Shown: positions 1-64,000 of the stretch, piece by piece
Layout: the number at the start of each line of letters is the position of its first letter
Numbering within the stretch: the stretch's first letter is position 1
Source of the DNA: Pseudomonadota bacterium
GTDB lineage: Bacteria > Pseudomonadota > Gammaproteobacteria > Acidiferrobacterales > Acidiferrobacteraceae
Assembly: GCA_021816625.1 (NCBI GenBank)
Contig: JAKAXM010000001.1
Location: 91,092 to 155,091, forward strand
Direction: 5' to 3'
DNA: 64,000 bases
Notes under the pieces: model-generated
Database searches by the model: none
What the model was told of the DNA's origin: nothing
The model's input: the letters and a program-made list of their open reading frames with translations, nothing else
Translations under genes and position numbers: made by a program

Positions 1-1
1 C

Positions 2-76
2 GCCGGCCTCAATGTCACAGACAGCCTGGGGCCACTCAAAACGTTTTTCATGATTCAAGCAGGGGCGCGGGCCTAG
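2..76 (+). CDS. possible 3' end of an unidentified gene
   Basis: The window begins inside a frame that stays open from base 2 to a TAG at 74-76 (24 codons, ending ...FFMIQAGARA). It lies on the same strand as the Mla-type operon that starts at 193. The fragment is too short to recognise a family, and it could be chance. Bases 77-192 hold no gene; TATGAT at 142-147 could be a -10 for the operon, but I see no good -35. Confidence 0.3.
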   Translation, partial: AGLNVTDSLGPLKTFFMIQAGARA

Positions 77-192
77 GGCTAGGCCGCGACTCACACACCG
101 AGCGGGGCACATTCGTATCGCTGCGCGCCATGGCGGCTTGATATGATCCCCGCGGGGAACGCCACGAGGGAAACGCTACGAACGGGACCACG

Positions 193-1353
193 ATGGGAGG
201 GGAAACGGGCAACAATACGGCCGCGGCGAGTCCGGTCGTGCCGGCCGGCTATCGCAGCCACACCGACGAACGGGGGCGCACGGTTGTGACCCTAACGGGC
301 AGCTGGACCTTGCGGGGCATCGATGGCAAGGTCTGTGATTTGACCGCCGAACTGAAGCGCCATGCCGACGGCCCGGCGCCCGTCGTGTGGGACTGCCGAA
401 CCACGGAGGCCTTCGATAACGTCGGCGCCCTGGTCTTGTGGCGGCTACCGGGCTTCCCGGGCCAGGGCGAGATCAAGATCCGCCCCGAACACGCGGCGCT
501 CTGCGCCCGCTGGTCGCAACGTAAGACCCCGCCCGCGCCCGGCCGCAGGACGCGCAGCGGGGCCTTGCGGGCGCTCGCGTCGTGGGAACGCGGATTGTGG
601 TCCCATTTGGTCGACTTCGCCGGACTGCTCGGCCAGACAACCCTTGACATCGGTCTACTCGTACGCCGGCCGCAACGGATCCCCTGGAAGGATATATCCG
701 CGACCATCTATGAAGCCGGGGTCCGCGCCCTCGGGATCACGGCACTGGTCGGCGCGCTCGTGGGCATCGTTATGAGCTATCTGTCGGCCCTGGAGCTGCA
801 AACGTTCGGCGCGCAATCCTTTATCGTGAACATCCTCGGACTGAGCGTGTTGCGCGAACTGGGGCCCCTGCTGGCGGCAATCCTGGTGGCCGGTCGCTCG
901 GGTTCGGCCATGGCCGCCGAACTCGGCGTCATGCGTCTTACCGAGGAACTCGATGCGCTGTCGGCCATGGGTGTATCGCGCACGATACGCCTCGTGTTGC
1001 CCAAAATCGTGGCGCTGACCCTGGCGCTGCCCCTGCTCGTGATCTGGACAGACGCCATTGGCCTTGTGGGCGGCATGGTCGCTGCCCACATTACCCTGGG
1101 GATCAGTCTGCCCGGCTTCATTCATGCGATCCCCGCGGCGGTCCCCGTATCCAATTTTCTGCTTGGGATCATAAAGGGCGCGGTATTTGGTACAGTCATT
1201 GCCCTGATCGCCTGCCACTTTGGTTTGCGCATTCAGCCCAATACCTTGAGCCTGGGCGTCGAAACCACGAACGCGGTGGTAACGGCGATCACGGCGGTGA
1301 TATTCATAGACGCGGTCTTTGCCATCGCATTCCGGGGACTTGGTCTGCCATGA
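193..1353 (+). CDS. MlaE-like ABC transporter permease with N-terminal STAS-like domain
   Basis: 386-residue inner-membrane permease of the MlaE/Ttg2B family, which moves phospholipids between inner and outer membrane with an ATPase and an MCE protein. Residues about 1-110 are soluble and resemble a STAS domain (in Mla systems this is the separate MlaB); the rest is the hydrophobic MlaE core with the conserved stretch around LRELGPLLAAILVAGRSGSA. The stop overlaps the next start in ATGA, so translation with the ATPase is coupled. The family is clear. The lipid and the direction of transport cannot be read from sequence. The ATG at 193 has only a weak ribosome site, but it gives a complete STAS-like domain. 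Confidence 0.88.
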   Translation: MGGETGNNTAAASPVVPAGYRSHTDERGRTVVTLTGSWTLRGIDGKVCDLTAELKRHADGPAPVVWDCRTTEAFDNVGALVLWRLPGFPGQGEIKIRPEHAALCARWSQRKTPPAPGRRTRSGALRALASWERGLWSHLVDFAGLLGQTTLDIGLLVRRPQRIPWKDISATIYEAGVRALGITALVGALVGIVMSYLSALELQTFGAQSFIVNILGLSVLRELGPLLAAILVAGRSGSAMAAELGVMRLTEELDALSAMGVSRTIRLVLPKIVALTLALPLLVIWTDAIGLVGGMVAAHITLGISLPGFIHAIPAAVPVSNFLLGIIKGAVFGTVIALIACHFGLRIQPNTLSLGVETTNAVVTAITAVIFIDAVFAIAFRGLGLP

Positions 1354-2123
1354 CGGCCGACACCATCATCGCCATGGAGCACGTCTCGACGCGCTTTGGG
1401 GACCAGATCGTCCATGACGATATCACGCTGCGGGTGCCACGTGGCCAGATCCTGGGCCTGGTCGGAGGTTCGGGGAGCGGCAAAACGACGCTCGTGCGTG
1501 AGATGATAGGGCTTGATGCACCGACCGCGGGGACTGTGCACTTGTTTGGGGAACGTCTGGACCTTTTGCGCGAGGACGCACTTGCCGCCTTGCGCGGGCG
1601 CTGCGGGGTGCTGTTCCAGGGGGGTGCGCTATTTAGCGCCTTTACGGTATACGAAAACATCGCCTTCCCGCTCCAGGAATACCGAGCGGTGGAGCCCGAT
1701 CTCATCAGGGACCTCGTTTACATGAAGCTTGCGCAAGTCGGCCTGGAACCGGACGTTGCGAGCCGCCGCCCCGCGGAACTGTCCGGCGGTATGGTCAAGC
1801 GCGTCGCTCTGGCGCGCGCGCTGGCCCTGGAACCGGAACTGCTGTTTCTAGACGAACCCACCTCCGGGCTGGACCCGGTCACCGCGCAAGGTTTCGTGCA
1901 CCACCTACAGGGTCTGCACCGGGAACTTGGGTTTACCGCCGTTGTGATCACCCATGACCTCGACCTCATGCATGACCTGTGCACGAGCCTTGCGATCCTG
2001 GCTGATCACACCATAGTCGCCCACGGATCGCCGGACGTCGTCGCCAAAAACCAGCACCCGTTCATCGAAGCGATGTTTTCGGGGGAACGCGGGCGCCGGG
2101 TATTTGGGGCGTTGTCTGCATGA
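1350..2123 (+). CDS. MlaF-like ABC transporter ATP-binding protein
   Basis: 257-residue ABC ATPase that would energise the MlaE-like permease. Visible motifs: Walker A GGSGSGKTT, a Q-loop near LFQGGALFSAFTVYEN, signature LSGGMVKRVALARAL, Walker B LLFLDEPTSGLD and H-loop VVITHDLD. The GGALF stretch after the Q-loop and the GGMVKR form of the signature are typical of the MlaF/Ttg2A group rather than other importers. It is the second gene of a four-gene operon in which every junction is a 4-base ATGA overlap, so the four products are probably made together. Confidence 0.93.
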   Translation: MTADTIIAMEHVSTRFGDQIVHDDITLRVPRGQILGLVGGSGSGKTTLVREMIGLDAPTAGTVHLFGERLDLLREDALAALRGRCGVLFQGGALFSAFTVYENIAFPLQEYRAVEPDLIRDLVYMKLAQVGLEPDVASRRPAELSGGMVKRVALARALALEPELLFLDEPTSGLDPVTAQGFVHHLQGLHRELGFTAVVITHDLDLMHDLCTSLAILADHTIVAHGSPDVVAKNQHPFIEAMFSGERGRRVFGALSA

Positions 2124-3016
2124 ATAACCGCGCGCACGCCATACGGACCGGTCTGTTCGTGATCGTATTCGTCACGGCCATCTTCGCCGCGGCCTTCTGG
2201 ATAGGAGGTGACCACCGGCACCGGGTCCCTTACATCGTGCAGACGACGGGCAGCGTCTTCGGCCTTAGGACACAATCCACCGTATTCTTTCGCGGTCTCA
2301 ATGCCGGTATCGTCAAGCGGATCACGGTCGATCCGCGGGATCCTCGTAAGATTGCGATCCGGATCGCCATCGACAAAAACATCCCCGTCACACGGGGTAC
2401 CTACGCCCAGCTGAAACTTCAGGGCGTCACCGGCCTATCCGTTCTGGAACTCAACACCACGGCTGACATGCGGCCCCTACCGACCTCGTCACAACATCCG
2501 GCGCACATCCCGATGCGGCCCTCATTGTTGGCACAACTTACGCATGCGGGCACCGACGCGATCCAGCAGCTCGGCCACCTCAGCCACGATCTGCGCCAGA
2601 TCCTCGGTCGCGCCAACCGCCGACACATGAGCGCCATCCTCGCCCACGCCGCGCAGGCGAGCCGCCAGTGGCAATCCTTGACGGGTCGCCTGAACGCCGC
2701 GGCCGGCCAGCTACCAGGCATGGAAGACGAGATCGACCAAAGTCTCACCCAGCTCACACGCGTCACACGCCAAGTCAACGCCCTAAGCGCGCGTCTCAAC
2801 CGTTTGGGCGCCACCGCGCAGGGCGCGAGCACCTTCGTGCTGACACGCACGTTGCCGCGTATGAACAAGGCCTTGGCGCGACTGGCCGCCGCGGCCGCGG
2901 ACGTGCAACGCCTAAGCCGCTCCTTACGCCACCACCCCCGCGAACTCCTGCTCGGCGCCCGCCCACTACCGCCGGGCCCGGGCGAGCAAGGTTACAAAGA
3001 GGGATCCGGTCCATGA
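2120..3016 (+). CDS. MlaD-like MCE-domain lipid-binding protein
   Basis: 298-residue protein with one N-terminal membrane anchor (residues ~9-29, LFVIVFVTAIFAAAFWIG), then an MCE domain (~37-120, with the GSVFGLRTQSTVFFRGLNAG and QGVTGLSVLELN segments), then a long helical tail to ~270. MCE proteins form periplasmic hexameric rings or tubes through which lipid passes. The helical tail is longer than in E. coli MlaD (about 183 aa) and could form a needle-like extension, as in other MCE proteins; that part is inference. It sits between the ATPase and the auxiliary lipoprotein gene and overlaps both by 4 bases. Confidence 0.88.
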   Translation: MNNRAHAIRTGLFVIVFVTAIFAAAFWIGGDHRHRVPYIVQTTGSVFGLRTQSTVFFRGLNAGIVKRITVDPRDPRKIAIRIAIDKNIPVTRGTYAQLKLQGVTGLSVLELNTTADMRPLPTSSQHPAHIPMRPSLLAQLTHAGTDAIQQLGHLSHDLRQILGRANRRHMSAILAHAAQASRQWQSLTGRLNAAAGQLPGMEDEIDQSLTQLTRVTRQVNALSARLNRLGATAQGASTFVLTRTLPRMNKALARLAAAAADVQRLSRSLRHHPRELLLGARPLPPGPGEQGYKEGSGP

Positions 3017-3606
3017 TGACATCCGCCCAAAAGGCACTGCTCCTGTTGGCCCTCACAGGTCTTGGCGGCTGCACCTTATTCCCCACACGCGCACCCGAGA
3101 TCCTGGTCGATCATGACTTCGGGCCTTTGCGGGCGCAAACGGCACAGGTAAGCGGTCCCCCTGTCCTCTTGCGTGTCAAAAGCCTCGGCTGGCTGGCCGG
3201 GACCACCATCCATTACCGCTTGCTCTACCAGGATCCCACGGCGGTCCATGTGTATGCGCAAAACCGCTGGATCGCGCCGCCCACCGCACTGCTCAAAGCC
3301 CGGATCCGCTGGCATCTCGGCAACGCCCCGCGGCTGCAGGCCGGAACCGGACCAATCGCGCGGCTCGTGGTGACCTTGGCGCGCTTCGACCAGGACTTTG
3401 CGAGCCCGCGTCAGGCCTTCGTGCGGCTCACCGCCACAGCGCAACTCTACGATATCGGCAATGGGGCACTCATCGCCACCACGACCCTCAATCTGCGCCA
3501 GCCCTGCGCGCCGACGGTGTCGGGGGCCGTGGCCGGACTGGCGCGCCTGGGCCGGGTGGCGAGCGCGCGCCTTGCGCAGTTTGCAAAGAAACGGCTCGCG
3601 CGCTAG
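3013..3606 (+). CDS. ABC transport auxiliary lipoprotein (PqiC/YmbA-like)
   Basis: 197-residue lipoprotein with signal peptide and lipobox LGGC (residues ~17-20), probably anchored in the outer membrane. It resembles the ABC-type transport auxiliary component family (PF03886; PqiC/YmbA), whose members accompany MCE transporters. I chose the ATG at 3013 because it overlaps the mlaD-like stop as ATGA and places a proper signal peptide at the N terminus; the longer frame starting at 2668 would lie inside the mlaD-like gene. The 3' end overlaps the convergent ntrC stop by 4 bases. Confidence 0.82.
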   Translation: MMTSAQKALLLLALTGLGGCTLFPTRAPEILVDHDFGPLRAQTAQVSGPPVLLRVKSLGWLAGTTIHYRLLYQDPTAVHVYAQNRWIAPPTALLKARIRWHLGNAPRLQAGTGPIARLVVTLARFDQDFASPRQAFVRLTATAQLYDIGNGALIATTTLNLRQPCAPTVSGAVAGLARLGRVASARLAQFAKKRLAR

Positions 3607-4994
3607 AGGTCAAGCTCCTTTAGCTTGCGGGTCAACGTATTACGGCCGAGACCCAGCCGCTGGGCCGCCTCTTGTTTGCGCCCCCCGGTGTGGCGGAGGG
3701 CCGCCTCGATCAAGGTGCGCTCGAATTCGAGACTGAGATCGCTGTAGACGGCCTTTTCGCCCAAGGCAAGCCGCTGTTCAACGACGCTGCGCAGACCGGC
3801 GCGCCAATCGATCCCGGCCGGGGCCGGATCGACCTCTTTCAGTTCTGGGGCCAGATCCGTGATACGGATCGTCCGTCCCGGGGCCATGACGGTCAACCAC
3901 CGGCAGGTGTTCTCGAGTTGCCGGACATTGCCGGGCCAGGGCAGCTTACCAAGATACTGCTCCACCTCCGGGGCTAGGCGTTTGGCCTCGACCTTGAGTT
4001 CGGTGGCGGCGACCGCGAGAAAATGCCGCGCCAGCAGCGGTATGTCTTGGCGACGATCACGCAGCGCCGGGACATGGATGCGGATGACATTGAGCCGGTG
4101 GAACAAATCCTCCCGAAACAAACCATCGGCTACGCGCTGCTCGAGGTTTTGGTGGGTCGCCGCGATCACCCGCACATTGGTCTGTATCTTCTCGCAACCC
4201 CCTACCCGGTAAAACTGGCCATCCGACAGGACCCGCAGCAGACGCGTCTGGAGGTCGGGCGGCATGTCGCCGATCTCGTCTAGGAATAGCGTGCCGCCAT
4301 CGGCCTGCTCGAAACGGCCCCGCCGTTGGGTGAGCGCCCCGGTAAAGGCGCCCCGCTCGTGCCCAAAGAGCTCCGACTCGAGGAGACCGGCGGGAATGGC
4401 GGCGATATTGAGCGCGATGAAGGCATTGCGCGCCCGCGGACTGTGATTGTGGAGGGCTCGTGCCACCAGTTCTTTGCCGGTCCCGGATTCGCCGTTTATG
4501 AGAACCGTGATATGCGAACCAGACAGCCGGCCGATGGCGCGAAAAACCTCTTGCATGGCCGGGGCGGCCCCGAGAATCTCCGGGGTGGCCTCCGGCCGCT
4601 CCGTGCTCAGGACCTGGCCTTGGCGACGATGCTCGATGGCGTAGCGGGCAAGACCTACCGCGTGGTCTACGTCGAACGGTTTGGGGAGGTACTCGAAGGC
4701 CCCGCCCTGGTAAGCCGCCACGGCGCTATCCAGATCAGAATGCGCCGTCATGACGATCACGGGCAGCGCCGGGAGCATGCGGCCGACCGTCTCCAAGAGC
4801 TTAAGGCCTGAGAGGCCATTCATACGAATATCGGTGATGACGACGTCGGGCGTCTCGTTGTGGAGCTCATCCAAGGCGGCACTGGCCCCCGTAAAGGAGC
4901 GCACCTGCATGCCCGCTTGTTGGAAGGCCTTTTCCAGAACCCACCGGATCGACTCATCGTCATCGATGATCCATACACTATCCTGTCGCGTCAT
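3603..4994 (-). CDS. ntrC: nitrogen regulation response regulator NtrC
   Basis: 463-residue sigma54-dependent activator. Domain order: receiver (~1-120; acidic cluster IDDDES, phospho-acceptor Asp in ITDIRMNG, conserved Lys in PKPF), AAA+ central domain (~140-370; Walker A GESGTGKE, the sigma54-contacting loop GAFTGA, Walker [13 protein letters not shown]) and a Fis-type helix-turn-helix (~420-463, [22 protein letters not shown]). Phosphorylated by NtrB under nitrogen limitation, it activates sigma54 promoters. A matching site plus sigma54 promoter lies upstream of glnA at 60.3 kb in this window. It overlaps ntrB by 17 bases. Confidence 0.97.
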
Positions 4995-6045
4995 GCTCCT
5001 GCCTCAGGGGGAGAAATAAGGTAAATACCGTGCGGCCGGGCCGGCTCGTATACTCGATAAGGCCAGCGTGACGGCGAGCGATGTCCTGCGCGATCGACAG
5101 ACCAAGACCGGTGCCCGCCGCGCGTCCCGTCACCATCGGATAAAAGAGGGTTTCACGCAGGGCTGCCGGCACGCCGGGGCCATCGTCTTCGACTTCCGCC
5201 CGCAAGACGAGCCGATGGCGGCGCTGGCCGATCGTGAACTGACGCTCGACCCTCGACCTCAACACGACCGTGCGGCTAGGGGCTTGCACAGAGTTGCGCA
5301 CGAGATTCAAGACCGCCTGCACTAGCTGATCGGGATCCCCCATGAATTGCGGGATGCTGGGATCGTAATCGCGCCGCAGCGTCAGACCATCGCCCACCTC
5401 GGCTAGGATCAGCGCGCGCACATGCTCAAAGACCTGATGAATATTCACCTGGGCCTGGAGATAAGGCCTGCTCGGCCCCGTCAGACGATCCACGAGACCC
5501 TGCAGACGGTCCGCTTCCCGGATGATGATGCGCGTGTATTCGCGTTCACTCTCCGCAAGCTTGCGCTCTAGGAGTTGGGCGGCGCCGCGCAAGCCGCCGA
5601 GCGGGTTTTTGATCTCGTGGGCAAGGCCCCGCACGACCGCGCGCTGGGCCTCATGACGGTCCACGAGATCTTCTTCCTGCGCCAAGCGCCGCAAGCGATC
5701 GACCTGGCTGAGCTCCAGCAACAAAGCGGCGTCCTGGATCCCCGCGCCCCCCTCGGGAAGCAGGGCGGTGACGGTCAAGTCCACGGTCACCTCACGGCCC
5801 GGAAGCGGCAGCGGCAGCCCGCGGCGGGTGAAGGAATGGGCAGTTTGCAGGGTGTCTGCAAATAACTCCGTGAGCGCGCCGGTCTGCGGCCAAAGCCGCT
5901 GGAGCCGTTGCCCCAGCATCTGTTTGGCGCTTAGCTCAAAGAGCATTTCGCTCGCCGGGTTAACGGCCTGCAAGCGCAAGCCGGCGTCCGCCACCACGAC
6001 GGCGGTCGTCAAGTTCTCTACGATGCTCTCGGCATGACGCGTCAC
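4978..6045 (-). CDS. ntrB: nitrogen regulation sensor kinase/phosphatase NtrB
   Basis: 355-residue cytosolic histidine kinase. An N-terminal PAS domain (~5-110) precedes the H-box HEIKNPLGGLRGAAQLL (~143-159) and a GHKL ATPase domain with N-box around LNLVRNSVQA and G-box DDGPGVP / GTGLGLS. No membrane segment is seen, as expected for NtrB, which is controlled by PII proteins. It lies upstream of ntrC in the same operon. The intergenic region before it carries a dyad and an imperfect NtrC-like site (6117-6149), which would allow autoregulation. Confidence 0.95.
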   Translation of the reverse strand: MTRHAESIVENLTTAVVVADAGLRLQAVNPASEMLFELSAKQMLGQRLQRLWPQTGALTELFADTLQTAHSFTRRGLPLPLPGREVTVDLTVTALLPEGGAGIQDAALLLELSQVDRLRRLAQEEDLVDRHEAQRAVVRGLAHEIKNPLGGLRGAAQLLERKLAESEREYTRIIIREADRLQGLVDRLTGPSRPYLQAQVNIHQVFEHVRALILAEVGDGLTLRRDYDPSIPQFMGDPDQLVQAVLNLVRNSVQAPSRTVVLRSRVERQFTIGQRRHRLVLRAEVEDDGPGVPAALRETLFYPMVTGRAAGTGLGLSIAQDIARRHAGLIEYTSRPGRTVFTLFLPLRQEHDATG

Positions 6046-6116
6046 GCTGCCCCCTTAGGCAAGATTCGCGCCAGGTCCCAAGCCCCAGGAAACGCCCCTT
6101 CGGCGGGCGCGCGTGC

Positions 6117-6149
6117 CCCATTATGGACCATTTGCACCAATAATGGGCA
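6117..6149. promoter_or_regulatory. inverted repeat with imperfect NtrC-like site upstream of ntrB
   Basis: A perfect 8-bp inverted repeat, CCCATTAT (6117-6124) and ATAATGGG (6140-6147), is separated by 15 bases. Inside and overlapping it is TGCACC-N5-TGGGCA (6133-6149), which resembles the NtrC consensus TGCACC-N5-GGTGCA with a degenerate right half. It lies between divergent ntrB and the NRAMP-like gene, so it may act on either. Binding by NtrC is inference. Confidence 0.4.
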
Positions 6150-6162
6150 TAAGGGCTAAGGC

Positions 6163-6191
6163 TTGCGCTAAATGTAAATGAATCTTATTAT
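6163..6191 (+). promoter_or_regulatory. sigma70-like promoter of the NRAMP-like gene
   Basis: TTGCGC (6163-6168), 17-base spacer, TATTAT (6186-6191, 5 of 6 to TATAAT). The stretch is A/T rich, unlike its surroundings. A start site near 6198 would rule out the TTG at 6191 as start codon and support the ATG at 6227. Confidence 0.5.
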
Positions 6192-6226
6192 TGTTGGAAA
6201 CGAGCCCGGGTTCCCCTTCCGCTGCC

Positions 6227-7480
6227 ATGTCCCTATCCCGCCGACGTTCCGATAGATGGTCGAGCCCGGTTGCCGGTGTCCTGGCGGTGCTGGGTCCGGG
6301 CCTTGTGGTTATGCTCGCGGACACCGATGCGGGCAGTGTCATAACGGCCGCGCAAAGCGGGGCCCAATGGGGCTATAAGCTCTTGCTGCTCCAAGTGATC
6401 TTGGTGCCCATCTTGTACATTGTCCAGGAACTGACGGTGCGGCTGGGGATCGTGACGGGCGAGGGGCATGGCGAATTGATCGCCAAACGCTTCGGCCGGG
6501 GCTGGGCCTGGCTTTCGGTCGGAACCCTTGCCCTGTCGTGTCTGGGGGCGCTGCTCACCGAATTGAGCGGCATGGCGGGCGTCGGACTACTGTTTGGCAT
6601 CCCGCGCTGGATTACCATGCTGGCCTTGGTCGGCGGGCTGATCACCATGGTCTGGACGGCCTCGTACGCGGGCGTGGAACGGGTGGCGCTCGCCGTAGGG
6701 GCCTTCGAATTCGCCTTCCTGGCCGTCGCCCTAAAGACCCACCAATCCCTGGGGCCGCTGCTCGCACACAGTCTACAGATCCCCTTTCACGACCCCGGCT
6801 ACCTCTACCTCGCGGCCGCGAACGTCGGGGCCGTCATTATGCCCTGGATGGTGTTCTATCAGCAGTCGGCCGTGGTCGACAAACGACTCCGCCTCGTGCA
6901 TCTCAGGATGGCGCGCATCGATACGGCCATCGGAGCGGTCGTGACCCAATTGATCATGGCCTCGGTGCTCGTAGTCACAGCGGCCACGATCGGCCATAGC
7001 GATCCCCATACGCCCTTGAATACGGTCCAGCAGATCGCCACGGCGCTCACGCCTTTCCTGGGAGAACGTACCGGCCGCTTGTTGTTTGCCTTGGGTATGA
7101 GTGGGGCCGCCGCGGTCGCGACCATCGTGGTCTCGCTCACCGCGGCGCGCGGCGTGGGCGAGGTCATGGGTTTCAAACATTCCCTGGAGCATCACCCCCG
7201 TGAAGCACCGTGGTTCTACGGCATCTTTACGACGCTTTTGGTGCTCGGGGGCGCCCTCGTGGCCTCCAACGTCAACCTGATCTCACTGGGGGTCGCGATG
7301 GAGGTCATGAACGCGGTTCTACTACCCGTTGTTCTGGGCTTCCTCTATCTATTGGCGCGCCACGCCCTGCCGGGCCCCCTGCAGCTCAAGGGGGCGTATG
7401 CGGTCTTCGTGCTGTTCGTCATCATCGTCACAGGCGGGTTTGGTTTGTACGCGGCGATAAACGGTATCGCCGTCGCTTAA
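6227..7480 (+). CDS. NRAMP-family divalent metal transporter with non-canonical metal site
   Basis: 417-residue polytopic membrane protein (11-12 hydrophobic segments) of the NRAMP fold. The segment ADTDAGSVITAAQSGAQWGY is clearly NRAMP TM1, but the canonical DPGN is DTDAGS here. The TM6 motif, normally MPHN/H, reads MPWMVFYQQSA. The conserved Asn and Met/His that select transition metals are therefore not present in their usual form. This recalls NRAMP-related magnesium transporters (NRMTs), so Mg2+ or a broader substrate is possible (inference). ATG 6227 is preferred over TTG 6191 because the predicted transcription start lies between them; neither has a strong ribosome site. Confidence 0.85.
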   Translation: MSLSRRRSDRWSSPVAGVLAVLGPGLVVMLADTDAGSVITAAQSGAQWGYKLLLLQVILVPILYIVQELTVRLGIVTGEGHGELIAKRFGRGWAWLSVGTLALSCLGALLTELSGMAGVGLLFGIPRWITMLALVGGLITMVWTASYAGVERVALAVGAFEFAFLAVALKTHQSLGPLLAHSLQIPFHDPGYLYLAAANVGAVIMPWMVFYQQSAVVDKRLRLVHLRMARIDTAIGAVVTQLIMASVLVVTAATIGHSDPHTPLNTVQQIATALTPFLGERTGRLLFALGMSGAAAVATIVVSLTAARGVGEVMGFKHSLEHHPREAPWFYGIFTTLLVLGGALVASNVNLISLGVAMEVMNAVLLPVVLGFLYLLARHALPGPLQLKGAYAVFVLFVIIVTGGFGLYAAINGIAVA

Positions 7481-7690
7481 AGTCCTCCTTAAGTCGCTTC
7501 TTGCCTTGCCGGACAGGGACGAGAATGGGGGCCAATAAGGTAGGCAGCGCCGCTCTACGGAGCTCACTGCAACGACCCATGGCTGGGCCCTACCGAATAA
7601 GCCAACAGGGGCGTCGGCCTCCCCGGCGCCCCTCCCTCCCTTCTAATGACAAACGCAGGACCGTACAAGCGGGGTCTGTCCGGCAGCAGG

Positions 7691-8245
7691 TCAGCGTAAG
7701 CGGCCGACATCCACGCCCTCTTCGGCGAGCAGGCGTCTTTTCATGAGCGGCCCCCCATCTGAGTAACGGCCCAGGCGTGCGCCGGCGGCCACGACGCGGT
7801 GACAAGGGATAAGGAGCGGCAGGGGGTTCATGGCGAGCGCGCTGCCCACGGCGCGCGCGGCGAGCGGGTGTCCGACGGCCGCGGCCAAGCGCCCGTACGT
7901 CCAGGTCTCGCCTCGCGGTATCGTGCGGGTCTTTTCCAAGACCGCGCGTTGAAACGCCGTGAGGCCCACAAGACCAACCGGGCCGCGATAGTCGCGGCGC
8001 TCCGTGAGGGCGCGCCGCACCGGATCAAGGCCCGCAGGGATCGTGGTGCTCGGCCGGGGTGGGACGAGGCCCACGGCCCGCGCGAAGGCCGCGAGCCCCT
8101 CCGGACCATCCCAGGAGACGCAATAGGGGTAGCGGCCCCGGTAGGCAAGATAAAGGACACCCAAGGCGGTGGAGAGCGCGACATAACGAAGCGGCGTGTC
8201 CTTCCCGGGCACAGGGTTGCGGCCGGGCCGCGTGTCAGTCGTCAT
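7691..8245 (-). CDS. ogt: O6-alkylguanine-DNA alkyltransferase
   Basis: 184-residue suicide DNA-repair protein that transfers alkyl groups from O6-alkylguanine to its own cysteine. The active-site motif PCHRVV is visible, preceded by the helix-turn-helix region (TYGRLAAAVGHPLAARAVGSAL) and the Arg-finger area. The N-terminal domain is short and degenerate, as in Ogt-type proteins. ATG 8245 is preferred; it overlaps the upstream permease stop by 11 bases, and an earlier in-frame start (8302) would lie deep in that gene. It is the distal gene of a two-gene minus-strand unit. Confidence 0.92.
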   Translation of the reverse strand: MTTDTRPGRNPVPGKDTPLRYVALSTALGVLYLAYRGRYPYCVSWDGPEGLAAFARAVGLVPPRPSTTIPAGLDPVRRALTERRDYRGPVGLVGLTAFQRAVLEKTRTIPRGETWTYGRLAAAVGHPLAARAVGSALAMNPLPLLIPCHRVVAAGARLGRYSDGGPLMKRRLLAEEGVDVGRLR

Positions 8246-9611
8246 CGCGGACGAACAGCAGGGCGGAGGGAATTGAGCCCGACCGACGCTGCCAACGGGC
8301 ATACAGAAGCGCGCCCAGCAGCAGATAGCCGAGGAAGGTATAGGCGGCGATCAGTGCAAGGCCCGAGGCCCCCCAGAAGTTCTGCGCGAATACATAGAGG
8401 AGTATAGGGCCGGCCGCCGCCAAAGCGGCATAGGCACCCCACGGCGCAGGCCCGCCCTGCCGCTTACGCAATACGGGTATGGCCGCCATGGCAAGCAGGT
8501 AAATCAATAAGAAGCCTTGGGCGGTAAAGACGCCGAAGAGATCCACGATCGCAAGCGGCCGCCAGCCGGCCGCGGCCGCGAGTACCGCAAAGAGCGCAGT
8601 CAGGCCTCCGAGCGTATGGAGCGCCACGCTGGGGGTGCGGTGGCGGCCTACCTGGCCGAGCGCGGCGGGCAACACGCGGTGACGCCCCATGGAATAGAGG
8701 AGCCGGCCCAGGCTGTTTAAGGTCGCCACGGTGGCGCTGAACGCGGCGATCGCCATGGCCATATCGGACAGGAGCGCGAGCACGGGCAGCCCATTCTTGA
8801 CCGCGAGCGCGCTGAGCGGCGCCGCGGTCTCGCCAAGCCGCCGGGCATGTCCGTGGAAGCCCGCGAGCTCGGCATAGGCCATGAAGACATAGAAAACGAG
8901 GCTTACGAGGACCGCAGCCCCGATGGCGCGTGGCACATCGGCCGGGCTACGGGCCTCGCGGCCAAGATTGGCCGCCGTCTCGAAACCGCCGTAGGCCAAC
9001 ACGCTCAGGGTCATCGCCTGAAAAAATGGACCCCAGGCGAAGGGTGTGCTGGGCCTTGGGACCGTGAGTGTGACGGCATGCCCAAGGACATACAGGCCGA
9101 TGACCACGATGAACACGAGGGACACAGCCTCGACATAGAGACTATAGCGGGTCGCCACACCCACATCGCGCACAGTGAGCCCCCACGCCAGGAGCGCAAA
9201 GGGCAAGGCGGTGCCGAGCCACGGAAAGGGCAGGCCCAGAACGCCAAGGGCCTTGGTCACGAACAAGCCACCTATGATCGGCGCCGCCAACAACGCCCCG
9301 AAATAGCCGCCCATCATGGCCCAGCCGCTTAGCACCCCGGCGAGCGGATGCAGGGCGCGGCTCACCGACACGAACAAGGAGCCGGCGGACGGCGCTAAGC
9401 GCGCGAGCGCCGCGACCTGGGCTGCGACGAGCAGCATCACGAGCCCGACTGTGAGGTAGACGGCCCAGGTCAGCACGCCTCCTTGCGCCGCCACAAGTGA
9501 GATAGTCACGGTGGCCATGGCCGACGGCGTGATATTGGCGATGGCGTGGCCGAGGATCGCGAGGAAGGACACGCGACCTGCGGCAAGCCGCGGGGGGTTT
9601 GGATCAAGCAT
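8235..9611 (-). CDS. APC-superfamily amino acid permease
   Basis: 458-residue membrane protein with about 12 hydrophobic segments and an APC fold. TM1 has GHAIANITPSAMA (unwound helix region), and the segment YGGFETAANLGREARSP corresponds to the conserved TM6/loop of the family. It would import an amino acid or related compound; the substrate cannot be told. The ATG at 9611 starts just before TM1; an in-frame ATG at 9749 would add 46 polar residues and run into the divergent gene at 9730. No obvious pathway link to its neighbours. Confidence 0.85.
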   Translation of the reverse strand: MLDPNPPRLAAGRVSFLAILGHAIANITPSAMATVTISLVAAQGGVLTWAVYLTVGLVMLLVAAQVAALARLAPSAGSLFVSVSRALHPLAGVLSGWAMMGGYFGALLAAPIIGGLFVTKALGVLGLPFPWLGTALPFALLAWGLTVRDVGVATRYSLYVEAVSLVFIVVIGLYVLGHAVTLTVPRPSTPFAWGPFFQAMTLSVLAYGGFETAANLGREARSPADVPRAIGAAVLVSLVFYVFMAYAELAGFHGHARRLGETAAPLSALAVKNGLPVLALLSDMAMAIAAFSATVATLNSLGRLLYSMGRHRVLPAALGQVGRHRTPSVALHTLGGLTALFAVLAAAAGWRPLAIVDLFGVFTAQGFLLIYLLAMAAIPVLRKRQGGPAPWGAYAALAAAGPILLYVFAQNFWGASGLALIAAYTFLGYLLLGALLYARWQRRSGSIPSALLFVRDDD

Positions 9612-9729
9612 GAGGCCATTGTGACGGCCTTGGCCGGACAAAGCCAGGGCGGCGCGAGCGGCATGGATTAGGCCCGCGCGGGGCGTTACAATCGAGGGCC
9701 CCCTTACCGGCGCCGCGCCTTGGTCTGTC

Positions 9730-10125
9730 ATGCCGATCACCGGGCTCATTCATGCCAGCCTTCTCGTAAGCGACCTTCCGCGGGCACTCCGGTTTTACCA
9801 GGAGATCTTGCAGCTTGCCCCTACGGCACGCCCAGAGCTCGGTTATGCCGGGGCCTGGTTCACCCTTCCGTCGGGCCAACAGCTCCACCTGATCGCCCGG
9901 TCCGCCACCGCAAGCCCCGATGCGGAGGGTCGGGCCGGCGAAGACCGCCACCTAGCGTTTGCCATAACGGACCTTGAAGCCCTTGAGTTACGGCTGACGC
10001 AGGCCGGAATCGCGACTTGCCGCAGCCGTTCGGGACGCGCAGCGGTCTTTTGTCGCGATTTTGATGGCAATGCCCTGGAGTTCGTGGCGGCCCCTGCGGC
10101 CAAAGGCGCTGCGGGGAGGGCCTAA
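9730..10125 (+). CDS. VOC-family (glyoxalase/bleomycin resistance-like) protein
   Basis: 131-residue single vicinal-oxygen-chelate module pair. The start GLIHASLLVSDLPRALRFYQ is the typical first beta-alpha unit, and the C-terminal FCRDFDGNALEFV carries the usual metal-binding Glu near the end (D-P/F-DGN-x-x-E). Likely metal-binding residues are His6-8 region and the final Glu. VOC proteins range from glyoxalase I to dioxygenases, so the reaction is not assigned. It is divergent from the permease, with only ~120 bases between start codons. Confidence 0.85.
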   Translation: MPITGLIHASLLVSDLPRALRFYQEILQLAPTARPELGYAGAWFTLPSGQQLHLIARSATASPDAEGRAGEDRHLAFAITDLEALELRLTQAGIATCRSRSGRAAVFCRDFDGNALEFVAAPAAKGAAGRA

Positions 10126-10166
10126 GGCCGAACGGCAACGGCCAGGTCCGGCGCGGCCCCCGCGGC

Positions 10167-10526
10167 TTAGGCCTGCGCCTTTAGTAAGGCGAGCAAGGTC
10201 TCCTTGACAGCCACGCGCTGGCTGTGCGGCAGCTCCATCCAGAGCCGGGCCACCGCCACGGCCTCGTCGCTCAGCGTGGGCTCGCCCTGATAGCCGCCCT
10301 GCGTCTCCCGGACCGCAACGTCGACGAGCCCTTCCCCTAGGAGCAACCATTCGGGGTTGACGCCGAGGACCTTGGCAATCTCCACGAGGCTGCGCGGGCG
10401 GCGCACATGACCGCCCTCGATGAATTGCACGGCCTGAGGACGTATCTTCACCCGCCGGGCGAGCTCGGATTGCGAAAGGCCCATCCGCTCCCGGGCATAA
10501 CGCAAGCGCTTGGCCAGTGTATCCAT
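10167..10526 (-). CDS. XRE-family transcriptional regulator
   Basis: 119-residue protein with an N-terminal Cro/CI helix-turn-helix (~5-60; LSQSELARRVKIRPQAVQFI is the HTH core). The segment VNPEWLLLGEG after the HTH is characteristic of repressors of this type. The C-terminal half has no peptidase or sensor domain that I recognise. It is divergent from a second, smaller XRE gene 71 bases away. The shared intergenic region has a 7-bp dyad, so auto- or cross-regulation is likely. Confidence 0.88.
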   Translation of the reverse strand: MDTLAKRLRYARERMGLSQSELARRVKIRPQAVQFIEGGHVRRPRSLVEIAKVLGVNPEWLLLGEGLVDVAVRETQGGYQGEPTLSDEAVAVARLWMELPHSQRVAVKETLLALLKAQA

Positions 10527-10531
10527 CGCTT

Positions 10532-10591
10532 GAGTCTACAAAAACCGACCCGCCGCGACCTTGCCAATGCACTTGTACCTACAATAGACTC
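10532..10591. promoter_or_regulatory. candidate operator between divergent XRE genes
   Basis: GAGTCTA (10532-10538) and TAGACTC (10585-10591) are perfect 7-base inverted copies near the two start codons. Each is next to a CTACAA-like motif (CTACAA at 10536-10541; CTACAA at 10579-10584). A TACAAT at 10580-10585 could serve as -10 for the rightward gene. Binding by either XRE protein is inference. Confidence 0.35.
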
Positions 10592-10597
10592 GGGGAA

Positions 10598-10876
10598 ATG
10601 ACGAATGCCAGTGAACGAGCTTATTTGGCCGCCAACTTAAGGCGCGTACGGCGCGCACGGGGCCTGAGCCAAGATGACATAGCCGCGCTAAGCGGCATCA
10701 ACCGGGCCTACGTGAGCGATGTCGAGCATGGCAAGCGCAATGTCGGCATCGATTGTCTGGGTCGACTGGCCGCGGCCTTGCAGACATCGGCCGCCGCCTT
10801 GCTCCTGCCCGGACCGCAGGCCCCGCAGGACGAGCGGCCGGGACCGTCTACGGCCCCGGCACGGCCCGCGTCTTAA
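10598..10876 (+). CDS. small XRE-family transcriptional regulator
   Basis: 92-residue helix-turn-helix protein. Residues ~10-70 form a CI-type HTH (RRARGLSQDDIAALSGINRA, then YVSDVEHGKRN, a classic recognition helix and following helix). The tail is proline-rich and probably disordered. ATG 10598 follows GGGGAA; an earlier in-frame start at 10517 would lie inside the divergent gene. It is convergent with hdrB and overlaps its stop by 4 bases. Similar tiny XRE proteins are seen as stand-alone regulators; target unknown. Confidence 0.85.
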   Translation: MTNASERAYLAANLRRVRRARGLSQDDIAALSGINRAYVSDVEHGKRNVGIDCLGRLAAALQTSAAALLLPGPQAPQDERPGPSTAPARPAS

Positions 10877-11781
10877 CGTTTGGCTGCAATCTCCTCGAGC
10901 CGTTGCGCCCGGATGATCTGGCCATTGAGGCCCGCTTCCTTGGCGGTGCCGCCGTAGGCGACCGTCATGAGCTGGCTATAGTAGGTTACGGGGATGTTGA
11001 ACTTCGTCCCGTAGCGTTTGTTGATCTGACCCTGGTAGACCTCGACGTTCATCTGACACACCGGGCAGGGCGTTACGATCATATCCGCCCCGTGGTCATA
11101 GGCCGACTCGATGATTTTCTTGATCTGGGCCTGGCTCTTCTCGGGTTCCGAAAAGGCCAGCGCACCGCCGCAGCACGTCACCTTTTGGTCGTACTTCTCG
11201 ACCGGCTCGCCACCTACGATCTCGACCAGCTTGTCCAGGTACTTGGGGTTTTCAAACGACTCCCCGGCAATCCCGAAGGGCCGATTCGTCTGACACCCCA
11301 CATAGCCCGCAAACTTGATGCCCTCAAGGGGCTTCACGACGGGCTTCTTGAGTTCGTCGTAACCGAGATCCTCGATCAAGACCTCGACCATGTGCCGAAC
11401 CTCCTGCTCGCCCTTGTACTGCAGATTCATGCCTGCCTCCCGCAAGGCCTCGTTGGTTTCGGCGAGCAAATCACTGTCATGGGCCAGGCGGTCCTTCGTC
11501 TCCTTCGCGCCAAGCCAGCAGGCCGCACAAGTGGCCACCACGTCCTGGCCCTTATTGACCTGCTCGGAGATCGCGAGATTGCGGGCGTTCATGACGTGGC
11601 GTGGCAACTCGCCGCCCTCCGCGTACCCGATCGAGGCGCCGCAGCAGTTCCAGTCCGGGATCTCATTTAACTGGACGTCGAGCTTCTTGCACATGGACTC
11701 CACGGAGACCATGTAGTTGGAAGCGGAGGTGAGGCGCTCCGAGGAGCAGCCCGGATAAAATGAATATTCTTTTCTCGCCAT
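10873..11781 (-). CDS. hdrB: heterodisulfide reductase subunit B-like protein
   Basis: 302-residue protein with two CCG domains. The first shows C12, C46-C47, C85 and C88 (CX33CCX37CXXC), close to the non-cubane [4Fe-4S] motif of methanogen HdrB. The second has GYVGCQTNRP, VTCCGG and PCPVCQMN. In methanogens HdrB reduces a heterodisulfide. In Qmo-type operons an HdrB/HdrC pair can stand in for the membrane subunit QmoC (known in Gram-positive sulfate reducers). It is the last gene of qmoA-qmoB-hdrC-hdrB with 12 bases to hdrC. Its physiological substrate in a sulfur oxidiser is not established. Confidence 0.9.
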   Translation of the reverse strand: MARKEYSFYPGCSSERLTSASNYMVSVESMCKKLDVQLNEIPDWNCCGASIGYAEGGELPRHVMNARNLAISEQVNKGQDVVATCAACWLGAKETKDRLAHDSDLLAETNEALREAGMNLQYKGEQEVRHMVEVLIEDLGYDELKKPVVKPLEGIKFAGYVGCQTNRPFGIAGESFENPKYLDKLVEIVGGEPVEKYDQKVTCCGGALAFSEPEKSQAQIKKIIESAYDHGADMIVTPCPVCQMNVEVYQGQINKRYGTKFNIPVTYYSQLMTVAYGGTAKEAGLNGQIIRAQRLEEIAAKR

Positions 11782-11793
11782 ATATGAAGCCCC

Positions 11794-12417
11794 TTAGGCC
11801 GCCAAGCCTTTGCGTCGATCTTCGATCTCCCGCGCCTTCTTCAACATGCGATGAATGCCGCGCTTATCCTTGCAGCCCTTGTGCGTCAGGAAACCGAACG
11901 GGTTTAGGCGGCCAGTCTTTAGCATGCCAAGGCCGATATCCTTCATCGCCCAGGCCCGTGCCACGCCCGTCTTGAAGCCGTCCATGAAGTAAAGACCGAC
12001 GGACAATTCGATCTCGTTTACGCGGCCAGACTTCACGAGGTTGTTCCAGAACATCTTCGCAAAGCGCCGCGTAGGATTCATTTTCGGGGCAAGCCCCAGC
12101 CTGTGGGCGTAATTGGCAAGACCATGCATGATATGCGTGATCGGTAACTCGCGGGGGCAGCGCACGATGCAGTTGTAGCATGACGTGCACATCCACATGG
12201 ACTCGCTCTTCAAGACCTCCTCGCGCTTGCCTGCACGTATCATCATGAAAAGCTCCTGGGGCGGGTGTTCCCAGGCAGGCCCCAGCGGACAGGATCCGGA
12301 GCACACGCCGCACTGCATGCACATCTTGACCCATGTACCGCCCTCGACATTCGCTTCGACTTCCTTTAGGAAGTTGTTGCGATACTGCTCCACCATAGAC
12401 GTATTGAGATCGCTCAC
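11794..12417 (-). CDS. hdrC: heterodisulfide reductase subunit C-like iron-sulfur protein
   Basis: 207-residue electron-transfer protein with two [4Fe-4S] ferredoxin-type motifs: CMQCGVCSGSCP (~33-44) and CTSCYNCIVRCP (~77-88). There is no membrane segment, so this is the soluble HdrC, not a QmoC fusion with its haem-b membrane domain. It would carry electrons between the QmoAB flavoproteins and HdrB. It is 8 bases downstream of qmoB. The C-terminal third is basic and helical. Confidence 0.92.
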   Translation of the reverse strand: MSDLNTSMVEQYRNNFLKEVEANVEGGTWVKMCMQCGVCSGSCPLGPAWEHPPQELFMMIRAGKREEVLKSESMWMCTSCYNCIVRCPRELPITHIMHGLANYAHRLGLAPKMNPTRRFAKMFWNNLVKSGRVNEIELSVGLYFMDGFKTGVARAWAMKDIGLGMLKTGRLNPFGFLTHKGCKDKRGIHRMLKKAREIEDRRKGLAA

Positions 12418-12425
12418 TGCGCCTC

Positions 12426-14666
12426 CTAAAAACCTTTAAACGGACTCATGCCGATTTCCTGGATCTTCTCTGCATACTCGTTTATGAACTGAGGAACCCG
12501 GGCGATGTCCGATATGGCCACCTCCAGGACGCGCACCCGATCCTTCTCCAGATTCAGGTTCTGCAAGGTATCGTCTATCTTGCTCATGCGATAGCTGGCC
12601 AATTCGGAACCCTTGACGAAGTGACACTGGTAATCGTCGCCGTGTTTGCAGCCCATAAGCATCACGCCATCGTAACCGCTATTGAGGGCATCGGTGATCC
12701 AGATCATGTTGACCGACCCGAGACAGCGAACCGGGATCGTGCGCACGAATGCGCTCGAGGTATGCCCGGAGACCCCGGCCATGTCCAGGGCCGGATAGGC
12801 GTCGTTTTCACAGGCGAGCAGTAGGATGCGCGGTTTTTCCGAGAACTCGTCAGGCACGTCTACTGCCTTGATCTGCGAGCCCACGCTGTCAACCGAATAG
12901 TTCTCAAACGATATGACTCGCACCGGACAGGCGCCCATACACGTGCCGCAGCGACGGCAGCGACCCTCGTTGAACTGAGGGTAACGCTGTTCATCTTCAT
13001 CGATCGCCCCAAACGGACATTCGACAGTGCAGCGCTTGCACTGCGTACACCCCTCACGCCGAAAGGTCGGGAAGCTCAAGTCGCCGGAACGCGGATGCGC
13101 GGCCCGTCCAAGACCGGCGTTCTCGACGGCCTGAATGGCCTTGAGGGCCGCGCCGGTCGCGTCCTCCACCGCCTGCGTGATATCCATCGGACGACGGACC
13201 GGGCCGGCTGTGTAGATGCCGGTGCGGCGCGTTTCGTACGGAAAACAGATGAAGTGCGAATCGGTGAAACCGTACTTGAGCTGCGGGACGTCCGGCCCTT
13301 GTCGGTAGGTAAGGTTCAGGACCGAGACCGACTGCACTTTGCCGGCCTCGGTTACCGGAACGTCGGTGGCATCTGGCGGTATGTCGATATTGACGCCGGA
13401 GTTGGGAACCTGTCCGGTCGCCAAGACCACGAGGTCGACGTCTTTCATGACCGCCGCCTTGTCGTCTAGGATCAGATCGTGGAAATGGACAGAGGCGGAT
13501 CCGTCGCCATTAACCGCAACCGATTGGACCTTGCCTTTGGTGAATATCACGCCCTTTGTCTGGGCACTTCGATAAAAATCCTCACCGTTGCCCGGTGTCC
13601 TGAGATCGGTATAGATAATGGCCGTGTCGATATTGGGGTTCTGGGCCTTGAAGTACATGGCCTGCTTCATGCTGGTGTTGCAGCAGTGTCCAGAGCAGTA
13701 CTTGAGATGGGTGCCGCTCGCATCCCGCTGGCCTGCACACTGAATGAAGGCAACGCTTTGCACTTCCTTGCCGTCGGACGGCCGGCGCATGGGCTCGCCT
13801 TTGGCGGCCGCCGACCGCGCCAAGGCCTCGAGTCCGGCCTGATCCAGGATATTGGGGCTCTTGCCATAACCGAATTCCGGCAGACGGCTCGCATCATACG
13901 GTGTAAAGCCGGTCGCCATGACGATGGCGCCTACGTTCTCCGTCCGAGTCGGGCCGCTTTCGGCCGTTATATCGACACTGAATTGTCCCGGAGCGCCACT
14001 CGTGCGGGTAGTCCGCGAATTGAGATGTACGGTGATCTTCGGGTCCTTGGAGACCGCCGCCACCAGGGCCTCGATATCCGTCGGTTGCGGATCGGCAAAG
14101 GGCTCGCGGCTGGGGACCCGCTTATAGAGGCTTGCCATGTAGCCGCCCAGGGCCGGCGCCTTTTCGACGAGCAGCACCTCGTAGCCGGCACGGGCGGACT
14201 CGAGCGCTGCGGTCATACCGGTGACGCCGCCGCCTACGACCAATATGCGTTTATTGGTCCCGTGCGCCGCATTGGGGGTCGGGGCCACGATCTTTTTGGC
14301 CTCGGCACAGCCCATGCGGATATAGTCGGCAGCCATCTCCTGCGTCAATTCTCGGGCCTCATCGGTGGGCGGCTGCGACCAGATCACCTGTTCGCGCAGG
14401 TTGACGCGCGCTACCGCCACGTTCTCGAAGGTGAAGGCCTCGGCCTTGGCGCGGCGCGAGCAGGCGCCTATTACCACCCGGTTTACGCCCTCATCGATGT
14501 CCTTCTGGATCATGGCCACGCCCTGGCTATTGCAGAGGAATTCGTGCTCGCGCACGACATGGGCCTTGCCTTCCTTTTGGGCCACCATGGTCAAGGCCTT
14601 GGTATCGAGGCGCTCGCCAAGACCGCAACCCTGGCACACATAGGCGCCGATCTTCATATCCGTCAT
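12426..14666 (-). CDS. qmoB: QmoB-like flavoprotein (HdrA plus MvhD domains)
   Basis: 746-residue protein. An N-terminal segment has IGAYVCQGCGLGERLD, followed by an FAD-binding Rossmann motif VVGGGVTGMTAALESA (~140) and HdrA-type Cys motifs (CAGQRD, YCSGHCC). Two [4Fe-4S] motifs follow, CTQCKRCTVECPFGAI and CRRCGTCMGACPV, and then a C-terminal MvhD-like domain (~610-746, MGCKHGDDYQCHF). This order is that of QmoB, which with QmoA passes electrons to or from APS reductase. No aprBA or sat gene is in this window. It is 3 bases from qmoA. Confidence 0.92.
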   Translation of the reverse strand: MTDMKIGAYVCQGCGLGERLDTKALTMVAQKEGKAHVVREHEFLCNSQGVAMIQKDIDEGVNRVVIGACSRRAKAEAFTFENVAVARVNLREQVIWSQPPTDEARELTQEMAADYIRMGCAEAKKIVAPTPNAAHGTNKRILVVGGGVTGMTAALESARAGYEVLLVEKAPALGGYMASLYKRVPSREPFADPQPTDIEALVAAVSKDPKITVHLNSRTTRTSGAPGQFSVDITAESGPTRTENVGAIVMATGFTPYDASRLPEFGYGKSPNILDQAGLEALARSAAAKGEPMRRPSDGKEVQSVAFIQCAGQRDASGTHLKYCSGHCCNTSMKQAMYFKAQNPNIDTAIIYTDLRTPGNGEDFYRSAQTKGVIFTKGKVQSVAVNGDGSASVHFHDLILDDKAAVMKDVDLVVLATGQVPNSGVNIDIPPDATDVPVTEAGKVQSVSVLNLTYRQGPDVPQLKYGFTDSHFICFPYETRRTGIYTAGPVRRPMDITQAVEDATGAALKAIQAVENAGLGRAAHPRSGDLSFPTFRREGCTQCKRCTVECPFGAIDEDEQRYPQFNEGRCRRCGTCMGACPVRVISFENYSVDSVGSQIKAVDVPDEFSEKPRILLLACENDAYPALDMAGVSGHTSSAFVRTIPVRCLGSVNMIWITDALNSGYDGVMLMGCKHGDDYQCHFVKGSELASYRMSKIDDTLQNLNLEKDRVRVLEVAISDIARVPQFINEYAEKIQEIGMSPFKGF

Positions 14667-14669
14667 GCC

Positions 14670-15953
14670 TTAACCCTCCGCCTTCGCGACCCGGTTTACC
14701 ACCTGCACCGCCCGCAGCACGCTCGCCGTTGCGCTCTGTACCGAACGATTGACATCAAGCGCGTTAGAGGCGCACCCGGCCCCGAAGATGCCGCCGTTGG
14801 TCGATCCCATTTCAATGAACCCGCTTGCATCTACGGCCACATCGGCGACGGTCCTGATATCGACACTCGGTTCCATGCCGACCGCAAGCACGCATAGATC
14901 ATGCCGATTGTCATACCGGTGATAGCCTTCGGTGTCGACCCCATGCAGGATCACATCCCCACTTGCCTCATCTTCGGTAATATTGGCAACCTTCGATTTC
15001 ACGAAACGAACCGTCGAATCCGCCTGCACCTTTTGGTAAAAATCCTCGAACCGATCTATGGCGCGTATGTCGATGTAATAGATCGTCGATTGGGCATCGT
15101 CCCCAAAGCGTTCGCGCACATAGGTCGTCTGCTTTAGCGAGGCCATGCAACAGATCCGTGAGCAATGCTTCAGATGATTGCGGTCGCGGGACCCCGCGCA
15201 CTGAATGAAGGCCACGTTCTTCGCCTCCTTGCCATCCGACGGGCGCAGGATACGACCGCCCGTGGGGCCACGGGGATCCGATAGCCGCTCGAATTCGACG
15301 CTCGTTATGACATTGGCGAAACGATCATAGCCATAAGGCTGGATCTTTCCCGCGTCGTAGGGCCGCCAGCCGGTCGCCCATACCACAGCTCCCGCAGTCA
15401 GGGTAAACGTCTCCGTGGCCATATCGAGATCGACCGCGCCATACTTACATGCCGCTTGCGCCCGCTCGGCATCGGGCGTGCCGATGATCGAGGGATCGAT
15501 GACATAACGTTGCGGATAGGCCATGAGCGATGGCAGGTAGGCCGCTTTCATGGTGCTCATGCCGTAATCGAAAGGGTTTGGGATTTGGGCGGATACCGCC
15601 TCGCCGCAGGCGCCGCAGGCGGTACAATTTTCGTTCACATAGCGGGGGTGGGCCGTCACGCTGATCCGGTAATCGCCGGCACGGCCTTCGATCTTGGTGA
15701 CTTCGGCAAGCGTCAGGACCTTGATTCTTTTATTGCCCCTGAGGCGCCGGAGATTGATCTCCATCCCGCACGTCGGATGACACAATTTCGGGAAATACTT
15801 ATATAGTTGACTGACCCGCCCCCCTAGGGAGGGGGCCCGTTCGATGAGAACGACGTTCTTGCCCGTTTCAGCGGCCTCGACAGCAGCGGTCATCCCGCTT
15901 ATGCCGCCGCCGACCACGACGATGGTCTCATGTGTTGCGACTACGTCCGCCAT
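14670..15953 (-). CDS. qmoA: QmoA-like flavoprotein (HdrA family)
   Basis: 427-residue HdrA-type flavoprotein, the length of QmoA. FAD motif VVVGGGISGMTAAVEAA (~12-28) and a Cys segment CHPTCGMEINLRRL, then CTACGACG, CAGSRDRNHLKHCSRICC (HdrA/QmoA signature) and a C-terminal FAD motif ending GCASNALDVNRSVQSA. It heads the operon; GAGGAG precedes the ATG at good spacing. With QmoB it should take electrons from APS reductase (or feed it). In a sulfur oxidiser the direction would be toward electron carriers during sulfite oxidation (inference). Confidence 0.92.
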   Translation of the reverse strand: MADVVATHETIVVVGGGISGMTAAVEAAETGKNVVLIERAPSLGGRVSQLYKYFPKLCHPTCGMEINLRRLRGNKRIKVLTLAEVTKIEGRAGDYRISVTAHPRYVNENCTACGACGEAVSAQIPNPFDYGMSTMKAAYLPSLMAYPQRYVIDPSIIGTPDAERAQAACKYGAVDLDMATETFTLTAGAVVWATGWRPYDAGKIQPYGYDRFANVITSVEFERLSDPRGPTGGRILRPSDGKEAKNVAFIQCAGSRDRNHLKHCSRICCMASLKQTTYVRERFGDDAQSTIYYIDIRAIDRFEDFYQKVQADSTVRFVKSKVANITEDEASGDVILHGVDTEGYHRYDNRHDLCVLAVGMEPSVDIRTVADVAVDASGFIEMGSTNGGIFGAGCASNALDVNRSVQSATASVLRAVQVVNRVAKAEG

Positions 15954-16285
15954 TAAGCAGTCTCCTCATAGGGTGGCGTTCGCCAAAGCCCGCTGCGGCT
16001 CGAGCCAGCAAGAGGCGGTCCACTATATACACTTCACGCTGCCCCCGGGGACCATCGCCATGCTTAGAAACTTTCTATGGCACCATAAGGACGGATGTGG
16101 ACAAGACCTCGGCCAACAGGCCGCATCGTGGCGCGGGAAGACTCCTGCACCTTGGGAATGTCGCTGGTATTGTGGAGAGTGGCGGCGTGCCCGTCAATCA
16201 ATTTTTAGATTAATTCTTGGATCGTGGTGGGGTTTTGGCATACTGTAATGGCAAGCATGGATGGGTCGACGAAAGAGGGGTGAGC
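15954..16285. other. intergenic region between qmoA and cbbQ
   Basis: 332 bases without a convincing gene separate the divergent qmoA and cbbQ. The half next to qmoA carries its ribosome site. The half next to cbbQ has an A/T-rich block (16194-16216) just before a sigma70-like promoter. An ATG at 16217 is in frame with cbbQ but falls in the putative -35 and has no ribosome site. Confidence 0.6.
16217..16246 (+). promoter_or_regulatory. possible promoter of cbbQ
   Basis: TTGGAT (16217-16222), 18-base spacer, TACTGT (16241-16246), preceded by an A/T-rich stretch that could act as an UP element. Each box matches 4 of 6 consensus bases. It would give a ~33-base leader to the GTG at 16286. Confidence 0.35.
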
Positions 16286-17098
16286 GTGAAACCAGGCGTA
16301 AACAGGAGCGAGGCGTTTCTCATCGCTAAAGAGCCTTATTACGAGCCGCTAGGCGACGAGGTTCTGCTATTTGAAAGCGCCTACCGCAACCGCATACCGG
16401 TCCTACTGAAGGGTCCGACGGGCTGCGGCAAGACGCGCTTCATGGAGCATATGGCGTGGCGATTGAAGCGGCCTTTGATCACGGTTTCCTGTCACGACGA
16501 CCTGACGGCTTCAGACCTGGTGGGTCGCTATCTGATCACAGCGGGCGAGACCGTATGGGTCGACGGGCCCTTGGCCCAGGCGGTAAGGAATGGCAGCATC
16601 TGCTACCTGGACGAGGTCGTTGAGGCCCGCAAAGACACGACGGTCGTCATCCATCCCCTGGCCGACGACCGGCGCATCCTGGCGATCGAAAAGACCGGGG
16701 AAGTCATACACGCCCCGGCGGAATTCGCGCTTGCCATGTCGTACAACCCTGGTTACCAGAGCGTTCTAAAGGACTTGAAGCAGAGCACGCGCCAGCGCTT
16801 CGTGGCGCTTGAATTTGGCTACCCGAACTCGGCCCTCGAACAACGCATCGTGGAACGCGAGAGCGGCGTCGACCCTGAGACGGCGGGCAAGCTCGTGAAG
16901 TTTGCGGCGATGACACGGAACCTCAAGGGTAGCGGCCTCGAGGAGGGCGCGAGCACACGGCTCCTCGTCCATGCCGCCAAACTCATGGTCTCCGGAGTGA
17001 GTCCGGTGGCCGCCTGCCGCGGGGCCGTCGCTCAGGCACTCAGCGATGATTCCGAGATGCTCGCGGCCATCAATGAACTCAGCGCGTCACTTTTTTAG
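16286..17098 (+). CDS. cbbQ: CbbQ-type AAA+ Rubisco activase ATPase
   Basis: 270-residue MoxR-type AAA+ ATPase with Walker [11 protein letters not shown], Walker [15 protein letters not shown] and sensor region MSYNPGYQ, matching the CbbQ/NorQ group in length and motifs. CbbQ hexamers with one CbbO remodel Rubisco to release inhibitory sugar phosphates. NorQ does a similar job for NO reductase; the two are hard to separate by sequence, and no norCB or cbbLS/cbbM lies nearby. GTG 16286 is chosen because AGAGGGG ends 5 bases upstream and the length fits; GTG 16280 and ATG 16217 are alternatives. Confidence 0.85.
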
Positions 17099-17330
17099 CG
17101 CCGAGCCGCCGGCGGAACTCGGTTTCGTCGAGACGATGATAGCAGATCTCCTCGCCATCCAAGACGAGCAGGGGGATCTTCAGGCCATAGCGTTCGCACA
17201 AGTCCTCATCGGTCTCGATATTGATGGGGACAATCTCGAAACCGAGTTCGGCGGCAAGGGCCGTGAGGCGCTGCCCCATATCCTCACAGAGATGGCAGTC
17301 GGAAACATGGTAGAAATGTATCTTCATCAT
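17079..17330 (-). CDS. glutaredoxin-family protein (DUF836-like)
   Basis: 83-residue thioredoxin-fold protein that starts [17 protein letters not shown], with CHLC as redox-active CxxC, and has the cis-proline segment [13 protein letters not shown]. It is probably a small cytosolic thiol-disulfide exchanger. It lies antisense between cbbQ and cbbO: its 3' end overlaps cbbQ by 20 bases and its start codon is ~60 bases from that of cbbO. In other proteobacteria DUF836-type genes are scattered. This placement interrupts what would otherwise be a cbbQO operon. Confidence 0.85.
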
Positions 17331-17391
17331 GCGGGGAGCATAGCAAAAAATGGAGAGGCTGGGGTCCGTGCGCCCTGGGCCTTGGGAGCCC

Positions 17392-19491
17392 ATGTCGGCC
17401 ACTGAGGCCCTGAGCGCCGACGCGATCGAGGAGTGGCTCGATGAGGAGCTCGACGCCGCATTGTCGCTGCGGCGCTCAAGCCGCCCGGCGGCGGAGGCCT
17501 TGGCGGCGCTTACCCGCGAGCAGCAGGACTTTGCTCGACACTGGATTGGGGTCATCGCGAAGACCAACCCCGAGTTTGCCTTTCGGTTCGCAAGCCGCGC
17601 CGCCGAAGGCCTGCGGCGCATGGGGCCGGAGGACGCCGAGGCGTGGATCGTCCAAGCCATGGACGTCTACGACAAGATGGGCCTGTATCCGGCCGTGGCC
17701 GCCCTCGCCGACGTCGAGACGTTTGCGGCGGCGCGCGAAGGCCGGGCCCGGAGCGCCGCCCTCGCGGATGTGGGACCGGTCTTAGAAATCTTTCTGCAAG
17801 GCCTCGCCGGGCGACGCCTGAAGATCGAGGCGGCGGAGCAGGCCTATACGGATACCGCCACCATCTTCCTGCCGGCACGACTCGACGTCCTTGGCAATCG
17901 CGAGGACAATGTGCGCCTCTATAAGCTCACAGTGGTTCACCTGTGGGCCCAGACGTGGTTTGGTACCTTTTCTGGACATGAGCCGCAGCGGCTTACGACC
18001 CGGTGTGCGCAGTTCCCGGACCCGGCTTACGCCTGCCGACTTTTTCATGCCTTGGAAACCATGCGTCTCGATGCCTGTCTAGCCCGGGAACTTCCGGGGC
18101 TCCACCGCGAGATCCGAGCCATGCGCCAGCCGCAGGCGATCTCCACGGCCTGGGCCGCCTGGCGATCCCGCCTGGAATCCCCGGAGGCCCGCGTCGACGA
18201 CAGTTACGCGGCTCAGCAGGCGCTTTATGGCGAGGAGCTACCGGACCCGCATCCCTACCAGGGCATATTGGATGCCGCGGCCGTGGCATCCGTCCTCGCG
18301 CAGCGCGTAGAGCAAGAGCGGCTGGCCTTTCAAGGGGCCTTGCAGAAACTTCTTCAGGAGAAAAACCGGGAGCCAGCCGCGCAGCATGCGCCCACGCGGT
18401 TTGCAAAACCGGATGACGACGCCGGACGCCAGGAGCCGTCTTTGCTGCTCGATGGTCAGCCGCTCGCTCTGCCCCCGGACGTACGCACTCTCGCAGAATC
18501 GATCGTCCAGGACTTAGGGGAAATCCCCGATGAGTACTTGGTCCCCGCAGGCGACGGCGGCTACGCCCCCAATCAGGAGAAGCGGCCCGAGGACGTCTGG
18601 AAGGGCACCTACCACGAAGAAGGGGCCTATCTCTATAACGAGTGGGATCACAGACGAAAACATTACCGGAAGGACTGGTGTGTTTTGCGGGAACTCGACG
18701 TGCACCCAAGCGATAGCGATTTTGTGGCGCAGACCCTGCAGAAATACGGGGGTCTGGCCGCGCGCCTGCGCAAAACGTTCGAGGCCTTGCGGGGCGAGAA
18801 TGCCGTTCAGCGCCGCCAAAACCAGGGTGACGACATCGATTTTGATGCCCTAATCGAGGGTTTCGCCGATCTACGGTCGGGACGCGAGCTACCAACGGGG
18901 CTTTTCCTGCGGGGGCGGCGCGTGGCCCGCAACATCGCCGTCATGTTCATGGTCGACATGAGCGGCTCGACCAAGGGCTGGATCAACGATGCCGAGCGGG
19001 AATCGCTCGTGTTGCTCTGTGAGGCCCTAGAGATCCTCGGCGATCGTTATGCGATCTACGGCTTTTCCGGCATCACGCGCAAGCGCTGCGAGATCTACCG
19101 CATAAAGACCTTCGCTGAGCCGTATAATGACGAGGTCAAGGCGCGGCTTGCCGGCATCAAACCGCAGGACTACACGCGTATGGGCGTCGCGATTCGCCAC
19201 CTGTCCCGGTTGCTCAACGATGTTCAGGCGCGCACCAAGCTCCTCATCACCTTATCCGACGGCAAGCCCGACGACTACGATGGCTACCGCGGCGAATACG
19301 GTATTGAGGACACCCGCCAGGCCCTCCTCGAGGCCAAGCGCGATGGCGTTCACGCCTTCTGCATAACCATAGACACCGATGCGCGCGATTACCTACCACA
19401 TATGTACGGCGCCGCCAACTATGTGCAGATAGATGATGTCCGCAAGCTCCCGCTCAAGATCACGGACATTTATCGTCACCTGACAGGCTGA
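17392..19491 (+). CDS. cbbO: CbbO-type von Willebrand factor A protein
   Basis: 699-residue partner of CbbQ. The N-terminal two-thirds is helical and the C terminus (~515-699) is a VWA domain with MIDAS motif DMSGST, the later Thr in YTRMG and Asp in TLSDGKPDD. CbbO bridges the CbbQ hexamer to Rubisco through this MIDAS site. ATG 17392 is chosen after GGGAG; it is the start that does not overlap the divergent glutaredoxin gene. NorD is the alternative name. The gene lies apart from any Rubisco gene in this window. Confidence 0.85.
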   Translation: MSATEALSADAIEEWLDEELDAALSLRRSSRPAAEALAALTREQQDFARHWIGVIAKTNPEFAFRFASRAAEGLRRMGPEDAEAWIVQAMDVYDKMGLYPAVAALADVETFAAAREGRARSAALADVGPVLEIFLQGLAGRRLKIEAAEQAYTDTATIFLPARLDVLGNREDNVRLYKLTVVHLWAQTWFGTFSGHEPQRLTTRCAQFPDPAYACRLFHALETMRLDACLARELPGLHREIRAMRQPQAISTAWAAWRSRLESPEARVDDSYAAQQALYGEELPDPHPYQGILDAAAVASVLAQRVEQERLAFQGALQKLLQEKNREPAAQHAPTRFAKPDDDAGRQEPSLLLDGQPLALPPDVRTLAESIVQDLGEIPDEYLVPAGDGGYAPNQEKRPEDVWKGTYHEEGAYLYNEWDHRRKHYRKDWCVLRELDVHPSDSDFVAQTLQKYGGLAARLRKTFEALRGENAVQRRQNQGDDIDFDALIEGFADLRSGRELPTGLFLRGRRVARNIAVMFMVDMSGSTKGWINDAERESLVLLCEALEILGDRYAIYGFSGITRKRCEIYRIKTFAEPYNDEVKARLAGIKPQDYTRMGVAIRHLSRLLNDVQARTKLLITLSDGKPDDYDGYRGEYGIEDTRQALLEAKRDGVHAFCITIDTDARDYLPHMYGAANYVQIDDVRKLPLKITDIYRHLTG

Positions 19492-19536
19492 GACGCGGCC
19501 TGCCCAGGCCCGGGGATGATCGCGGCCGCGGCCTAC

Positions 19537-20970
19537 CTAATCGCGCAAGAGGCGCTTTAGGATGTCGTTTACCTTTGCGGGATTGGCCTTGCCACGGCTG
19601 GCCTTCATCACCTGGCCCACAAAAAAGGTAAAGACCTTTTCCTCGCCGGCCTGGTACTGGGACCGCTGTTTGGGGTTGGCTGCCATGACCTGGCGCACGA
19701 TCTCCTCAATCGCCCCGTCATCCGAGACCTGACGCAGCCCCTTGGCGGCTATGACCGTGTCGGCGTCTCCCGCACCCGCCCACATCGCCTCGAAGACATC
19801 CTTGGCGGCCTTGCCGGACACCGTACCGTCTGCGATGCGGCGCAAAAGACCCGCCAGGGCCACCGGGGACACCCGCGCGGCGTTAATCTCAAGACCCGCC
19901 TCATTCAGCCGGGCGGCGAGTTCTCCCGTGACCCAGTTGGCCGCGAGCTTCGGATCGACGCCCGCGGCTTGAACGGTATCCTCGTAATAGCGCGCGAGCT
20001 CGCGGCTTGCGGTAAGGACACCTGCATCATACGTAGACAGCCCGTATTCCTCGCCAAATCGACGCCGCTTGGCCTCCGGCAGCTCCGGCATCTCGGCGCG
20101 AACCTCGTCGAGAAACGCCGCGCTAATCACCAGCGCCGGCAGGTCAGGGTCTGGAAAATACCGGTAGTCGTTGGCCTCCTCCTTGCCACGCATGGAGCGC
20201 GTCTCATCCCGCACCGAGTCATAGAGTCTCGTCTCCTGGCGCACGGTCCCCCCTCCCGAGATGAGGGCGATCTGGCGGCGGACCTCGTACTCAATGGCGC
20301 GCTCGACGAAGCGAAAGGAGTTGATGTTCTTGAGCTCGGCGCGTGTCCCAAGCCGGGTTGCGCCCCGCGGGCGCACCGATACGTTGGCGTCGCACCGAAA
20401 CGACCCCTCCTGCATATTCCCGTCGCAGATATCGAGATAGCGGACCAGGGTATGCAAGACCTTGAGGTAGGCTACAGCCTCGGCCGCCGAACGCATATCC
20501 GGTTCCGAGACGATCTCAAGGAGTGGGGTTCCGGCGCGATTCAAATCGATGCCGGTTACACCTTCTCCTTCCTCGTGCAGAGACTTGCCCGCATCCTCTT
20601 CCAGATGGGCGCGCGTGATGCCAATGACCTTTTCGCCCTGGTCGGTAACAATGGTAAGCCGGCCGTGCTCGACGATCGGATGCTCGTACTGACTGATCTG
20701 ATAACCCTTCGGCAGATCGGGGTAAAAGTAATTCTTGCGCGCGAACACCGAGCGCTTATGCACGGTCGCGCCGACAGCGAGACCAAAACGCGCGGCCATC
20801 CGCACCGCCTCACGGTTCAAGACCGGCAGGGTTCCGGGAAGCGCCGCATCGACGACATTGGCCTGCGTATTCGGGGGTGCCCCGTAGGCCGTCGGTGCCC
20901 CTGAAAAGATCTTGCTCCGAGTCTTGAGCTGCGCATGCACCTCGAGACCAATAACCGTTTCCCAATCCAT
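19537..20970 (-). CDS. gatB: Asp-tRNA(Asn)/Glu-tRNA(Gln) amidotransferase subunit B
   Basis: 477-residue subunit that binds misacylated tRNA and phosphorylates the Glu/Asp before amidation. It starts [20 protein letters not shown] and shows the family signatures [40 protein letters not shown] and the C-terminal tRNA-binding YqeY-like domain. Full length (E. coli lacks it; other bacteria ~475 aa). Last gene of gatC-gatA-gatB, 12 bases after gatA. Confidence 0.97.
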
Positions 20971-20982
20971 AAATCCCCCGAC

Positions 20983-22428
20983 CTAGAAACCCGCTGGCAC
21001 GCGGGCGTGCCAATCCGTGACTTCCTGAAACTTGTGGGCCACATTGAGGAGCCGGCCCTCATCGAGATATCGGCCGATGAGCTGCATACCAATGGGCAGG
21101 CCATCTACGAAGCCCGCGGGCAACGATAGCGCCGGAAGGCCGGCTAGATTGATGGGTATGGTAAAGATGTCGTTTAGGTACATCGACACCGGGTTGGTGT
21201 TCTTGACGCCCAGAGCAAAGGCCGGGGACGGCGAAGTGGGGCCGGCCAGGACGTCGCAGTGTTCGAAGGCGCGGGTGAAATCGTCAGCGATCAGGCGGCG
21301 CAACTTGAGCGCCTTTACATAGTAAGCGTCGTAGTAGCCCGCCGACAGGGCATAGGTCCCGATCATGATACGGCGCTTGACCTCTGGCCCAAAACCTTCA
21401 CCGCGCGTCTTCTTGTACATATCCTCGAGGTCCCGATAACCCTCCGCTCGGTAGCCATAGCGGACGCCGTCGTAGCGGGCCAGATTCGATGAGGCCTCCG
21501 CGGGCGCCAGGACATAGTAGCAAGGCACGGCGTGGCCGCTGTTGGGGAGGCTCACGTCGACAAGCCGTGCCCCCAAACCTTCGTATTCGCGCAACGCGTC
21601 CCGGAGCACCGCGAGGACCCGGGGCTCCACGCCTTCGGCGAAATGTTCCTTCACGATACCGATGCGCAGACCCTTGAGATCGCCCCGCAGCCCGGCGACG
21701 AAATCCGGGACGGCAACATCGAGCGAGGTCGCATCCCGGTCATCGAAACCGGCCATGGCCGCCAGAAGGTGCGCACAATCCTCGGCCGTCTGAGCCATGG
21801 GGCCCGCCTGATCGAGGGAGGAGGCGAAGGCGATCAGGCCAAAACGGGAGACCCGGCCGTAACTGGGCTTAAGCCCCGTGACGCCGCAGAGCGCTGCGGG
21901 CTGACGGATGGAACCACCCGTATCGGTCCCCGTGGCCCCCGGCACGAGGCGGGCGGCCACGGCGGCGGCCGACCCCCCCGAACTACCGCCGGGCACCCGG
22001 TCCTGGTTCCAGGGGTTACGCACCGCCCCGAAATACGACGTCTCGTTGGACGAACCCATCGCAAATTCGTCCATATTGGTCTTGGCCACGGTGACGCATC
22101 CCGCGGCCCGCATCTTTTCCACGACCGTCGCGTCATAGGGCGGCACGAAATCGGCCAACATGCGCGATGCACAGGTCGTCCTGACGCCGGCCGTACAGAA
22201 GATATCCTTGTGGGCGATCGGTACCCCCAGAAGGGGCCTGGCCGCGCCCGCTGCTCGGGCCTCATCGGCAGCCTTCGCTTGCTCCAGGGCCAGATCCTCG
22301 GCCACCGTAATGAAGGCGTTCAGCGCGCCGTTCGCCTTGATGCGCCCCACCATCTCGGTCACCAACTCCTGACTCGAATAACGGCGGGCTGCCAAATCTT
22401 CAGCAATCTTTGTGATCGTGGAGGTCAA
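20983..22428 (-). CDS. gatA: Asp-tRNA(Asn)/Glu-tRNA(Gln) amidotransferase subunit A
   Basis: 481-residue amidase subunit that releases ammonia from glutamine. The catalytic Ser-cisSer-Lys triad is visible: Lys in GVPIAHKD, cis-Ser in the glycine/serine-rich [13 protein letters not shown], and nucleophile Ser in [12 protein letters not shown]. Normal length. It lies between gatC (70 bases upstream) and gatB. The presence of GatCAB implies indirect formation of Asn-tRNA and/or Gln-tRNA in this organism. Confidence 0.97.
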
Positions 22429-22498
22429 CTCAGGGTCCCTACGAAGGATAGTCGTGCCTTACGCGGCGGATTGCCGCACCAAAGCCCGTCCTGCTGGC

Positions 22499-22780
22499 TC
22501 ACTCGAGGACCTTGGGGACGAGATAGAGTCCGCGCTCCGTCTGGGGCGCCCCGGCCAGCAACCGCTCGCGGCTCACGCCCGGGATCGCCACATCCGCACG
22601 CAGCCTCAAGGCTGCCTCGTCCGGATGGGTCATGGGCTCGACCCCCTCGGTCGCGACGGCGTTCATCTGGGAAACGAGCCCGAGTATCCGCGATAGCTCG
22701 GCCGCATAGGCCTTGCGCTCTTGCTCACTCAGGCCCAAACGGGCAAGATGCGCCACCTTTTCGATTTCTTCTGCGTTCAC
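22499..22780 (-). CDS. gatC: Asp-tRNA(Asn)/Glu-tRNA(Gln) amidotransferase subunit C
   Basis: 93-residue small subunit that wraps between GatA and GatB. It starts NAEEIEKVAHLARLGLSEQE, typical of the family, and contains EPMTHP in the middle. Promoter-proximal gene of gatCAB, divergent from mreB with ~135 bases between start codons. Confidence 0.96.
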   Translation of the reverse strand: MNAEEIEKVAHLARLGLSEQERKAYAAELSRILGLVSQMNAVATEGVEPMTHPDEAALRLRADVAIPGVSRERLLAGAPQTERGLYLVPKVLE

Positions 22781-22840
22781 GAGACGGCAAATCCGTTGGC
22801 AACGTTGGTCCGTTGCACGCTACCATACTTCGGCCTCCGG

Positions 22841-22869
22841 TTGAACCCACAGGAACCGGTTGATAGAGT
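22841..22869 (+). promoter_or_regulatory. sigma70-like promoter of mreB
   Basis: TTGAAC (22841-22846), 17-base spacer, TAGAGT (22864-22869); 4 of 6 matches in each box. It would start transcription near 22876, about 40 bases before the mreB ATG. Confidence 0.45.
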
Positions 22870-22871
22870 AG

Positions 22872-23960
<1,089 letters not shown>

Positions 23961-24020
23961 CCGCGCCGCCGCCCCGCGTCGGGTCTGCGCGCGGCGGGGC
24001 GCAACACTTGTGGTAAACGC

Positions 24021-24881
24021 ATGGGCACTTTTCTCGGCTTGTCCCTAAAACAGCCGTCCAATCTCACGAAACTCATAGTATTGGCGGGCGCATCCATCGC
24101 GCTCATGGTTATCGACGCGGGCCACGACTATGGCGCGCGGGCCGTGCGTGAGGTCGGCCAGCAGGCAAGCCACCCACTCCAGGAATTGGCGGCCCTGCCA
24201 TTCGCGACCGCCCATGTAGTGCTTAAGGACGCGCAAGACAACCAGGAGCTGCGCCAGGAGAACCGACGGCTAGCGCAGCGTATAGAGCGCCTCCGGGTCA
24301 AGGTCGCGCGCCTTAACGCCCTACAAGCCGAAGTCGCCCATCTGACCGCCTTGCTCAAGGGGTCATCGCTACCCGGGTACCGTGCCGGGCTCGCACGCGT
24401 GCTGGACGTAAGCTCCGGGCCATTTACCCATAGGCTCATCTTAAACGAGGGGGCGAACGATCATGTATTCAGCGGACAGGCCGTGATCGATGCCCACGGC
24501 ATCGTCGGGCAGGTGATCTCCGTAGGTCGCGATACGAGTCAGGTCATGCTCATAACCGACCCCGACAGCGGGGTGCCCGTGGTATGCGCCCGCACTGGCT
24601 TGCGTGCCATCGTGTTCGGTACGGGTGCTCCGAATCGACTCAAGGTGCCCTACCTCACCGTGACCGCCGATATCCGCCCCGGCGACACGCTCGTAAGCTC
24701 AGGGCTTGGCGGCGTCTACCCGCCCGGCTATCCGGTGGCGCGCGTAACGGAGGTCAAGAGCAACCCGAACCTCGCCTTCCTCAAGATCCGGGCGGTACCG
24801 GCTGCGCATCTCAATTACCACAGCCATGTCCTCCTTCTCTGGCCGAAAGGCCAGCACAAGGCCTATGCCGCGCATGGATAA
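24021..24881 (+). CDS. mreC: rod-shape-determining protein MreC
   Basis: 286-residue elongasome scaffold: short cytosolic start, one membrane helix (~17-33), coiled coil (~70-115, rich in LRQENRRLAQRIERL-type heptads), then two beta domains with the conserved VIDAHGIVGQV and GDTLVSSGLGGVYPPGYPV. It links MreB to PBP2 in the periplasm. It overlaps mreD by 8 bases. Confidence 0.96.
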   Translation: MGTFLGLSLKQPSNLTKLIVLAGASIALMVIDAGHDYGARAVREVGQQASHPLQELAALPFATAHVVLKDAQDNQELRQENRRLAQRIERLRVKVARLNALQAEVAHLTALLKGSSLPGYRAGLARVLDVSSGPFTHRLILNEGANDHVFSGQAVIDAHGIVGQVISVGRDTSQVMLITDPDSGVPVVCARTGLRAIVFGTGAPNRLKVPYLTVTADIRPGDTLVSSGLGGVYPPGYPVARVTEVKSNPNLAFLKIRAVPAAHLNYHSHVLLLWPKGQHKAYAAHG

Positions 24882-25365
24882 TGCCCTGAACCTGAGACAA
24901 CGCGCCGTCATTCTCGCAAGCTTCCTCTTGGCGATGATCTTGGCGATCGTCCCGCTGCCGGCGGCGGTGCGCCTCCTAAGGCCCGATTGGGTAGCGCTCG
25001 TCCTGGTCTACTGGTGCATGGCCGTACCCGAGCGCATCGGCGTGGGAAGCGGCTGGATATTGGGCCTGTTCCTAGACGCGCTGTACGGGTCGCTTTTGGG
25101 TGAACAGGCGCTGGCCAAGGCAGTGCTGGCCTTTCTGGCCCTGCGCTTTACGCTGAGGCTGCGCGTATTTCCCCGTTGGCAGCAGGCCCTGGCCGTCGGG
25201 GTGCTGGTGGCCATCAGCGACCTCCTGGTGATCCTGACCAAATCGCTCGTCCACGGCACTACCCCCCTCTGGCGCGACACCGCGCCCATGTTGGCAAACG
25301 TCGTGTTATGGCCATTCCTCTTTGCCGTCCTTCGGGAGGTGCGCCGCCGCGCCAAGATCAGCTAA
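24874..25365 (+). CDS. mreD: rod-shape-determining protein MreD
   Basis: 163-residue inner-membrane protein with about five hydrophobic helices, matching MreD in length (E. coli 162). The segment PDWVALVLVYWCMAVPERIG is the family's conserved P-x-W...YW...P motif. ATG 24874 is chosen for translational coupling with the mreC stop (8-base overlap); an ATG at 24865 is possible. It stabilises MreC and the elongasome. Confidence 0.94.
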   Translation: MDNALNLRQRAVILASFLLAMILAIVPLPAAVRLLRPDWVALVLVYWCMAVPERIGVGSGWILGLFLDALYGSLLGEQALAKAVLAFLALRFTLRLRVFPRWQQALAVGVLVAISDLLVILTKSLVHGTTPLWRDTAPMLANVVLWPFLFAVLREVRRRAKIS

Positions 25366-25368
25366 ACC

Positions 25369-27249
25369 ATGCCTCATATACCCCTTAAAAACGACTCTCA
25401 GGAAATCGCCTTATTCGAAACCCGCGCGCTGACCGGTGTGGTCATCGGGATATTGTTGGTCTTGGGCTTGCTCGCGCGCCTAAGCTACCTGCAGGTCGTC
25501 AAGCATAGCTACTACACGACGCTCGCCCAAGACAACCGGATAAGTCCGATCCCGATCACCCCGGCGCGCGGCCTCATCCTCGATCGCAACGGGGTCGTTC
25601 TGGCCGACGACTTCCCTGTGTTCACGCTGCAAGTCATTCCGGACCGGGTCCCGAATATGCAGCGTCTCCTGCACAAGCTAAAGCCGCTCGTGGCGCTCAA
25701 CAAGCAAGATCTGCGTGATTTCAAGCGGCGTCTGGCTCAGCACAAACCGTTCCAAAGCGTCACGCTGCGTGCCCATCTGAGCGAGGCCGAGGCCGCGCGG
25801 GTAGCCGTAAACCTGACGCGTCTGAAAGGGGCCATGCTCCATGCCCGCCTCCGCCGCTACTATCCGCTTGGGGGACTCGCCGTGGATGCGATCGGCTACG
25901 TGAGCCGCATCACACAAAGTGAAGAGGAAGGACAAAAGGCCGCGCGCTATTTCGGCTATCACCACATGGGACAGATCGGCGTCGAGCGCAGCTACCAAAA
26001 GGAGCTCATGGGGCGCATCGGATTCAAGGACGTGGAGATGGACGCGCAGGGCCGGGCGGTGCGCGTCCTGAAACGGATCTTGCCGCACGCTGGAAAGAAC
26101 CTCTACCTGAATATCGACGCCCAGATGCAGGCGATCGGCGAACAGATGCTCGCCAATCGTCCTGGGGCCGTCGTCGCCCTCGATCCGCGGACCGGTGCCG
26201 TGCTTTCGCTCATCAGCAGCCCGATCTACGATCCCAACCCCTTCGTCAACGGCATACGCGAAAAGGCCTACCGGGCGCTCGCCACGAACCCCAACGGCCC
26301 CTTGGATAACCGTGTCCTAAACGGCCTCTACCCACCCGGGTCTACCATCAAGCCGTTTTACGCCTACGCCGCCCTCCAAACACACTGGTTTCATCCCAAA
26401 AAACACGTCATGTGCCCGGGCTACTATCATCTGCCCCACAGTACTCACCTTTTCCATTGCTGGAAACCCCTCGGCATGGGACGCGTGGACCTGAAGGAGG
26501 CGATCGAGCAGTCCTGCGACGTCTATTTTTACCGGCTGGCGTTCAAGCAAGGGATCGACCGCATGACCCGCTACCTCACGTACTTCGGATTTGGGCACCG
26601 AACTGGCATCGATCTGCCGGGCGAGTATCGCGGGCTCGTCCCGACCAAGGCCTGGATCAAGGCCAGCGGCCGGCCCTGGTATCCTGGCCAGACGATCATC
26701 ACCGGCATCGGTCAGGGACCATTGCTCGTAACCCCCTTGCAGCTCGCCGACGCCGTGGCCGCCATCGCAAACCACGGGATACGGATGCGCCCGGAGGTTG
26801 TGCGGGGCACGCTAAACCCGGTGACGCACCGCGTGCGATACATAAAGCCCCATGCCTTTCCGGCCATCCCCCGGCGCCGCAAAAACAGCCTGCGCCGCTT
26901 GATCGCCGACATGGAGCAGGTAGTCGAAGGGCCTCACGGTACGGCGCGTGGTATCGCCTTTGGTCTCCCCTATAAGGTGGCCGGTAAGACGGGCACGGCA
27001 CAGCTCTGGAGCGCGGCACCCGGCTTCAACGGCCGCCACCTACGCTCCGATGCCCTGTTCATGGCCTTCGCCCCCGTAACACATCCCCGGATCGCTATCG
27101 CGGTGATCGTCGAACACGCCGGTTTCGGGGCCCTCGCGGCGGCCCCGATTGCGCGCGCGCTCATGAACTTCTACCTCCTCGGACATGTGCACGCGCGCCC
27201 CCAAAACCAATCCCGGCCACAGACGGTCGCGGCGAGGACCACGCCATGA
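25369..27249 (+). CDS. mrdA: penicillin-binding protein 2 (elongasome transpeptidase)
   Basis: 626-residue class B PBP. One N-terminal membrane helix (~22-42) is followed by a dimerisation/pedestal domain (RGLILDRNGVVLADDFPVF) and a transpeptidase domain with catalytic motifs SxxK (GSTIKP), SxN variant SCD (EQSCDVYFY) and KTG (AGKTGTAQ). It cross-links peptidoglycan during side-wall elongation. It overlaps mrdB by 4 bases, so the enzyme pair is co-translated. Confidence 0.97.
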   Translation: MPHIPLKNDSQEIALFETRALTGVVIGILLVLGLLARLSYLQVVKHSYYTTLAQDNRISPIPITPARGLILDRNGVVLADDFPVFTLQVIPDRVPNMQRLLHKLKPLVALNKQDLRDFKRRLAQHKPFQSVTLRAHLSEAEAARVAVNLTRLKGAMLHARLRRYYPLGGLAVDAIGYVSRITQSEEEGQKAARYFGYHHMGQIGVERSYQKELMGRIGFKDVEMDAQGRAVRVLKRILPHAGKNLYLNIDAQMQAIGEQMLANRPGAVVALDPRTGAVLSLISSPIYDPNPFVNGIREKAYRALATNPNGPLDNRVLNGLYPPGSTIKPFYAYAALQTHWFHPKKHVMCPGYYHLPHSTHLFHCWKPLGMGRVDLKEAIEQSCDVYFYRLAFKQGIDRMTRYLTYFGFGHRTGIDLPGEYRGLVPTKAWIKASGRPWYPGQTIITGIGQGPLLVTPLQLADAVAAIANHGIRMRPEVVRGTLNPVTHRVRYIKPHAFPAIPRRRKNSLRRLIADMEQVVEGPHGTARGIAFGLPYKVAGKTGTAQLWSAAPGFNGRHLRSDALFMAFAPVTHPRIAIAVIVEHAGFGALAAAPIARALMNFYLLGHVHARPQNQSRPQTVAARTTP

Positions 27250-28325
27250 CCCTGCTCGAACGCTGGCATCTCGACAAACCGCTGCTGACCGCCCTTGTGA
27301 TCCTGGCGGCGGTAAGCTTAGTCGTCCTCTATAGCGCGAGCGGCGACAGCCTAAGCTTCGCACTGGACGATGCCGTGCGGCTCCTGATCGGGTTCGTCGT
27401 CATGATCATGGCCGCGCAGATCCCGCCCGAAACCTATAAACGCTGGTCACTGCCTTTGTTTGCTGTGGGCGTACTCGGACTTATGGGCGTGCTCGCGGTC
27501 GGGGCCGTCCGTTTCGGCGCGCGCCGCTGGATCGCCATCGGGCCGCTTTCCCTGCAACCATCGGAGTTTATGAAACTTCTGGTGCCCATGGCCCTGTCCT
27601 GGTTCTTTGCACGCCGTCACCTGCCCCCGAAGCTTACCAGCGTGGCCGGCGCGACCCTGCTCGTCCTCATGCCGGTACTGCTCATTGCGAAGGAGCCCGA
27701 CCTTGGGACTGCGCTTATCGTGCTGCTCTCCGGCCTCGTCGTCTTGTTCCTTGCGGGCATCGGCTGGCGAACCGTCCTGACCGTCGCGGTCATGGCCCTT
27801 GCGGCCGCCCCGATCCTGTGGGCCCACATGCACCATTACCAACGCCAGCGCGTATACATCCTGTTCCACCCGGAGGCCGATCCGTTAGGCGCCGGCTACC
27901 ACGCGATCCAAGGCATGATTGCCGTGGGCTCGGGCGGTCTCTTTGGACAAGGGTGGCTGCATAGCAGCCAAGCGCGCCTCCATTTTCTGCCCGATAGCAC
28001 CACCGATTTTGCCTTTGCCGTGTTTTGCCAGGAGTTTGGCCTATTTGGCAATATCGTCCTACTCGGGCTCTACCTCTTCATCGTCTATCGCGGTCTGCGC
28101 ATCGCCTTCGCCGCGCAGGACTCCTATTCGCGGCTGCTCGCCGGATCGCTATCGATCCTGTTTTTCTTTGACGTCTTTATCAACATGGGCATGGTGGCGG
28201 GCATCCTGCCGGTGGTCGGCGTGCCGCTACCTCTGCTGAGTTACGGCGGCACATCGCTTTTAATCATCATGGCAGGCCTTGGTGTCCTCATGAGCATCCA
28301 CAGCCACCGCCGCCTCGTGAATTAA
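27246..28325 (+). CDS. mrdB: peptidoglycan glycosyltransferase RodA
   Basis: 359-residue SEDS-family protein with about 10 membrane helices. Family signatures: QPSEFMKL, the central loop KEPDLGTALI and the extracytoplasmic FLPDSTTDFAFAVFCQEFG with the catalytic Asp, plus PVVGVPLPLLSYGG near the end. It polymerises glycan strands with PBP2. After the stop, 28327-28363 can fold into a G/C-rich hairpin (CATGCG...CGCATG with inner GGCGG/CCGCC) without a T tract. Confidence 0.97.
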   Translation: MTLLERWHLDKPLLTALVILAAVSLVVLYSASGDSLSFALDDAVRLLIGFVVMIMAAQIPPETYKRWSLPLFAVGVLGLMGVLAVGAVRFGARRWIAIGPLSLQPSEFMKLLVPMALSWFFARRHLPPKLTSVAGATLLVLMPVLLIAKEPDLGTALIVLLSGLVVLFLAGIGWRTVLTVAVMALAAAPILWAHMHHYQRQRVYILFHPEADPLGAGYHAIQGMIAVGSGGLFGQGWLHSSQARLHFLPDSTTDFAFAVFCQEFGLFGNIVLLGLYLFIVYRGLRIAFAAQDSYSRLLAGSLSILFFFDVFINMGMVAGILPVVGVPLPLLSYGGTSLLIIMAGLGVLMSIHSHRRLVN

Positions 28326-28422
28326 ACATGCGGCCGCGGCGGAGATCCGCCCCGCGCATGCCCTTTCGGCCGAGGTCGCCCTTGCGTTACGCTAGACCTT
28401 GGCATCCGATAAGGTTTTGGTG

Positions 28423-29247
28423 GTGACGAAAAGCCGTCGGTGGGCACGATGTCTAAGGCGCGGGGCGACCGGGCTCATCCTGGCCGGAGGAATCGCAGGC
28501 TGCGGCTTCCTTCCCAGCACGGGTTACCGGAACCCGGCGGACCTCACCGCGCGCAACGCGGTGCCGCGCAAGCTACCCCTGAGCCCCTACGGCAACAGCC
28601 CCTACACCGTGGACGGACGCACATACTATCCGCTCAAATCAGCGGCCGGTTATCGCAAAAAGGGCATCGCCTCCTGGTACGGACTCCCCTTCAACGGCCA
28701 GAAGACGTCCGACGGCGAAACCTACAACATGTACGCCATGACCGCCGCGAACAAGGTCCTGCCGCTACCGTCCTACGCCCTCGTCCGTAACCTCAACAAT
28801 AATAAGTCCGTCGTGGTACGCATCAACGACCGGGGCCCGTTTTTTCCGGGGCGTATCATCGATCTGTCCTACGCCGCCGCCGCGCGGCTTGGGGTGCTGG
28901 CGACAGGTACGGCGCCCGTCGAAGTCATCGGGCTCGCCCCCGGGAGCCGGGCCGCCGCCCCCACCCCGGTCCGTCGCCGGCATCGGGTCTTCGGACGGCA
29001 TCATCACGCAGCGTCGGGCTTCTTCGTGCAGGCCGGGGCCTTCGCCAGGCGGGCCGACGCCCGGCGGCTGGCGGCCCGCCTGCGCGGTCGCGGGCTAGGC
29101 CGGCCGCATGTATTTCGCCAGGCGACCGACGGGCGTACACTGTACCTCGTGCGTCTGGGCCCCGAACCTACCAAACGCGCAGCGCTCGCCCTATCGGGGC
29201 GGATAACAAGCGCGGGCCTGGGGCCGTCCCTCATCGTAGACCCCTGA
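28423..29247 (+). CDS. rlpA: septal ring lytic transglycosylase RlpA
   Basis: About 274 residues: signal peptide with lipobox IAGC (outer-membrane lipoprotein), double-psi beta-barrel domain (KGIASWYGLPFNGQKTSDGE to VVVRINDRGPF and RIIDLSYAAAARLG, carrying the catalytic-Asp region) and a C-terminal SPOR domain (FFVQAGAFARRADARRLAARL) that binds denuded glycan at division sites. In Pseudomonas RlpA cleaves stem-less glycan. The start is uncertain: GTG 28423 or 28420 has AAGG 6-8 bases upstream; a TTG at 28399 would add 8 residues. Confidence 0.92.
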   Translation: MTKSRRWARCLRRGATGLILAGGIAGCGFLPSTGYRNPADLTARNAVPRKLPLSPYGNSPYTVDGRTYYPLKSAAGYRKKGIASWYGLPFNGQKTSDGETYNMYAMTAANKVLPLPSYALVRNLNNNKSVVVRINDRGPFFPGRIIDLSYAAAARLGVLATGTAPVEVIGLAPGSRAAAPTPVRRRHRVFGRHHHAASGFFVQAGAFARRADARRLAARLRGRGLGRPHVFRQATDGRTLYLVRLGPEPTKRAALALSGRITSAGLGPSLIVDP

Positions 29248-29256
29248 GCGCAGCCT

Positions 29257-30117
29257 ATGCTCGTATATTTGAATGGCGACTGGATCCCTGCCGAAGAGGC
29301 CCGCGTCTCGGTCTTTGACCGCGGATTCACCTTTGGCGACGGCGTGTACGAGGTCATCCCCGTCTACGGCCATCGGCCGTTCCGTCTGAACGCCCACCTG
29401 CAACGCCTGCGGCAGAGTATGACGGCTGTGGGCATGAGTGATAAGAAACTGGCCGTCGATTGGGATACGGTGACTACGCGGCTCGCCGACAGCCTGAGTT
29501 CAGGGGACGGCACCGTGTACCTTCAGATAAGCCGAGGGGCAGCGCCGCGCCAACACGGGTTTCCGGCCAACGCCCCCATGACGGTCCTTGCCTATGCACG
29601 CCCGGCGGCCATCGAGACCGTCAAGGGGCCCCTGCGCGAGGCGACGGCGATCCTGCGTGACGACATCCGGTGGACGCGCTGCGACATCAAAACGACCTCA
29701 CTCATCGCCAACGTCCTGCTCGTACAGGAGGCCTTACAAGCCGGGGCCGACGAGGCCCTACTGGTACGCGATGGCTACGTCAACGAGGGCGCCGTTAGTA
29801 ACGTCTTCATCGTGCGGGACGGCCGGCTGATCACGGCCCCACCCAACCATCTCATCCTGGGGGGGATCACCCGGGACGTCATCATCGAGCTGGCGCACGC
29901 AATCGGCATCCCGGTCATAGAAATCGCCCCGCGTCGCGCCGAACTTCTGGAGGCCGACGAGGTCCTGATAACGAGTTCGGGCCGGGAGGTGACTGCCGTG
30001 ACCCGCGTGGATGGGGCACCCGTAGGCACAGGCCGGCCGGGACCCGTCTTTCAACGACTGCATGCCGCGTTCCAAACCTTCAAAGAGGAGGTTCGGACCG
30101 GGGCGAGGACCACATGA
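29257..30117 (+). CDS. dat: D-amino acid (D-alanine) aminotransferase
   Basis: 286-residue class IV PLP aminotransferase. It begins LVYLNGDWIPAEEARVSVFD and RGFTFGDGVYEVIP, typical of Dat; the PLP lysine lies in CDIKTTSLIANV, and NEGAVSNVFIV contacts the cofactor phosphate. The product makes D-Glu/D-Ala for peptidoglycan, which fits the cell-wall operon. The mreB-to-lipA order with dat before ybeD is common in gammaproteobacteria. It overlaps ybeD by 4 bases. Confidence 0.93.
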   Translation: MLVYLNGDWIPAEEARVSVFDRGFTFGDGVYEVIPVYGHRPFRLNAHLQRLRQSMTAVGMSDKKLAVDWDTVTTRLADSLSSGDGTVYLQISRGAAPRQHGFPANAPMTVLAYARPAAIETVKGPLREATAILRDDIRWTRCDIKTTSLIANVLLVQEALQAGADEALLVRDGYVNEGAVSNVFIVRDGRLITAPPNHLILGGITRDVIIELAHAIGIPVIEIAPRRAELLEADEVLITSSGREVTAVTRVDGAPVGTGRPGPVFQRLHAAFQTFKEEVRTGARTT

Positions 30118-30401
30118 GCAAACCCAACGGGCACGGCTCGCACGATCCGGGGCTGCTGCAATTTCCCTGTACGATCGACATCAAAGCGCTCGGCAGGCGC
30201 TCGCCCCGTTTCGCGGCCCTGGTCCATGAGATCGTCTCCCGCCACATAGCACCGCACGACCTGCTCGGAACCACGCATCGCGACAGCGGCGGCGGCCGCT
30301 ACGTGGCCGTAACCCTGACCATTCGGGCCGGCAGTCGTGCGCAGCTGGACGCCATCTATCAGGACCTCAGTGCCTCGCCCGATGTTCTGGTGGCGCTCTA
30401 A
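30114..30401 (+). CDS. ybeD: YbeD-like DUF493 protein
   Basis: 95-residue protein with an ACT-like alpha/beta fold (DUF493). It has the family's LLQFPCTIDIKALGRRSP opening and the C-terminal YQDLSASPDVLVAL. Always near lipB in proteobacteria; an allosteric or regulatory role in lipoate or glycine metabolism is suspected but not shown. Its TAA is directly followed by the lipB ATG. Confidence 0.92.
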   Translation: MSKPNGHGSHDPGLLQFPCTIDIKALGRRSPRFAALVHEIVSRHIAPHDLLGTTHRDSGGGRYVAVTLTIRAGSRAQLDAIYQDLSASPDVLVAL

Positions 30402-31076
30402 ATGCGCACCGCTATCGTCCGGGATTGGGGGTCCGATGTCGATTACCGCACCTGCTGGGCGGCCATGCAGTCGTTTTGCGCGGCACGCACCGCCGAGACG
30501 CCGGATGAGATCTGGGTCCTGCAACATGCCCCGGTCTATACGCGCGGGCGCAACGCCCAGGCCTTGGCCCCGCACGGCCCCATCCCGGTCATAGATTCAG
30601 ACCGGGGAGGGGACATTACCTATCATGGCCCCGGGCAGCTCGTGGTCTATCCCCTGCTCGATCTTGGCCGCCTGGGCATCGGCGTGCGTCACCTGGTGTC
30701 TGGCCTCGAGACCGCGGTCCTCGGCACGCTGACAGGCTTTGGGGTGTCGGGAGGCCATACACGGCCGCGAGCGCCCGGGGTGTACGTAGCCGACGCCAAG
30801 ATCGCCTCGCTGGGGTTGCGGATACGCAGGGGCCATAGTTATCATGGCCTCGCTTTGAACGTCGCCATGGACCTTCAGCCCTTTGCAGTCATTGCACCGT
30901 GCGGCTACCAGGGGCTGCGCATGACTCAGCTCGTGGACTGTGGAGGGCCGGCCGACATGGGCCTAGTCGCACGCGCAGTGCTCCATGAGTTCCTCTCATA
31001 CCTCGACCTCACCCCTATAGGGCACAGTCATGACCCAAGCATCGGATTCAAGCCAGCCCTCGCCGCGCACCCATAA
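30402..31076 (+). CDS. lipB: octanoyl-ACP:protein N-octanoyltransferase
   Basis: 224-residue enzyme that moves octanoate from ACP to lipoyl domains. Signatures: [18 protein letters not shown] (substrate pocket), the catalytic Lys in [11 protein letters not shown] and catalytic Cys in [13 protein letters not shown]. It overlaps lipA by 47 bases, so both steps of lipoate synthesis are coupled. Lipoate is also relevant here because a divergent LplA-like fusion protein is encoded at 43.4-44.9 kb. Confidence 0.96.
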
Positions 31077-31989
31077 GGGGATAGAAAAGATAAAGGTCGC
31101 GGTGCGCCAGGACGCGGGAGTGAGGACGCCCAAACCTGCCTGGTTGCGCGTGCGTTCGCCCTTATCACCGGAAGTGGGGCGACTGAAAGGCATTTTGCGC
31201 GAACACGAACTCCACAGCGTCTGCGAAGAGGCCTCCTGTCCGAACATCGGCGAATGTTTTGCCCATGGCAGCGCCACGTTCATGATCATGGGCCGGTTGT
31301 GCACCCGCCGCTGCCCCTTCTGCGACGTGGCGCATGGCCGCCCGGACCCGCTCGATGCCCATGAACCCCGGCACCTGGCCGCCGCCATCGCCGCCATGGA
31401 TCTGCGTTTCGTCGTCATCACCTCCGTAGACCGGGATGATTTGCGCGACGGGGGCGGGGCGCATTTCGCGGCCTGCATCAGGGAGGTCCGGGCGCAGGCC
31501 CCGGCGGTCCGCATCGAGGTGCTGGTGCCCGATTTTCGGGGACGGGTAGACGCCGCCTTGGACGCCCTGGCCTGTGCGCCCCCCGACATCTTCAATCACA
31601 ACATGGAGACCGTACCACGCCTGTACAAAGGAGTCCGGCCGGGCGCCGACTACGCCGGCTCGCTGGCGCTCCTGCGGGCCTTCAAGGACCGCTATCCGCA
31701 CATACCTACCAAGTCCGGCCTCATGGTAGGCCTGGGCGAAGAACGCCATGAGATCGAGGCGACGCTCCGGGATCTGCGCGCCCATGGCTGTGAATGGCTG
31801 ACGCTCGGACAATATCTGCGCCCGAGCCTTGCGCACCTGCCGGTGGATCGCTATGTGAGCCCTGCGGAGTTTGAGGAGCTTGCCGCTATGGCGCGCGGCC
31901 TAGGTTTTACCAACGTCGCGAGCGGGCCGCTCGTACGCTCCTCCTACCACGCGGACCGTCAGGCCGCCGGGGAATCGGTAGGAACGTGA
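31030..31989 (+). CDS. lipA: lipoyl synthase
   Basis: 319-residue radical SAM enzyme that inserts two sulfurs into octanoyl domains. Auxiliary cluster motif [12 protein letters not shown] and the radical [11 protein letters not shown] are both present, and the C-terminal Ser coordinating the auxiliary cluster falls in VRSSYHAD. The N terminus (~35 aa) is variable. Its TGA overlaps the following GTG by 4 bases. Confidence 0.97.
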
Positions 31990-32777
31990 TCGTCTGGCAT
32001 GGAATCGTCAACGCCTGCCTTACGCCGCCCGGGCTCTTCCTCCTCGGCATGGTGGCGGGCTTCGGACTCCTGGCCGCCCGGCGGCGCCGCACAGGCCTTG
32101 CGGTCATCGCTCTGGCCTGGGTGGGGCTTTGGTGCGCAAGCCTGCCGGTCGTCGCTACGCGGCTGGCCGGCGCCTGGGAAAACGTGCCAGCACTGACGCG
32201 ACCCTTCCCCGCGGCCCAGGCCATTGTGGTCCTGGCCGCCGGACGTTACCATCGCGCGCCCGAATACGGCGGGCGCACAACGGTCGGCGCCGATACCTTG
32301 CTGCGCCTGCGCTATACGGCGCGCCTATACCGGGAGACCCACCTGCCCATCCTCGCATCCGGCGGGGCACCTTTAGGGGGCAAACCCGCCTCCCTGCTCA
32401 TGCGCCACGTCCTCACACGGGATTTCGGGACACCGGTGAAATGGGTTGAGGCCAGCTCCCGGACCACGGCCGAGAACGCCGCCTACTCGGCTGCGATCTT
32501 GAAACGCCTCGACATTCGGACCATCCTGCTCGTAACGCAGGCCTGGCACATGAGGCGGGCCGCGGCCTTGTTTCGCAGGGCGGGATTCACCGTGATCCCA
32601 GCCCCCACGGGCTTTGCCACTCCATCCCCGCGCAGACCAACCCTACTTGCCTACCTCCCCAGCGCGCAGGCGCTTGCGCTTTGCGCGGTGATCACGCACG
32701 AGGCCATAGGACTGGCGTGGGTGCACATTCAAACCCTGTTGCCGCAAACCCTCGCCCATTTCATCGGCCACGGCTAG
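31986..32777 (+). CDS. YdcF/ElyC-like DUF218 protein
   Basis: 263-residue protein with two N-terminal membrane helices (~12-30, ~38-55) and a DUF218 domain (~75-235) with [18 protein letters not shown], the conserved [11 protein letters not shown] and [11 protein letters not shown]. ElyC in E. coli affects peptidoglycan/enterobacterial antigen lipid-carrier use. The GTG start overlaps the lipA stop (GTGA). Its function in cell-envelope metabolism fits the operon, but the reaction is unknown. Confidence 0.85.
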
Positions 32778-32850
32778 GGCTGTCCTAAAGTCCGATTTGC
32801 GCACCCGGGCCCAGGCGCTACGCTTGCCGAAATATGAAGCGGAGGCCGCC

Positions 32851-33090
32851 ATGGGTGTCGCCGAAGACTATATTCCCGATGATCGCGCGGGTGCGGGGTC
32901 CGCGCCACCCCCGAACCCCTACCTAGAAGACATCCTCCGCATGATCCGGGGTCTGAGCGACTACGTCTCGGGCCATGACCTAGACAGGATACGAGCCGAT
33001 ATCGAAATGCGCATCCGCGAACACCCGGGGGCGAGTCTGGCGATCGGCTTCGGGGTGGGCCTGTTGCTCGGCAAACTCATAAAACGGTAG
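32851..33090 (+). CDS. small YqjD/ElaB-like membrane-anchored protein
   Basis: 79-residue protein: acidic/proline N terminus, helical middle (LDRIRADIEMRI) and a C-terminal membrane segment GASLAIGFGVGLLLGKLIKR, which is the tail motif of DUF883/ElaB/YqjD proteins that tether stalled ribosomes to the membrane in E. coli. ATG 32851 follows GGAGG at proper distance. First of three small genes of the YqjD-YqjE-YqjK type, a stress-linked cluster in enterobacteria. Confidence 0.75.
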   Translation: MGVAEDYIPDDRAGAGSAPPPNPYLEDILRMIRGLSDYVSGHDLDRIRADIEMRIREHPGASLAIGFGVGLLLGKLIKR

Positions 33091-33097
33091 GTAAGCC

Positions 33098-33550
33098 ATG
33101 GCCACGCAATGGAACTCGACTACCCCGAGATCGGGGGTCATGACCGACGCGCCGTCACTCATACGGCTCTTGCGCCACGCGGCCACCGAGGCGAGTGAGA
33201 TCGTGCGCAGTGAAGCCAATGTCATCAAACTTGAGCTCGAGGAAAGTACGCGCGCGATCATCGCGGATGCGCTCAAGGTGACCTTGTATAGCGCCGTGGC
33301 GCTCCTCGGGCTTTTGAGTCTCCTCGCGTTTCTCATCATCGGACTTGCCGACATCATCACAGGCCACGCCTCATCGATGACGAGCTTTTGGGCAAGCGCA
33401 CTCATCATAGGTGTCATCTTCACCGGGCTCGGGGGGATCATGGCGGCGCACCACGCCAAGCACCTGGGGCGGGACACTAAATTCAAGACGACCCGATCAG
33501 AGATAGCCGCCGATAAGGCCTTCATCAAGAACGAATGGAATAAACTCTAG
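33098..33550 (+). CDS. phage-holin-like / YqjE-type DUF1469 membrane protein
   Basis: 150-residue protein: amphipathic N-terminal half, then two membrane helices (~65-85 and ~95-120). It resembles the phage_holin_3_6/YqjE family (DUF1469), which is chromosomal and not a phage holin. Start could be ATG 33098 or ATG 33140 (before DAPSLIRLLRHAATEA). It is 7 bases after the YqjD-like gene and 12 bases before the DUF3618-like gene, so the three form one operon. Confidence 0.78.
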   Translation: MATQWNSTTPRSGVMTDAPSLIRLLRHAATEASEIVRSEANVIKLELEESTRAIIADALKVTLYSAVALLGLLSLLAFLIIGLADIITGHASSMTSFWASALIIGVIFTGLGGIMAAHHAKHLGRDTKFKTTRSEIAADKAFIKNEWNKL

Positions 33551-33562
33551 GAGCGGCCCGGG

Positions 33563-34036
33563 ATGCGCAATGAAGCGGTGGAGATCTTGTCTTCGGAGGA
33601 GGCGCGACAAGAGGCCGAGCGGCACCGTCAGGATCTGGCCGACACGCTCGATGCCCTGAGCGAGCGGGTCGGGGGGGCAGTCGAGGACCTCGAGCGGCGA
33701 GTGACCTGGCCCATGCGCTGGGCGCAAAGACGCCCCTTCGCAAGCCTCGGCCTCGCGATCGCCGCGGGGTTCTTGGTCGGGCGCCGCCTCCAGAAACCTA
33801 GCCCCCCCAAGGCCCATACGCTGGCACGCGAGCTCGAGGGGGCCTACCTACAGGGCCGCTACGACGAACGCGAACAACGTCCTATGCGCGAACCAGAATA
33901 TTGGGCGGGCGCGAGGCTTACAGACGGGGTGGACGTTGGCGCCGTGCTGATCGAAGCGGTCAAACCGCTGCTTACGCACCTGATCCAGGGGATCGCCGCA
34001 AGCCGGGGGGGCGACGAAGGGCACCGCGGCGCGTAA
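33563..34036 (+). CDS. DUF3618-like protein
   Basis: 157-residue protein. The N-terminal half (EARQEAERHRQDLADTLDAL) matches DUF3618, a helical domain; RRPFASLGLAIAAGFLVGRR is a single membrane segment (~50-70) with the YqjD-like GxxxG pattern. The C-terminal half is charged. Third gene of the YqjD/YqjE-like set; function unknown. Confidence 0.75.
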   Translation: MRNEAVEILSSEEARQEAERHRQDLADTLDALSERVGGAVEDLERRVTWPMRWAQRRPFASLGLAIAAGFLVGRRLQKPSPPKAHTLARELEGAYLQGRYDEREQRPMREPEYWAGARLTDGVDVGAVLIEAVKPLLTHLIQGIAASRGGDEGHRGA

Positions 34037-34134
34037 CGGCCGAAACCGCCATTCCTCGTTACGAATATGCCGGCAAGCGCCCTAGGCGATCGACCGGCGG
34101 CCCGCATGCTATGCTCGACCCTGCCGGGGGAGCC

Positions 34135-34770
34135 ATGCGACGCGCCGAACTCTTCAACAGCCTAAGTCACGCCGCCGGGGGCCTGCTCGCCATGGCGGGC
34201 ACCGTGGTCTTGATTGTTCTCGCGGCCGAACGCGCCGATCCGTGGCGTATCGTGAGCTTTAGCATCTACGGGCTTACCCTGATCTTTCTCTATAGCATGT
34301 CGGGCCTCTACCACGGGCTTAAAGGTCGCGCCCGCGTCGTCTTCCAACACCTCGACCACGTCGCCATTTATCTGCTGATCGCGGGCACCTATACGCCCTT
34401 CGTCCTTGGACCCTTACGCGGACCGTGGGGCTGGACTCTGTTTGGGATCCTCTGGGGCCTGGCCACGATCGGCATCGTGCAGGAATTCATTCCGCAAAAA
34501 TCGCGACGGCTGTCCATGATCTTCTATGTGGTCATGGGATGGCTCGTCGTCATCGCACTGCGGCCCCTCATGCAACATCTCGCGCCCGGCGGCCTTCTCT
34601 GGCTGGCCGCCGGTGGGCTTTTTTACACGATCGGGGTCGTCTTCTTCCTGCTAGACGAGCGATGGCCGCCCGCCCACGGCATATGGCATGCGTTTGTGCT
34701 GGCGGGCAGCATCAGTCAGTACTGCGCGGTATTGTTCTACATCGGTCTTGCACCGGCGCGGGGCGTCTAA
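34135..34770 (+). CDS. hemolysin III family membrane protein (YqfA-like)
   Basis: 211-residue protein with seven predicted membrane helices of the PAQR/hemolysin III (CREST) family. Conserved metal-binding-like residues: Ser/His in ELFNSLSHAAGG, H in SGLYHGLKGR, the DH pair HLDHVAIYLLIAGTYTPF and H-x3-H in HGIWHAFV. Members are putative zinc-dependent membrane amidohydrolases. ATG 34135 follows GGGGGAG with 2-3 bases and starts just before helix 1. About 100 bases after the DUF3618 gene. Confidence 0.9.
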   Translation: MRRAELFNSLSHAAGGLLAMAGTVVLIVLAAERADPWRIVSFSIYGLTLIFLYSMSGLYHGLKGRARVVFQHLDHVAIYLLIAGTYTPFVLGPLRGPWGWTLFGILWGLATIGIVQEFIPQKSRRLSMIFYVVMGWLVVIALRPLMQHLAPGGLLWLAAGGLFYTIGVVFFLLDERWPPAHGIWHAFVLAGSISQYCAVLFYIGLAPARGV

Positions 34771-34800
34771 AGACGGCGCCTCGGACATCCCGCGGGCGCT

Positions 34801-36384
34801 TTAGCCTGGCGGGTCGGCGCCGTGGGCGCCCCGGGCGGTACTTGGCAATAAGAGCACGAGCGGCGTGATGGCAAGGAACAAGATCCCCATGGCCCGAAAG
34901 ACGTCGATATAAGCCAGCATGTCAGCCTGATGCACCACAGTTCGGTAGAGCAAACCAGCCGCCTGGCCACCGAGGACTACGAGGCCGTTGACGGGTTGAT
35001 GGAGTGCGCCATGGATCACTGCCAGATAGGCCTGAAGGGCCGGATTGTAAGGTGTGACATGGCCTGCGAGCAGGTCTTGATGGTACTGGGCGCGCCTCAC
35101 GAAAATGGCGGTGACCAGAGATATCCCAATGCTTGCGCCGATGTTGCGCGACATATTGATGATAGCGGTGGCATTTGTGCTTTTCGTGGCCGGGATGTCG
35201 GTGAATGCTGCCGTATTGATCGGGATGAACAGAAAGGCCATGCCGGCATTCTGGAAGACGCGTGTCCACATGATCGTCGCGTAGCCCGTGGCAGTATCGA
35301 AGTTGGCCATATAGAGAGTGGAAAGCCCGCTTAGCACGAGACCTATGGCGATAAGCCAGCGTCCGTCGACATGTGTCACCAGCCGTCCTACGACCGGCAT
35401 CATCAGCATGACTGCCAGGCCGCCAGGGGACAGTATCAGACCGGCGTCCAACGCCGTATAACCAAGGATGGTCTGTACATAGAGCGGTAACACCACGCTC
35501 GTGGCGAGCAGGGCAAAACCGAGCAGCAGCATAAAGATATTGGCGACGGCGAAGCCTGTGCGCCGAAACAAAGGCAAATCGACGATAGGATCGACGCGCC
35601 GCTGCTCCCACATTACGAACGCCACGAGCGAGGCGCCGCACAACATCGTGAGCAGGACAATGACATGCGAGCCGAACCAGCCATAACGCTGGCCCCGGTC
35701 GAGAACGATCTGCATCGCCCCAAGCCCGAGGGTAATGAGGGAAAAACCGACATAATCAAGAGACAGGGGCGCGCCAGCCCGTGCCCGGCGCGAGGCCGCG
35801 AAATGCGCGGGGTCGCGCACCAGGGCGCGCACCAAGGGCAGCAGGATGAGGCCGACCGGGACATTGATAAGAAAAACCCAGCGCCAGCTCATGTGGTCTG
35901 TGATCCAGCCCCCAAGCGTCGGTCCTATCACCGGCGCAAAAACCACGCTCATACCATACAAAGCAAACGCCATGCCGCGCTTCGCCGCCGGGGCGGCGTC
36001 GGAGAGTATCGCCTGCGCGTTGGGCTGAAGACCGCCGCCGGCAATACCTTGCAGGGCCCGAAAGATCACCAAGGACTGAAGATTGGGGGCCAGGCCACAC
36101 AGCAGAGAGGTGAGGCTGAAGGCCGCTATACAGCCCATGAAATAGCGTTTGCGCCCCAAGGCCCCGGCGAGCCATCCGCTCAAAGGCAGGATGATGGCAT
36201 TGGTCATGGTGTAGGAGGTGAGCACCCAGGTAGCCTCATCCGAGGAGGCGGACAGGCTCCCGGCCATATGCAGGAGCGATACATTCACGATGGTGAGATC
36301 GAGGACCTCCATGAAGGCCGCCAGGGCCACAACCGGGGCGAGCAACCAAAAGCCGCCATACGCCGTTCCCCGATCCGCCGTCAT
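34801..36384 (-). CDS. DHA2-family (EmrB/QacA) multidrug efflux MFS transporter
   Basis: 527-residue, 14-helix major facilitator. Motif D1 region MEVLDLTIVNVSLLHMAG, motif A GALGRKRYF and motif C-like GIAGGGLQPNAQAIL / PVIGPTLGGWI identify the DHA2 drug:H+ antiporter group. ATG 36384 begins right before helix 1; an in-frame start at 36573 would add 63 arginine/glycine-rich residues and is unlikely. No membrane-fusion partner (EmrA/HlyD) gene is next to it. Confidence 0.9.
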   Translation of the reverse strand: MTADRGTAYGGFWLLAPVVALAAFMEVLDLTIVNVSLLHMAGSLSASSDEATWVLTSYTMTNAIILPLSGWLAGALGRKRYFMGCIAAFSLTSLLCGLAPNLQSLVIFRALQGIAGGGLQPNAQAILSDAAPAAKRGMAFALYGMSVVFAPVIGPTLGGWITDHMSWRWVFLINVPVGLILLPLVRALVRDPAHFAASRRARAGAPLSLDYVGFSLITLGLGAMQIVLDRGQRYGWFGSHVIVLLTMLCGASLVAFVMWEQRRVDPIVDLPLFRRTGFAVANIFMLLLGFALLATSVVLPLYVQTILGYTALDAGLILSPGGLAVMLMMPVVGRLVTHVDGRWLIAIGLVLSGLSTLYMANFDTATGYATIMWTRVFQNAGMAFLFIPINTAAFTDIPATKSTNATAIINMSRNIGASIGISLVTAIFVRRAQYHQDLLAGHVTPYNPALQAYLAVIHGALHQPVNGLVVLGGQAAGLLYRTVVHQADMLAYIDVFRAMGILFLAITPLVLLLPSTARGAHGADPPG

Positions 36385-36688
36385 CCCGCGGACCCAGACC
36401 GCTGGCGCGCCGGCGCCCGCCTGACCGGCACCGATGCCTGGGATGCGCGCAGGCCCGGGGCTGACTCGCATACCGCGGCCCCCCGGCCGGCGCGCGGGGA
36501 CTGTTTCACCGCCATGATCTTGCCCTCCCGTGCGCGGGGCCGAGCAGGCCCCAGAATCAGGACGCACCGTCACCCGCTTACGATCCCGGTCCGCCAGGTC
36601 CGGATCTTAAGACAGGGGACCGCTTGGGGATAGGGCAAACCGCCACGGGGGGAATACGGGCCGCCGACGCCGGCGAACGCGGATGGAC
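36385..36688. other. intergenic region upstream of the DHA2 exporter
   Basis: 304 bases between the exporter start and the 3' end of the DUF2249-hemerythrin gene. I find no gene, repeat or strong terminator; it is G/C rich and should hold the exporter promoter. Confidence 0.5.
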
Positions 36689-37384
36689 CTAGCTTGCGGC
36701 CGCGAGCCTGCGCCGGACCTCGGCCAACAGGGGTTGGCGGCCTGCGTCGTCACGCACAGCGCGTTCCCAGGCCGGGAATAGCAAGGTCTCTTCACGAAAC
36801 TCGTGCTTATTGAGGGAGGCTGCGAGCAAGCTCAGCCATATATCGAGCTCATGGGCCTGATCGCCCCCCGCGCACGCCTCTGCAATGGCATCGAGCTGCA
36901 GGAGGATGTCGTCGTGCTCACGGCGCATGAGGGCCGTGGGCTCGGCGGCACAGTGGGCGGTAAGGGGAGCCAGAAGCTCGTTTTCTATCAGGATATGGAC
37001 GCGCAGCGCGTGATCGAGGCGCGTCATGGCCGCAACCGCCACACCGGGGCGTGCATCCCGTAGCGCCTCGAGCGCCGCCACCAGCGCGTAGTCCATGTCG
37101 TCGTGATCGCGGCGCATCGTGTCGGTAAGGCTCAACGCCTCCTCGGGACTACGGATGTGCAGGGTGATCAGATAACCCTGGCCGTCGGTAACCGCCGACC
37201 ACACGAGCGCATGGCGCAGATGGTTTTGCAGCTGCGCCATCAGCAGGGTCGGCTCGTCCGGACTCCAGATCCGCAGACGCGTCCCGGGACGTAGCTCGCG
37301 CAGTTGCGGGTAAAGATACATGGAGGGCGTAAGGCCCTGGGGCCGCAAACGCAGATCAAGGACATGGCAACAGGACATGGGCAC
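36689..37384 (-). CDS. DUF2249-hemerythrin fusion protein
   Basis: 231-residue protein. Residues ~5-75 form a DUF2249 domain (TusA/SirA-like fold: HVLDLRLRPQGL..., GTRLRIWSPDEP). Residues ~80-225 form a hemerythrin-like four-helix bundle with candidate di-iron ligands in RRDHDDMDYAL, DHALRVHILIENELL, RREHDDILL and LNKHEFREETLLFPAWE. DUF2249-HHE proteins are found with NO/denitrification genes; an O2- or NO-sensing/repair role is likely. Last gene of the operon hemN-cytochrome-NMO-HHE, 3 bases from the NMO gene; probably under the FNR promoter before hemN. Confidence 0.85.
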   Translation of the reverse strand: MPMSCCHVLDLRLRPQGLTPSMYLYPQLRELRPGTRLRIWSPDEPTLLMAQLQNHLRHALVWSAVTDGQGYLITLHIRSPEEALSLTDTMRRDHDDMDYALVAALEALRDARPGVAVAAMTRLDHALRVHILIENELLAPLTAHCAAEPTALMRREHDDILLQLDAIAEACAGGDQAHELDIWLSLLAASLNKHEFREETLLFPAWERAVRDDAGRQPLLAEVRRRLAAAS

Positions 37385-37387
37385 CTC

Positions 37388-38584
37388 TTAGGCAAGCAAA
37401 GACGTCGCCTCCGGCAGCGCACGCGCCGGACGGATACCCGTCAACAGGTATTCGAGCAGATCACGAACCGGGCGGATCTCGTGACCGAAAGGCAGCACCG
37501 ATCCGCCCCGGAAAAACAGCCCTTGTTCGATATTACCCTTGGCGGCGGCCGCCAGTTGCGTCTCGATACAAAACTGCCCCGCATCGGGATTGCCATCCTT
37601 GAAACCGCAATGGCTCAGACACTCGAGACGGCTCGCACAACCCCCGCAACGGCTTGTGGCGCGTGACTTAAGGAGCGTCTCGCGGGCTAGATAGCGCTTG
37701 AGCCAAGGCGTAAGCACAGCTCGCGCCGGCAGGCCTGCTGCGCTCATGAAGGTGACGATGTCCTCATCCCGGGCCTCGGCTAAGACCTTTTTGAAATTCG
37801 GATGGGCATCACACTCCTCGGTGACGGCAAAGGCCGTACCGAGTTGCACGCCCGCGGCCCCGGCATCTTGCAGATCACGGATCGCCCGAAAAGAGCCAAT
37901 ACCGCCGGCGGGAATCAGCGGGATGCGCTCGGCGGCCACACCCAGCCTTTTGAACATCGCCAAGGTCTCGCGCAAGACGCGCCTAAAATCGAAGCGAGGC
38001 GAGGCGACATCGTCGAGGCGCGAGGCGCCGAGATGGCCGCCCGCGTGCCCGGGATGCTCGATGACGATGGCATCGGGTAGGCGGCCCTTGCGCAGCCATT
38101 TGCGCAAGAGCACCTCGATACCGCGCTCGTCCGATAGGATGGGTATCAAAGCCACGTCGTAGCCTTGCGTGAGTTCAGGAAGGTCGAGCGGCAGACCGGC
38201 CCCCATGACGATGGCATTGGCCCCGCTCAGACAGGCCTGACGCACGAAGTCCGCGTAGTGATTGAGCGCCCGCATGACATTGACCGCGATAAAACCGGCC
38301 GGGCCCGACGCCGAGCGCGCAGCCTTCACTTCGCGATCGAGGGCCTCGAGATTGGCCTCGAGCATTTTATGGGTGTCGCGACAGCGCCGCAGGCGACTCA
38401 TGATGTCTGGGTGCAGGTGGCGCAGATCGACGCTGGCGATGGTCCCGACGGCCCCTTCGCGGGCGACGGCCGAGGCGAGCTTATGCGCCGAGATCGCAAC
38501 CCCCATCCCGCCTTGGAATATGGGCAAGAGCTGGCGCCCGCGAAGCGTAAGTTTGGGGAGACGGGAGGCGATGGCGGCTATCAT
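37388..38584 (-). CDS. nitronate monooxygenase-like FMN protein with C-terminal Cys cluster
   Basis: 398-residue TIM-barrel flavoprotein of the nitronate monooxygenase/FabK-like group (COG2070). FMN-binding segments: PIFQGGMGVAISAHKLA, IPLIPAGGIGSFRAI and GAAGVQLGTAF. The C terminus has several Cys (CGGCASRLECLSHC and a later FC), unusual for the enzyme family and suggestive of a metal or Fe-S site. It may detoxify nitronates, or be a different NAD(P)H flavin oxidoreductase. ATG 38584 is assumed; no good ribosome site is seen, and a GTG at 38680 would overlap the cytochrome gene. Confidence 0.8.
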   Translation of the reverse strand: MIAAIASRLPKLTLRGRQLLPIFQGGMGVAISAHKLASAVAREGAVGTIASVDLRHLHPDIMSRLRRCRDTHKMLEANLEALDREVKAARSASGPAGFIAVNVMRALNHYADFVRQACLSGANAIVMGAGLPLDLPELTQGYDVALIPILSDERGIEVLLRKWLRKGRLPDAIVIEHPGHAGGHLGASRLDDVASPRFDFRRVLRETLAMFKRLGVAAERIPLIPAGGIGSFRAIRDLQDAGAAGVQLGTAFAVTEECDAHPNFKKVLAEARDEDIVTFMSAAGLPARAVLTPWLKRYLARETLLKSRATSRCGGCASRLECLSHCGFKDGNPDAGQFCIETQLAAAAKGNIEQGLFFRGGSVLPFGHEIRPVRDLLEYLLTGIRPARALPEATSLLA

Positions 38585-38615
38585 GAGGGCATCATGGGTT
38601 CTGAAACGGAAAGGC

Positions 38616-38960
38616 TCATTGACGGGGATCAAGGCGGCGTCCGGGACGGACGCTCGCCACCATATATTTGACCGCGGCACGGACCTCCTGGTCGGTCAAG
38701 GACTCGTCGCCACCCTTTGGGGGCATGAAACTATATCCGTAATAACCATGAATGGCATGGGCCTCCAAAACGCGCAGTCCCTTGGCCAGATGGGGACGCC
38801 AGGCCTTGACATCCCCCAGGGGCGGCGCGCCGGCGACCCCGCCGGCATGACAGACGTGGCAGGTCAGGGCGAACACCTGCCGGCCGGTCAACGTCTTGGC
38901 GCTGATCGCCCATGACGCCGCCATAGCAAGCAGACCGAAGGCGAGAACCCTAGATAACAC
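38616..38960 (-). CDS. small periplasmic cytochrome c (c5-like)
   Basis: 114-residue c-type cytochrome: cleavable signal peptide (~1-21, ending ISA), haem motif CHVCH (~34-38) and distal Met in YGYSFMPPKGG, with the C-terminal helix LTDQEVRAAVKYMV. Class I/c5 type. It would shuttle electrons in the periplasm. It sits 9 bases after hemN and 31 bases before the NMO gene, so it probably shares the low-oxygen control of hemN. Confidence 0.92.
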   Translation of the reverse strand: MLSRVLAFGLLAMAASWAISAKTLTGRQVFALTCHVCHAGGVAGAPPLGDVKAWRPHLAKGLRVLEAHAIHGYYGYSFMPPKGGDESLTDQEVRAAVKYMVASVRPGRRLDPRQ

Positions 38961-38969
38961 GAAACCCCC

Positions 38970-40343
38970 TTACACAACCCGAGAAAACTGACGGCGATTG
39001 GCCATGACGAGATAACGGTCGAAGACTGCGCATACGGCCCGCACCAACATCTGGCCACGCCGAGTGACGCCTATCTTGGTGTCGCCAAGCGTGACCAGTC
39101 CGTCGCGGGCAAGGGGCTCCAGGTACCCAAGCTCTGCCGCGAAATAGGTCGCAAAGCGCAGGCCGTGACGTCTTTCGAAGGCCACGAGATCGCACTCCAT
39201 GTGACACAAGAGTTCGTTGATCACCTCGCGACGCAGGATATCGTCGCTGCTCAACTCGAAGCCGCGGCGCACCGGGAGCAGGCCCTGATCCACGGAGTTC
39301 TCGTAGTCTTCGAGCGTCCAGGCGTTCTGGCTATAGATATCGCCGATCCGGCTGACCGCCGATACGCCCACGCCCAGCACATCCAGATGGCCGCGCGTCG
39401 AATAGCCCTGGAAGTTGCGCGCCAGGGCACGTTCGCGCTGGGCCACCGCCAGCTCATCGTCAGCCTTGGCGAAATGATCAAGACCGATATAGACGTAACC
39501 CGCGTCCGTCAATACCTTTATCGCGTCGCTTAGCATCGCCATCTTGGTGGGCCCATCGGGCACTTCGGCGGTATTGATGCGACGCTGGGGCTTGAACCGC
39601 TCGGGGAGGTGGGCGTAGTGGAAGAGGGACACACGGTCCGGGCCGATCTCCATCAAGCGTTCCAAGGTACGGGCAAAGCTCGCGCGGTCCTGGCGGGGCA
39701 ATCCGTATATGAGGTCGGTATTGAGCGACCGGAAACCGAGATCGCGGGCAAACTGCGTCACGTGGTGCACCAACGCGAACGATTGACGGCGATTGATGGC
39801 CCGCTGCACGTCCGGATCGAAATCCTGAATACCCAGGCTTAGGCGATTGAATCCTAGGGCCCGTAGCAGGCGCAGGGTTGCGTCGGGGGCGTGCCGCGGA
39901 TCGATCTCGATCGAATATTCGCCGTCGTCGTCGCCGCGCATAGCGAAGCGCTCGACGATGGCGCCCATGAGCGCCTGGATCTCGTCATGATTTAGGAAGG
40001 TCGGCGTGCCTCCGCCCCAATGGAGTTGCTCCAAAGTAGGCCGAGACCCCAGCGCAGGCGCTAGCAAGGCCAATTCCTGTGCGACTCGTGCGACGTAAGG
40101 AGCGGCCCACTCATGGTGCTTGGTAATGGTTTTGGTGCAGGCGCAGTAGTAGCAGACCGACTCGCAGAAGGGCACATGCACATACAGCGACCAAGGGCGC
40201 GTGGGGTCGCGTGCCTCCAGGACCCGGGTCAGGTCGCGCGCCCGGAACTGCCCATGAAACTGCGTGGCGGGCGGGTAGGAGGTATAACGCGGGGCCGACA
40301 CGCCGTAGCGGGCCACCAAGGTTTCGTCACAATAACCGTTCAT
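38970..40343 (-). CDS. hemN: oxygen-independent coproporphyrinogen III dehydrogenase
   Basis: 457-residue radical SAM enzyme of haem synthesis that works without O2. It shows VPFCESVCYYCACTKT (the HemN CxxxCxxC signature with the extra Cys), GGGTPTFL and LSLGIQDFDP, and full length (E. coli 457). First gene of a four-gene operon. AAGGG precedes its ATG, and an FNR box lies at -41.5 from a TAGGGT -10-like hexamer, so FNR activation at low oxygen is expected. Confidence 0.97.
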   Translation of the reverse strand: MNGYCDETLVARYGVSAPRYTSYPPATQFHGQFRARDLTRVLEARDPTRPWSLYVHVPFCESVCYYCACTKTITKHHEWAAPYVARVAQELALLAPALGSRPTLEQLHWGGGTPTFLNHDEIQALMGAIVERFAMRGDDDGEYSIEIDPRHAPDATLRLLRALGFNRLSLGIQDFDPDVQRAINRRQSFALVHHVTQFARDLGFRSLNTDLIYGLPRQDRASFARTLERLMEIGPDRVSLFHYAHLPERFKPQRRINTAEVPDGPTKMAMLSDAIKVLTDAGYVYIGLDHFAKADDELAVAQRERALARNFQGYSTRGHLDVLGVGVSAVSRIGDIYSQNAWTLEDYENSVDQGLLPVRRGFELSSDDILRREVINELLCHMECDLVAFERRHGLRFATYFAAELGYLEPLARDGLVTLGDTKIGVTRRGQMLVRAVCAVFDRYLVMANRRQFSRVV

Positions 40344-40363
40344 AAGAAAACCCTTAAAATTAG

Positions 40364-40405
40364 ACCCTAGCCGCGCGGGGCCACGCCCGCTTTGACATAA
40401 ATCAA
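40364..40405 (-). promoter_or_regulatory. FNR-dependent promoter of hemN
   Basis: FNR box TTGAC-ATAA-ATCAA at 40392-40405 (9 of 10 consensus bases). On the minus strand a -10-like TAGGGT occupies 40369-40364, exactly where a class II FNR promoter (box at -41.5) needs it; start near 40357, 14 bases before the hemN ATG. The box overlaps the ubiD stop codon. Confidence 0.8.
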
Positions 40406-41877
40406 GATGGCGGGAGGCCGAGGTCCGCGCAGATGCGGGCGACGGCCGCCTGCGCCTCGCGGGACGGCTGGATCGTGCGCCCGGGCGGGCGCGTCACTTC
40501 CGGGGGATGCTTCAAGGTCGCGTCCAGGCCCATCTTCCCGCCTAGCCCCGCCTCTGGACTCGCAAAATCCAGGTAATCTATGGGCGTGCCGGTCAGGATC
40601 AGGGAGTCCCGGGCGGGGTCAGCGCGGGTGACCAGCGCCCACATAACCGCCGACCAATCCCTGATATCGATGTCGTCATCCGTAACGATGATGAATTTGG
40701 TGTAGGTGAACTGGCGGAGATAGGACCATATGCCGAGCATCACCCGCCGCGCATGGCCAGGATAGCGTTTACGGATACTGACCACCGCGATGCGGTACGA
40801 ACAGGCCTCCGGCGGCAGATAAAAATCGACGATTTCGGGAAACTGCTGCCTGAGCAAAGGAATAAAGACCTCGTTTAGGGCCCCCGCGAGGACCGATGGT
40901 TCGTCGTAAGGCGAGCGACCCATATAGGTAGTATGGTACAAAGGCGCGTGGCGATGCGTTATCCGCGTCACGGTCATGACCGGAAACCGGTCTTGGGCGT
41001 TGTAATAGCCGGTGTGATCCCCAAAGGGGCCTTCGACTGCCGTGTCGTCCGGGAAAATCACACCTTCCAGGACGATCTCCGCGCGCGCCGGCACCAGCAG
41101 GCCGTTGGCCGCCTGCGCAAGCTCCGTCCGAGTCCCACGCAAGAGCCCCGCGAACTGATACTCCGACAAGGTGTCGGGGATGGGGGCGACAGCGGCGAGT
41201 GTCAAGGCCGGATCGGCGCCTATCGCGACCGCCACCGGGAACGGTTTCGTAGGATGGGCCTCGCGGAACCGGGCATAATCCATGGCCCCGCCCCGGTGCG
41301 CGAGCCAGCGCATGATAAGGCGATTGCGGCCGATCAGTTGCTGGCGGTAGATGGCAACGTTGTGCCGGGCGCCTTCCACGGGCCGCGTAATGACAAGGCC
41401 GAAGGTCAGCAGCGGCCCGGCGTCTTCCGGCCAGCACAACCCTATCGGCAAGCGCTCGAGGTCGACTGCCGCCCCTTCCAGGACACACTCCTGAACCGGT
41501 ACTGGGCCCGTATGCAGCCACGTGCGGGCGGCGAGCAGGCGGCTTAGGACGGGAAACTCAGCAACCGCCTCACGCGGCCCTTTCGGCCAGCGCGGCTCCT
41601 TGATGCGCACGAGGAGCTCGCCCAGGGCACGCAAGCCCGCGATATTTGGGAGATCCAGGGCCGTAAGGATCCGCTCTTCGGTCCCAAACAGATTGCCGAC
41701 CACCGGCATCTTGTCCCCATCCACGGACTCAAAAAGCAGGGCCGGGCCCTGGACGTGGATGGCACGGCGACAGATCTCGGTGATCTGCAGACGCGCGCTC
41801 ACCGGTGCTGTCACCCGCTTTAGGAGGTGGTCGCGCTCGAGTCGGGCCAGGAATTGGCGCATGTCGGAAAATGTCAC
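40402..41877 (-). CDS. ubiD: 4-hydroxy-3-polyprenylbenzoate decarboxylase
   Basis: 491-residue prenyl-FMN-dependent decarboxylase of ubiquinone synthesis (E. coli 497). Matches include DMRQFLARLERDHLLKRVTA at the start, ITEICRRAIHVQGPALLFE, GPFGDHTGYYNAQDRFPV (catalytic Glu/Arg region) and VTDDDIDIRDWSAVMWAL. The start is either GTG 41877 or ATG 41862; ATG 41925 is too far upstream. The enzyme serves both aerobic and O2-independent routes, and its gene lies between the hemN and ubiT FNR boxes. The ubiX partner is not in the window. Confidence 0.93.
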   Translation of the reverse strand: MTFSDMRQFLARLERDHLLKRVTAPVSARLQITEICRRAIHVQGPALLFESVDGDKMPVVGNLFGTEERILTALDLPNIAGLRALGELLVRIKEPRWPKGPREAVAEFPVLSRLLAARTWLHTGPVPVQECVLEGAAVDLERLPIGLCWPEDAGPLLTFGLVITRPVEGARHNVAIYRQQLIGRNRLIMRWLAHRGGAMDYARFREAHPTKPFPVAVAIGADPALTLAAVAPIPDTLSEYQFAGLLRGTRTELAQAANGLLVPARAEIVLEGVIFPDDTAVEGPFGDHTGYYNAQDRFPVMTVTRITHRHAPLYHTTYMGRSPYDEPSVLAGALNEVFIPLLRQQFPEIVDFYLPPEACSYRIAVVSIRKRYPGHARRVMLGIWSYLRQFTYTKFIIVTDDDIDIRDWSAVMWALVTRADPARDSLILTGTPIDYLDFASPEAGLGGKMGLDATLKHPPEVTRPPGRTIQPSREAQAAVARICADLGLPPS

Positions 41878-41931
41878 GGGCGCAGCATAGGGGGACCGTC
41901 GCGGCCGCCCCTTGATCAAAGGCAAACTTGT

Positions 41932-41972
41932 TTGACGCGCATCAAGGGCGGGGCGGGCGAAACGATGATAAT
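41932..41972 (+). promoter_or_regulatory. FNR-dependent promoter of ubiT
   Basis: FNR box TTGAC-GCGC-ATCAA at 41932-41945. On the plus strand GATAAT (41967-41972; 5 of 6 to TATAAT) is at the class II distance. The predicted start is 41979-41980, on the ubiT ATG itself, so the mRNA would be leaderless. On the minus strand no -10 is seen at the matching distance for ubiD. Confidence 0.75.
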
Positions 41973-41978
41973 GACCGT

Positions 41979-42413
41979 ATGAATGCGCTTTCCGAGCAAC
42001 TCCCGCAGGCCGCCCTACGCGCGCTCGGCGTCAGCGCCCGCGTGCTGCCGGCGCCGGCCATGGCCCTGGGCGCGGCGATCGCGGCCAATCTGCTGCTGGC
42101 CCCCGGACGCGGGCTTCGGGACTTGAGCGGAAAACGTCTCCGCCTCGAACTCACCTCGCCGCCATTGACGCTCGGTTTCGTGATCCATCGTGGCCGCATG
42201 TGGCCGGCGCCGCCCAGCCCCTGGCATGCATGCATTCGGGGTACCGGAGAATCCTTTCTAGCGCTGCTCCTGCAAAAAGAGGACGCCGACGCACTGTTCT
42301 TTGATCGCCGGCTGTGCGTGGAAGGCGATACCGAGCTGGCCCTGCAGGTTCGGCATGCCGTCGACGCCGCCTTTTTCCATTACAAAAAGCGCCTGGGCTC
42401 GCTGTTCCCCTAG
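41979..42413 (+). CDS. ubiT: UbiT, lipid-binding factor of O2-independent ubiquinone synthesis
   Basis: 144-residue SCP2-domain protein. It resembles E. coli UbiT (YhbT): near the end DALFFDRRLCVEGDTELALQVRHAVDA parallels the conserved DTLFFQRRLVIEGDTELG of UbiT (compare short parts: FFDRRL, EGDTEL). UbiT binds isoprenoid lipids and is required with UbiU and UbiV for anaerobic ubiquinone. ATG 41979 has no Shine-Dalgarno, which fits a leaderless transcript. ubiU and ubiV are at 44.9-46.8 kb. Confidence 0.88.
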   Translation: MNALSEQLPQAALRALGVSARVLPAPAMALGAAIAANLLLAPGRGLRDLSGKRLRLELTSPPLTLGFVIHRGRMWPAPPSPWHACIRGTGESFLALLLQKEDADALFFDRRLCVEGDTELALQVRHAVDAAFFHYKKRLGSLFP

Positions 42414-42550
42414 ACCCATGCGCGGCCCCCCGCCGACGGCTGTCGCTTCGGCGTTGCAATCACCGCCTCATGCGATATGCTTAAATCCCAAGACAGGGCT
42501 GCGTTCGGCGGATCTTTACGGGATCCGATCATAGATCAAGAGGGGGGTAC

Positions 42551-43210
42551 ATGCAGCGAACGGCAATAACGTCGACGCGGCCGGAACGCGCGACGGACGG
42601 GCCGGGGGGCTGGCGGGCATTTTTGGCGCGGCTACTTGCGCGGCTGCTGCCCACGGACCTGCGACTCTTCGCACGCGCGATCTGCTCAGGACCGCAAGCG
42701 GTCGGGGCCGCCTGCCCCAGTTCGAAGCGTCTCGCGGATTACATGGCCGCTCAGGCCGTGGCAGCCGGGGACGGCCACATCGTAGAACTCGGCGCGGGCA
42801 CCGGTGTAGTCACCGCTTCTTTGCTCGCGCATGGGGTGCCGCCCAAACGCTTGGTCGTTGTCGAGAAATCGGCCCTGCTGGCGGCCCATCTGCGGCGCCG
42901 CTTTCCGGACGTGACGGTCCTTGAGGGAGACGCCGCCGATCTCGCCACCCTGCTTACGTGGCGCGCGCAGCACGTCTCGACGGTGGTCTCGAGTCTGCCC
43001 TTGAAATCGCTCCCCAAAGACACCGTCGACCAAATCGGCCGCGCCTTGGATGCCGTTTTGCCTCGCGGCGCTACTTTCATTCAATTTACCTATAGCCTGC
43101 GCTGCCGGGCAATCGATTGGGCCCAGGACGTGACGTGCCTGCGCTCGCATACGGTGTGGCGCAACCTGCCACCGGCCCGCGTGAACATCTTCGCCTGGGG
43201 TGTAAGCTAA
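42551..43210 (+). CDS. class I SAM methyltransferase (PmtA-like)
   Basis: 219-residue methyltransferase. GAACPSSKRLADYMA is typical of phospholipid N-methyltransferases (PmtA), followed by motif I VELGAGTGVVT, motif II VVEKSALLAAHL and VVSSLPLKSLP. It may methylate phosphatidylethanolamine. AGAGGGGGG precedes the ATG. No FNR-like site is obvious; it is flanked by ubiT and the 3' end of the ubiUV operon but has its own frame and orientation. Confidence 0.82.
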   Translation: MQRTAITSTRPERATDGPGGWRAFLARLLARLLPTDLRLFARAICSGPQAVGAACPSSKRLADYMAAQAVAAGDGHIVELGAGTGVVTASLLAHGVPPKRLVVVEKSALLAAHLRRRFPDVTVLEGDAADLATLLTWRAQHVSTVVSSLPLKSLPKDTVDQIGRALDAVLPRGATFIQFTYSLRCRAIDWAQDVTCLRSHTVWRNLPPARVNIFAWGVS

Positions 43211-43366
43211 GAGGCCGCGCGGTGCCTGGGGCCTTGCACCGCAGTGAACTCGCGGTATTCCCGACCCGCTCAAGCGTGTGAGCCTTTTGGCCGAATGATG
43301 CGGTTTAATACAGGGGCTTTACGAGGCCGCTCCCGGCCCGGTGCTTTTGGAAACCTTCTCGCCGAC

Positions 43367-44935
43367 TCACACCTTCGGGCGTTTGCGCGCCCGCGTCACG
43401 GCGCGGTCCGGCAGATCCCGGGTAGCGCCCCCGGGCCGCACGGCGTCGCTCCAGCGTAGGACGCTTGCCAATAGACGCGCGTCGAGTCGCGCCTCGGCAT
43501 CGAAACGTCCCGCGTACGCGGCCTCTTCCGCACGCAAGGTGTAGCAGGTGTCGCCGGCAATGTCGATCAGGATAGCCGCGATGCCCGCCTCGATAAAGGC
43601 GTAGTCGCGCTTTATAAAAAAGTCCGTACAACATACGCCCGCGAAGGCCTTAACCTTAGCCTGCCGTAAATCGGCCAAGACCGCACGCAGATGTTCGTAG
43701 GCGGTAATAGTGACGACGGTAAGGCCACGCGCGCGTGCAAGGGCGTACGCCTCACCGATCTCACAGCGACCGCACTCCGGGCAACCGTCGCGATGCCGCC
43801 ACTTGCACCAGAGGGGTTTTGCGCAGTAGGGCAACAAGACCGCCCCTATGCCCGCGAGCAGGCCCTCCATGGTAAGACGCCGATCGGGGCTAAAAATCGT
43901 AAGGGCGCGCGCGGCCTGGACGCCGAGTCTGGCACCGATGTGAAAGCGTGTGGCACAGAGATCACCGAGATAGGCAAGGTCGACCGGATCGAAATCCGCA
44001 AGATCCCCTGCAGCCTGAACGACGGCATCCGCCAAAGTGGGGCCGGCCTTACGGATGTCGGCACCGATGAGGGCTGCGGCAAGATCGCTTAGGGCCGCCG
44101 GTTTAGCGCATACGATGCCGCCTGCAAACCGCGCCGCACGGATCAGCGCCTCGCCCTCCAGCCACACGTCCAGATAGAGGACGCCCGCGGGGGTCTTCAG
44201 AAACGCCGAGACATCGGGCGCCGGCGTGCTTGTAGCGGGCGCTAGCCGCTCTCGGGTCTTGGGTTCGGGTGGGCGCTCGGCCGCGGGCGAGGCGCCCAGA
44301 AAATGGGCTATCGCTGCGGCCATCGCTGCGGGCAGGGCGCCAGCGTCAAGATCGGGCAGCAGGGATTTGAGGGGCGCGAAACGTTGGCGTGCGGCCAAAA
44401 GCCCCTGCTCGGAAAGCTTTTCGAGGGGCAGACGCATGGTCTTTAGGAGCCCCTCGATGTCGAGCACCAGGGGCAACACCGCCTCGAAGAGGACGACGTC
44501 GGGGGTCTGCAATACGAAGGCGCTCGCGATCTTGCGACCCCGCTCGGTGATATCGTTAGGCGCCGTGAATTGCCCCGCTACCCCCCAGGCGCCGATTAAG
44601 TCGACAAGGGGCGCGCAAAATGCCCGTAAGCAGTCCACGGCTGGCGCCGCCGGGATACAGGCGGCCGGCACCGCCAATACCAAAACAAGGCTGTCGGGGT
44701 CGAGCGATAAACTGCCGCCCGCGGTCCGGCGCCGCACCACAGGGAAGCGGCCCTCGACAAACGTCATCCTGAGGGATTGCTGGGGATCCTCGATAACGCC
44801 GATCAGGGCACAACGCGACAAGCGCACGCAGCCGAGGACGGCCTCGCCCTCCCGGGCGCGCGCCATGAGGGTCTCCTCGTAGTCGGGAAAGCCTTGGGCG
44901 GCGAGCACCGCGGCATCGTGCCAGGCGAGTCTCAC
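43367..44935 (-). CDS. LplA-like lipoate ligase / DUF116 fusion protein
   Basis: 522-residue two-part protein. The N-terminal half resembles the BPL/LplA catalytic domain: VVRRRTAGGSLSLDPD (cf. RRRTGGGAVYHD) and NDITERGRKIASAF with the ligase's NDI...RKIA lysine. The C-terminal ~200 residues are DUF116: LPYCAKPLWCKWRHRDGC, CGRCEIG, AYEHL and FAGVCCTDFF, with many Cys likely to bind metal. The GTG start overlaps the ubiV stop (GTGA), so it is translated with UbiU/UbiV. Role unknown; linked to low-oxygen quinone or lipoate metabolism by context only. The alternative ATG frame extends to 45034 inside ubiV. Confidence 0.8.
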   Translation of the reverse strand: MRLAWHDAAVLAAQGFPDYEETLMARAREGEAVLGCVRLSRCALIGVIEDPQQSLRMTFVEGRFPVVRRRTAGGSLSLDPDSLVLVLAVPAACIPAAPAVDCLRAFCAPLVDLIGAWGVAGQFTAPNDITERGRKIASAFVLQTPDVVLFEAVLPLVLDIEGLLKTMRLPLEKLSEQGLLAARQRFAPLKSLLPDLDAGALPAAMAAAIAHFLGASPAAERPPEPKTRERLAPATSTPAPDVSAFLKTPAGVLYLDVWLEGEALIRAARFAGGIVCAKPAALSDLAAALIGADIRKAGPTLADAVVQAAGDLADFDPVDLAYLGDLCATRFHIGARLGVQAARALTIFSPDRRLTMEGLLAGIGAVLLPYCAKPLWCKWRHRDGCPECGRCEIGEAYALARARGLTVVTITAYEHLRAVLADLRQAKVKAFAGVCCTDFFIKRDYAFIEAGIAAILIDIAGDTCYTLRAEEAAYAGRFDAEARLDARLLASVLRWSDAVRPGGATRDLPDRAVTRARKRPKV

Positions 44936-45816
44936 GGGACCTGCGTGCGGCCGGCCGCCCCCCACCAATAGCCGTTGGCGGCATGCCCCCCGGTATAGGG
45001 CTGCAGGCGTTTGTGTGCCTCCTCCGGCGTGCAATGGCCGTCGAGCAGGGCGCGAAACGCCGCAATGATGGTCGCCGTGCCTTGCCGCTGCGGCACGATA
45101 CGCAAGACATCGACTCGGGCGTCACACAACGCCGGCAGTTCGTCGATATAGCTAGTCGGCTGCGCCGCGTGGATCTGCAGACCATTTAGAGTCAGGAAGG
45201 CATCATCTTCCTGGGTCCGGACCAACAGGCCCTCGGGGTCGCGCTCACAGACCCATTCGCAGTCGTCCTTGCCGCGATCGGCATTGCGGGCACTGAAACA
45301 ACGCGCGGAATAAGCAAGGGGCGGCCGGCCAAAGGCCAGGGCCTCGCAGGCGATCGTGGCAGGGCCTGCGGCGCGCAAAGCGCTAAGCCCCGTCCCGCTC
45401 AATTCAAGGGGAACCACAAAGCGCGCCGCCCCGAGTCCTGCCATGATCGCCAAGGCGTCCTCATTGTAGATATTGAGGGTCGCCCCCGCGATAAACGGGT
45501 GCCCCGCGCTCAAGGCCACGGCGCTCATGTCGTTGGCCTCCACCGGGAAGCGTCCATTGGCACACAATCGGCGCGTGGCCTTGATCTCGGCCTCGCCGTC
45601 GACGAGCACGAGGCTCGACAGGACGACTTCCTTGCCGCGCTCCACGAGCGCGGCGCCCAGGGCCAGCCAGTCATCGAGGCGCAGGCCGCGACGCTTGTAA
45701 CACACCGTCTCCCCGAGATAGACGATATCAACCGCCGTAGCCGCGATCTCTTCATAAAAGGCCCGGATCTGCTCAGCCGGCCAGAAAAACGGTATAGGTG
45801 CGAGCGCGATCCTCAT
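44932..45816 (-). CDS. ubiV: UbiV, O2-independent ubiquinone hydroxylation protein
   Basis: 294-residue U32-family protein. It matches E. coli UbiV (YhbV) in VDIVYLGETVCYKRRGLRLD (Cys39 region) and in later cysteines (YSARCFSARN, DDCEWVC), which bind a [4Fe-4S] cluster. UbiU-UbiV together hydroxylate the ring with prephenate, without O2. It overlaps ubiU by 4 bases (ATGA) and the LplA-DUF116 gene by 4 bases (GTGA). Confidence 0.93.
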   Translation of the reverse strand: MRIALAPIPFFWPAEQIRAFYEEIAATAVDIVYLGETVCYKRRGLRLDDWLALGAALVERGKEVVLSSLVLVDGEAEIKATRRLCANGRFPVEANDMSAVALSAGHPFIAGATLNIYNEDALAIMAGLGAARFVVPLELSGTGLSALRAAGPATIACEALAFGRPPLAYSARCFSARNADRGKDDCEWVCERDPEGLLVRTQEDDAFLTLNGLQIHAAQPTSYIDELPALCDARVDVLRIVPQRQGTATIIAAFRALLDGHCTPEEAHKRLQPYTGGHAANGYWWGAAGRTQVP

Positions 45817-46817
45817 CGCCAGGGCCTATGAAAGGCGCCCAAGGTTTGCTGGTGCCCCTCGGATAGCGCCGAGAGCCCGTCCAGCCATTCGCGCCGCACC
45901 GAGAAGGCCTGTGGATCTCGGGCGTACGCATCCAAGGCACCGCGCATGATCGCCGTAACGCGCGCCACGTAGGACGGCGATCGCTGGCGCCCCTCGATCT
46001 TGATGGCCCGCACCGGGATACGGGCCAGATCTGCGAGGATGGGTAAGACATTCAAGCTCGTCGGCTCCTCCAGGGCATAGGTCAGCCGATCTGCAACCTT
46101 GAAACGCCCTTTGCAGATCGTCGGGTAACCGGCCTTCTCGCCTTTCTCGAAGGCATCGATCAAGATGCCATTGAGGCGCACGCGCCGGCGATCGGCATCC
46201 TCCTCCCAACGGACGGCAGATGCCGGCGAACAGGCCCCGCAGGTATTGGGCGAGACGCCGGTTGCATACGACGACAGGGAACAGCGTCCTTCGACCATGA
46301 CGCACAGGCCCCCAAAGCCGAACACCTCGAGATCCATGGCCGCGTCGCCCGCGAGTCTACGCACCTGATTCAAGGCCAGCACCCGCGGCAAGACCGCACG
46401 GGTGACACCGAAATGCTCGGCGTAGAAGCGCAGCGACAAGGCATTCGTTGCCGACCCCTGCACCGACAGATGGCGGGGCATAGCGGGATAGGTGCGCGCG
46501 CAATAGCGCAAGATCGCGATGTCGGCGGCAATGATGGCGTCGACGCCGCAGGCCGCCGCCTCGTCGGCCGTGGCCTGCCATGCGGCGACCCGGCCCGGTT
46601 GGGCGTAAGTATTCAGGGCGAGGTAGGCCTTGCGTTTGCGGGCATGCGCGTAGCGCACGCCCGCGGCGAGATCGGCGGCCGTGAAGTTGAGCCCCGGGAA
46701 ATTACGGGCATTGGTTTCGTTGCGCAACCCGACGTAGACGGCATCCGCACCCTGATCGATCGCCGCCTCCAAGGCCGCTGGCGTCCCTGCCGGACAGACG
46801 AGCTCTGGTATATTCAT
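45813..46817 (-). CDS. ubiU: UbiU, O2-independent ubiquinone hydroxylation protein
   Basis: 334-residue U32-family protein matching E. coli UbiU (YhbU, 331). It starts ELVCPAGTPAALEAAIDQGA and has DAVYVGLRNETNARNF and the Cys motif MVEGRCSLSSYATG...GACSPASAVRW, followed by a fourth Cys in YPTICKGRF for the [4Fe-4S] cluster. ATG 46817 overlaps the yhcC-like stop as ATGA. It forms a heterodimer with UbiV. Confidence 0.93.
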   Translation of the reverse strand: MNIPELVCPAGTPAALEAAIDQGADAVYVGLRNETNARNFPGLNFTAADLAAGVRYAHARKRKAYLALNTYAQPGRVAAWQATADEAAACGVDAIIAADIAILRYCARTYPAMPRHLSVQGSATNALSLRFYAEHFGVTRAVLPRVLALNQVRRLAGDAAMDLEVFGFGGLCVMVEGRCSLSSYATGVSPNTCGACSPASAVRWEEDADRRRVRLNGILIDAFEKGEKAGYPTICKGRFKVADRLTYALEEPTSLNVLPILADLARIPVRAIKIEGRQRSPSYVARVTAIMRGALDAYARDPQAFSVRREWLDGLSALSEGHQQTLGAFHRPWR

Positions 46818-47743
46818 GCCGGCACCCCGCACACCTTGGCCCCTTGACGGGTGCCCCGCCGCGCGAGCTCTGCGGTAATGGCATTGAGGACCCGCCACTT
46901 CCCGGAACACCACTCAGGGGCCAACAACAGGGCGGCCTTGGCCGTCCCGGTGAGTCTGTGGAAGACGACCTGACGCGGCGTGCGTTCGATCAAATCAGCC
47001 ACGGTCGCCACATAGGACCCGAAACTAAGAGGCTGGTAGCGTCCCGCCCGCAAATCGCGTGCCATCTGCGTGCCGCGCACGACATGGAGCGGATGTATTT
47101 TGAGACCGGCGACCCCTAGCGCGAGGACGCGGCTTAAGCTCTCGAGGGCGTGATCCCGGTCTTCGCCGGGCAGGCCCACGATGAGATGGGTGCATATGGG
47201 CAGACCGTAGCCCTGCAAAAGTGCCACGGCCTCGCAGTATTCGGCAAAGCCATGGCCGCGATTTACGCGCATGAGCGTGGCATCGAAACTCGATTGCAGG
47301 CCCAGCTCCACCCACACTGCAAACCCCTGGTCCCGATAGGAGGCCAGCAGGGCCGCCACTGGGGGCGATATACAGTCGGGCCGGGTTCCGACACTTAGAC
47401 CGACGACCCCGGGCACGGCCAGCGCCTGCGCATAAGAGGCCGCGAGATGCGCGATGGGCGCGTAGGTGTTCGTGTAGGTCTGGAAATAGGCAATGGCCTT
47501 GCGAGCGCGCGTACGGCGCGCGACACAGTGAAGGCCAGCGCGCACCTGCGCACCGATCGGGAGGGCGACGACGCGCGGATGGAAGGAGCGGTTATTGCAG
47601 AAACTGCACCCGCCCCATCCCCGCGAACCATCACGATTGGGGCAAGTAAAGGCTGCGTCTATGGCCACCTTGTGCACCCGCTCGCCAAAGCGGCGCAGTA
47701 ATTGCTGACCAAAGGTCTCAACGAACTCGGAAAGAACGGCCAT
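46814..47743 (-). CDS. yhcC: radical SAM protein YhcC-like (TIGR01212)
   Basis: 309-residue radical SAM enzyme of the YhcC family: AFTCPNRDGSRGWGGCSFCN is its signature Cys cluster (long spacing), followed by AYFQTYTNTYAP and VGLSVGTRPDCI. Function is not settled; it is annotated as a tRNA- or Elp3-like modifying enzyme. Second gene of the minus-strand operon starting at 48.4 kb, overlapping the first gene by 26 bases and ubiU by 4. Confidence 0.88.
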   Translation of the reverse strand: MAVLSEFVETFGQQLLRRFGERVHKVAIDAAFTCPNRDGSRGWGGCSFCNNRSFHPRVVALPIGAQVRAGLHCVARRTRARKAIAYFQTYTNTYAPIAHLAASYAQALAVPGVVGLSVGTRPDCISPPVAALLASYRDQGFAVWVELGLQSSFDATLMRVNRGHGFAEYCEAVALLQGYGLPICTHLIVGLPGEDRDHALESLSRVLALGVAGLKIHPLHVVRGTQMARDLRAGRYQPLSFGSYVATVADLIERTPRQVVFHRLTGTAKAALLLAPEWCSGKWRVLNAITAELARRGTRQGAKVCGVPA

Positions 47744-48395
47744 CGGTCGACTCCAAGGGGCGGGCCCGGAACTCTACGTTGAGCCGCGCGGCGATATCCG
47801 CACACGCCGCAATATCAACCCCGGCAAGCCCCGCGACGGCGCTCAAGGTGACCTTCGGCACAAAGTCGCGGCATGCCGCCGCGAACGCCAGCATGGCGGG
47901 GTAGCTGTCTGGGCGGCGGGGCCGGCACCATCGTTCATAGCTCGCCTCATCGGCGGCATTGAGCGATATGGAGACGCGATCGATCAGGCCGTCGAGCTCC
48001 GCGGCCACGTTCCGGCCGTGAACGAGACTCCCTAGGCCATCGGTATTAAGGCGTATCGGAATGCCCGTCGCGCGCAAGACCGATGCCGCAGCAAGCACCG
48101 TGGCAATACGCAGGGTAGGCTCGCCCAGACCGCAGAAGACATATTCGACACAGGGTCCCTGGGCCCGCGCCGCGGCTATGATCTCGGCCACCGAGGGCTC
48201 GCGGCTTATGGGCATGCGTAAGGCCCTGTCCGCCACTGTCCAAAGACCCTGAAATTTGGGACAAAACCGGCACCGCAAGGTGCAGCGGCTCGTCACATTG
48301 AGATAGACACGGTCGCCGATCCTGTAGGCGATGGCCGGCGGCGGGCGACTATCCCGCGCGGGTGAGCGCACTTGCCCTGTCCGCACCATGCCCAT
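47718..48395 (-). CDS. TatD-linked radical SAM protein (TIGR04038-like)
   Basis: 225-residue radical SAM protein with CTLRCRFCPK (CxxxCxxC), VFCGLGEPTLR and RLNTDGLG. This short type is found linked to TatD nuclease genes in other bacteria; no tatD is here. It is the promoter-proximal gene of a five-gene minus-strand operon (this gene, yhcC, ubiU, ubiV, lplA-DUF116). Its start is ~28 bases from the predicted FNR-dependent start site. Confidence 0.8.
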   Translation of the reverse strand: MGMVRTGQVRSPARDSRPPPAIAYRIGDRVYLNVTSRCTLRCRFCPKFQGLWTVADRALRMPISREPSVAEIIAAARAQGPCVEYVFCGLGEPTLRIATVLAAASVLRATGIPIRLNTDGLGSLVHGRNVAAELDGLIDRVSISLNAADEASYERWCRPRRPDSYPAMLAFAAACRDFVPKVTLSAVAGLAGVDIAACADIAARLNVEFRARPLESTDGRSFRVR

Positions 48396-48429
48396 CGGCA
48401 GGCGTCCTTGAAGGTCTTGGAGGTCTGCG

Positions 48430-48499
48430 AGTCTAGCCGGAGCGCAGGCCTTGGCATTTGACGCATATCAAAGGGCGTATCCACAAGCAGTTGTAGTTT
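48430..48499. promoter_or_regulatory. divergent FNR-dependent promoters sharing one FNR box
   Basis: FNR box TTGAC-GCAT-ATCAA at 48458-48471. Rightward, TAGTTT (48494-48499) sits at the -10 place when the box is at -41.5, start ~48506, 27 bases before nrdD. Leftward, TAGACT (48435-48430) sits at the same mirrored distance, start ~48423, 28 bases before the radical SAM-ubiUV operon. The geometry is symmetric to the base. Confidence 0.82.
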
Positions 48500-48532
48500 G
48501 AGTCTCCATAAACACCAATCGCCGGGGGAATC

Positions 48533-50572
48533 ATGGCACAGGCGCCAGTACGATCGGTATGCAAACGGGATGGTCGCATCGTGCCGTTCGATCCCGCCAA
48601 GATCCGCTACGCCCTGCTGCGGGCGGGCTTGGCCACGGGGGAATACGGGGCCGATGAGGTGGAGCGGTTGACGGCGCAGGTGAGCGCACAATGTCCGGCG
48701 GGACACCCCGATGTCGAGACCATTCAGGATCTCGTCGAAGACGCCTTGATCGTCTGCGGATATCGGCGCACCGCGCGCACCTACATCAGTTATCGAGAAA
48801 AGCGACGCCTGACGCGCGAAGAAGGGCGCGTGCAGGTCGGCGTCGAGGACACCGTCACGGAATATCTCGACCGGCGCGACTGGCGGGTGCAGGCCAACGC
48901 CAACCAGGGTTACTCATTGGGCGGGCTGATACTGAACATATCGGGCAAGGTGGTGGCCAATTATTGGCTGAACCACGTCTACCCCCAGGAGGTGGGACGC
49001 GCCCATCGCGAGGCGGCGCTCCATATTCACGACCTAGACATGTTGTCTGGGTACTGCGCGGGATGGTCATTGCGCACCTTGCTTGCCGAAGGTCTCAATG
49101 GCGTGGGGGGCAAGGTGGAGGCGACGGCGCCGAAGCATCTGTCGAGCGCGGTAGGCCAGATGGTCAATTTTCTCGGTACGCTGCAAAACGAATGGGCGGG
49201 CGCACAGGCCTTTAGCTCCTTCGACACCTACCTAGCTCCATTCATACGCAAAGACGGGCTGCCCTATGACGAAGTGAAGCAAGCCATACAGGAACTCATA
49301 TTCAACCTGAACGTGCCGTCGCGCTGGGGCACGCAGACACCCTTTACCAATCTGACATTCGACTGGGTATGTCCCGCCGACCTCCGCGACCAGGCACCGG
49401 TAATAGCCGGCGCGGAAATGCCCTTCACTTACGGTGATCTGGGGCCCGAGATGGATATGATCAACCGGGCCTACATAGAAGTTATGACCGAAGGCGACGC
49501 AAAGGGCCGCGTCTTTACCTTCCCCATACCGACCTACAACATAACACCGGATTTCGACTGGGAAAGCGCCAATGCGGATCTCTTATTTGGAATGACCGCG
49601 AAGTACGGCCTGCCGTACTTCCAGAATTTCTTAAATTCGGACCTTAAACCGCACATGGTCCGCTCCATGTGCTGTCGCTTGCAGCTCGACTTGCGCGAGC
49701 TCCTAAAACGCGGTAACGGCCTATTCGGTTCCGCCGAACAGACGGGCTCCCTCGGGGTCGTCACGATCAATTGCGCGCGCCTTGGCTATCTGCACCGCAA
49801 TGATGAACGCGGACTTCTGGATGGCCTTGATCACTTGCTAGAGCTCGCCCGCACAAGCCTTGAGATCAAGCGCAAAACCATACAGATGTACATGGATAAC
49901 GGCCTGTTCCCCTACACAAAGCGTTATCTCGGTACGCTCCGTAACCACTTCTCCACGATAGGGGTAAATGGCATAAATGAGATGATCCGCAACTTTACCG
50001 CGGGGCGGCAGGACATCACCCATCCCGAGGGACACGCCTTCGCCTGCCGTCTGCTAGACCATGTCCGCGAGCGGATCCGCACCTTCCAGGAACAGACCGG
50101 ACATATGTACAACCTCGAGGCCACGCCAGCGGAGGGTACGACCTACCGCTTTGCCAAGGAAGATCGCCAACGCTACCCCGGCATACTCCAGGCCGGGACT
50201 GCCGCCCGTCCCTACTACACGAATTCCTCCCAGCTACCGGTGGGGTTTACCGATGACCCCTTCGAGGCCCTGGAGCGCCAGGAGGACTTGCAGCGCCGCT
50301 ACACAGGGGGCACCGTGCTGCATCTTTATATGAGCGAACGACTGTCGGGGCCTGCGGTCGCGCGCGAACTCATAAGACGCGCGCTCACGCGCTTTCGTTT
50401 GCCCTATATAACCATTACGCCGACCTTTTCCATATGCCCACGCCACGGTTACCTTGCGGGCGAACACGAGTTTTGTCCCAAATGCGACGACGAGGCCTGG
50501 GCACGTCGCGCCGCGCAGGCCGCGCCTACCGCCCCATCAGGAGAGAGCCATGACCATCGAAAGAGCCAATAA
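48533..50572 (+). CDS. nrdD: anaerobic ribonucleoside-triphosphate reductase NrdD (core without glycyl radical domain)
   Basis: 679-residue class III ribonucleotide reductase. N-terminal ATP-cone (~8-95; KRDGRIVPFDPAKI), barrel with the catalytic Cys pair in RSMCCRLQLD and the finger loop GSLGVVTINCARLGY, then the zinc ribbon near the end (CPRHGYLAGEHEFCPKCDD). The usual C-terminal RVxGY glycyl radical segment is absent; it is encoded by the next, separate frame at 50550. It should work only without O2. The ATG follows GGGGGAA. Confidence 0.93.
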   Translation: MAQAPVRSVCKRDGRIVPFDPAKIRYALLRAGLATGEYGADEVERLTAQVSAQCPAGHPDVETIQDLVEDALIVCGYRRTARTYISYREKRRLTREEGRVQVGVEDTVTEYLDRRDWRVQANANQGYSLGGLILNISGKVVANYWLNHVYPQEVGRAHREAALHIHDLDMLSGYCAGWSLRTLLAEGLNGVGGKVEATAPKHLSSAVGQMVNFLGTLQNEWAGAQAFSSFDTYLAPFIRKDGLPYDEVKQAIQELIFNLNVPSRWGTQTPFTNLTFDWVCPADLRDQAPVIAGAEMPFTYGDLGPEMDMINRAYIEVMTEGDAKGRVFTFPIPTYNITPDFDWESANADLLFGMTAKYGLPYFQNFLNSDLKPHMVRSMCCRLQLDLRELLKRGNGLFGSAEQTGSLGVVTINCARLGYLHRNDERGLLDGLDHLLELARTSLEIKRKTIQMYMDNGLFPYTKRYLGTLRNHFSTIGVNGINEMIRNFTAGRQDITHPEGHAFACRLLDHVRERIRTFQEQTGHMYNLEATPAEGTTYRFAKEDRQRYPGILQAGTAARPYYTNSSQLPVGFTDDPFEALERQEDLQRRYTGGTVLHLYMSERLSGPAVARELIRRALTRFRLPYITITPTFSICPRHGYLAGEHEFCPKCDDEAWARRAAQAAPTAPSGESHDHRKSQ

Positions 50573-50732
50573 GATCGACCCGCGCGGCGAATTGCGCGCC
50601 GAAGAACGCCAGACCTGCGAGGTCTGGACGCGGGTCATGGGCTATCACCGGCCGGTCGCGTCCTTCAACGACGGCAAAAAGGGTGAGCACGCCGAGCGCT
50701 TGTTTTTCGAGGAGCGCAGGTTGCGCGCGTGA
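50550..50732 (+). CDS. stand-alone glycyl radical domain of NrdD
   Basis: 60-residue protein. EERQTCEVWTRVMGYHRPVA and FNDGKKGEHAERLFF match the C terminus of class III reductases, where the Gly of RVxGY carries the stable radical (Gly681 in E. coli NrdD, segment RVCGY); here that is Gly31. The ATG is preceded by AGGAG at 6 bases, overlaps the nrdD 3' end by 23 bases in another frame, and is followed by nrdG with a GTGA overlap. This is a real separate gene rather than a broken tail. Similar small genes may exist in relatives, which I cannot check. Confidence 0.85.
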   Translation: MTIERANKIDPRGELRAEERQTCEVWTRVMGYHRPVASFNDGKKGEHAERLFFEERRLRA

Positions 50733-51418
50733 CGCTGCGGCTGGGCGGCTTCGTGCCCTGGAGCGGTATCGACTATCCGGGGCGCCAGGCCGCGGTCGCC
50801 TTCGTGAGCGGCTGTCCCTGGCGGTGTCCGTACTGTCACAATAGCCATCTCTGGGCGCCGCAGGCGACGATTTCCTGGGGACGGGTCCGGTCATTCCTCG
50901 AGACGCGACAGGGCCTACTGGATGCGCTCGTCATAAGCGGTGGCGAACCGCTCGCCCAGGCAGCAGGGGTCGCGGCGGCGCTCGTCGAGGCACGCGATCT
51001 CGGCTTTGCCGCGGGCCTACACACCGCCGGCGTATCGCCACGGCGGCTTGCTGGCCTATTGCCGGTGCTCGACTGGGTCGGACTCGATATCAAGACCGCG
51101 TTCGGACACTATCCGGCGATTACGGGGCGAGCGGGTACGGGGACCGCCGCCCGGGCGGCGGCCCGTTTGGTCATCGAATCGGGCACGCCCTACGAGCTCC
51201 GTACGACCGTGCACCCCGAGCTCATATCCGAGCACGAACTCGTGACCATGGTGGCGGAGCTCGCGACCCTGGGCGCCACCGCGCTGACCCTGAAAGGCTT
51301 TCGTCCCACCGGCTGTCCCAGCGCCCGCCTCAACACCCACTATCGCCCCTGGCTCACATCGACCCTCGCGCAGACCTTGCGCGAGATCATGCCGGCTATC
51401 GTGTTGCCGGACCCCTGA
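50729..51418 (+). CDS. nrdG: NrdD-activating radical SAM enzyme
   Basis: 229-residue radical SAM activase (TIGR02495 type). It has GIDYPGRQAAVAFVSGCPWRC, the CPWRCPYCHN cluster motif and ISGGEPL. It installs the glycyl radical on the NrdD system; here its target residue is in the separate 60-residue protein encoded just upstream. The GTG start overlaps that gene's TGA (GTGA). It converges on the 51428-51913 gene with 9 bases between. Confidence 0.93.
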   Translation: MTLRLGGFVPWSGIDYPGRQAAVAFVSGCPWRCPYCHNSHLWAPQATISWGRVRSFLETRQGLLDALVISGGEPLAQAAGVAAALVEARDLGFAAGLHTAGVSPRRLAGLLPVLDWVGLDIKTAFGHYPAITGRAGTGTAARAAARLVIESGTPYELRTTVHPELISEHELVTMVAELATLGATALTLKGFRPTGCPSARLNTHYRPWLTSTLAQTLREIMPAIVLPDP

Positions 51419-51427
51419 GGGCGCCGT

Positions 51428-51913
51428 CTACGCCGCACCCTCGGCACCCAGCACGGCGGCGGCGATAACGACGACGGCTAGTATCAGCAAGATGACGTGG
51501 GCACGCCCTAGGCGGGTCAAGACACGGGGCTCGTCGCGCTGAGCCTGGGCCGCAAGGCGCCGGTGCAAGACCAGAGGCTCCAGCACAAAGAGTAGCAGCA
51601 CAAAAAATGACCAGAAGGCGATCATGCCGTCGAGCCACAGGCCCGCCGTCCGGTCGAGCAGCGGCTGCAGGTGTAGACGCGCGATCAGCGCGCCGCCACT
51701 CGCCCCTGTCAGAATCACCAAGATTTGCGCCGCGCGGGCAAAACGACGTTCGAGCTCCTGGAAGGCCGGGAAACGCCGTCCCGGCGGGAGCCGGGTCAAG
51801 GCCGGCAGCACGATGACCGTTACAAACCCCATGCCCCCTATCCAAAAAACGACCGACAGGATGTGTAGGGCGAGGAGTGCGGCCAGGACAGGCCAATGAC
51901 CGGAGGCAATCAT
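51428..51913 (-). CDS. CopD/DUF2269-like membrane protein
   Basis: 161-residue protein with about four membrane helices. HILSVVFWIGGMGFV in helix 1 (His in a membrane helix, then WIGGM) is characteristic of the CopD/DUF2269 type, possibly haem- or copper-binding. The ATG overlaps the upstream nnrS stop as ATGA, so the two are co-translated. Function is not established; context suggests NO/copper respiration. Confidence 0.75.
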   Translation of the reverse strand: MIASGHWPVLAALLALHILSVVFWIGGMGFVTVIVLPALTRLPPGRRFPAFQELERRFARAAQILVILTGASGGALIARLHLQPLLDRTAGLWLDGMIAFWSFFVLLLFVLEPLVLHRRLAAQAQRDEPRVLTRLGRAHVILLILAVVVIAAAVLGAEGAA

Positions 51914-53109
51914 GGCGTTGGTGCCGACGTCGCAAGGATGCGCAGATAGGTGAGGATCCACGGTAGCAGGGCCGCGAGCGCCAGGGGTGCGGCGAAGACA
52001 CTCAGGTCGTAGGGCGCAAGGCCGTTCAGCGCCGGGATGTCGGCCGCTACCCGCAAAAGCGCCGCCCCCTGAACACCGGCCAGCGCCACCCAACTGGAGC
52101 GGTCGCTTGCGAGCGGGCGGCCGGAATGGCCGCGGCTCACACGTGTCACCATGGCCACCACGAGACTCAAGGCAAAGCCTAAACCCAGGGCATGCAAGGG
52201 GCCACGTCCCAGGCTGAGGCCGCCTCGAAGGAGCTGCACGTCACGGATGGCGTAGAGAAAAAAGCCGAGGCCGAGCCACGCAAAACCGAGATACAAAAGC
52301 AGGAGCAGGCCATGGCGGCGGACCCGCGGCTCGAACCAGAGCCACGCATGGTAGTAGGCCACGACCGCAATGCCCCCATCCAAGACCGCAAGCGGCGCGT
52401 ATAAGGCTTGGGCGGCGAGCAGGGCGTGGCCGGCCGTGGCCGCCAAAAAGCCGAGCGGGATCCAAGGCCTCGCGGCCGGACGCAGGTAACCGGGGAGAAC
52501 CGCGGCCGTGAAAAACGGCAACATACGGTAGCTCACACCAAAAAGGGTCGGCACGAGGAACGCATAGAGGCCGAGCCGTATCGCCCAGGCCAGCGCCGTC
52601 GCCGAGCCCCAGGCAAAGGCTGCCGCGTACAGCAAAAGTCCTCCCACTTCGAGGGCGAGCGTGATGTTGAAGAGACGCACGGGCGGCCGCACGGCGGCGT
52701 GCCCGCGCCGGTAGACGGAGAACAAGGCCATCAGGAGCCGTGCATCCCCCATAGCCATGATCAAGATCCCGCTGATTAAGATCGCCGCACCCAGGGCCAG
52801 ACCCGCGTACACAAGACCGAGGCCCGCAAGCCGCAACAGGAAGGCACCGCGATACTCTGACGGCATCAGCGCCTGAACCTGCAGCCAGCGCGGATAGGTA
52901 GTGGCAAGAAAGCCGAACACAAAAAACGGAAAGAGGCCGTAGATCATCAAAAAACCGTGCACGGCCACCGCCGGCACCGGCAGGCGGGGTATCGGGTAGG
53001 CCCCCGCGAAAGCCCCCAGGAGCCACAGCATCCACAAGATCAGGGCGAACGCGGCCTGCACGAGACCCGCCACAAAATAGGGCCTATGCGGCGCATCAAA
53101 AAACGACAT
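51910..53109 (-). CDS. nnrS: NnrS family haem-copper membrane protein
   Basis: 399-residue, 12-helix NnrS protein. Family features: DAPHRPYFVAGLVQAAFALI at the start, AVHGFLMIYGLFPFFVFGFL, and VTRVSRGHSGRPL late in the protein, with several His in helices. NnrS lowers nitrosative stress, and its gene is often FNR/NNR controlled. ATG 53109 is the one just before the HRPYF motif; a longer frame to 53187 is unlikely. Downstream partner overlaps by 4 bases. Confidence 0.9.
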   Translation of the reverse strand: MSFFDAPHRPYFVAGLVQAAFALILWMLWLLGAFAGAYPIPRLPVPAVAVHGFLMIYGLFPFFVFGFLATTYPRWLQVQALMPSEYRGAFLLRLAGLGLVYAGLALGAAILISGILIMAMGDARLLMALFSVYRRGHAAVRPPVRLFNITLALEVGGLLLYAAAFAWGSATALAWAIRLGLYAFLVPTLFGVSYRMLPFFTAAVLPGYLRPAARPWIPLGFLAATAGHALLAAQALYAPLAVLDGGIAVVAYYHAWLWFEPRVRRHGLLLLLYLGFAWLGLGFFLYAIRDVQLLRGGLSLGRGPLHALGLGFALSLVVAMVTRVSRGHSGRPLASDRSSWVALAGVQGAALLRVAADIPALNGLAPYDLSVFAAPLALAALLPWILTYLRILATSAPTP

Positions 53110-53279
53110 CGAACCCCCTTCTACGCAAGGGCCGGGTTCGTGCCCTGACCGAGGACACCGCACCGGCTGCCTGGTCTGCGCGGCCATGGGCGCCGGGCGC
53201 GCCCTTGCTTATAGTACTGTAGAATCGCGAATGCGTGCCGTGGGCGGCGCCCTGCCGTCTCGGGAGTCGCCCATCTTGC

Positions 53280-53750
53280 CTAATTGGCGATCGCCGCCGA
53301 CTCGGTCATGGCGGCCAACAGATCCTCAGCACAATCGGCAAACAACTGGTCGCTCATCGGATAGAGGACTTGTTCCTCCTTGGCGTTGTGCTGAGACATG
53401 ATGGCCTCGAGCTGCGCAAGCCGCGCGCGGCAGGGCGCCCCGTCGCTGAGAAGGCTTGCTTGCGGCACCAGGAGCTCCCGGATGACGGCATGCTCGCGCC
53501 GCATGACGGCGATCGGTCCCGACGGGCCGCCGCGCTGCTCGAACGCGGGAAACAAGACCTTTTCTTCCAGAGCTATATGGTGCTCGAGCGCGCGACGCAG
53601 GTGGTTAAAGAGATCAGCCGCCGCGGGGGTCCCGCAAGAGGCGGCCATAAGGGTAAGGAGATCATCGACCTCGCGATGCTGGGCGACGAGAAAACTGGAC
53701 AATACCTGGCTCGACACGGACCGGCCCTCCTTGTGGGCGAGAGCGCTCAT
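53280..53750 (-). CDS. hemerythrin-like protein
   Basis: 156-residue four-helix HHE protein with candidate di-iron ligands in VAQHREVDDLL, LEHHIALEEKVLFP, MRREHAVIREL and SQHNAKEEQVLYP. No signal peptide. It may bind O2 or NO or act in iron-sulfur repair. It lies between nnrS (170 bases downstream) and fnr (divergent), and the FNR box at 53878-53891 could act on it, but the leader would be long (~90 bases) and the -10 is weak. Confidence 0.88.
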   Translation of the reverse strand: MSALAHKEGRSVSSQVLSSFLVAQHREVDDLLTLMAASCGTPAAADLFNHLRRALEHHIALEEKVLFPAFEQRGGPSGPIAVMRREHAVIRELLVPQASLLSDGAPCRARLAQLEAIMSQHNAKEEQVLYPMSDQLFADCAEDLLAAMTESAAIAN

Positions 53751-53877
53751 TGTGCGTCCCGCGCGCGGGAAAATGATTGTTGTAGGTCAAGGAGGGGCGG
53801 CACAGGCCGGCTTCAGCCGGCCTTGCGGTTTCGTCGGGAGGCTGCCGAGAGTAGACTAGCGCGGGCCGGCAGGCGCC

Positions 53878-53905
53878 TTGATACCTATCAAAAGTAGCAT
53901 ATGCT
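53878..53905 (+). promoter_or_regulatory. fnr promoter overlapped by a perfect FNR box
   Basis: Perfect FNR consensus TTGAT-ACCT-ATCAA at 53878-53891. TTGATA (53878-53883, 5 of 6) and TATGCT (53900-53905, 4 of 6) with a 16-base spacer form a sigma70 promoter whose -35 is the left half of the box. That predicts repression by FNR of its own gene rather than class II activation. Confidence 0.7.
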
Positions 53906-53981
53906 TATGCCTGACCGGCGGCAGGCGGGGCGCAGCACGTCTGATCGCAGAGATGCCGGCCCACCGGGGATGAGGGGAGTT

Positions 53982-54716
53982 ATGGGAGTTGCCAGTTTCG
54001 AAACCAACCTCAAAAACCGCTGCTCGAGTTGCAGCCTGCGGGAGATTTGCCTCCCTCTGGGTCTCGACGCCGAGGAACTCGACAAGCTCGATCGGCTCGT
54101 AAAACGTCGCCGGCGCGTGTTCGCGGGGCAGCACCTGTTTCGCGCCGGCGACAGCTTTCAGGCACTGGCCGCCGTGCGGTCGGGGTTTTTCAAGATCTAT
54201 GAGGTCAGCGCCGGCGGGCTCGAGCAGATCACGGCCTTCCCGATGGCGGGCGAACTCATGGGTCTGGACGGCATAAGTTCGGGGGCCCACATCGGAAATG
54301 CCATCGCCCTTGAAGATAGCGAGGTCTGCGAGATTCCGTTTCCGCGGCTCGAAGGTCTGCTGTCGGATTTGCCGCGGCTACAACACCAGTTCCATAGGCT
54401 CTTGAGTAGCGCCATTGCCTCGGACCATAACCTCATGATGGTCCTTGGGACCATGACCGCCGAACTCAAAGTGGCAGCCTTCCTTCTGAACCTTTCCGAC
54501 CGCCTCCACGCCCGGGCCGAACCGGCCCTGGTCATACACCTGCCGATGTCACGCGAGGATATCGGGAACCACTTGGGCCTCAAGCTTGAAACGGTAAGCC
54601 GAATGTTCTCGAAGTTGCGCGACGACGGCCTCATCAGGACCGAGGGCCGCAAGACCGAAATCTGCAATTACGAGGCCCTCAAAGGCTTGTGCGTGCGAGG
54701 CTCCCTGCGCGCCTAG
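53982..54716 (+). CDS. fnr: oxygen-sensing transcriptional regulator FNR
   Basis: 244-residue CRP/FNR regulator, the length of E. coli FNR. N-terminal cluster ligands RCSSCSLREIC (CX2CX5C) plus the fourth Cys in SEVCEIPF, a cyclic-nucleotide-like roll (DSFQALAAVRSG) and a C-terminal HTH whose recognition helix LETVSRMF keeps the E..SR contacts for TTGAT half-sites. ATG 53982 is chosen (GAGG upstream; E. coli-like length); 53901 or 53970 would add 27 or 4 residues. It should control the four FNR boxes in the window. Confidence 0.95.
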   Translation: MGVASFETNLKNRCSSCSLREICLPLGLDAEELDKLDRLVKRRRRVFAGQHLFRAGDSFQALAAVRSGFFKIYEVSAGGLEQITAFPMAGELMGLDGISSGAHIGNAIALEDSEVCEIPFPRLEGLLSDLPRLQHQFHRLLSSAIASDHNLMMVLGTMTAELKVAAFLLNLSDRLHARAEPALVIHLPMSREDIGNHLGLKLETVSRMFSKLRDDGLIRTEGRKTEICNYEALKGLCVRGSLRA

Positions 54717-54975
54717 CCCCCGTCCCGGGCCGGACGACAGGCCCATCCCCGCCTGCCTGCCGGCCGCCGCTCCCGGGCGGTCGTGCCGGAGCAGCACAGA
54801 GAGGGTCCCCCCTGCCTCTGCCGCCATCCCCCGATCCTGCGCAAGGCCGGCCCAGCCCGATCTTTGGTCCGACCGACCTTCGTCCGGCGACAGCCGTCAG
54901 AGCGGGCCGTATAACTGCACAGCACGGTCCGCCGTCGGAGGCGGCCACGCTGACGTTGCCGAAGGGGACAGGGAA

Positions 54976-57258
54976 ATGCCAAGGAAGGCGAAGATCATAC
55001 CGGCCGTGCTCGCGTGTGCGGTACTCACGGCCTGCCAGGGTAGCGGGGGCGGTTCGGGCACAGCGGCCCCGGGCACGGGCGGCCCGGCCCCCACCGGTGT
55101 CCAGCAATGCCAAGCGGTCACGGCCACGGCCGCACCAGTAGCGCTGCCCGCAACGCCCCGTAGCGGACCCACAGGGGGCAGCGTGGCGGCGTCCCTCATA
55201 CTGGTACCCTCGGGCACACACAGCCTGGGGGTCTATCTCCGGGATCCATGGACGGGTGCCCTGGTGGACCGCGGTTATGTACCGACAGGGCCAGGCCCGG
55301 ACGCCGTTGCTGTCAGCGCCGGCCGCTATGTGTATGTCGCCGATTCCCAGAGCGGGACGATATCGGCCTACGCCTGGCAGGCCGCGACCAATGGGCTGGT
55401 GCCGCTCAACACGAGCAACAATAGCATCGCGAGTGGACCGGGAACCGCTTCGCTCGCCGTCATCGGCACGACCCTTTATGCCCTGAATACCGGCAACGAC
55501 ACCATAAGCGCCTTCACGATCGGCGCCAACGGCACCCTTACCCTCGCCAGCAATACGGCCGCGGCCACAGGTCTCACGAGCCTCGTTGCCGGTCCGAACG
55601 TCCTCTATGGATTAGGTACGGACGCCATAACGAGTTACAGCCCAGGGACGACACCCACGGCCACCAGCACCACGGCGCTCGCCGGTATCATCGCCGCCGC
55701 AACCAATAGCGGCGGAAACCTTTATGTCCTCACCTCGAGCGAGGTCACGGCCTTTAACCCAGGACCCGGTGGCGGCCTCAGTGTGCAAGACAGCGCCCCC
55801 CTGCCCGCAGGTTTTACGGCCACCGCCCTCGCGGCCAACGATAGTCAGGTGAATGTCGCAGGACAAGGGCCGGGCGCAACCGAACTCGTGACCTTTCCGC
55901 TCATCAGCGGCGGCATCGCCTGTCCTGCGTCGGCAGTGCTTGGAACGAGCGGGCAGCCGGGCGGCGTCCTGATCTCACCCGAAGGGCACTTCGTCTACGT
56001 CACCGACGCGACCCGTGCGGATCTTCTCGCCTATACGGCCACCACAGCGCAATCGGGCCCGGCGCTCATAGCATCGGTACGCACGCGCCCGACGCCGCAT
56101 GGCGCAGGGGCGCTCGTGGCGGATGTGACCGTCCTCGCGCAACGGCTCTACGTCGTCGAGCAAAGCAACTCCACGATCGCAGGCTATGATGTGGGCGCCA
56201 ACGGGGCCTTAAGTGGTCCTAGCACATCGAACACGACATGCGGCACGGCGAGTTGCAGCAATACGGCCGAGACTGGGCCCAGCGTCGGAGGGATTGCGCC
56301 CGACGGTCAACACTTCTACGCCTCGGACTGGGCCGGCGCCGGCTACGGAGATCTCACGGCCTTCTCCCTAAACAGCCAGGGCGTCTTGGGTGCGCCGCAA
56401 TCCACGGCGGCCGGCCAAAGTCCCATGGGACTTGCAATCGACCCCTCGAACCGCTACCTCTACGTAGCCAATAGCTGCTACCAGAACGCAAGCGGAACCA
56501 ACTGTTCGGGGACCATCAGCAGCTATAGCCTGAACGCAGGCATCCCGCAACCGCTCGCCATCGACGCCGCCGGGACCGGCCTCTACCCTATGCTGCTTAC
56601 CATAGATCCGACCGGCCAATACCTCTACGTCTCGCAATTCGCCGCCAACTCAGTCGGGGAATACACCATCAATCAAGACAGCGGCGCGCTCTCCCCCGGA
56701 CCCTCCAGCGCGACCGGTAGCGCTCCCTGGGGAGTGGTCGTAGGACCATCCGGCCGCCACCTGTACGTGTCCGACACCGGATCCGCTAGCGGCAATAGCG
56801 CAGGCGTCTCGATCTTTCGCATCGCCGCAACCACGGGCGGTCTCACGCCCGCGTCCACGCCGAGCCTCATGGTGGGCGGCAACCCGCTCGGTATCGCCAT
56901 AGGACCCAAGGGCCGGCGGCTCTATGTCGCCACGCAATATGGGGCCGGCAATGGGGCCGGGACCGTGGAGGTCTTTACCCGTCCCGCGCCGCTCGCGGCG
57001 CATGCCGTGTGGAACGCGACACCGATTACGCTCAGCACCCCCGTGCCCTTCGCGCATGCCTACGGACTTGCCATCAGTCACAACGGCAAGGCCCTGTATG
57101 TGATCGACAACGGCTCAGCGAGCGGAGGTGCGGGTGTCCAGGCCCTTGCCATTCCGCCGTTCGGACAGGGGCAAAACCCGGCCGCCTACACCTTCCTCGG
57201 CAATGAGCCGACCGCCCCCAACGCCGTCCAGGGGATTGCCGCAGGCGGCCTCGATTGA
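54976..57258 (+). CDS. YVTN-type beta-propeller lipoprotein
   Basis: 760-residue exported lipoprotein: lipobox LTAC (C20) after a signal peptide, a short Gly/Ser/Ala linker, then repeated ~40-50-residue beta-propeller blades with the HFVYVTDATRADLLAYT / RYLYVANS / QYLYVSQFAAN / RHLYVSDTGSA pattern. It resembles 6-phosphogluconolactonase-like and YVTN propeller proteins and is probably surface-exposed, binding or scaffolding. Low-complexity, rich in Gly, Thr, Ala and Asn. Function unknown. Confidence 0.85.
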   Translation: MPRKAKIIPAVLACAVLTACQGSGGGSGTAAPGTGGPAPTGVQQCQAVTATAAPVALPATPRSGPTGGSVAASLILVPSGTHSLGVYLRDPWTGALVDRGYVPTGPGPDAVAVSAGRYVYVADSQSGTISAYAWQAATNGLVPLNTSNNSIASGPGTASLAVIGTTLYALNTGNDTISAFTIGANGTLTLASNTAAATGLTSLVAGPNVLYGLGTDAITSYSPGTTPTATSTTALAGIIAAATNSGGNLYVLTSSEVTAFNPGPGGGLSVQDSAPLPAGFTATALAANDSQVNVAGQGPGATELVTFPLISGGIACPASAVLGTSGQPGGVLISPEGHFVYVTDATRADLLAYTATTAQSGPALIASVRTRPTPHGAGALVADVTVLAQRLYVVEQSNSTIAGYDVGANGALSGPSTSNTTCGTASCSNTAETGPSVGGIAPDGQHFYASDWAGAGYGDLTAFSLNSQGVLGAPQSTAAGQSPMGLAIDPSNRYLYVANSCYQNASGTNCSGTISSYSLNAGIPQPLAIDAAGTGLYPMLLTIDPTGQYLYVSQFAANSVGEYTINQDSGALSPGPSSATGSAPWGVVVGPSGRHLYVSDTGSASGNSAGVSIFRIAATTGGLTPASTPSLMVGGNPLGIAIGPKGRRLYVATQYGAGNGAGTVEVFTRPAPLAAHAVWNATPITLSTPVPFAHAYGLAISHNGKALYVIDNGSASGGAGVQALAIPPFGQGQNPAAYTFLGNEPTAPNAVQGIAAGGLD

Positions 57259-57320
57259 GGCAGGCCGCCAGGGGAGACCCCCGACGGCACCTGAGGACTA
57301 ACAGGCTCTATCTTCTGCGC

Positions 57321-57911
57321 TTACATGAGCTTGCGCGAACCCTCGGCCGCGGCCGCGGCCATGCCACTCTTTACGTTGAGCTTCTCTTCGGGAGGCGGTA
57401 TCACCGCGGGAATCCCGAGCGCGGACGCCCACAGCTCCCGCGCCCAGCCCCGCGCATGATAGAAGTGTCGGTCCTCTTGATCCTCCACTTCGTCATACGC
57501 CCTCTTCAGAACGTCCGCATCGTGGCCATCCAATTTCTTCGCGACCTGGCCGATCAACTGCCAATTCATATGGTCCTTGAGTTCGGCAGTAGTTACCGCC
57601 TCCGCCGCTACGATCTCGGCCTGACCCTTGACGCCGGAGCTAAGCGCCATTTGCATGGCCTTGACCAAGACTTCGGCGTGACTGCGCACGATCTGCCGGC
57701 CAGTCGTTTCCATCTCGGAGTTCACCCCGAACTCCGTGCAGATCTCGCTTAAAATGGTTTCGTGACGCCGGGTCTCGGTCAGGTATTTGGTCCACTCCTT
57801 ACGCAAATCCGCATTTTGCACGCACCCCAAGGCCGTCTCGTAGATCTTGATCCCGCCGCGTTCGGTTTCGAGGGATTCGCATAAAAGCTCATCGACTTTG
57901 GTCCGGTTCAT
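57321..57911 (-). CDS. ferritin-like/rubrerythrin-family protein
   Basis: 196-residue helical protein with carboxylate/His pairs typical of ferritin-like di-iron domains: CESLETERGGIKIYETA, LTETRRHETILSEI and YDEVEDQEDRHFYHARGW. No signal peptide, no rubredoxin-type CxxC. Possible role in iron or peroxide handling. ATG 57911 is the natural start; a longer frame to 57998 would read through the 18-base tandem repeat. Confidence 0.78.
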   Translation of the reverse strand: MNRTKVDELLCESLETERGGIKIYETALGCVQNADLRKEWTKYLTETRRHETILSEICTEFGVNSEMETTGRQIVRSHAEVLVKAMQMALSSGVKGQAEIVAAEAVTTAELKDHMNWQLIGQVAKKLDGHDADVLKRAYDEVEDQEDRHFYHARGWARELWASALGIPAVIPPPEEKLNVKSGMAAAAAEGSRKLM

Positions 57912-57925
57912 AAACACCTCGTCCG

Positions 57926-57961
57926 TTTGTGTTGCCGCCGTGCTTTGTGTTGCCGCCGTGC
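57926..57961. repeat. exact 18-base tandem duplication
   Basis: TTTGTGTTGCCGCCGTGC occurs twice head to tail (57926-57943 and 57944-57961) upstream of the ferritin-like gene. It would add a six-residue repeat if the gene started further upstream. It may be a replication slip or a duplicated regulatory site. Confidence 0.9.
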
Positions 57962-58763
57962 AGCGAACGCGCATTATCGGCCTATCTGACGCATGCAAAG
58001 ATCGTCCCTAGGCCGGACGCGCCGATATCACCCGCCGTAATGTCCTCGCAGTTGTAGAAATATGCGGCCACATCCGCGGGTGGTGTGAGCTTTCCGGACG
58101 CCGCTGCACTTGGCAACAGACATACCATTTACCGGAAACGCGCCCGGGCGTGTGGGCCGACAGAAAGCGCCAAGCCTGCAACCGCGGCCTTGTTCGCAAG
58201 TGACGCGCATAACGCGCTAGGGTACGCTCGGATCACGTGAAGCCGTCGTGCCGAGCTTACGCCATGGCGCATATTTTAAAGGCCAAACATATGTCTTCTT
58301 TGCCATCTCAGCCCCGGGCGCCGGAAGGGGCACATGGGCGCATATTCTCCTTGCATCGTAACGGTCACAACGACATTTGCATGGTGACTGCCATATGTGA
58401 TCCTAGATTCGGCAGTCGGTGCGGGAAATGTGCCTTAACTCGCGGGTTTCTAAGGGATTTCAACGACCCCGTCGTTCACCGAATGGGTGAACGCACCTTG
58501 TAGCACAAAGCCTTATGAATCAAGCCGCCCTCTGGTAGCAGCCACTTCAACCGCCGAATTTAGGGTGATGCGTTCGGGAGGCCGCTTAGGCTTTTTTTCT
58601 AGCTGTTACGAGGAGCGCGAAGCCACGCGACTGATAGGGGTTTTGGTATTCGTGCCGCGAAGCGGGGATCTACAGAAATCCAGGTCAGGGCGGCTTTTAT
58701 CTACAGATCGCTCTTTTGTGAGGACGCTGCGGCTGGTTTCTCTATACCAGACCATACGCCCAG
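57962..58763. other. long intergenic stretch without a recognisable gene
   Basis: About 800 bases with lower coding-like character than the rest of the window. Several short frames (e.g. 58237-58503 plus, 58487-58804 plus, 58606-58800 minus) lack family motifs and ribosome sites. No tRNA, rRNA or known small RNA fold is apparent. A relic gene or an unrecognised small RNA cannot be excluded. Confidence 0.5.
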
Positions 58764-58794
58764 AAAAAAGCCCGAGGGTTGCTCCTCGGGCTTT
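58764..58794 (-). terminator. Rho-independent terminator of glnA
   Basis: An 11-bp stem (58767-58777 with 58784-58794, arms AAAGCCCGAGG/CCTCGGGCTTT), a 6-base loop, and a run of six T on the minus strand (58769-58764). It starts 20 bases after the glnA stop. Confidence 0.93.
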
Positions 58795-58814
58795 CGACAT
58801 CTGACCGTAGATCT

Positions 58815-60221
58815 TTAAACGCTATAATACATGTCGAACTCTATGGGGTGCGTCGTCATGCGTAGACGCGTCACATCCTGCATCTTGAGCGCGATGTAGG
58901 AGCTCAGGAAGTCGTCTGTGAAAACGCCGCCCGCCGTAAGGAATTTGCGGTCCTTGTCCAGGGCCTCGAGCGCCATGTCCAGAGAATGGCAGACCGTCGG
59001 AATCTTTTTTGCTTCCTTGGGGGTAAGTTCATAGAGATCGTGATCGGCGGCGTCGCCCGGATGGATCTTGTTCGTAATACCATCCAAGCCTGCCATCATC
59101 ATGGCGGCGAAGGCGAGATAGGGGTTCGCGCCGGGGTCCGGGAACCTGACCTCGATGCGACGGCCCTTCGGGTTGGACACGTAAGGAATACGGATCGAGG
59201 CCGAACGGTTACGCGCCGAATAAGCCAGCATAACTGGGGCCTCGAAGCCTGGCACCAACCGTTTGTAGCTGTTGGTAAGGGGGTTGGTGATGGCATTTAG
59301 GGCGCGGGCGTGCTTTATGATCCCGCCGATGTAAAACAGCGCTGTTTCGCTAAGGCCCGCGTAGCCGTCGCCTGTAAAGAGGTTCTTGCCGCCCTTGGCG
59401 AGTGACTGATGGCAGTGCATGCCCGAGCCGTTATCGCCCACGATGGGCTTGGGCATGAAGGTCGCGGTCTTGCCGTGATTGCGGGCTACGTTGTGGACAC
59501 AATACTTGAGGATCTGGATCTCGTCGGCCTTGCGGACGAGCGAGGCAAACTGGGTAGCGATCTCGTTTTGGTTGGCGGTCGCCACCTCGTGGTGATGCGC
59601 CTCGACCACCAAACCCATCTCGGTCATGGCAAGCACCATGGCGCTGCGAATGTCTTGCGATGAATCGACCGGGGGAACGGGGAAATAGCCGCCCTTCACG
59701 CCCGGCCGATGGCCGAGATTGCCGCCGTCGTATTCCTTACCCGTATTCCAGGCGGCCTCTTCGGAATCAATGCGGCACGAGGAGCCCGACATGTCGACGC
59801 TCCACCGGACGTCGTCGAAAATGAAGAACTCAGGCTCAGGCCCGAAGTAGGCGGTGTCGGCAATGCCGGTCGTCTTCAAAAAGGCTTCGGCGCGCTTGGC
59901 GATAGACCGGGGGTCGCGGTCATAGCCTTTCATGGTGGCTGGCTCTAGGACATCGCAACGCAAAAGGAGGGTGGGTTCTTCGGTGAAGGGGTCGAGGACC
60001 GCGGTGGCAGCATCCGGCATCAGGACCATGTCCGACTCGTTGATCGCCTTCCACCCGCCGATGGACGAGCCGTCGAACATCTTCCCCTCCTCAAACAGCT
60101 TCTCGTCCACCGTGTGGGAGGGCACGGATACGTGCTGCTCTTTCCCCCGGGTATCGGTAAACCGGAAATCGACGAACTTGACGTCGTTGTCCTTGATCAT
60201 TTTTAAGACGTTGGCAGACAT
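58815..60221 (-). CDS. glnA: type I glutamine synthetase
   Basis: 468-residue dodecameric enzyme of ammonia assimilation (E. coli 469). Signatures: [12 protein letters not shown], the ATP-binding [17 protein letters not shown], metal/ammonia site residues around EVATANQNE and the adenylylation Tyr in [10 protein letters not shown], so GlnE control is expected. AGGAG precedes the ATG. Transcribed from a sigma54/NtrC promoter and ended by a strong terminator, so it is a single-gene unit. Confidence 0.98.
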
Positions 60222-60288
60222 GCGTTTCTCCTAAACTTCTTGGGTTTTTGGGGCGATGGGGCGGCGCGTACGCCTGAGGCGGCCATTT

Positions 60289-60304
60289 TGCACGAAATAT
60301 GCCA
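60289..60304 (-). promoter_or_regulatory. sigma54 promoter of glnA
   Basis: On the minus strand TGGCATATTTCGTGCA, with GG at -24 and GC at -12 in the correct register (consensus TGGCACG-N4-TTGCW; 8 of 11 non-N positions... the five TGGCA and TGC fully match). Start near 60279, ~58 bases before the glnA ATG. Confidence 0.85.
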
Positions 60305-60354
60305 GCAAGCAAGCGAGCAAAAACGCCGTTTCGGGGCACCAGCCCCCACCCTAT

Positions 60355-60371
60355 TGCACCAATATGGTGCT
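60355..60371. promoter_or_regulatory. NtrC-binding site upstream of glnA
   Basis: TGCACC-AATAT-GGTGCT, one base short of the perfect NtrC dyad TGCACC-N5-GGTGCA. Centred about 84 bases upstream of the sigma54 start site, a usual enhancer distance. It lies directly after the CDF stop (60392). Confidence 0.88.
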
Positions 60372-60391
60372 ATGGGCGGGGGCCTGCGCGT

Positions 60392-61573
60392 TTATGGTGC
60401 GTCTAGTTCAGGGTCTCTCCCATCGTAACAGACCTTCACGGCGGCAATCTGGGGGTCTTGGCGTACTGCCTCCGCGAAGCGCTGCTGCAGATGGTGCGCA
60501 GCGGCGGGCGAGGGCACCAGGGCCAAGGGCAGGCGCAATTCGACGAGAACCTTCCCAGAGCGATAGTGCAGAACCACCGACTCGATGTCCTTGGCCGCCT
60601 CGATCGCAGCGAAATAGCGTTCGAGGCGCCTTAGGACCTCCGCGCGCAGAGGCAGGCGCGCATTGGTCGCGGCGTGCTCGTCGTCTTCGGAATCGACATG
60701 CACGAGCACGTCTGCGATATTGCCGATATGCCGCATCAAGGCAGCGCGAACCGTCTCGCTGATCTGGTGGCCTTCGGACACGCTGATGTTGCCGTCCACC
60801 TGCAGATGGACATCGATAAAGGCAAGGCCTGCGGCCCGGCGTGTGCGCAGCGAGTGCAGGGTCTTTACCCCATCGGTGGCCATGATGACGCCGCGGATAC
60901 GCGCCAACGTCTCGGCCTCGAGGCCCGTATCTACGAGTTCGCGCATCGCCTGCCAGCCCAAGGTGGCCCCCATGCGTACGATCAGGATGGCAACCCCGAT
61001 CGCGGCCACCGAATCCAGGTCCGCGACCCCCAGCATACTGCCGGCTACGCCCACGGCGACGACCATCGAGGAAAACACGTCCGTGCGATAGTGCCAGGCG
61101 TTGGCATGTAGGAGTTCCGAGCGCAAGCGCGTGCCCGCATTGCGCATGTAACGAAACAGACCTTCCTTGATCCCGATGGCGGCCAGGGCCATGACTAGAG
61201 CCAGGAGGCGCGGCTGGACAAGGTGCGCAGGCGTGCTCAAGGCGTCAGCGGCATGCAGGGCGATACCGACACCCGTGCCCATCAATACGAGGCTCAAGCC
61301 CACGGTGCCGGCGGTCTCTATGCGTGCATGGCCGTAAGGATGGTCCTCATCGGCGGCACGCGCGCCGAGGCGGGCCGCCAGCAGGACGAGGGCATCGCTC
61401 AATAGGTCGGACAGGGTATGGAAACCGTCGGCCACTACCGCGGCCGAGTGGCCGATGAACCCGGCGCTCAGCTGACCCATGGCAAGGCCCACGTTTACAA
61501 AGAGACCGCGCCAGATCACGTTCTGGCGTACAGTCCCGGCCTCAGAGTTCGCGCCCCGTGCCAGGTCCGCCAT
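60392..61573 (-). CDS. cation diffusion facilitator with extended C terminus
   Basis: 393-residue CDF transporter (Zn/Fe/Mn/other divalent cation efflux). TM2 ADGFHTLSDLLSD (HxxxD) and TM5 HANAWHYRTDVFSS (HxxxD-type site: WHYRTD) form the metal site; DHPYGHARIET is the family loop. After the normal cytoplasmic domain (~210-290) come ~100 extra residues (LRRLERYFAAIEAA... to the end) that look like a second CDF-type C-terminal domain. ATG 61573 overlaps the TusA-like stop. Substrate unclear. Confidence 0.87.
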   Translation of the reverse strand: MADLARGANSEAGTVRQNVIWRGLFVNVGLAMGQLSAGFIGHSAAVVADGFHTLSDLLSDALVLLAARLGARAADEDHPYGHARIETAGTVGLSLVLMGTGVGIALHAADALSTPAHLVQPRLLALVMALAAIGIKEGLFRYMRNAGTRLRSELLHANAWHYRTDVFSSMVVAVGVAGSMLGVADLDSVAAIGVAILIVRMGATLGWQAMRELVDTGLEAETLARIRGVIMATDGVKTLHSLRTRRAAGLAFIDVHLQVDGNISVSEGHQISETVRAALMRHIGNIADVLVHVDSEDDEHAATNARLPLRAEVLRRLERYFAAIEAAKDIESVVLHYRSGKVLVELRLPLALVPSPAAAHHLQQRFAEAVRQDPQIAAVKVCYDGRDPELDAP

Positions 61574-61809
61574 CACTTACGCACCCTGAACGTCACCCAT
61601 ACATCACCGTCCGGCCGAGTGCCGGCCTCCAGCACTTCGTGACCCTCCAGCCGGCACCAAGCCGGGATGTCGTAGAGGGCCCCGGGATCGGTGCAATGCA
61701 CCGAGAGGACATCCCCGGAGGCCAACTGCGTCACGGCGGCGCTCGCGCGGATGACGGGCATCGGACAGAGCAGATGGCGGGCATCGAGCTCCATCTTTAG
61801 AGGTACCAT
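61573..61809 (-). CDS. TusA/SirA-like sulfur-carrier protein
   Basis: 78-residue protein with ELDARHLLCPMPVIRASAAV: the CPxP Cys (residue 15) is the persulfide carrier of TusA-family proteins. In thio-tRNA synthesis TusA passes sulfur on. It overlaps the upstream PP-loop thiolase gene, so it may donate sulfur to it. Start ATG 61809 or ATG 61794 (MELDAR). In sulfur oxidisers TusA homologues also carry sulfur in the cytoplasm. Confidence 0.85.
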   Translation of the reverse strand: MVPLKMELDARHLLCPMPVIRASAAVTQLASGDVLSVHCTDPGALYDIPAWCRLEGHEVLEAGTRPDGDVWVTFRVRK

Positions 61810-62840
61810 TGCGCGTCGAGCCTATGGGCCGGCAAAGGCGTGACCACATGGTCGGTCCGGGAACCGTCCGGCCGGCCTACAGCGATGCGCACGGCAGGCG
61901 CCGCACGACCCTGACCGAACCGGGCCGCAATGGCACACGCGAGTTCGACATCATCGGCATCGGCGTCCCCTAAAAGCAGGGCGAGGGGCCCGTTGTAATC
62001 CGTCGACCAGAGGTGTGGGTAGCGATTACGGTAACCCTCCAGAAAGCGGTTTTCGCCGGCCTCCCGGCCAATGATGAGCTTGAAACTAGGCCGCGGCCGC
62101 AAATGCCGTCCGATCTTCAAGAGCATGATGTCATCAAAATCGTAGCGCCGCTCCCCGCGGCTCTCCCACAGGTCACGCAACTTGCGGGCGTAATTGGGAT
62201 CGGTCAGAAAACAACAGCCGCCGGCGGGCTGGGCATAATCGAAACCGTAGGCGGCTGCCAGCGCTATCTGGGGCTTACGATTGCGGCCGCTCAAGGCCAA
62301 GAGGCGCTCCCGGTCCACCCAACCCTCGCGTTCCGGCAGGGTGGGCGGCAGGAGCTTGGCGCACAAAGGCCGCAGCAGCCGATCTTCGGCCCCGGATTCG
62401 CGCGCCACGACCGGAAAGGTATCGCGCCGCTGCGACATCGGGCGCTGGCCCAATACCTCTCCCGTGACAATAAAATCGAAACCGTGATCCTCCATCCATG
62501 CGCGCGCCTTGCCTACCATGAAACCCTTGCAATCGAGGCACGGGTTGAGGTGCGCGCCATAGCCGTGGCGGGGATTCAAGACGACGTCTTTGTACTCATC
62601 GATCACGTCGATAATGTGGAGCCTTATACCGAGCTGCTCGGCGCAATGGAGCGCGTTATTGCGCACCACCCGGCCCTTGCGGGTGGCCCGTATCGCATGG
62701 GTGTGCCCTTCGACGCAAAACCCGGTAAAGAAGTTGATCCCCTCGACGTGGATCCCTTGGTCCTGCATAAGCCGGGCCGCCAGCAGCGAATCGAGTCCGC
62801 CGGACAAAAGCACCACTGCTTTTCTTGTACCGTTTTGCAT
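61797..62840 (-). CDS. PP-loop (ThiI/MnmA-like) enzyme with NFACT-R domain
   Basis: 347-residue protein. N-terminal PP-loop ATPase AVVLLSGGLDSLLAARLM, Cys in NPCLDCKGFMVGKA and further FIVTGEVLGQRPMSQ, as in tRNA thiolases; Cys pair also in GGCCFLTDPNYA. C-terminal ~120 residues (DDIMLLKIGRHLR, KLIIGREAGENRF, TDYNGPLALLLGDAD) resemble the NFACT-R domain. Such PP-loop/NFACT-R fusions have been proposed as RNA-modifying thiolases. Precedes TusA-like and CDF genes in one operon. Substrate not known. Confidence 0.82.
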   Translation of the reverse strand: MQNGTRKAVVLLSGGLDSLLAARLMQDQGIHVEGINFFTGFCVEGHTHAIRATRKGRVVRNNALHCAEQLGIRLHIIDVIDEYKDVVLNPRHGYGAHLNPCLDCKGFMVGKARAWMEDHGFDFIVTGEVLGQRPMSQRRDTFPVVARESGAEDRLLRPLCAKLLPPTLPEREGWVDRERLLALSGRNRKPQIALAAAYGFDYAQPAGGCCFLTDPNYARKLRDLWESRGERRYDFDDIMLLKIGRHLRPRPSFKLIIGREAGENRFLEGYRNRYPHLWSTDYNGPLALLLGDADADDVELACAIAARFGQGRAAPAVRIAVGRPDGSRTDHVVTPLPAHRLDAQWYL

Positions 62841-63017
62841 AGACCCCTTGGGAACCCAACCCAGCCGCTACCCTGACTGGCCCATTCCGGGCCGTTTTCG
62901 AACGAGTGAGTATACCGCGGCCCCCGGCCCTGCACAGCCCTTGCGGCCTGAACCCCGCCCACCCGGACGGCGGGGACAGGAAAACCGGCGATCGGACGGC
63001 GGCCGCGCGGGGCTCGT

Positions 63018-63047
63018 TTGCCGAAAACGCGGCTTACCCTTTATAGT
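63018..63047 (+). promoter_or_regulatory. sigma70-like promoter of glyQ
   Basis: TTGCCG (63018-63023), 18-base spacer, TATAGT (63042-63047, 5 of 6). Start near 63054, about 55 bases before glyQ. Confidence 0.5.
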
Positions 63048-63109
63048 GGCGCGATCAGTGAAGCCGCGTCGAAGTCGGGCTTTACCAACCGCCTGTCAAG
63101 GACCGCGAT

Positions 63110-63988
63110 GTGACATTCCAGGAACTCATTTTTGCGCTCCAGCGCTACTGGGCGAAGCAAGGCTGCGTCATCGAACAGCCCTACGACACCGAGGTGGGGG
63201 CCGGAACCTTTCATCCGGCGACCTTCCTTGGAAGTCTTGGGCCCGAACCTTTGCGCGCCGCCTACGTTCAGGCCTCGCGGCGCCCCACAGACGGCCGTTA
63301 TGGGGACAACCCCAATAGATTGCAGCGCTACTTTCAGTTTCAGGTAGTCCTCAAACCCTCGCCGGCGGACATCCAGGACCTATACCTCAAATCACTCGCG
63401 GCCTTGGGCATCGACCTCCTCAAAAACGACGTGCGCTTCGTCGAGGACAACTGGGAGTCGCCGACCTTAGGGGCGTGGGGGCTGGGCTGGGAGGTGTGGC
63501 TAAACGGTATGGAGGTCAGCCAGTTCACGTACTTTCAGCAGGCAGGAGGACTCGAGTGCCGACCCGTAACAGGCGAGATCACCTACGGACTCGAGCGACT
63601 CGCCATGTATCTGCAGGGCCAAGACAACGTCTATGATCTCGCTTGGAACGAGACCGTGCCGTACGGCGATATCTACCGGCAGAATGAAGTGGAACAATCC
63701 CGATTCAATTTCGAGGAGGCCGATGTCCATGCCTTGCGCAGCCGGTTCGAGGCCTACGAAGAAGAGTGTCGCCGCCTCGTATTGGCCGACCTTCCGTTGC
63801 CCGCCTACGATCATGTGCTGCATGCCTCACATACCTTTAACCTGCTGGACGCACGCCACGCCCTGAGTGTCACCGAACGCGCCCGCACGATCGGCCGCGT
63901 GCGAGCCCTGGCCCGCGCCGTCGCCGAATGCTATTACCGTAAGCGCGAGATGCTCGGGTTCCCACGGATATCACGGACTCATGTCTAA
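63110..63988 (+). CDS. glyQ: glycyl-tRNA synthetase alpha subunit
   Basis: 292-residue class II synthetase subunit of the tetrameric bacterial type. [20 protein letters not shown] opens the protein; [24 protein letters not shown] and [19 protein letters not shown] carry motifs 2-3. GTG start at 63110; the length and the N terminus match E. coli GlyQ (303). Followed by glyS with an 8-base overlap. Confidence 0.96.
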
Positions 63989-64000
63989 GACCGACGACCT
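63981..64000 (+). CDS. glyS: start of glycyl-tRNA synthetase beta subunit (partial)
   Basis: An ATG at 63981 inside the glyQ 3' end opens a frame (MSKTDD...) that runs off the window. Its position fits glyS, which normally follows glyQ. Only six codons are visible. Confidence 0.6.

Follow-up and report, generated by a model that had tools for sequence, protein, structure and literature searches.

An 18 kb region of an Acidiferrobacter-like bacterium (positions 36689-54716 of the window, that is, of the whole 64,000-nucleotide stretch of DNA analysed) is very probably a conserved low-oxygen island, whose operons are likely to be activated by FNR through five conserved boxes and whose anaerobic ribonucleotide reductase (RNR) is split, the predicted glycyl-radical loop being encoded apart as a protein of 60 residues. 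To judge from the sequence, haem, ubiquinone and DNA-precursor synthesis are likely to be turned on here when oxygen is absent, since the boxes keep the same places in all readable close relatives. An FNR-regulated low-oxygen island including fnr had already been proposed in a sequence-only reading, and it remains the best-supported prediction, based on a clustering test, on box footprints preserved at five promoters among as many as 14 congeneric genomes, and on distances to -10-like hexamers that resemble class II spacing. FNR is already known to control ubiTUV, and as a regulon the island, though a good example, is an expected one; the split NrdD and lplX, both missed in the earlier reading, matter more.

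Gene content of the island

The genes are as follows (coordinates, strand, description, profile score and cut-off).

36689-37384, minus: DUF2249-like and hemerythrin protein (PF01814 over cut-off, PF10006 below cut-off)
37388-38587, minus: NMO/FabK-like flavoprotein (PF03060, E 1.8e-30)
38616-38960, minus: small c-type cytochrome, CHVCH (PF13442, 48 bits, cut-off 27)
38970-40343, minus: hemN (TIGR00538, 549.6 bits, cut-off 324.95)
40402-41862, minus: ubiD (TIGR00148, 470.8 bits, cut-off 244.85)
41979-42413, plus: ubiT (NF047962, 76 bits, cut-off 46.9; frame open from 41928, ATG at 41979)
42551-43210, plus: SAM methyltransferase, PmtA-like (PF13649 over cut-off; NF045881 106.3 bits, below cut-off 250)
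43367-44935, minus: lplX (name coined here), the gene after ubiV, 522 aa, fusion of a lipoate-ligase (LplA) fold with DUF116
44932-45816, minus: ubiV (NF047965, 345.1 bits, cut-off 275)
45813-46817, minus: ubiU (NF047963, 510.3 bits, cut-off 440; ORF extends to 46913)
46814-47743, minus: MnmL/YtqA-type radical SAM protein (TIGR01212, 332.9 bits, cut-off 180)
47718-48395, minus: small radical SAM (rSAM) protein of the TatD-linked family, heading the ubiUV operon (TIGR04038, 207.7 bits, cut-off 129.7)
48533-50572, plus: nrdD large part, with ATP-cone, NRDD barrel and CPRH...CPKC zinc-site-like motif (PF13597, profile 2-530 of 562; PF03477)
50550-50732, plus: stand-alone glycyl-radical ORF, 60 aa, WTRVMGYHRPVASFN (PF13597, profile 530-561 of 562, 31.3 bits, cut-off 26.2)
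50729-51418, plus: nrdG2, NrdD activase (TIGR02495, 166.1 bits, cut-off 131.15)
51910-53187, minus: NnrS-like membrane protein (PF05940, E 8.4e-54)
53280-53750, minus: hemerythrin protein, divergent from fnr (PF01814, 79.3 bits, cut-off 25.3)
53901-54716, plus: fnr, Crp/Fnr family (NCBIfam PRK11161, 219.7 bits; Pfam cNMP_binding and HTH_Crp_2)

These profile matches confirmed the earlier calls of hemN, ubiD, ubiT, ubiU, ubiV, nrdD, nrdG and fnr, and added two genes, the hemerythrin between nnrS and fnr and the small cytochrome between hemN and the NMO-like gene. The label nrdDG was right as regards the presence of both genes, but a separate glycyl-radical ORF sits between them. The best solved chains for the NMO-like protein are named 2-nitropropane dioxygenase.

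The Fnr protein contains C-x2-C-x5-C at 41-50 (C41, C44, C50), C143 and the helix ETVSR; we take the four cysteines to be the cluster ligands and E-xx-SR to be the recognition helix, with roles as in E. coli. Its 219.7 bits lie below the NCBIfam subfamily cut-off of 228, and it is filed as Crp/Fnr family, Fnr-like. The long fnr frame starts at 53901, in-frame ATGs near 53970-53985 being likelier starts. As for ubiquinone, ubiD was the only UbiD-family gene found in a genome search (one match), and UbiT, UbiU and UbiV all exceeded curated cut-offs. The cysteines of UbiU (C172-x6-C179-x16-C196-x38-C235) and of UbiV (C39 and C173-x12-C186-x3-C190) both follow the 4Fe-4S patterns given in an excerpt of PMC6747719, namely four Cys in UbiU and CxnCx12Cx3C in UbiV. 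The genome also encodes the aerobic counterparts HemF, two Ubi hydroxylases and an NrdA/NrdJ-type reductase, oxygen-using or oxygen-compatible steps which the island products would replace.

FNR boxes and proposed regulation

The boxes are listed below, with the congeneric genomes in which each is perfect; a strand is given where one was assigned.

38619-38632: fifth FNR box TTGATCCCCGTCAA (minus), with the NMO-like gene following after about 38 bp (13/13)
40392-40405: FNR box TTGACATAAATCAA before hemN, whose start codon lies 54.5-55.5 away (13/13)
41912-41925: second, degenerate FNR-like box TTGCCTTTGATCAA (minus), 29.5 from TATGCT (41889-41884) for ubiD
41932-41945: FNR box TTGACGCGCATCAA where ubiT and ubiD diverge (13/13)
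48458-48471: FNR box TTGACGCATATCAA between nrdD (plus) and the rSAM-mnmL-ubiUV-lplX operon (minus) (14/14)
53878-53891: FNR box TTGATACCTATCAA upstream of fnr (9/9 of those whose stretch holds fnr)

The four boxes reported earlier were all recovered, one exact (TTGATNNNNATCAA at 53878) and three TTGAC boxes with one mismatch (40392, 41932, 48458). The chance figure then quoted, one per megabase, is valid for an exact motif, whereas allowing one mismatch gives about 0.6 per 64 kb; the conclusion that the boxes exceed chance stands. In fact, with up to one mismatch the window holds six places against 0.61 expected (100 dinucleotide shuffles, none reaching six), the two further ones being the conserved 38619 and 35216, within an MFS gene. 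Across the 2.19 Mb genome, TTGAYNNNNATCAA occurs at 14 distinct places (18 rows, palindromes being listed on both strands), with no match for the reversed-motif control. In this whole-genome scan, of the kind suggested earlier, five of the 14 fall inside 15.3 kb here. When 14 sites were placed at random 200,000 times, under a uniform model on one line that ignores contig ends, five in 15.3 kb arose with a frequency of 3e-5; for four within the 13.5 kb originally noted it was 9e-4. In a one-contig genome (G005), 5 of 18 box places lie inside 23.2 kb (random-placement frequency 8.5e-5). Several of the remaining nine boxes of the genome are inside coding sequence, and some boxes are therefore due to chance; one elsewhere in the genome lies 72 bp before a hemerythrin gene.

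The island boxes are of the TTGAT-N4-ATCAA type of FNR-activated promoters, and wherever the congeneric genomes could be read, the perfect boxes kept a near-fixed distance (NMO, hemN and ubiT/ubiD 13/13 each, nrdD 14/14, fnr 9/9). In a class II FNR promoter the centre of the box lies near position -41.5 relative to the start site, about 29.5 from the -10, and most boxes in the congeneric genomes are at or near this spacing, as judged by hexamer position. On the rSAM operon side of the 48458 box (TAGACT, 48435-48430, minus), TAxACT/TAGAGT stands at 29.5 in 14/14; on the nrdD side (TGTAGT, 48492-48497, plus) the best hexamer spacing is 27.5 in 10/14, loose for class II. For ubiT (GATAAT, 41967-41972), xxCAAT or GATAAT is found at 28.5-29.5 in 13/13, while the second ubiD box retains TTGCN5RTCAA and a hexamer with at least 4/6 TATAAT letters exactly 29.5 away in 13/13. 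Before the NMO-like gene the hexamer is TAAGCT, 28.5 away, in 11/13, the window itself having CATGAT, which adjoins the start codon, and at hemN only 3-4/6 hexamer letters match within 28.5-30.5. The fnr box overlaps the -35 of a sigma70-like promoter, TTGATA-N16-TATGCT (53878-53883, 53900-53905), and TATxCT is kept at the same place behind it in 9 congeneric rows.

When oxygen is absent, FNR is predicted to occupy the five boxes and to activate, in class II fashion, the NMO-like gene, hemN, ubiT, nrdD-glycyl-peptide-nrdG and the rSAM-mnmL-ubiUV-lplX operon, together with ubiD via the second, weaker box. At its own promoter FNR may limit its own synthesis, an autorepression suggested because the box covers the -35 hexamer.

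In 19 UbiU-positive relatives without lplX, ubiU and ubiV were together in 19/19, with hemN and fnr also in the stretch in 6/19; a box preceded ubiT and/or ubiD in 13/19, and of the 9 stretches that contained the rSAM gene, 8 had a box before it. One of these stretches (L161) had no FNR boxes, and the strict box pattern gave no match in Ectothiorhodospira loci. The initial remark that these genes seldom lie so near one another was only partly right, comparable groupings occurring in those 6/19 relatives, in Sphingopyxis granuli and in Hyphomicrobium denitrificans.

That the clustering reflects only co-transfer or history, the boxes being ordinary members of a scattered FNR regulon, is a quite possible reading, not far short of an even chance: boxes exist elsewhere in the genome, including the one 72 bp before a hemerythrin gene, and similar clusters exist in other lineages. 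Nevertheless, this is compatible with FNR control of the island, as it concerns why the genes sit together. It is unlikely that the boxes are read instead by another Crp/Fnr-family protein of the NO-responsive Dnr/NnrR type. An NO response would fit the NnrS, DUF2249/hemerythrin and hemerythrin genes, and in P. aeruginosa, according to part of PMC5645315, Dnr recognises a box of this type at nrdDG; against it, the island itself contains an fnr whose Cys ligands are intact and which has its own conserved box.

The split ribonucleotide reductase and lplX

The NrdD large part has both the catalytic barrel and the ATP-cone of class III RNR, together with C635, C648 and C651 of the zinc-site-like motif, and the C-terminal glycyl-radical loop is absent from the polypeptide itself, the profile match ending at 530 of 562. 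The 60-aa ORF is predicted to be this missing C-terminus. It starts at an ATG preceded by a GGAG-type sequence, shares 23 bases with the end of nrdD, and is itself overlapped at its end by the GTG start of nrdG2. Of the 44 places with NrdD in the loci set, 43 showed a separately encoded tail (35/36 distinct contigs), the single exception ending at its stretch end. The NrdD-tail gaps range from -23 to 87 bases, with all three frame relations (20, 14 and 9 of the 43 places) and in-frame stops of all three kinds; the SD-like sequences before tail ORFs are partly selected, because the script preferred starts with one. Among class-sample stretches picked by tail match and having NrdD, 16/19 were split and 3/19 fused. 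The same three CDS are found on pHG1 of Cupriavidus necator H16, where the small one codes for 66 aa.

In the predicted enzyme, NrdG would charge the 60-aa peptide with the radical and the peptide would dock in the NrdD barrel; a peptide cleaved by oxygen could be cheaply replaced. Since only the small piece would be lost to cleavage of the radical backbone, and then replaced, it would serve as an exchangeable radical plug. We regard it as an evenly balanced proposition that many Pseudomonadota, including C. necator H16, make DNA precursors anaerobically with such a two-piece class III RNR, in which NrdG charges a separate protein of about 60 residues that plugs into an NrdD devoid of its own radical site, oxygen damage costing only the small piece, and that here it is under FNR control alongside oxygen-independent haem and ubiquinone synthesis. 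If true, this would make a glycyl radical available on a protein of 60 residues that can be prepared and swapped, and it is testable at once in C. necator H16.

The lplX start is a GTG overlapping the ubiV stop. In LplX, K135 of GRKIAS, at least 90% conserved in 30 sequences, is presumably the catalytic lysine of lipoate-protein ligases. The LplA fold is complete, with catalytic and accessory domains (PDB 5ij6, 3r07), and DUF116 (PF01976) scores 30.2 bits (cut-off 25). In a 274-genome sample, ubiU accompanied lplX in 10/10 credible carriers (73/274 overall) and adjoined it in 8/10; among relatives, lplX was in 27/46 UbiU-positive and 0/14 UbiU-negative genomes. No lipoylation acceptor was found in UbiU, UbiV or UbiT, since no residue of theirs separates carriers from non-carriers, and a literature search on the LplA-DUF116 fusion found no paper. 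With low confidence, and as a guess at its role, lplX might be an ATP-using Fe-S accessory enzyme of oxygen-independent ubiquinone synthesis; the gene is a concrete candidate for a further accessory factor of that pathway. Against such a role stand the lack of an acceptor in UbiU, UbiV and UbiT, the 19 UbiU-positive relatives devoid of lplX, and E. coli, which forms ubiquinone anaerobically by way of UbiUVT and is not known to have the gene.

A role of lplX in general lipoylation or sulfur oxidation (lipoate-binding proteins, sHdr pathway), its place beside ubiUV being operon drift, is a possible alternative, though less likely than not. The complete LplA fold, the several carriers that are sulfur oxidisers by name and the 4/20 carrier genomes tested in which UbiU was not found speak for it; opposed to it are the further LplA-type match in 26/27 carriers among relatives and the tracking of UbiU by lplX in both samples. 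For NrdD, a database or assembly artefact, or programmed frameshifting yielding one fused chain, is highly improbable. The 23-base overlap in the window and the fused homologues in 3/19 stretches would agree with it, yet the split is seen not only in MAGs but also in isolate and complete records, and the three frame relations, gaps of up to 87 bases and three kinds of in-frame stop speak against it too.

Comparison with known systems

GrcA/YfiD is a small stand-alone glycyl-radical protein, a spare for pyruvate formate-lyase; it supplements an intact enzyme, whereas the NrdD large part is without its own glycyl loop. The P. copri NrdDG, as described in a portion of PMC11226230, shares ATP-cone, barrel, zinc-site motif, glycyl loop and NrdG activase with the island, but its NrdD is fused, while here the loop is a separate ORF and the break follows the final CxxC of the zinc-site motif. 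The class II pair NrdJa/NrdJb is likewise an RNR cut into two adjacent genes; NrdJb, however, performs thiol-disulfide exchange with no radical, unlike the predicted glycyl-radical piece (excerpt of PMC4520616). The same excerpt of this 2015 paper calls the split class II enzyme the only split RNR outside viruses, a printed claim that a split class III RNR, if true, would overturn. As regards lplX, it resembles LplA ligases (PDB 5ij6, 3r07) in its catalytic and accessory domains and its RRxxGG and GRKIAS-type motifs, and differs in the fusion to a DUF116 with eight invariant cysteines and in the linkage to ubiUV.

In Sphingopyxis granuli, ubiTUV, fixK and nrdZ are neighbours (SGRAN_3858-3862), with FNR boxes at -40.5, -60.5 and -41.5, and hemN2, located elsewhere, is an Fnr target too; as presented in the excerpt of PMC7713065, that cluster is without lplX, split NrdD, ubiD and hemN. 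In Hyphomicrobium denitrificans, ubiXDTUV form one cluster (Hden_0564-0568), with hemN at Hden_0576 (PMC12423496, in part). FNR boxes before ubi genes, as in the island, are known from 1362 of 1566 triplets in Pseudomonadota, where they precede ubiT/ubiU (PMC11707229, in part), and were demonstrated by mutation for E. coli ubiTUV (PMC10470549, in part). In E. coli, as far as these excerpts describe it, ubiU and ubiT share an intergenic region, whereas in the island ubiT lies opposite ubiD across one such region, and the ubiUV operon, which begins with two radical SAM genes, lies opposite nrdD across another.

Genes of the proposed low-oxygen block

Profile searches gave the following genes for the island, an 18-kb low-oxygen block within the window, in this order (coordinates where needed below):

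DUF2249-like/hemerythrin gene
37388-38587, NMO/FabK-like flavoprotein
small c-type cytochrome
hemN
ubiD
ubiT
PmtA-like methyltransferase
43367-44935 (-), lplX, our name for an LplA-DUF116 fusion gene
ubiV (-)
ubiU (-)
46814-48395 (-), MnmL/YtqA and TatD-linked radical SAM, two radical SAM genes
48533-50572 (+), nrdD, large ORF
50550-50732 (+), 60-aa glycyl-radical ORF between nrdD and nrdG
nrdG2
nnrS
53280-53750, hemerythrin
fnr
past the island, a beta-propeller protein

The sequence-only reading, which had proposed an FNR-regulated island here, missed two of these genes, the small c-type cytochrome and the hemerythrin at 53280-53750. The cluster cysteines of UbiU and UbiV have the spacing reported for E. 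coli, and Fnr carries C-x2-C-x5-C, the fourth Cys and ETVSR. The source genome also encodes HemF, two Ubi hydroxylases over the cut-off and one PF02867 reductase, and its single UbiD copy is that of the island. Both O2-dependent Ubi hydroxylases are encoded on the contig of the island (window 1-61 and contig C26:88802-91152), some 37 kb ahead of it.

The two radical SAM genes head the ubiUV operon, and MnmL directly precedes ubiU in 35 of 49 testable loci. The last gene of this operon, lplX, has eight invariant cysteines and is associated with UbiU; any function assigned to it would be putative. A second paralogue (50-51%) has no ubi genes nearby in three loci (L026, L027 and L028), whose contigs belong to the same bins as the island-copy loci L017, L015 and L021. 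No paper on lplX was found among the matches listed from the openly licensed PMC literature, in which a single paper mentions DUF116; the available text of PMC11707229 contains none of DUF116, lipoate or radical SAM, and that of PMC6747719 has, on lipoate and radical SAM, a single reference on lipoate synthase.

Clustering, conservation and geometry of the FNR boxes

A motif scan of the window confirmed the four boxes of the sequence-only reading, at exactly the positions claimed (40392, 41932, 48458 and 53878). With at most one mismatch to TTGATNNNNATCAA, six places were found in the 64-kb window, while 100 dinucleotide shuffles gave a mean of 0.61 and never reached six; the two places absent from the earlier reading are 35216, within an MFS gene, and 38619. 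In the whole genome (2,194,724 bases in 52 contigs, 99.14% complete), TTGAYNNNNATCAA occurs at 14 distinct places, the reversed control at 0. Five of the 14 fall in a span of 15.3 kb here, a clustering with a frequency of 3e-5 under random placement (200,000 trials). The equal density everywhere which had been named as counting against the proposal is not the case here. The one-contig genome G005 has 5 of 18 places within 23.2 kb. Elsewhere in the source genome, a further box (L001, G000:C5, at 1202) precedes a hemerythrin gene by about 72 bp.

Footprints were compared across stretches of 13 congeneric genomes and two of a sister genus and in named loci, with distances taken to the predicted start codon and the own genome included in the counts. 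A perfect TTGAYNNNNRTCAA is found upstream of the NMO-like gene (13/13 genomes, at 37.5-38.5 bp) and of hemN (13/13, at 54.5-55.5), in the ubiT/ubiD divide (13/13, at 37.5-42.5 and 73.5-77.5) and upstream of nrdD (14/14, at 66.5-68.5); a perfect box also precedes fnr in all nine genomes whose stretch includes this gene. The arms are invariant and the spacer bases variable, so the fifth box, at 38619, is real even though the last part of the cytochrome ORF contains it. The NMO/FabK-like flavoprotein gene has its own conserved box; Acidithiobacillus-type loci (L058, L066, L072, L073 and L075) also have a 58-59% homologue close to ubiTUV-lplX-nrdGD. In loci L024, L025 and L030, nrdD and its tail adjoin a DUF2249/hemerythrin gene, the box being kept 68 bp upstream, and in L024 nrdD is about 12 kb away from nrdG.

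The following promoters are predicted from sequence, and FNR would be their likely activator except at its own gene. Towards the rSAM operon, 14/14 show the spacing of class II promoters, with TAxACT or TAGAGT at 29.5 from the box centre. The hexamer of ubiT, xxCAAT or GATAAT, is found at 28.5-29.5 in 13/13; nrdD has its best one at 27.5 in 10/14, and the NMO-like gene has TAAGCT at 28.5 in 11/13, the window not being among them; hemN has just 3-4 matching letters within 28.5-30.5. The ubiD gene has a second, degenerate box of the TTGCGTTGGATCAA type, placed 19-21 bp away from the first one, and exactly 29.5 from this second box stands a hexamer with at least 4/6 TATAAT letters; both hold in 13/13. 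The box of fnr spans the TTGATA of a TTGATA-N16-TATxCT promoter in the nine sequences compared, so that FNR would be expected to repress its own gene. The observation is confirmed and the interpretation as an FNR-regulated island supported; FNR binding, activation by FNR and its autorepression are predicted.

A separate ORF for the predicted glycyl-radical loop of NrdD

Of the 562 positions of the Pfam NRDD profile, the large ORF matches up to 530 and the 60-aa ORF carries on with 530-561, the cut falling after the CPxH...CPxC motif. In the loci set, the C-terminus of NrdD could be read at 44 places (8 repeat a contig; two further loci were cut inside nrdD). A separate tail, 57-70 aa long from its ATG, is present at 43 of them, and the sole miss, L127, ends before any tail could appear. 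As the start choice favoured ATG with an SD-like sequence, these sequences are not independent evidence for the split; the frame relations and gaps between nrdD and tail are.

In the class sample, where selection by tail match favours tails like that of the window over distant fused NrdDs, 26 of 274 genomes were matched, and 19 of the 20 stretches drawn from 19 of them hold NrdD, 16 split and three fused. What the tail is follows from the fused NrdD of L171, which shares 67% identity with the large ORF and 58% with the tail. A Cys stands eight residues before the glycine in all 47 distinct tails fitting the search motif, the same position being Thr in all three fused NrdDs read. The gene split is observed; it would correspond to a working reductase of two pieces, and the radical piece may be exchangeable. 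The remaining stretch (L187, G341:C3:17000-21500) has an orphan tail, possibly a spare part, with neither NrdD nor NrdG beside it; G341 also has a normal operon, in L188.

A protein database search with the tail gave 4132 proteins at E 0.01, a length-limited set that may include fragments of fused NrdDs; its top 120 matches have 57-82 aa and come, among others, from Cupriavidus metallidurans, Thauera sinica and Pandoraea. In C. necator H16, pHG1 carries CDS of 2031, 201 and 720 bases in the order of the window. RefSeq already labels both the large and the small CDS (66 aa, WP_011154154) as anaerobic reductase, so that the small one has not in effect escaped its curators. Work of 1999 reportedly dealt with nrdDG of this strain. 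No description of a split class III RNR was found among the matches listed from the openly licensed PMC literature, including the accessible portions of PMC4390871, PMC11226230, PMC11528403, PMC2795772, PMC5645315, PMC9669993, PMC4520616 and PMC3019208.

Age of the island and known precedents

Nineteen relatives, 18 from the order and one from the class, have UbiU and lack lplX. All of them keep ubiU next to ubiV; 17 stretches contain ubiT, 15 ubiD, and 6 hemN with fnr. A box precedes ubiT and/or ubiD in 13/19; nine stretches hold the rSAM gene, and in 8 of these a box precedes it; L161 has no box in the stretch examined. Since these neighbourhoods and boxes also occur in lplX-free relatives, the core of the island is probably old, with lplX as an optional addition.

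FNR control of ubiTUV is already established (PMC11707229, 1362/1566 triplets; PMC10470549). The claim that hemN, ubiquinone and reductase genes are rarely this close is only partly right, because relatives join the same kinds of genes, and published clusters already combine ubiTUV either with hemN or with both a reductase gene and one of the Fnr type (PMC7713065, PMC12423496).
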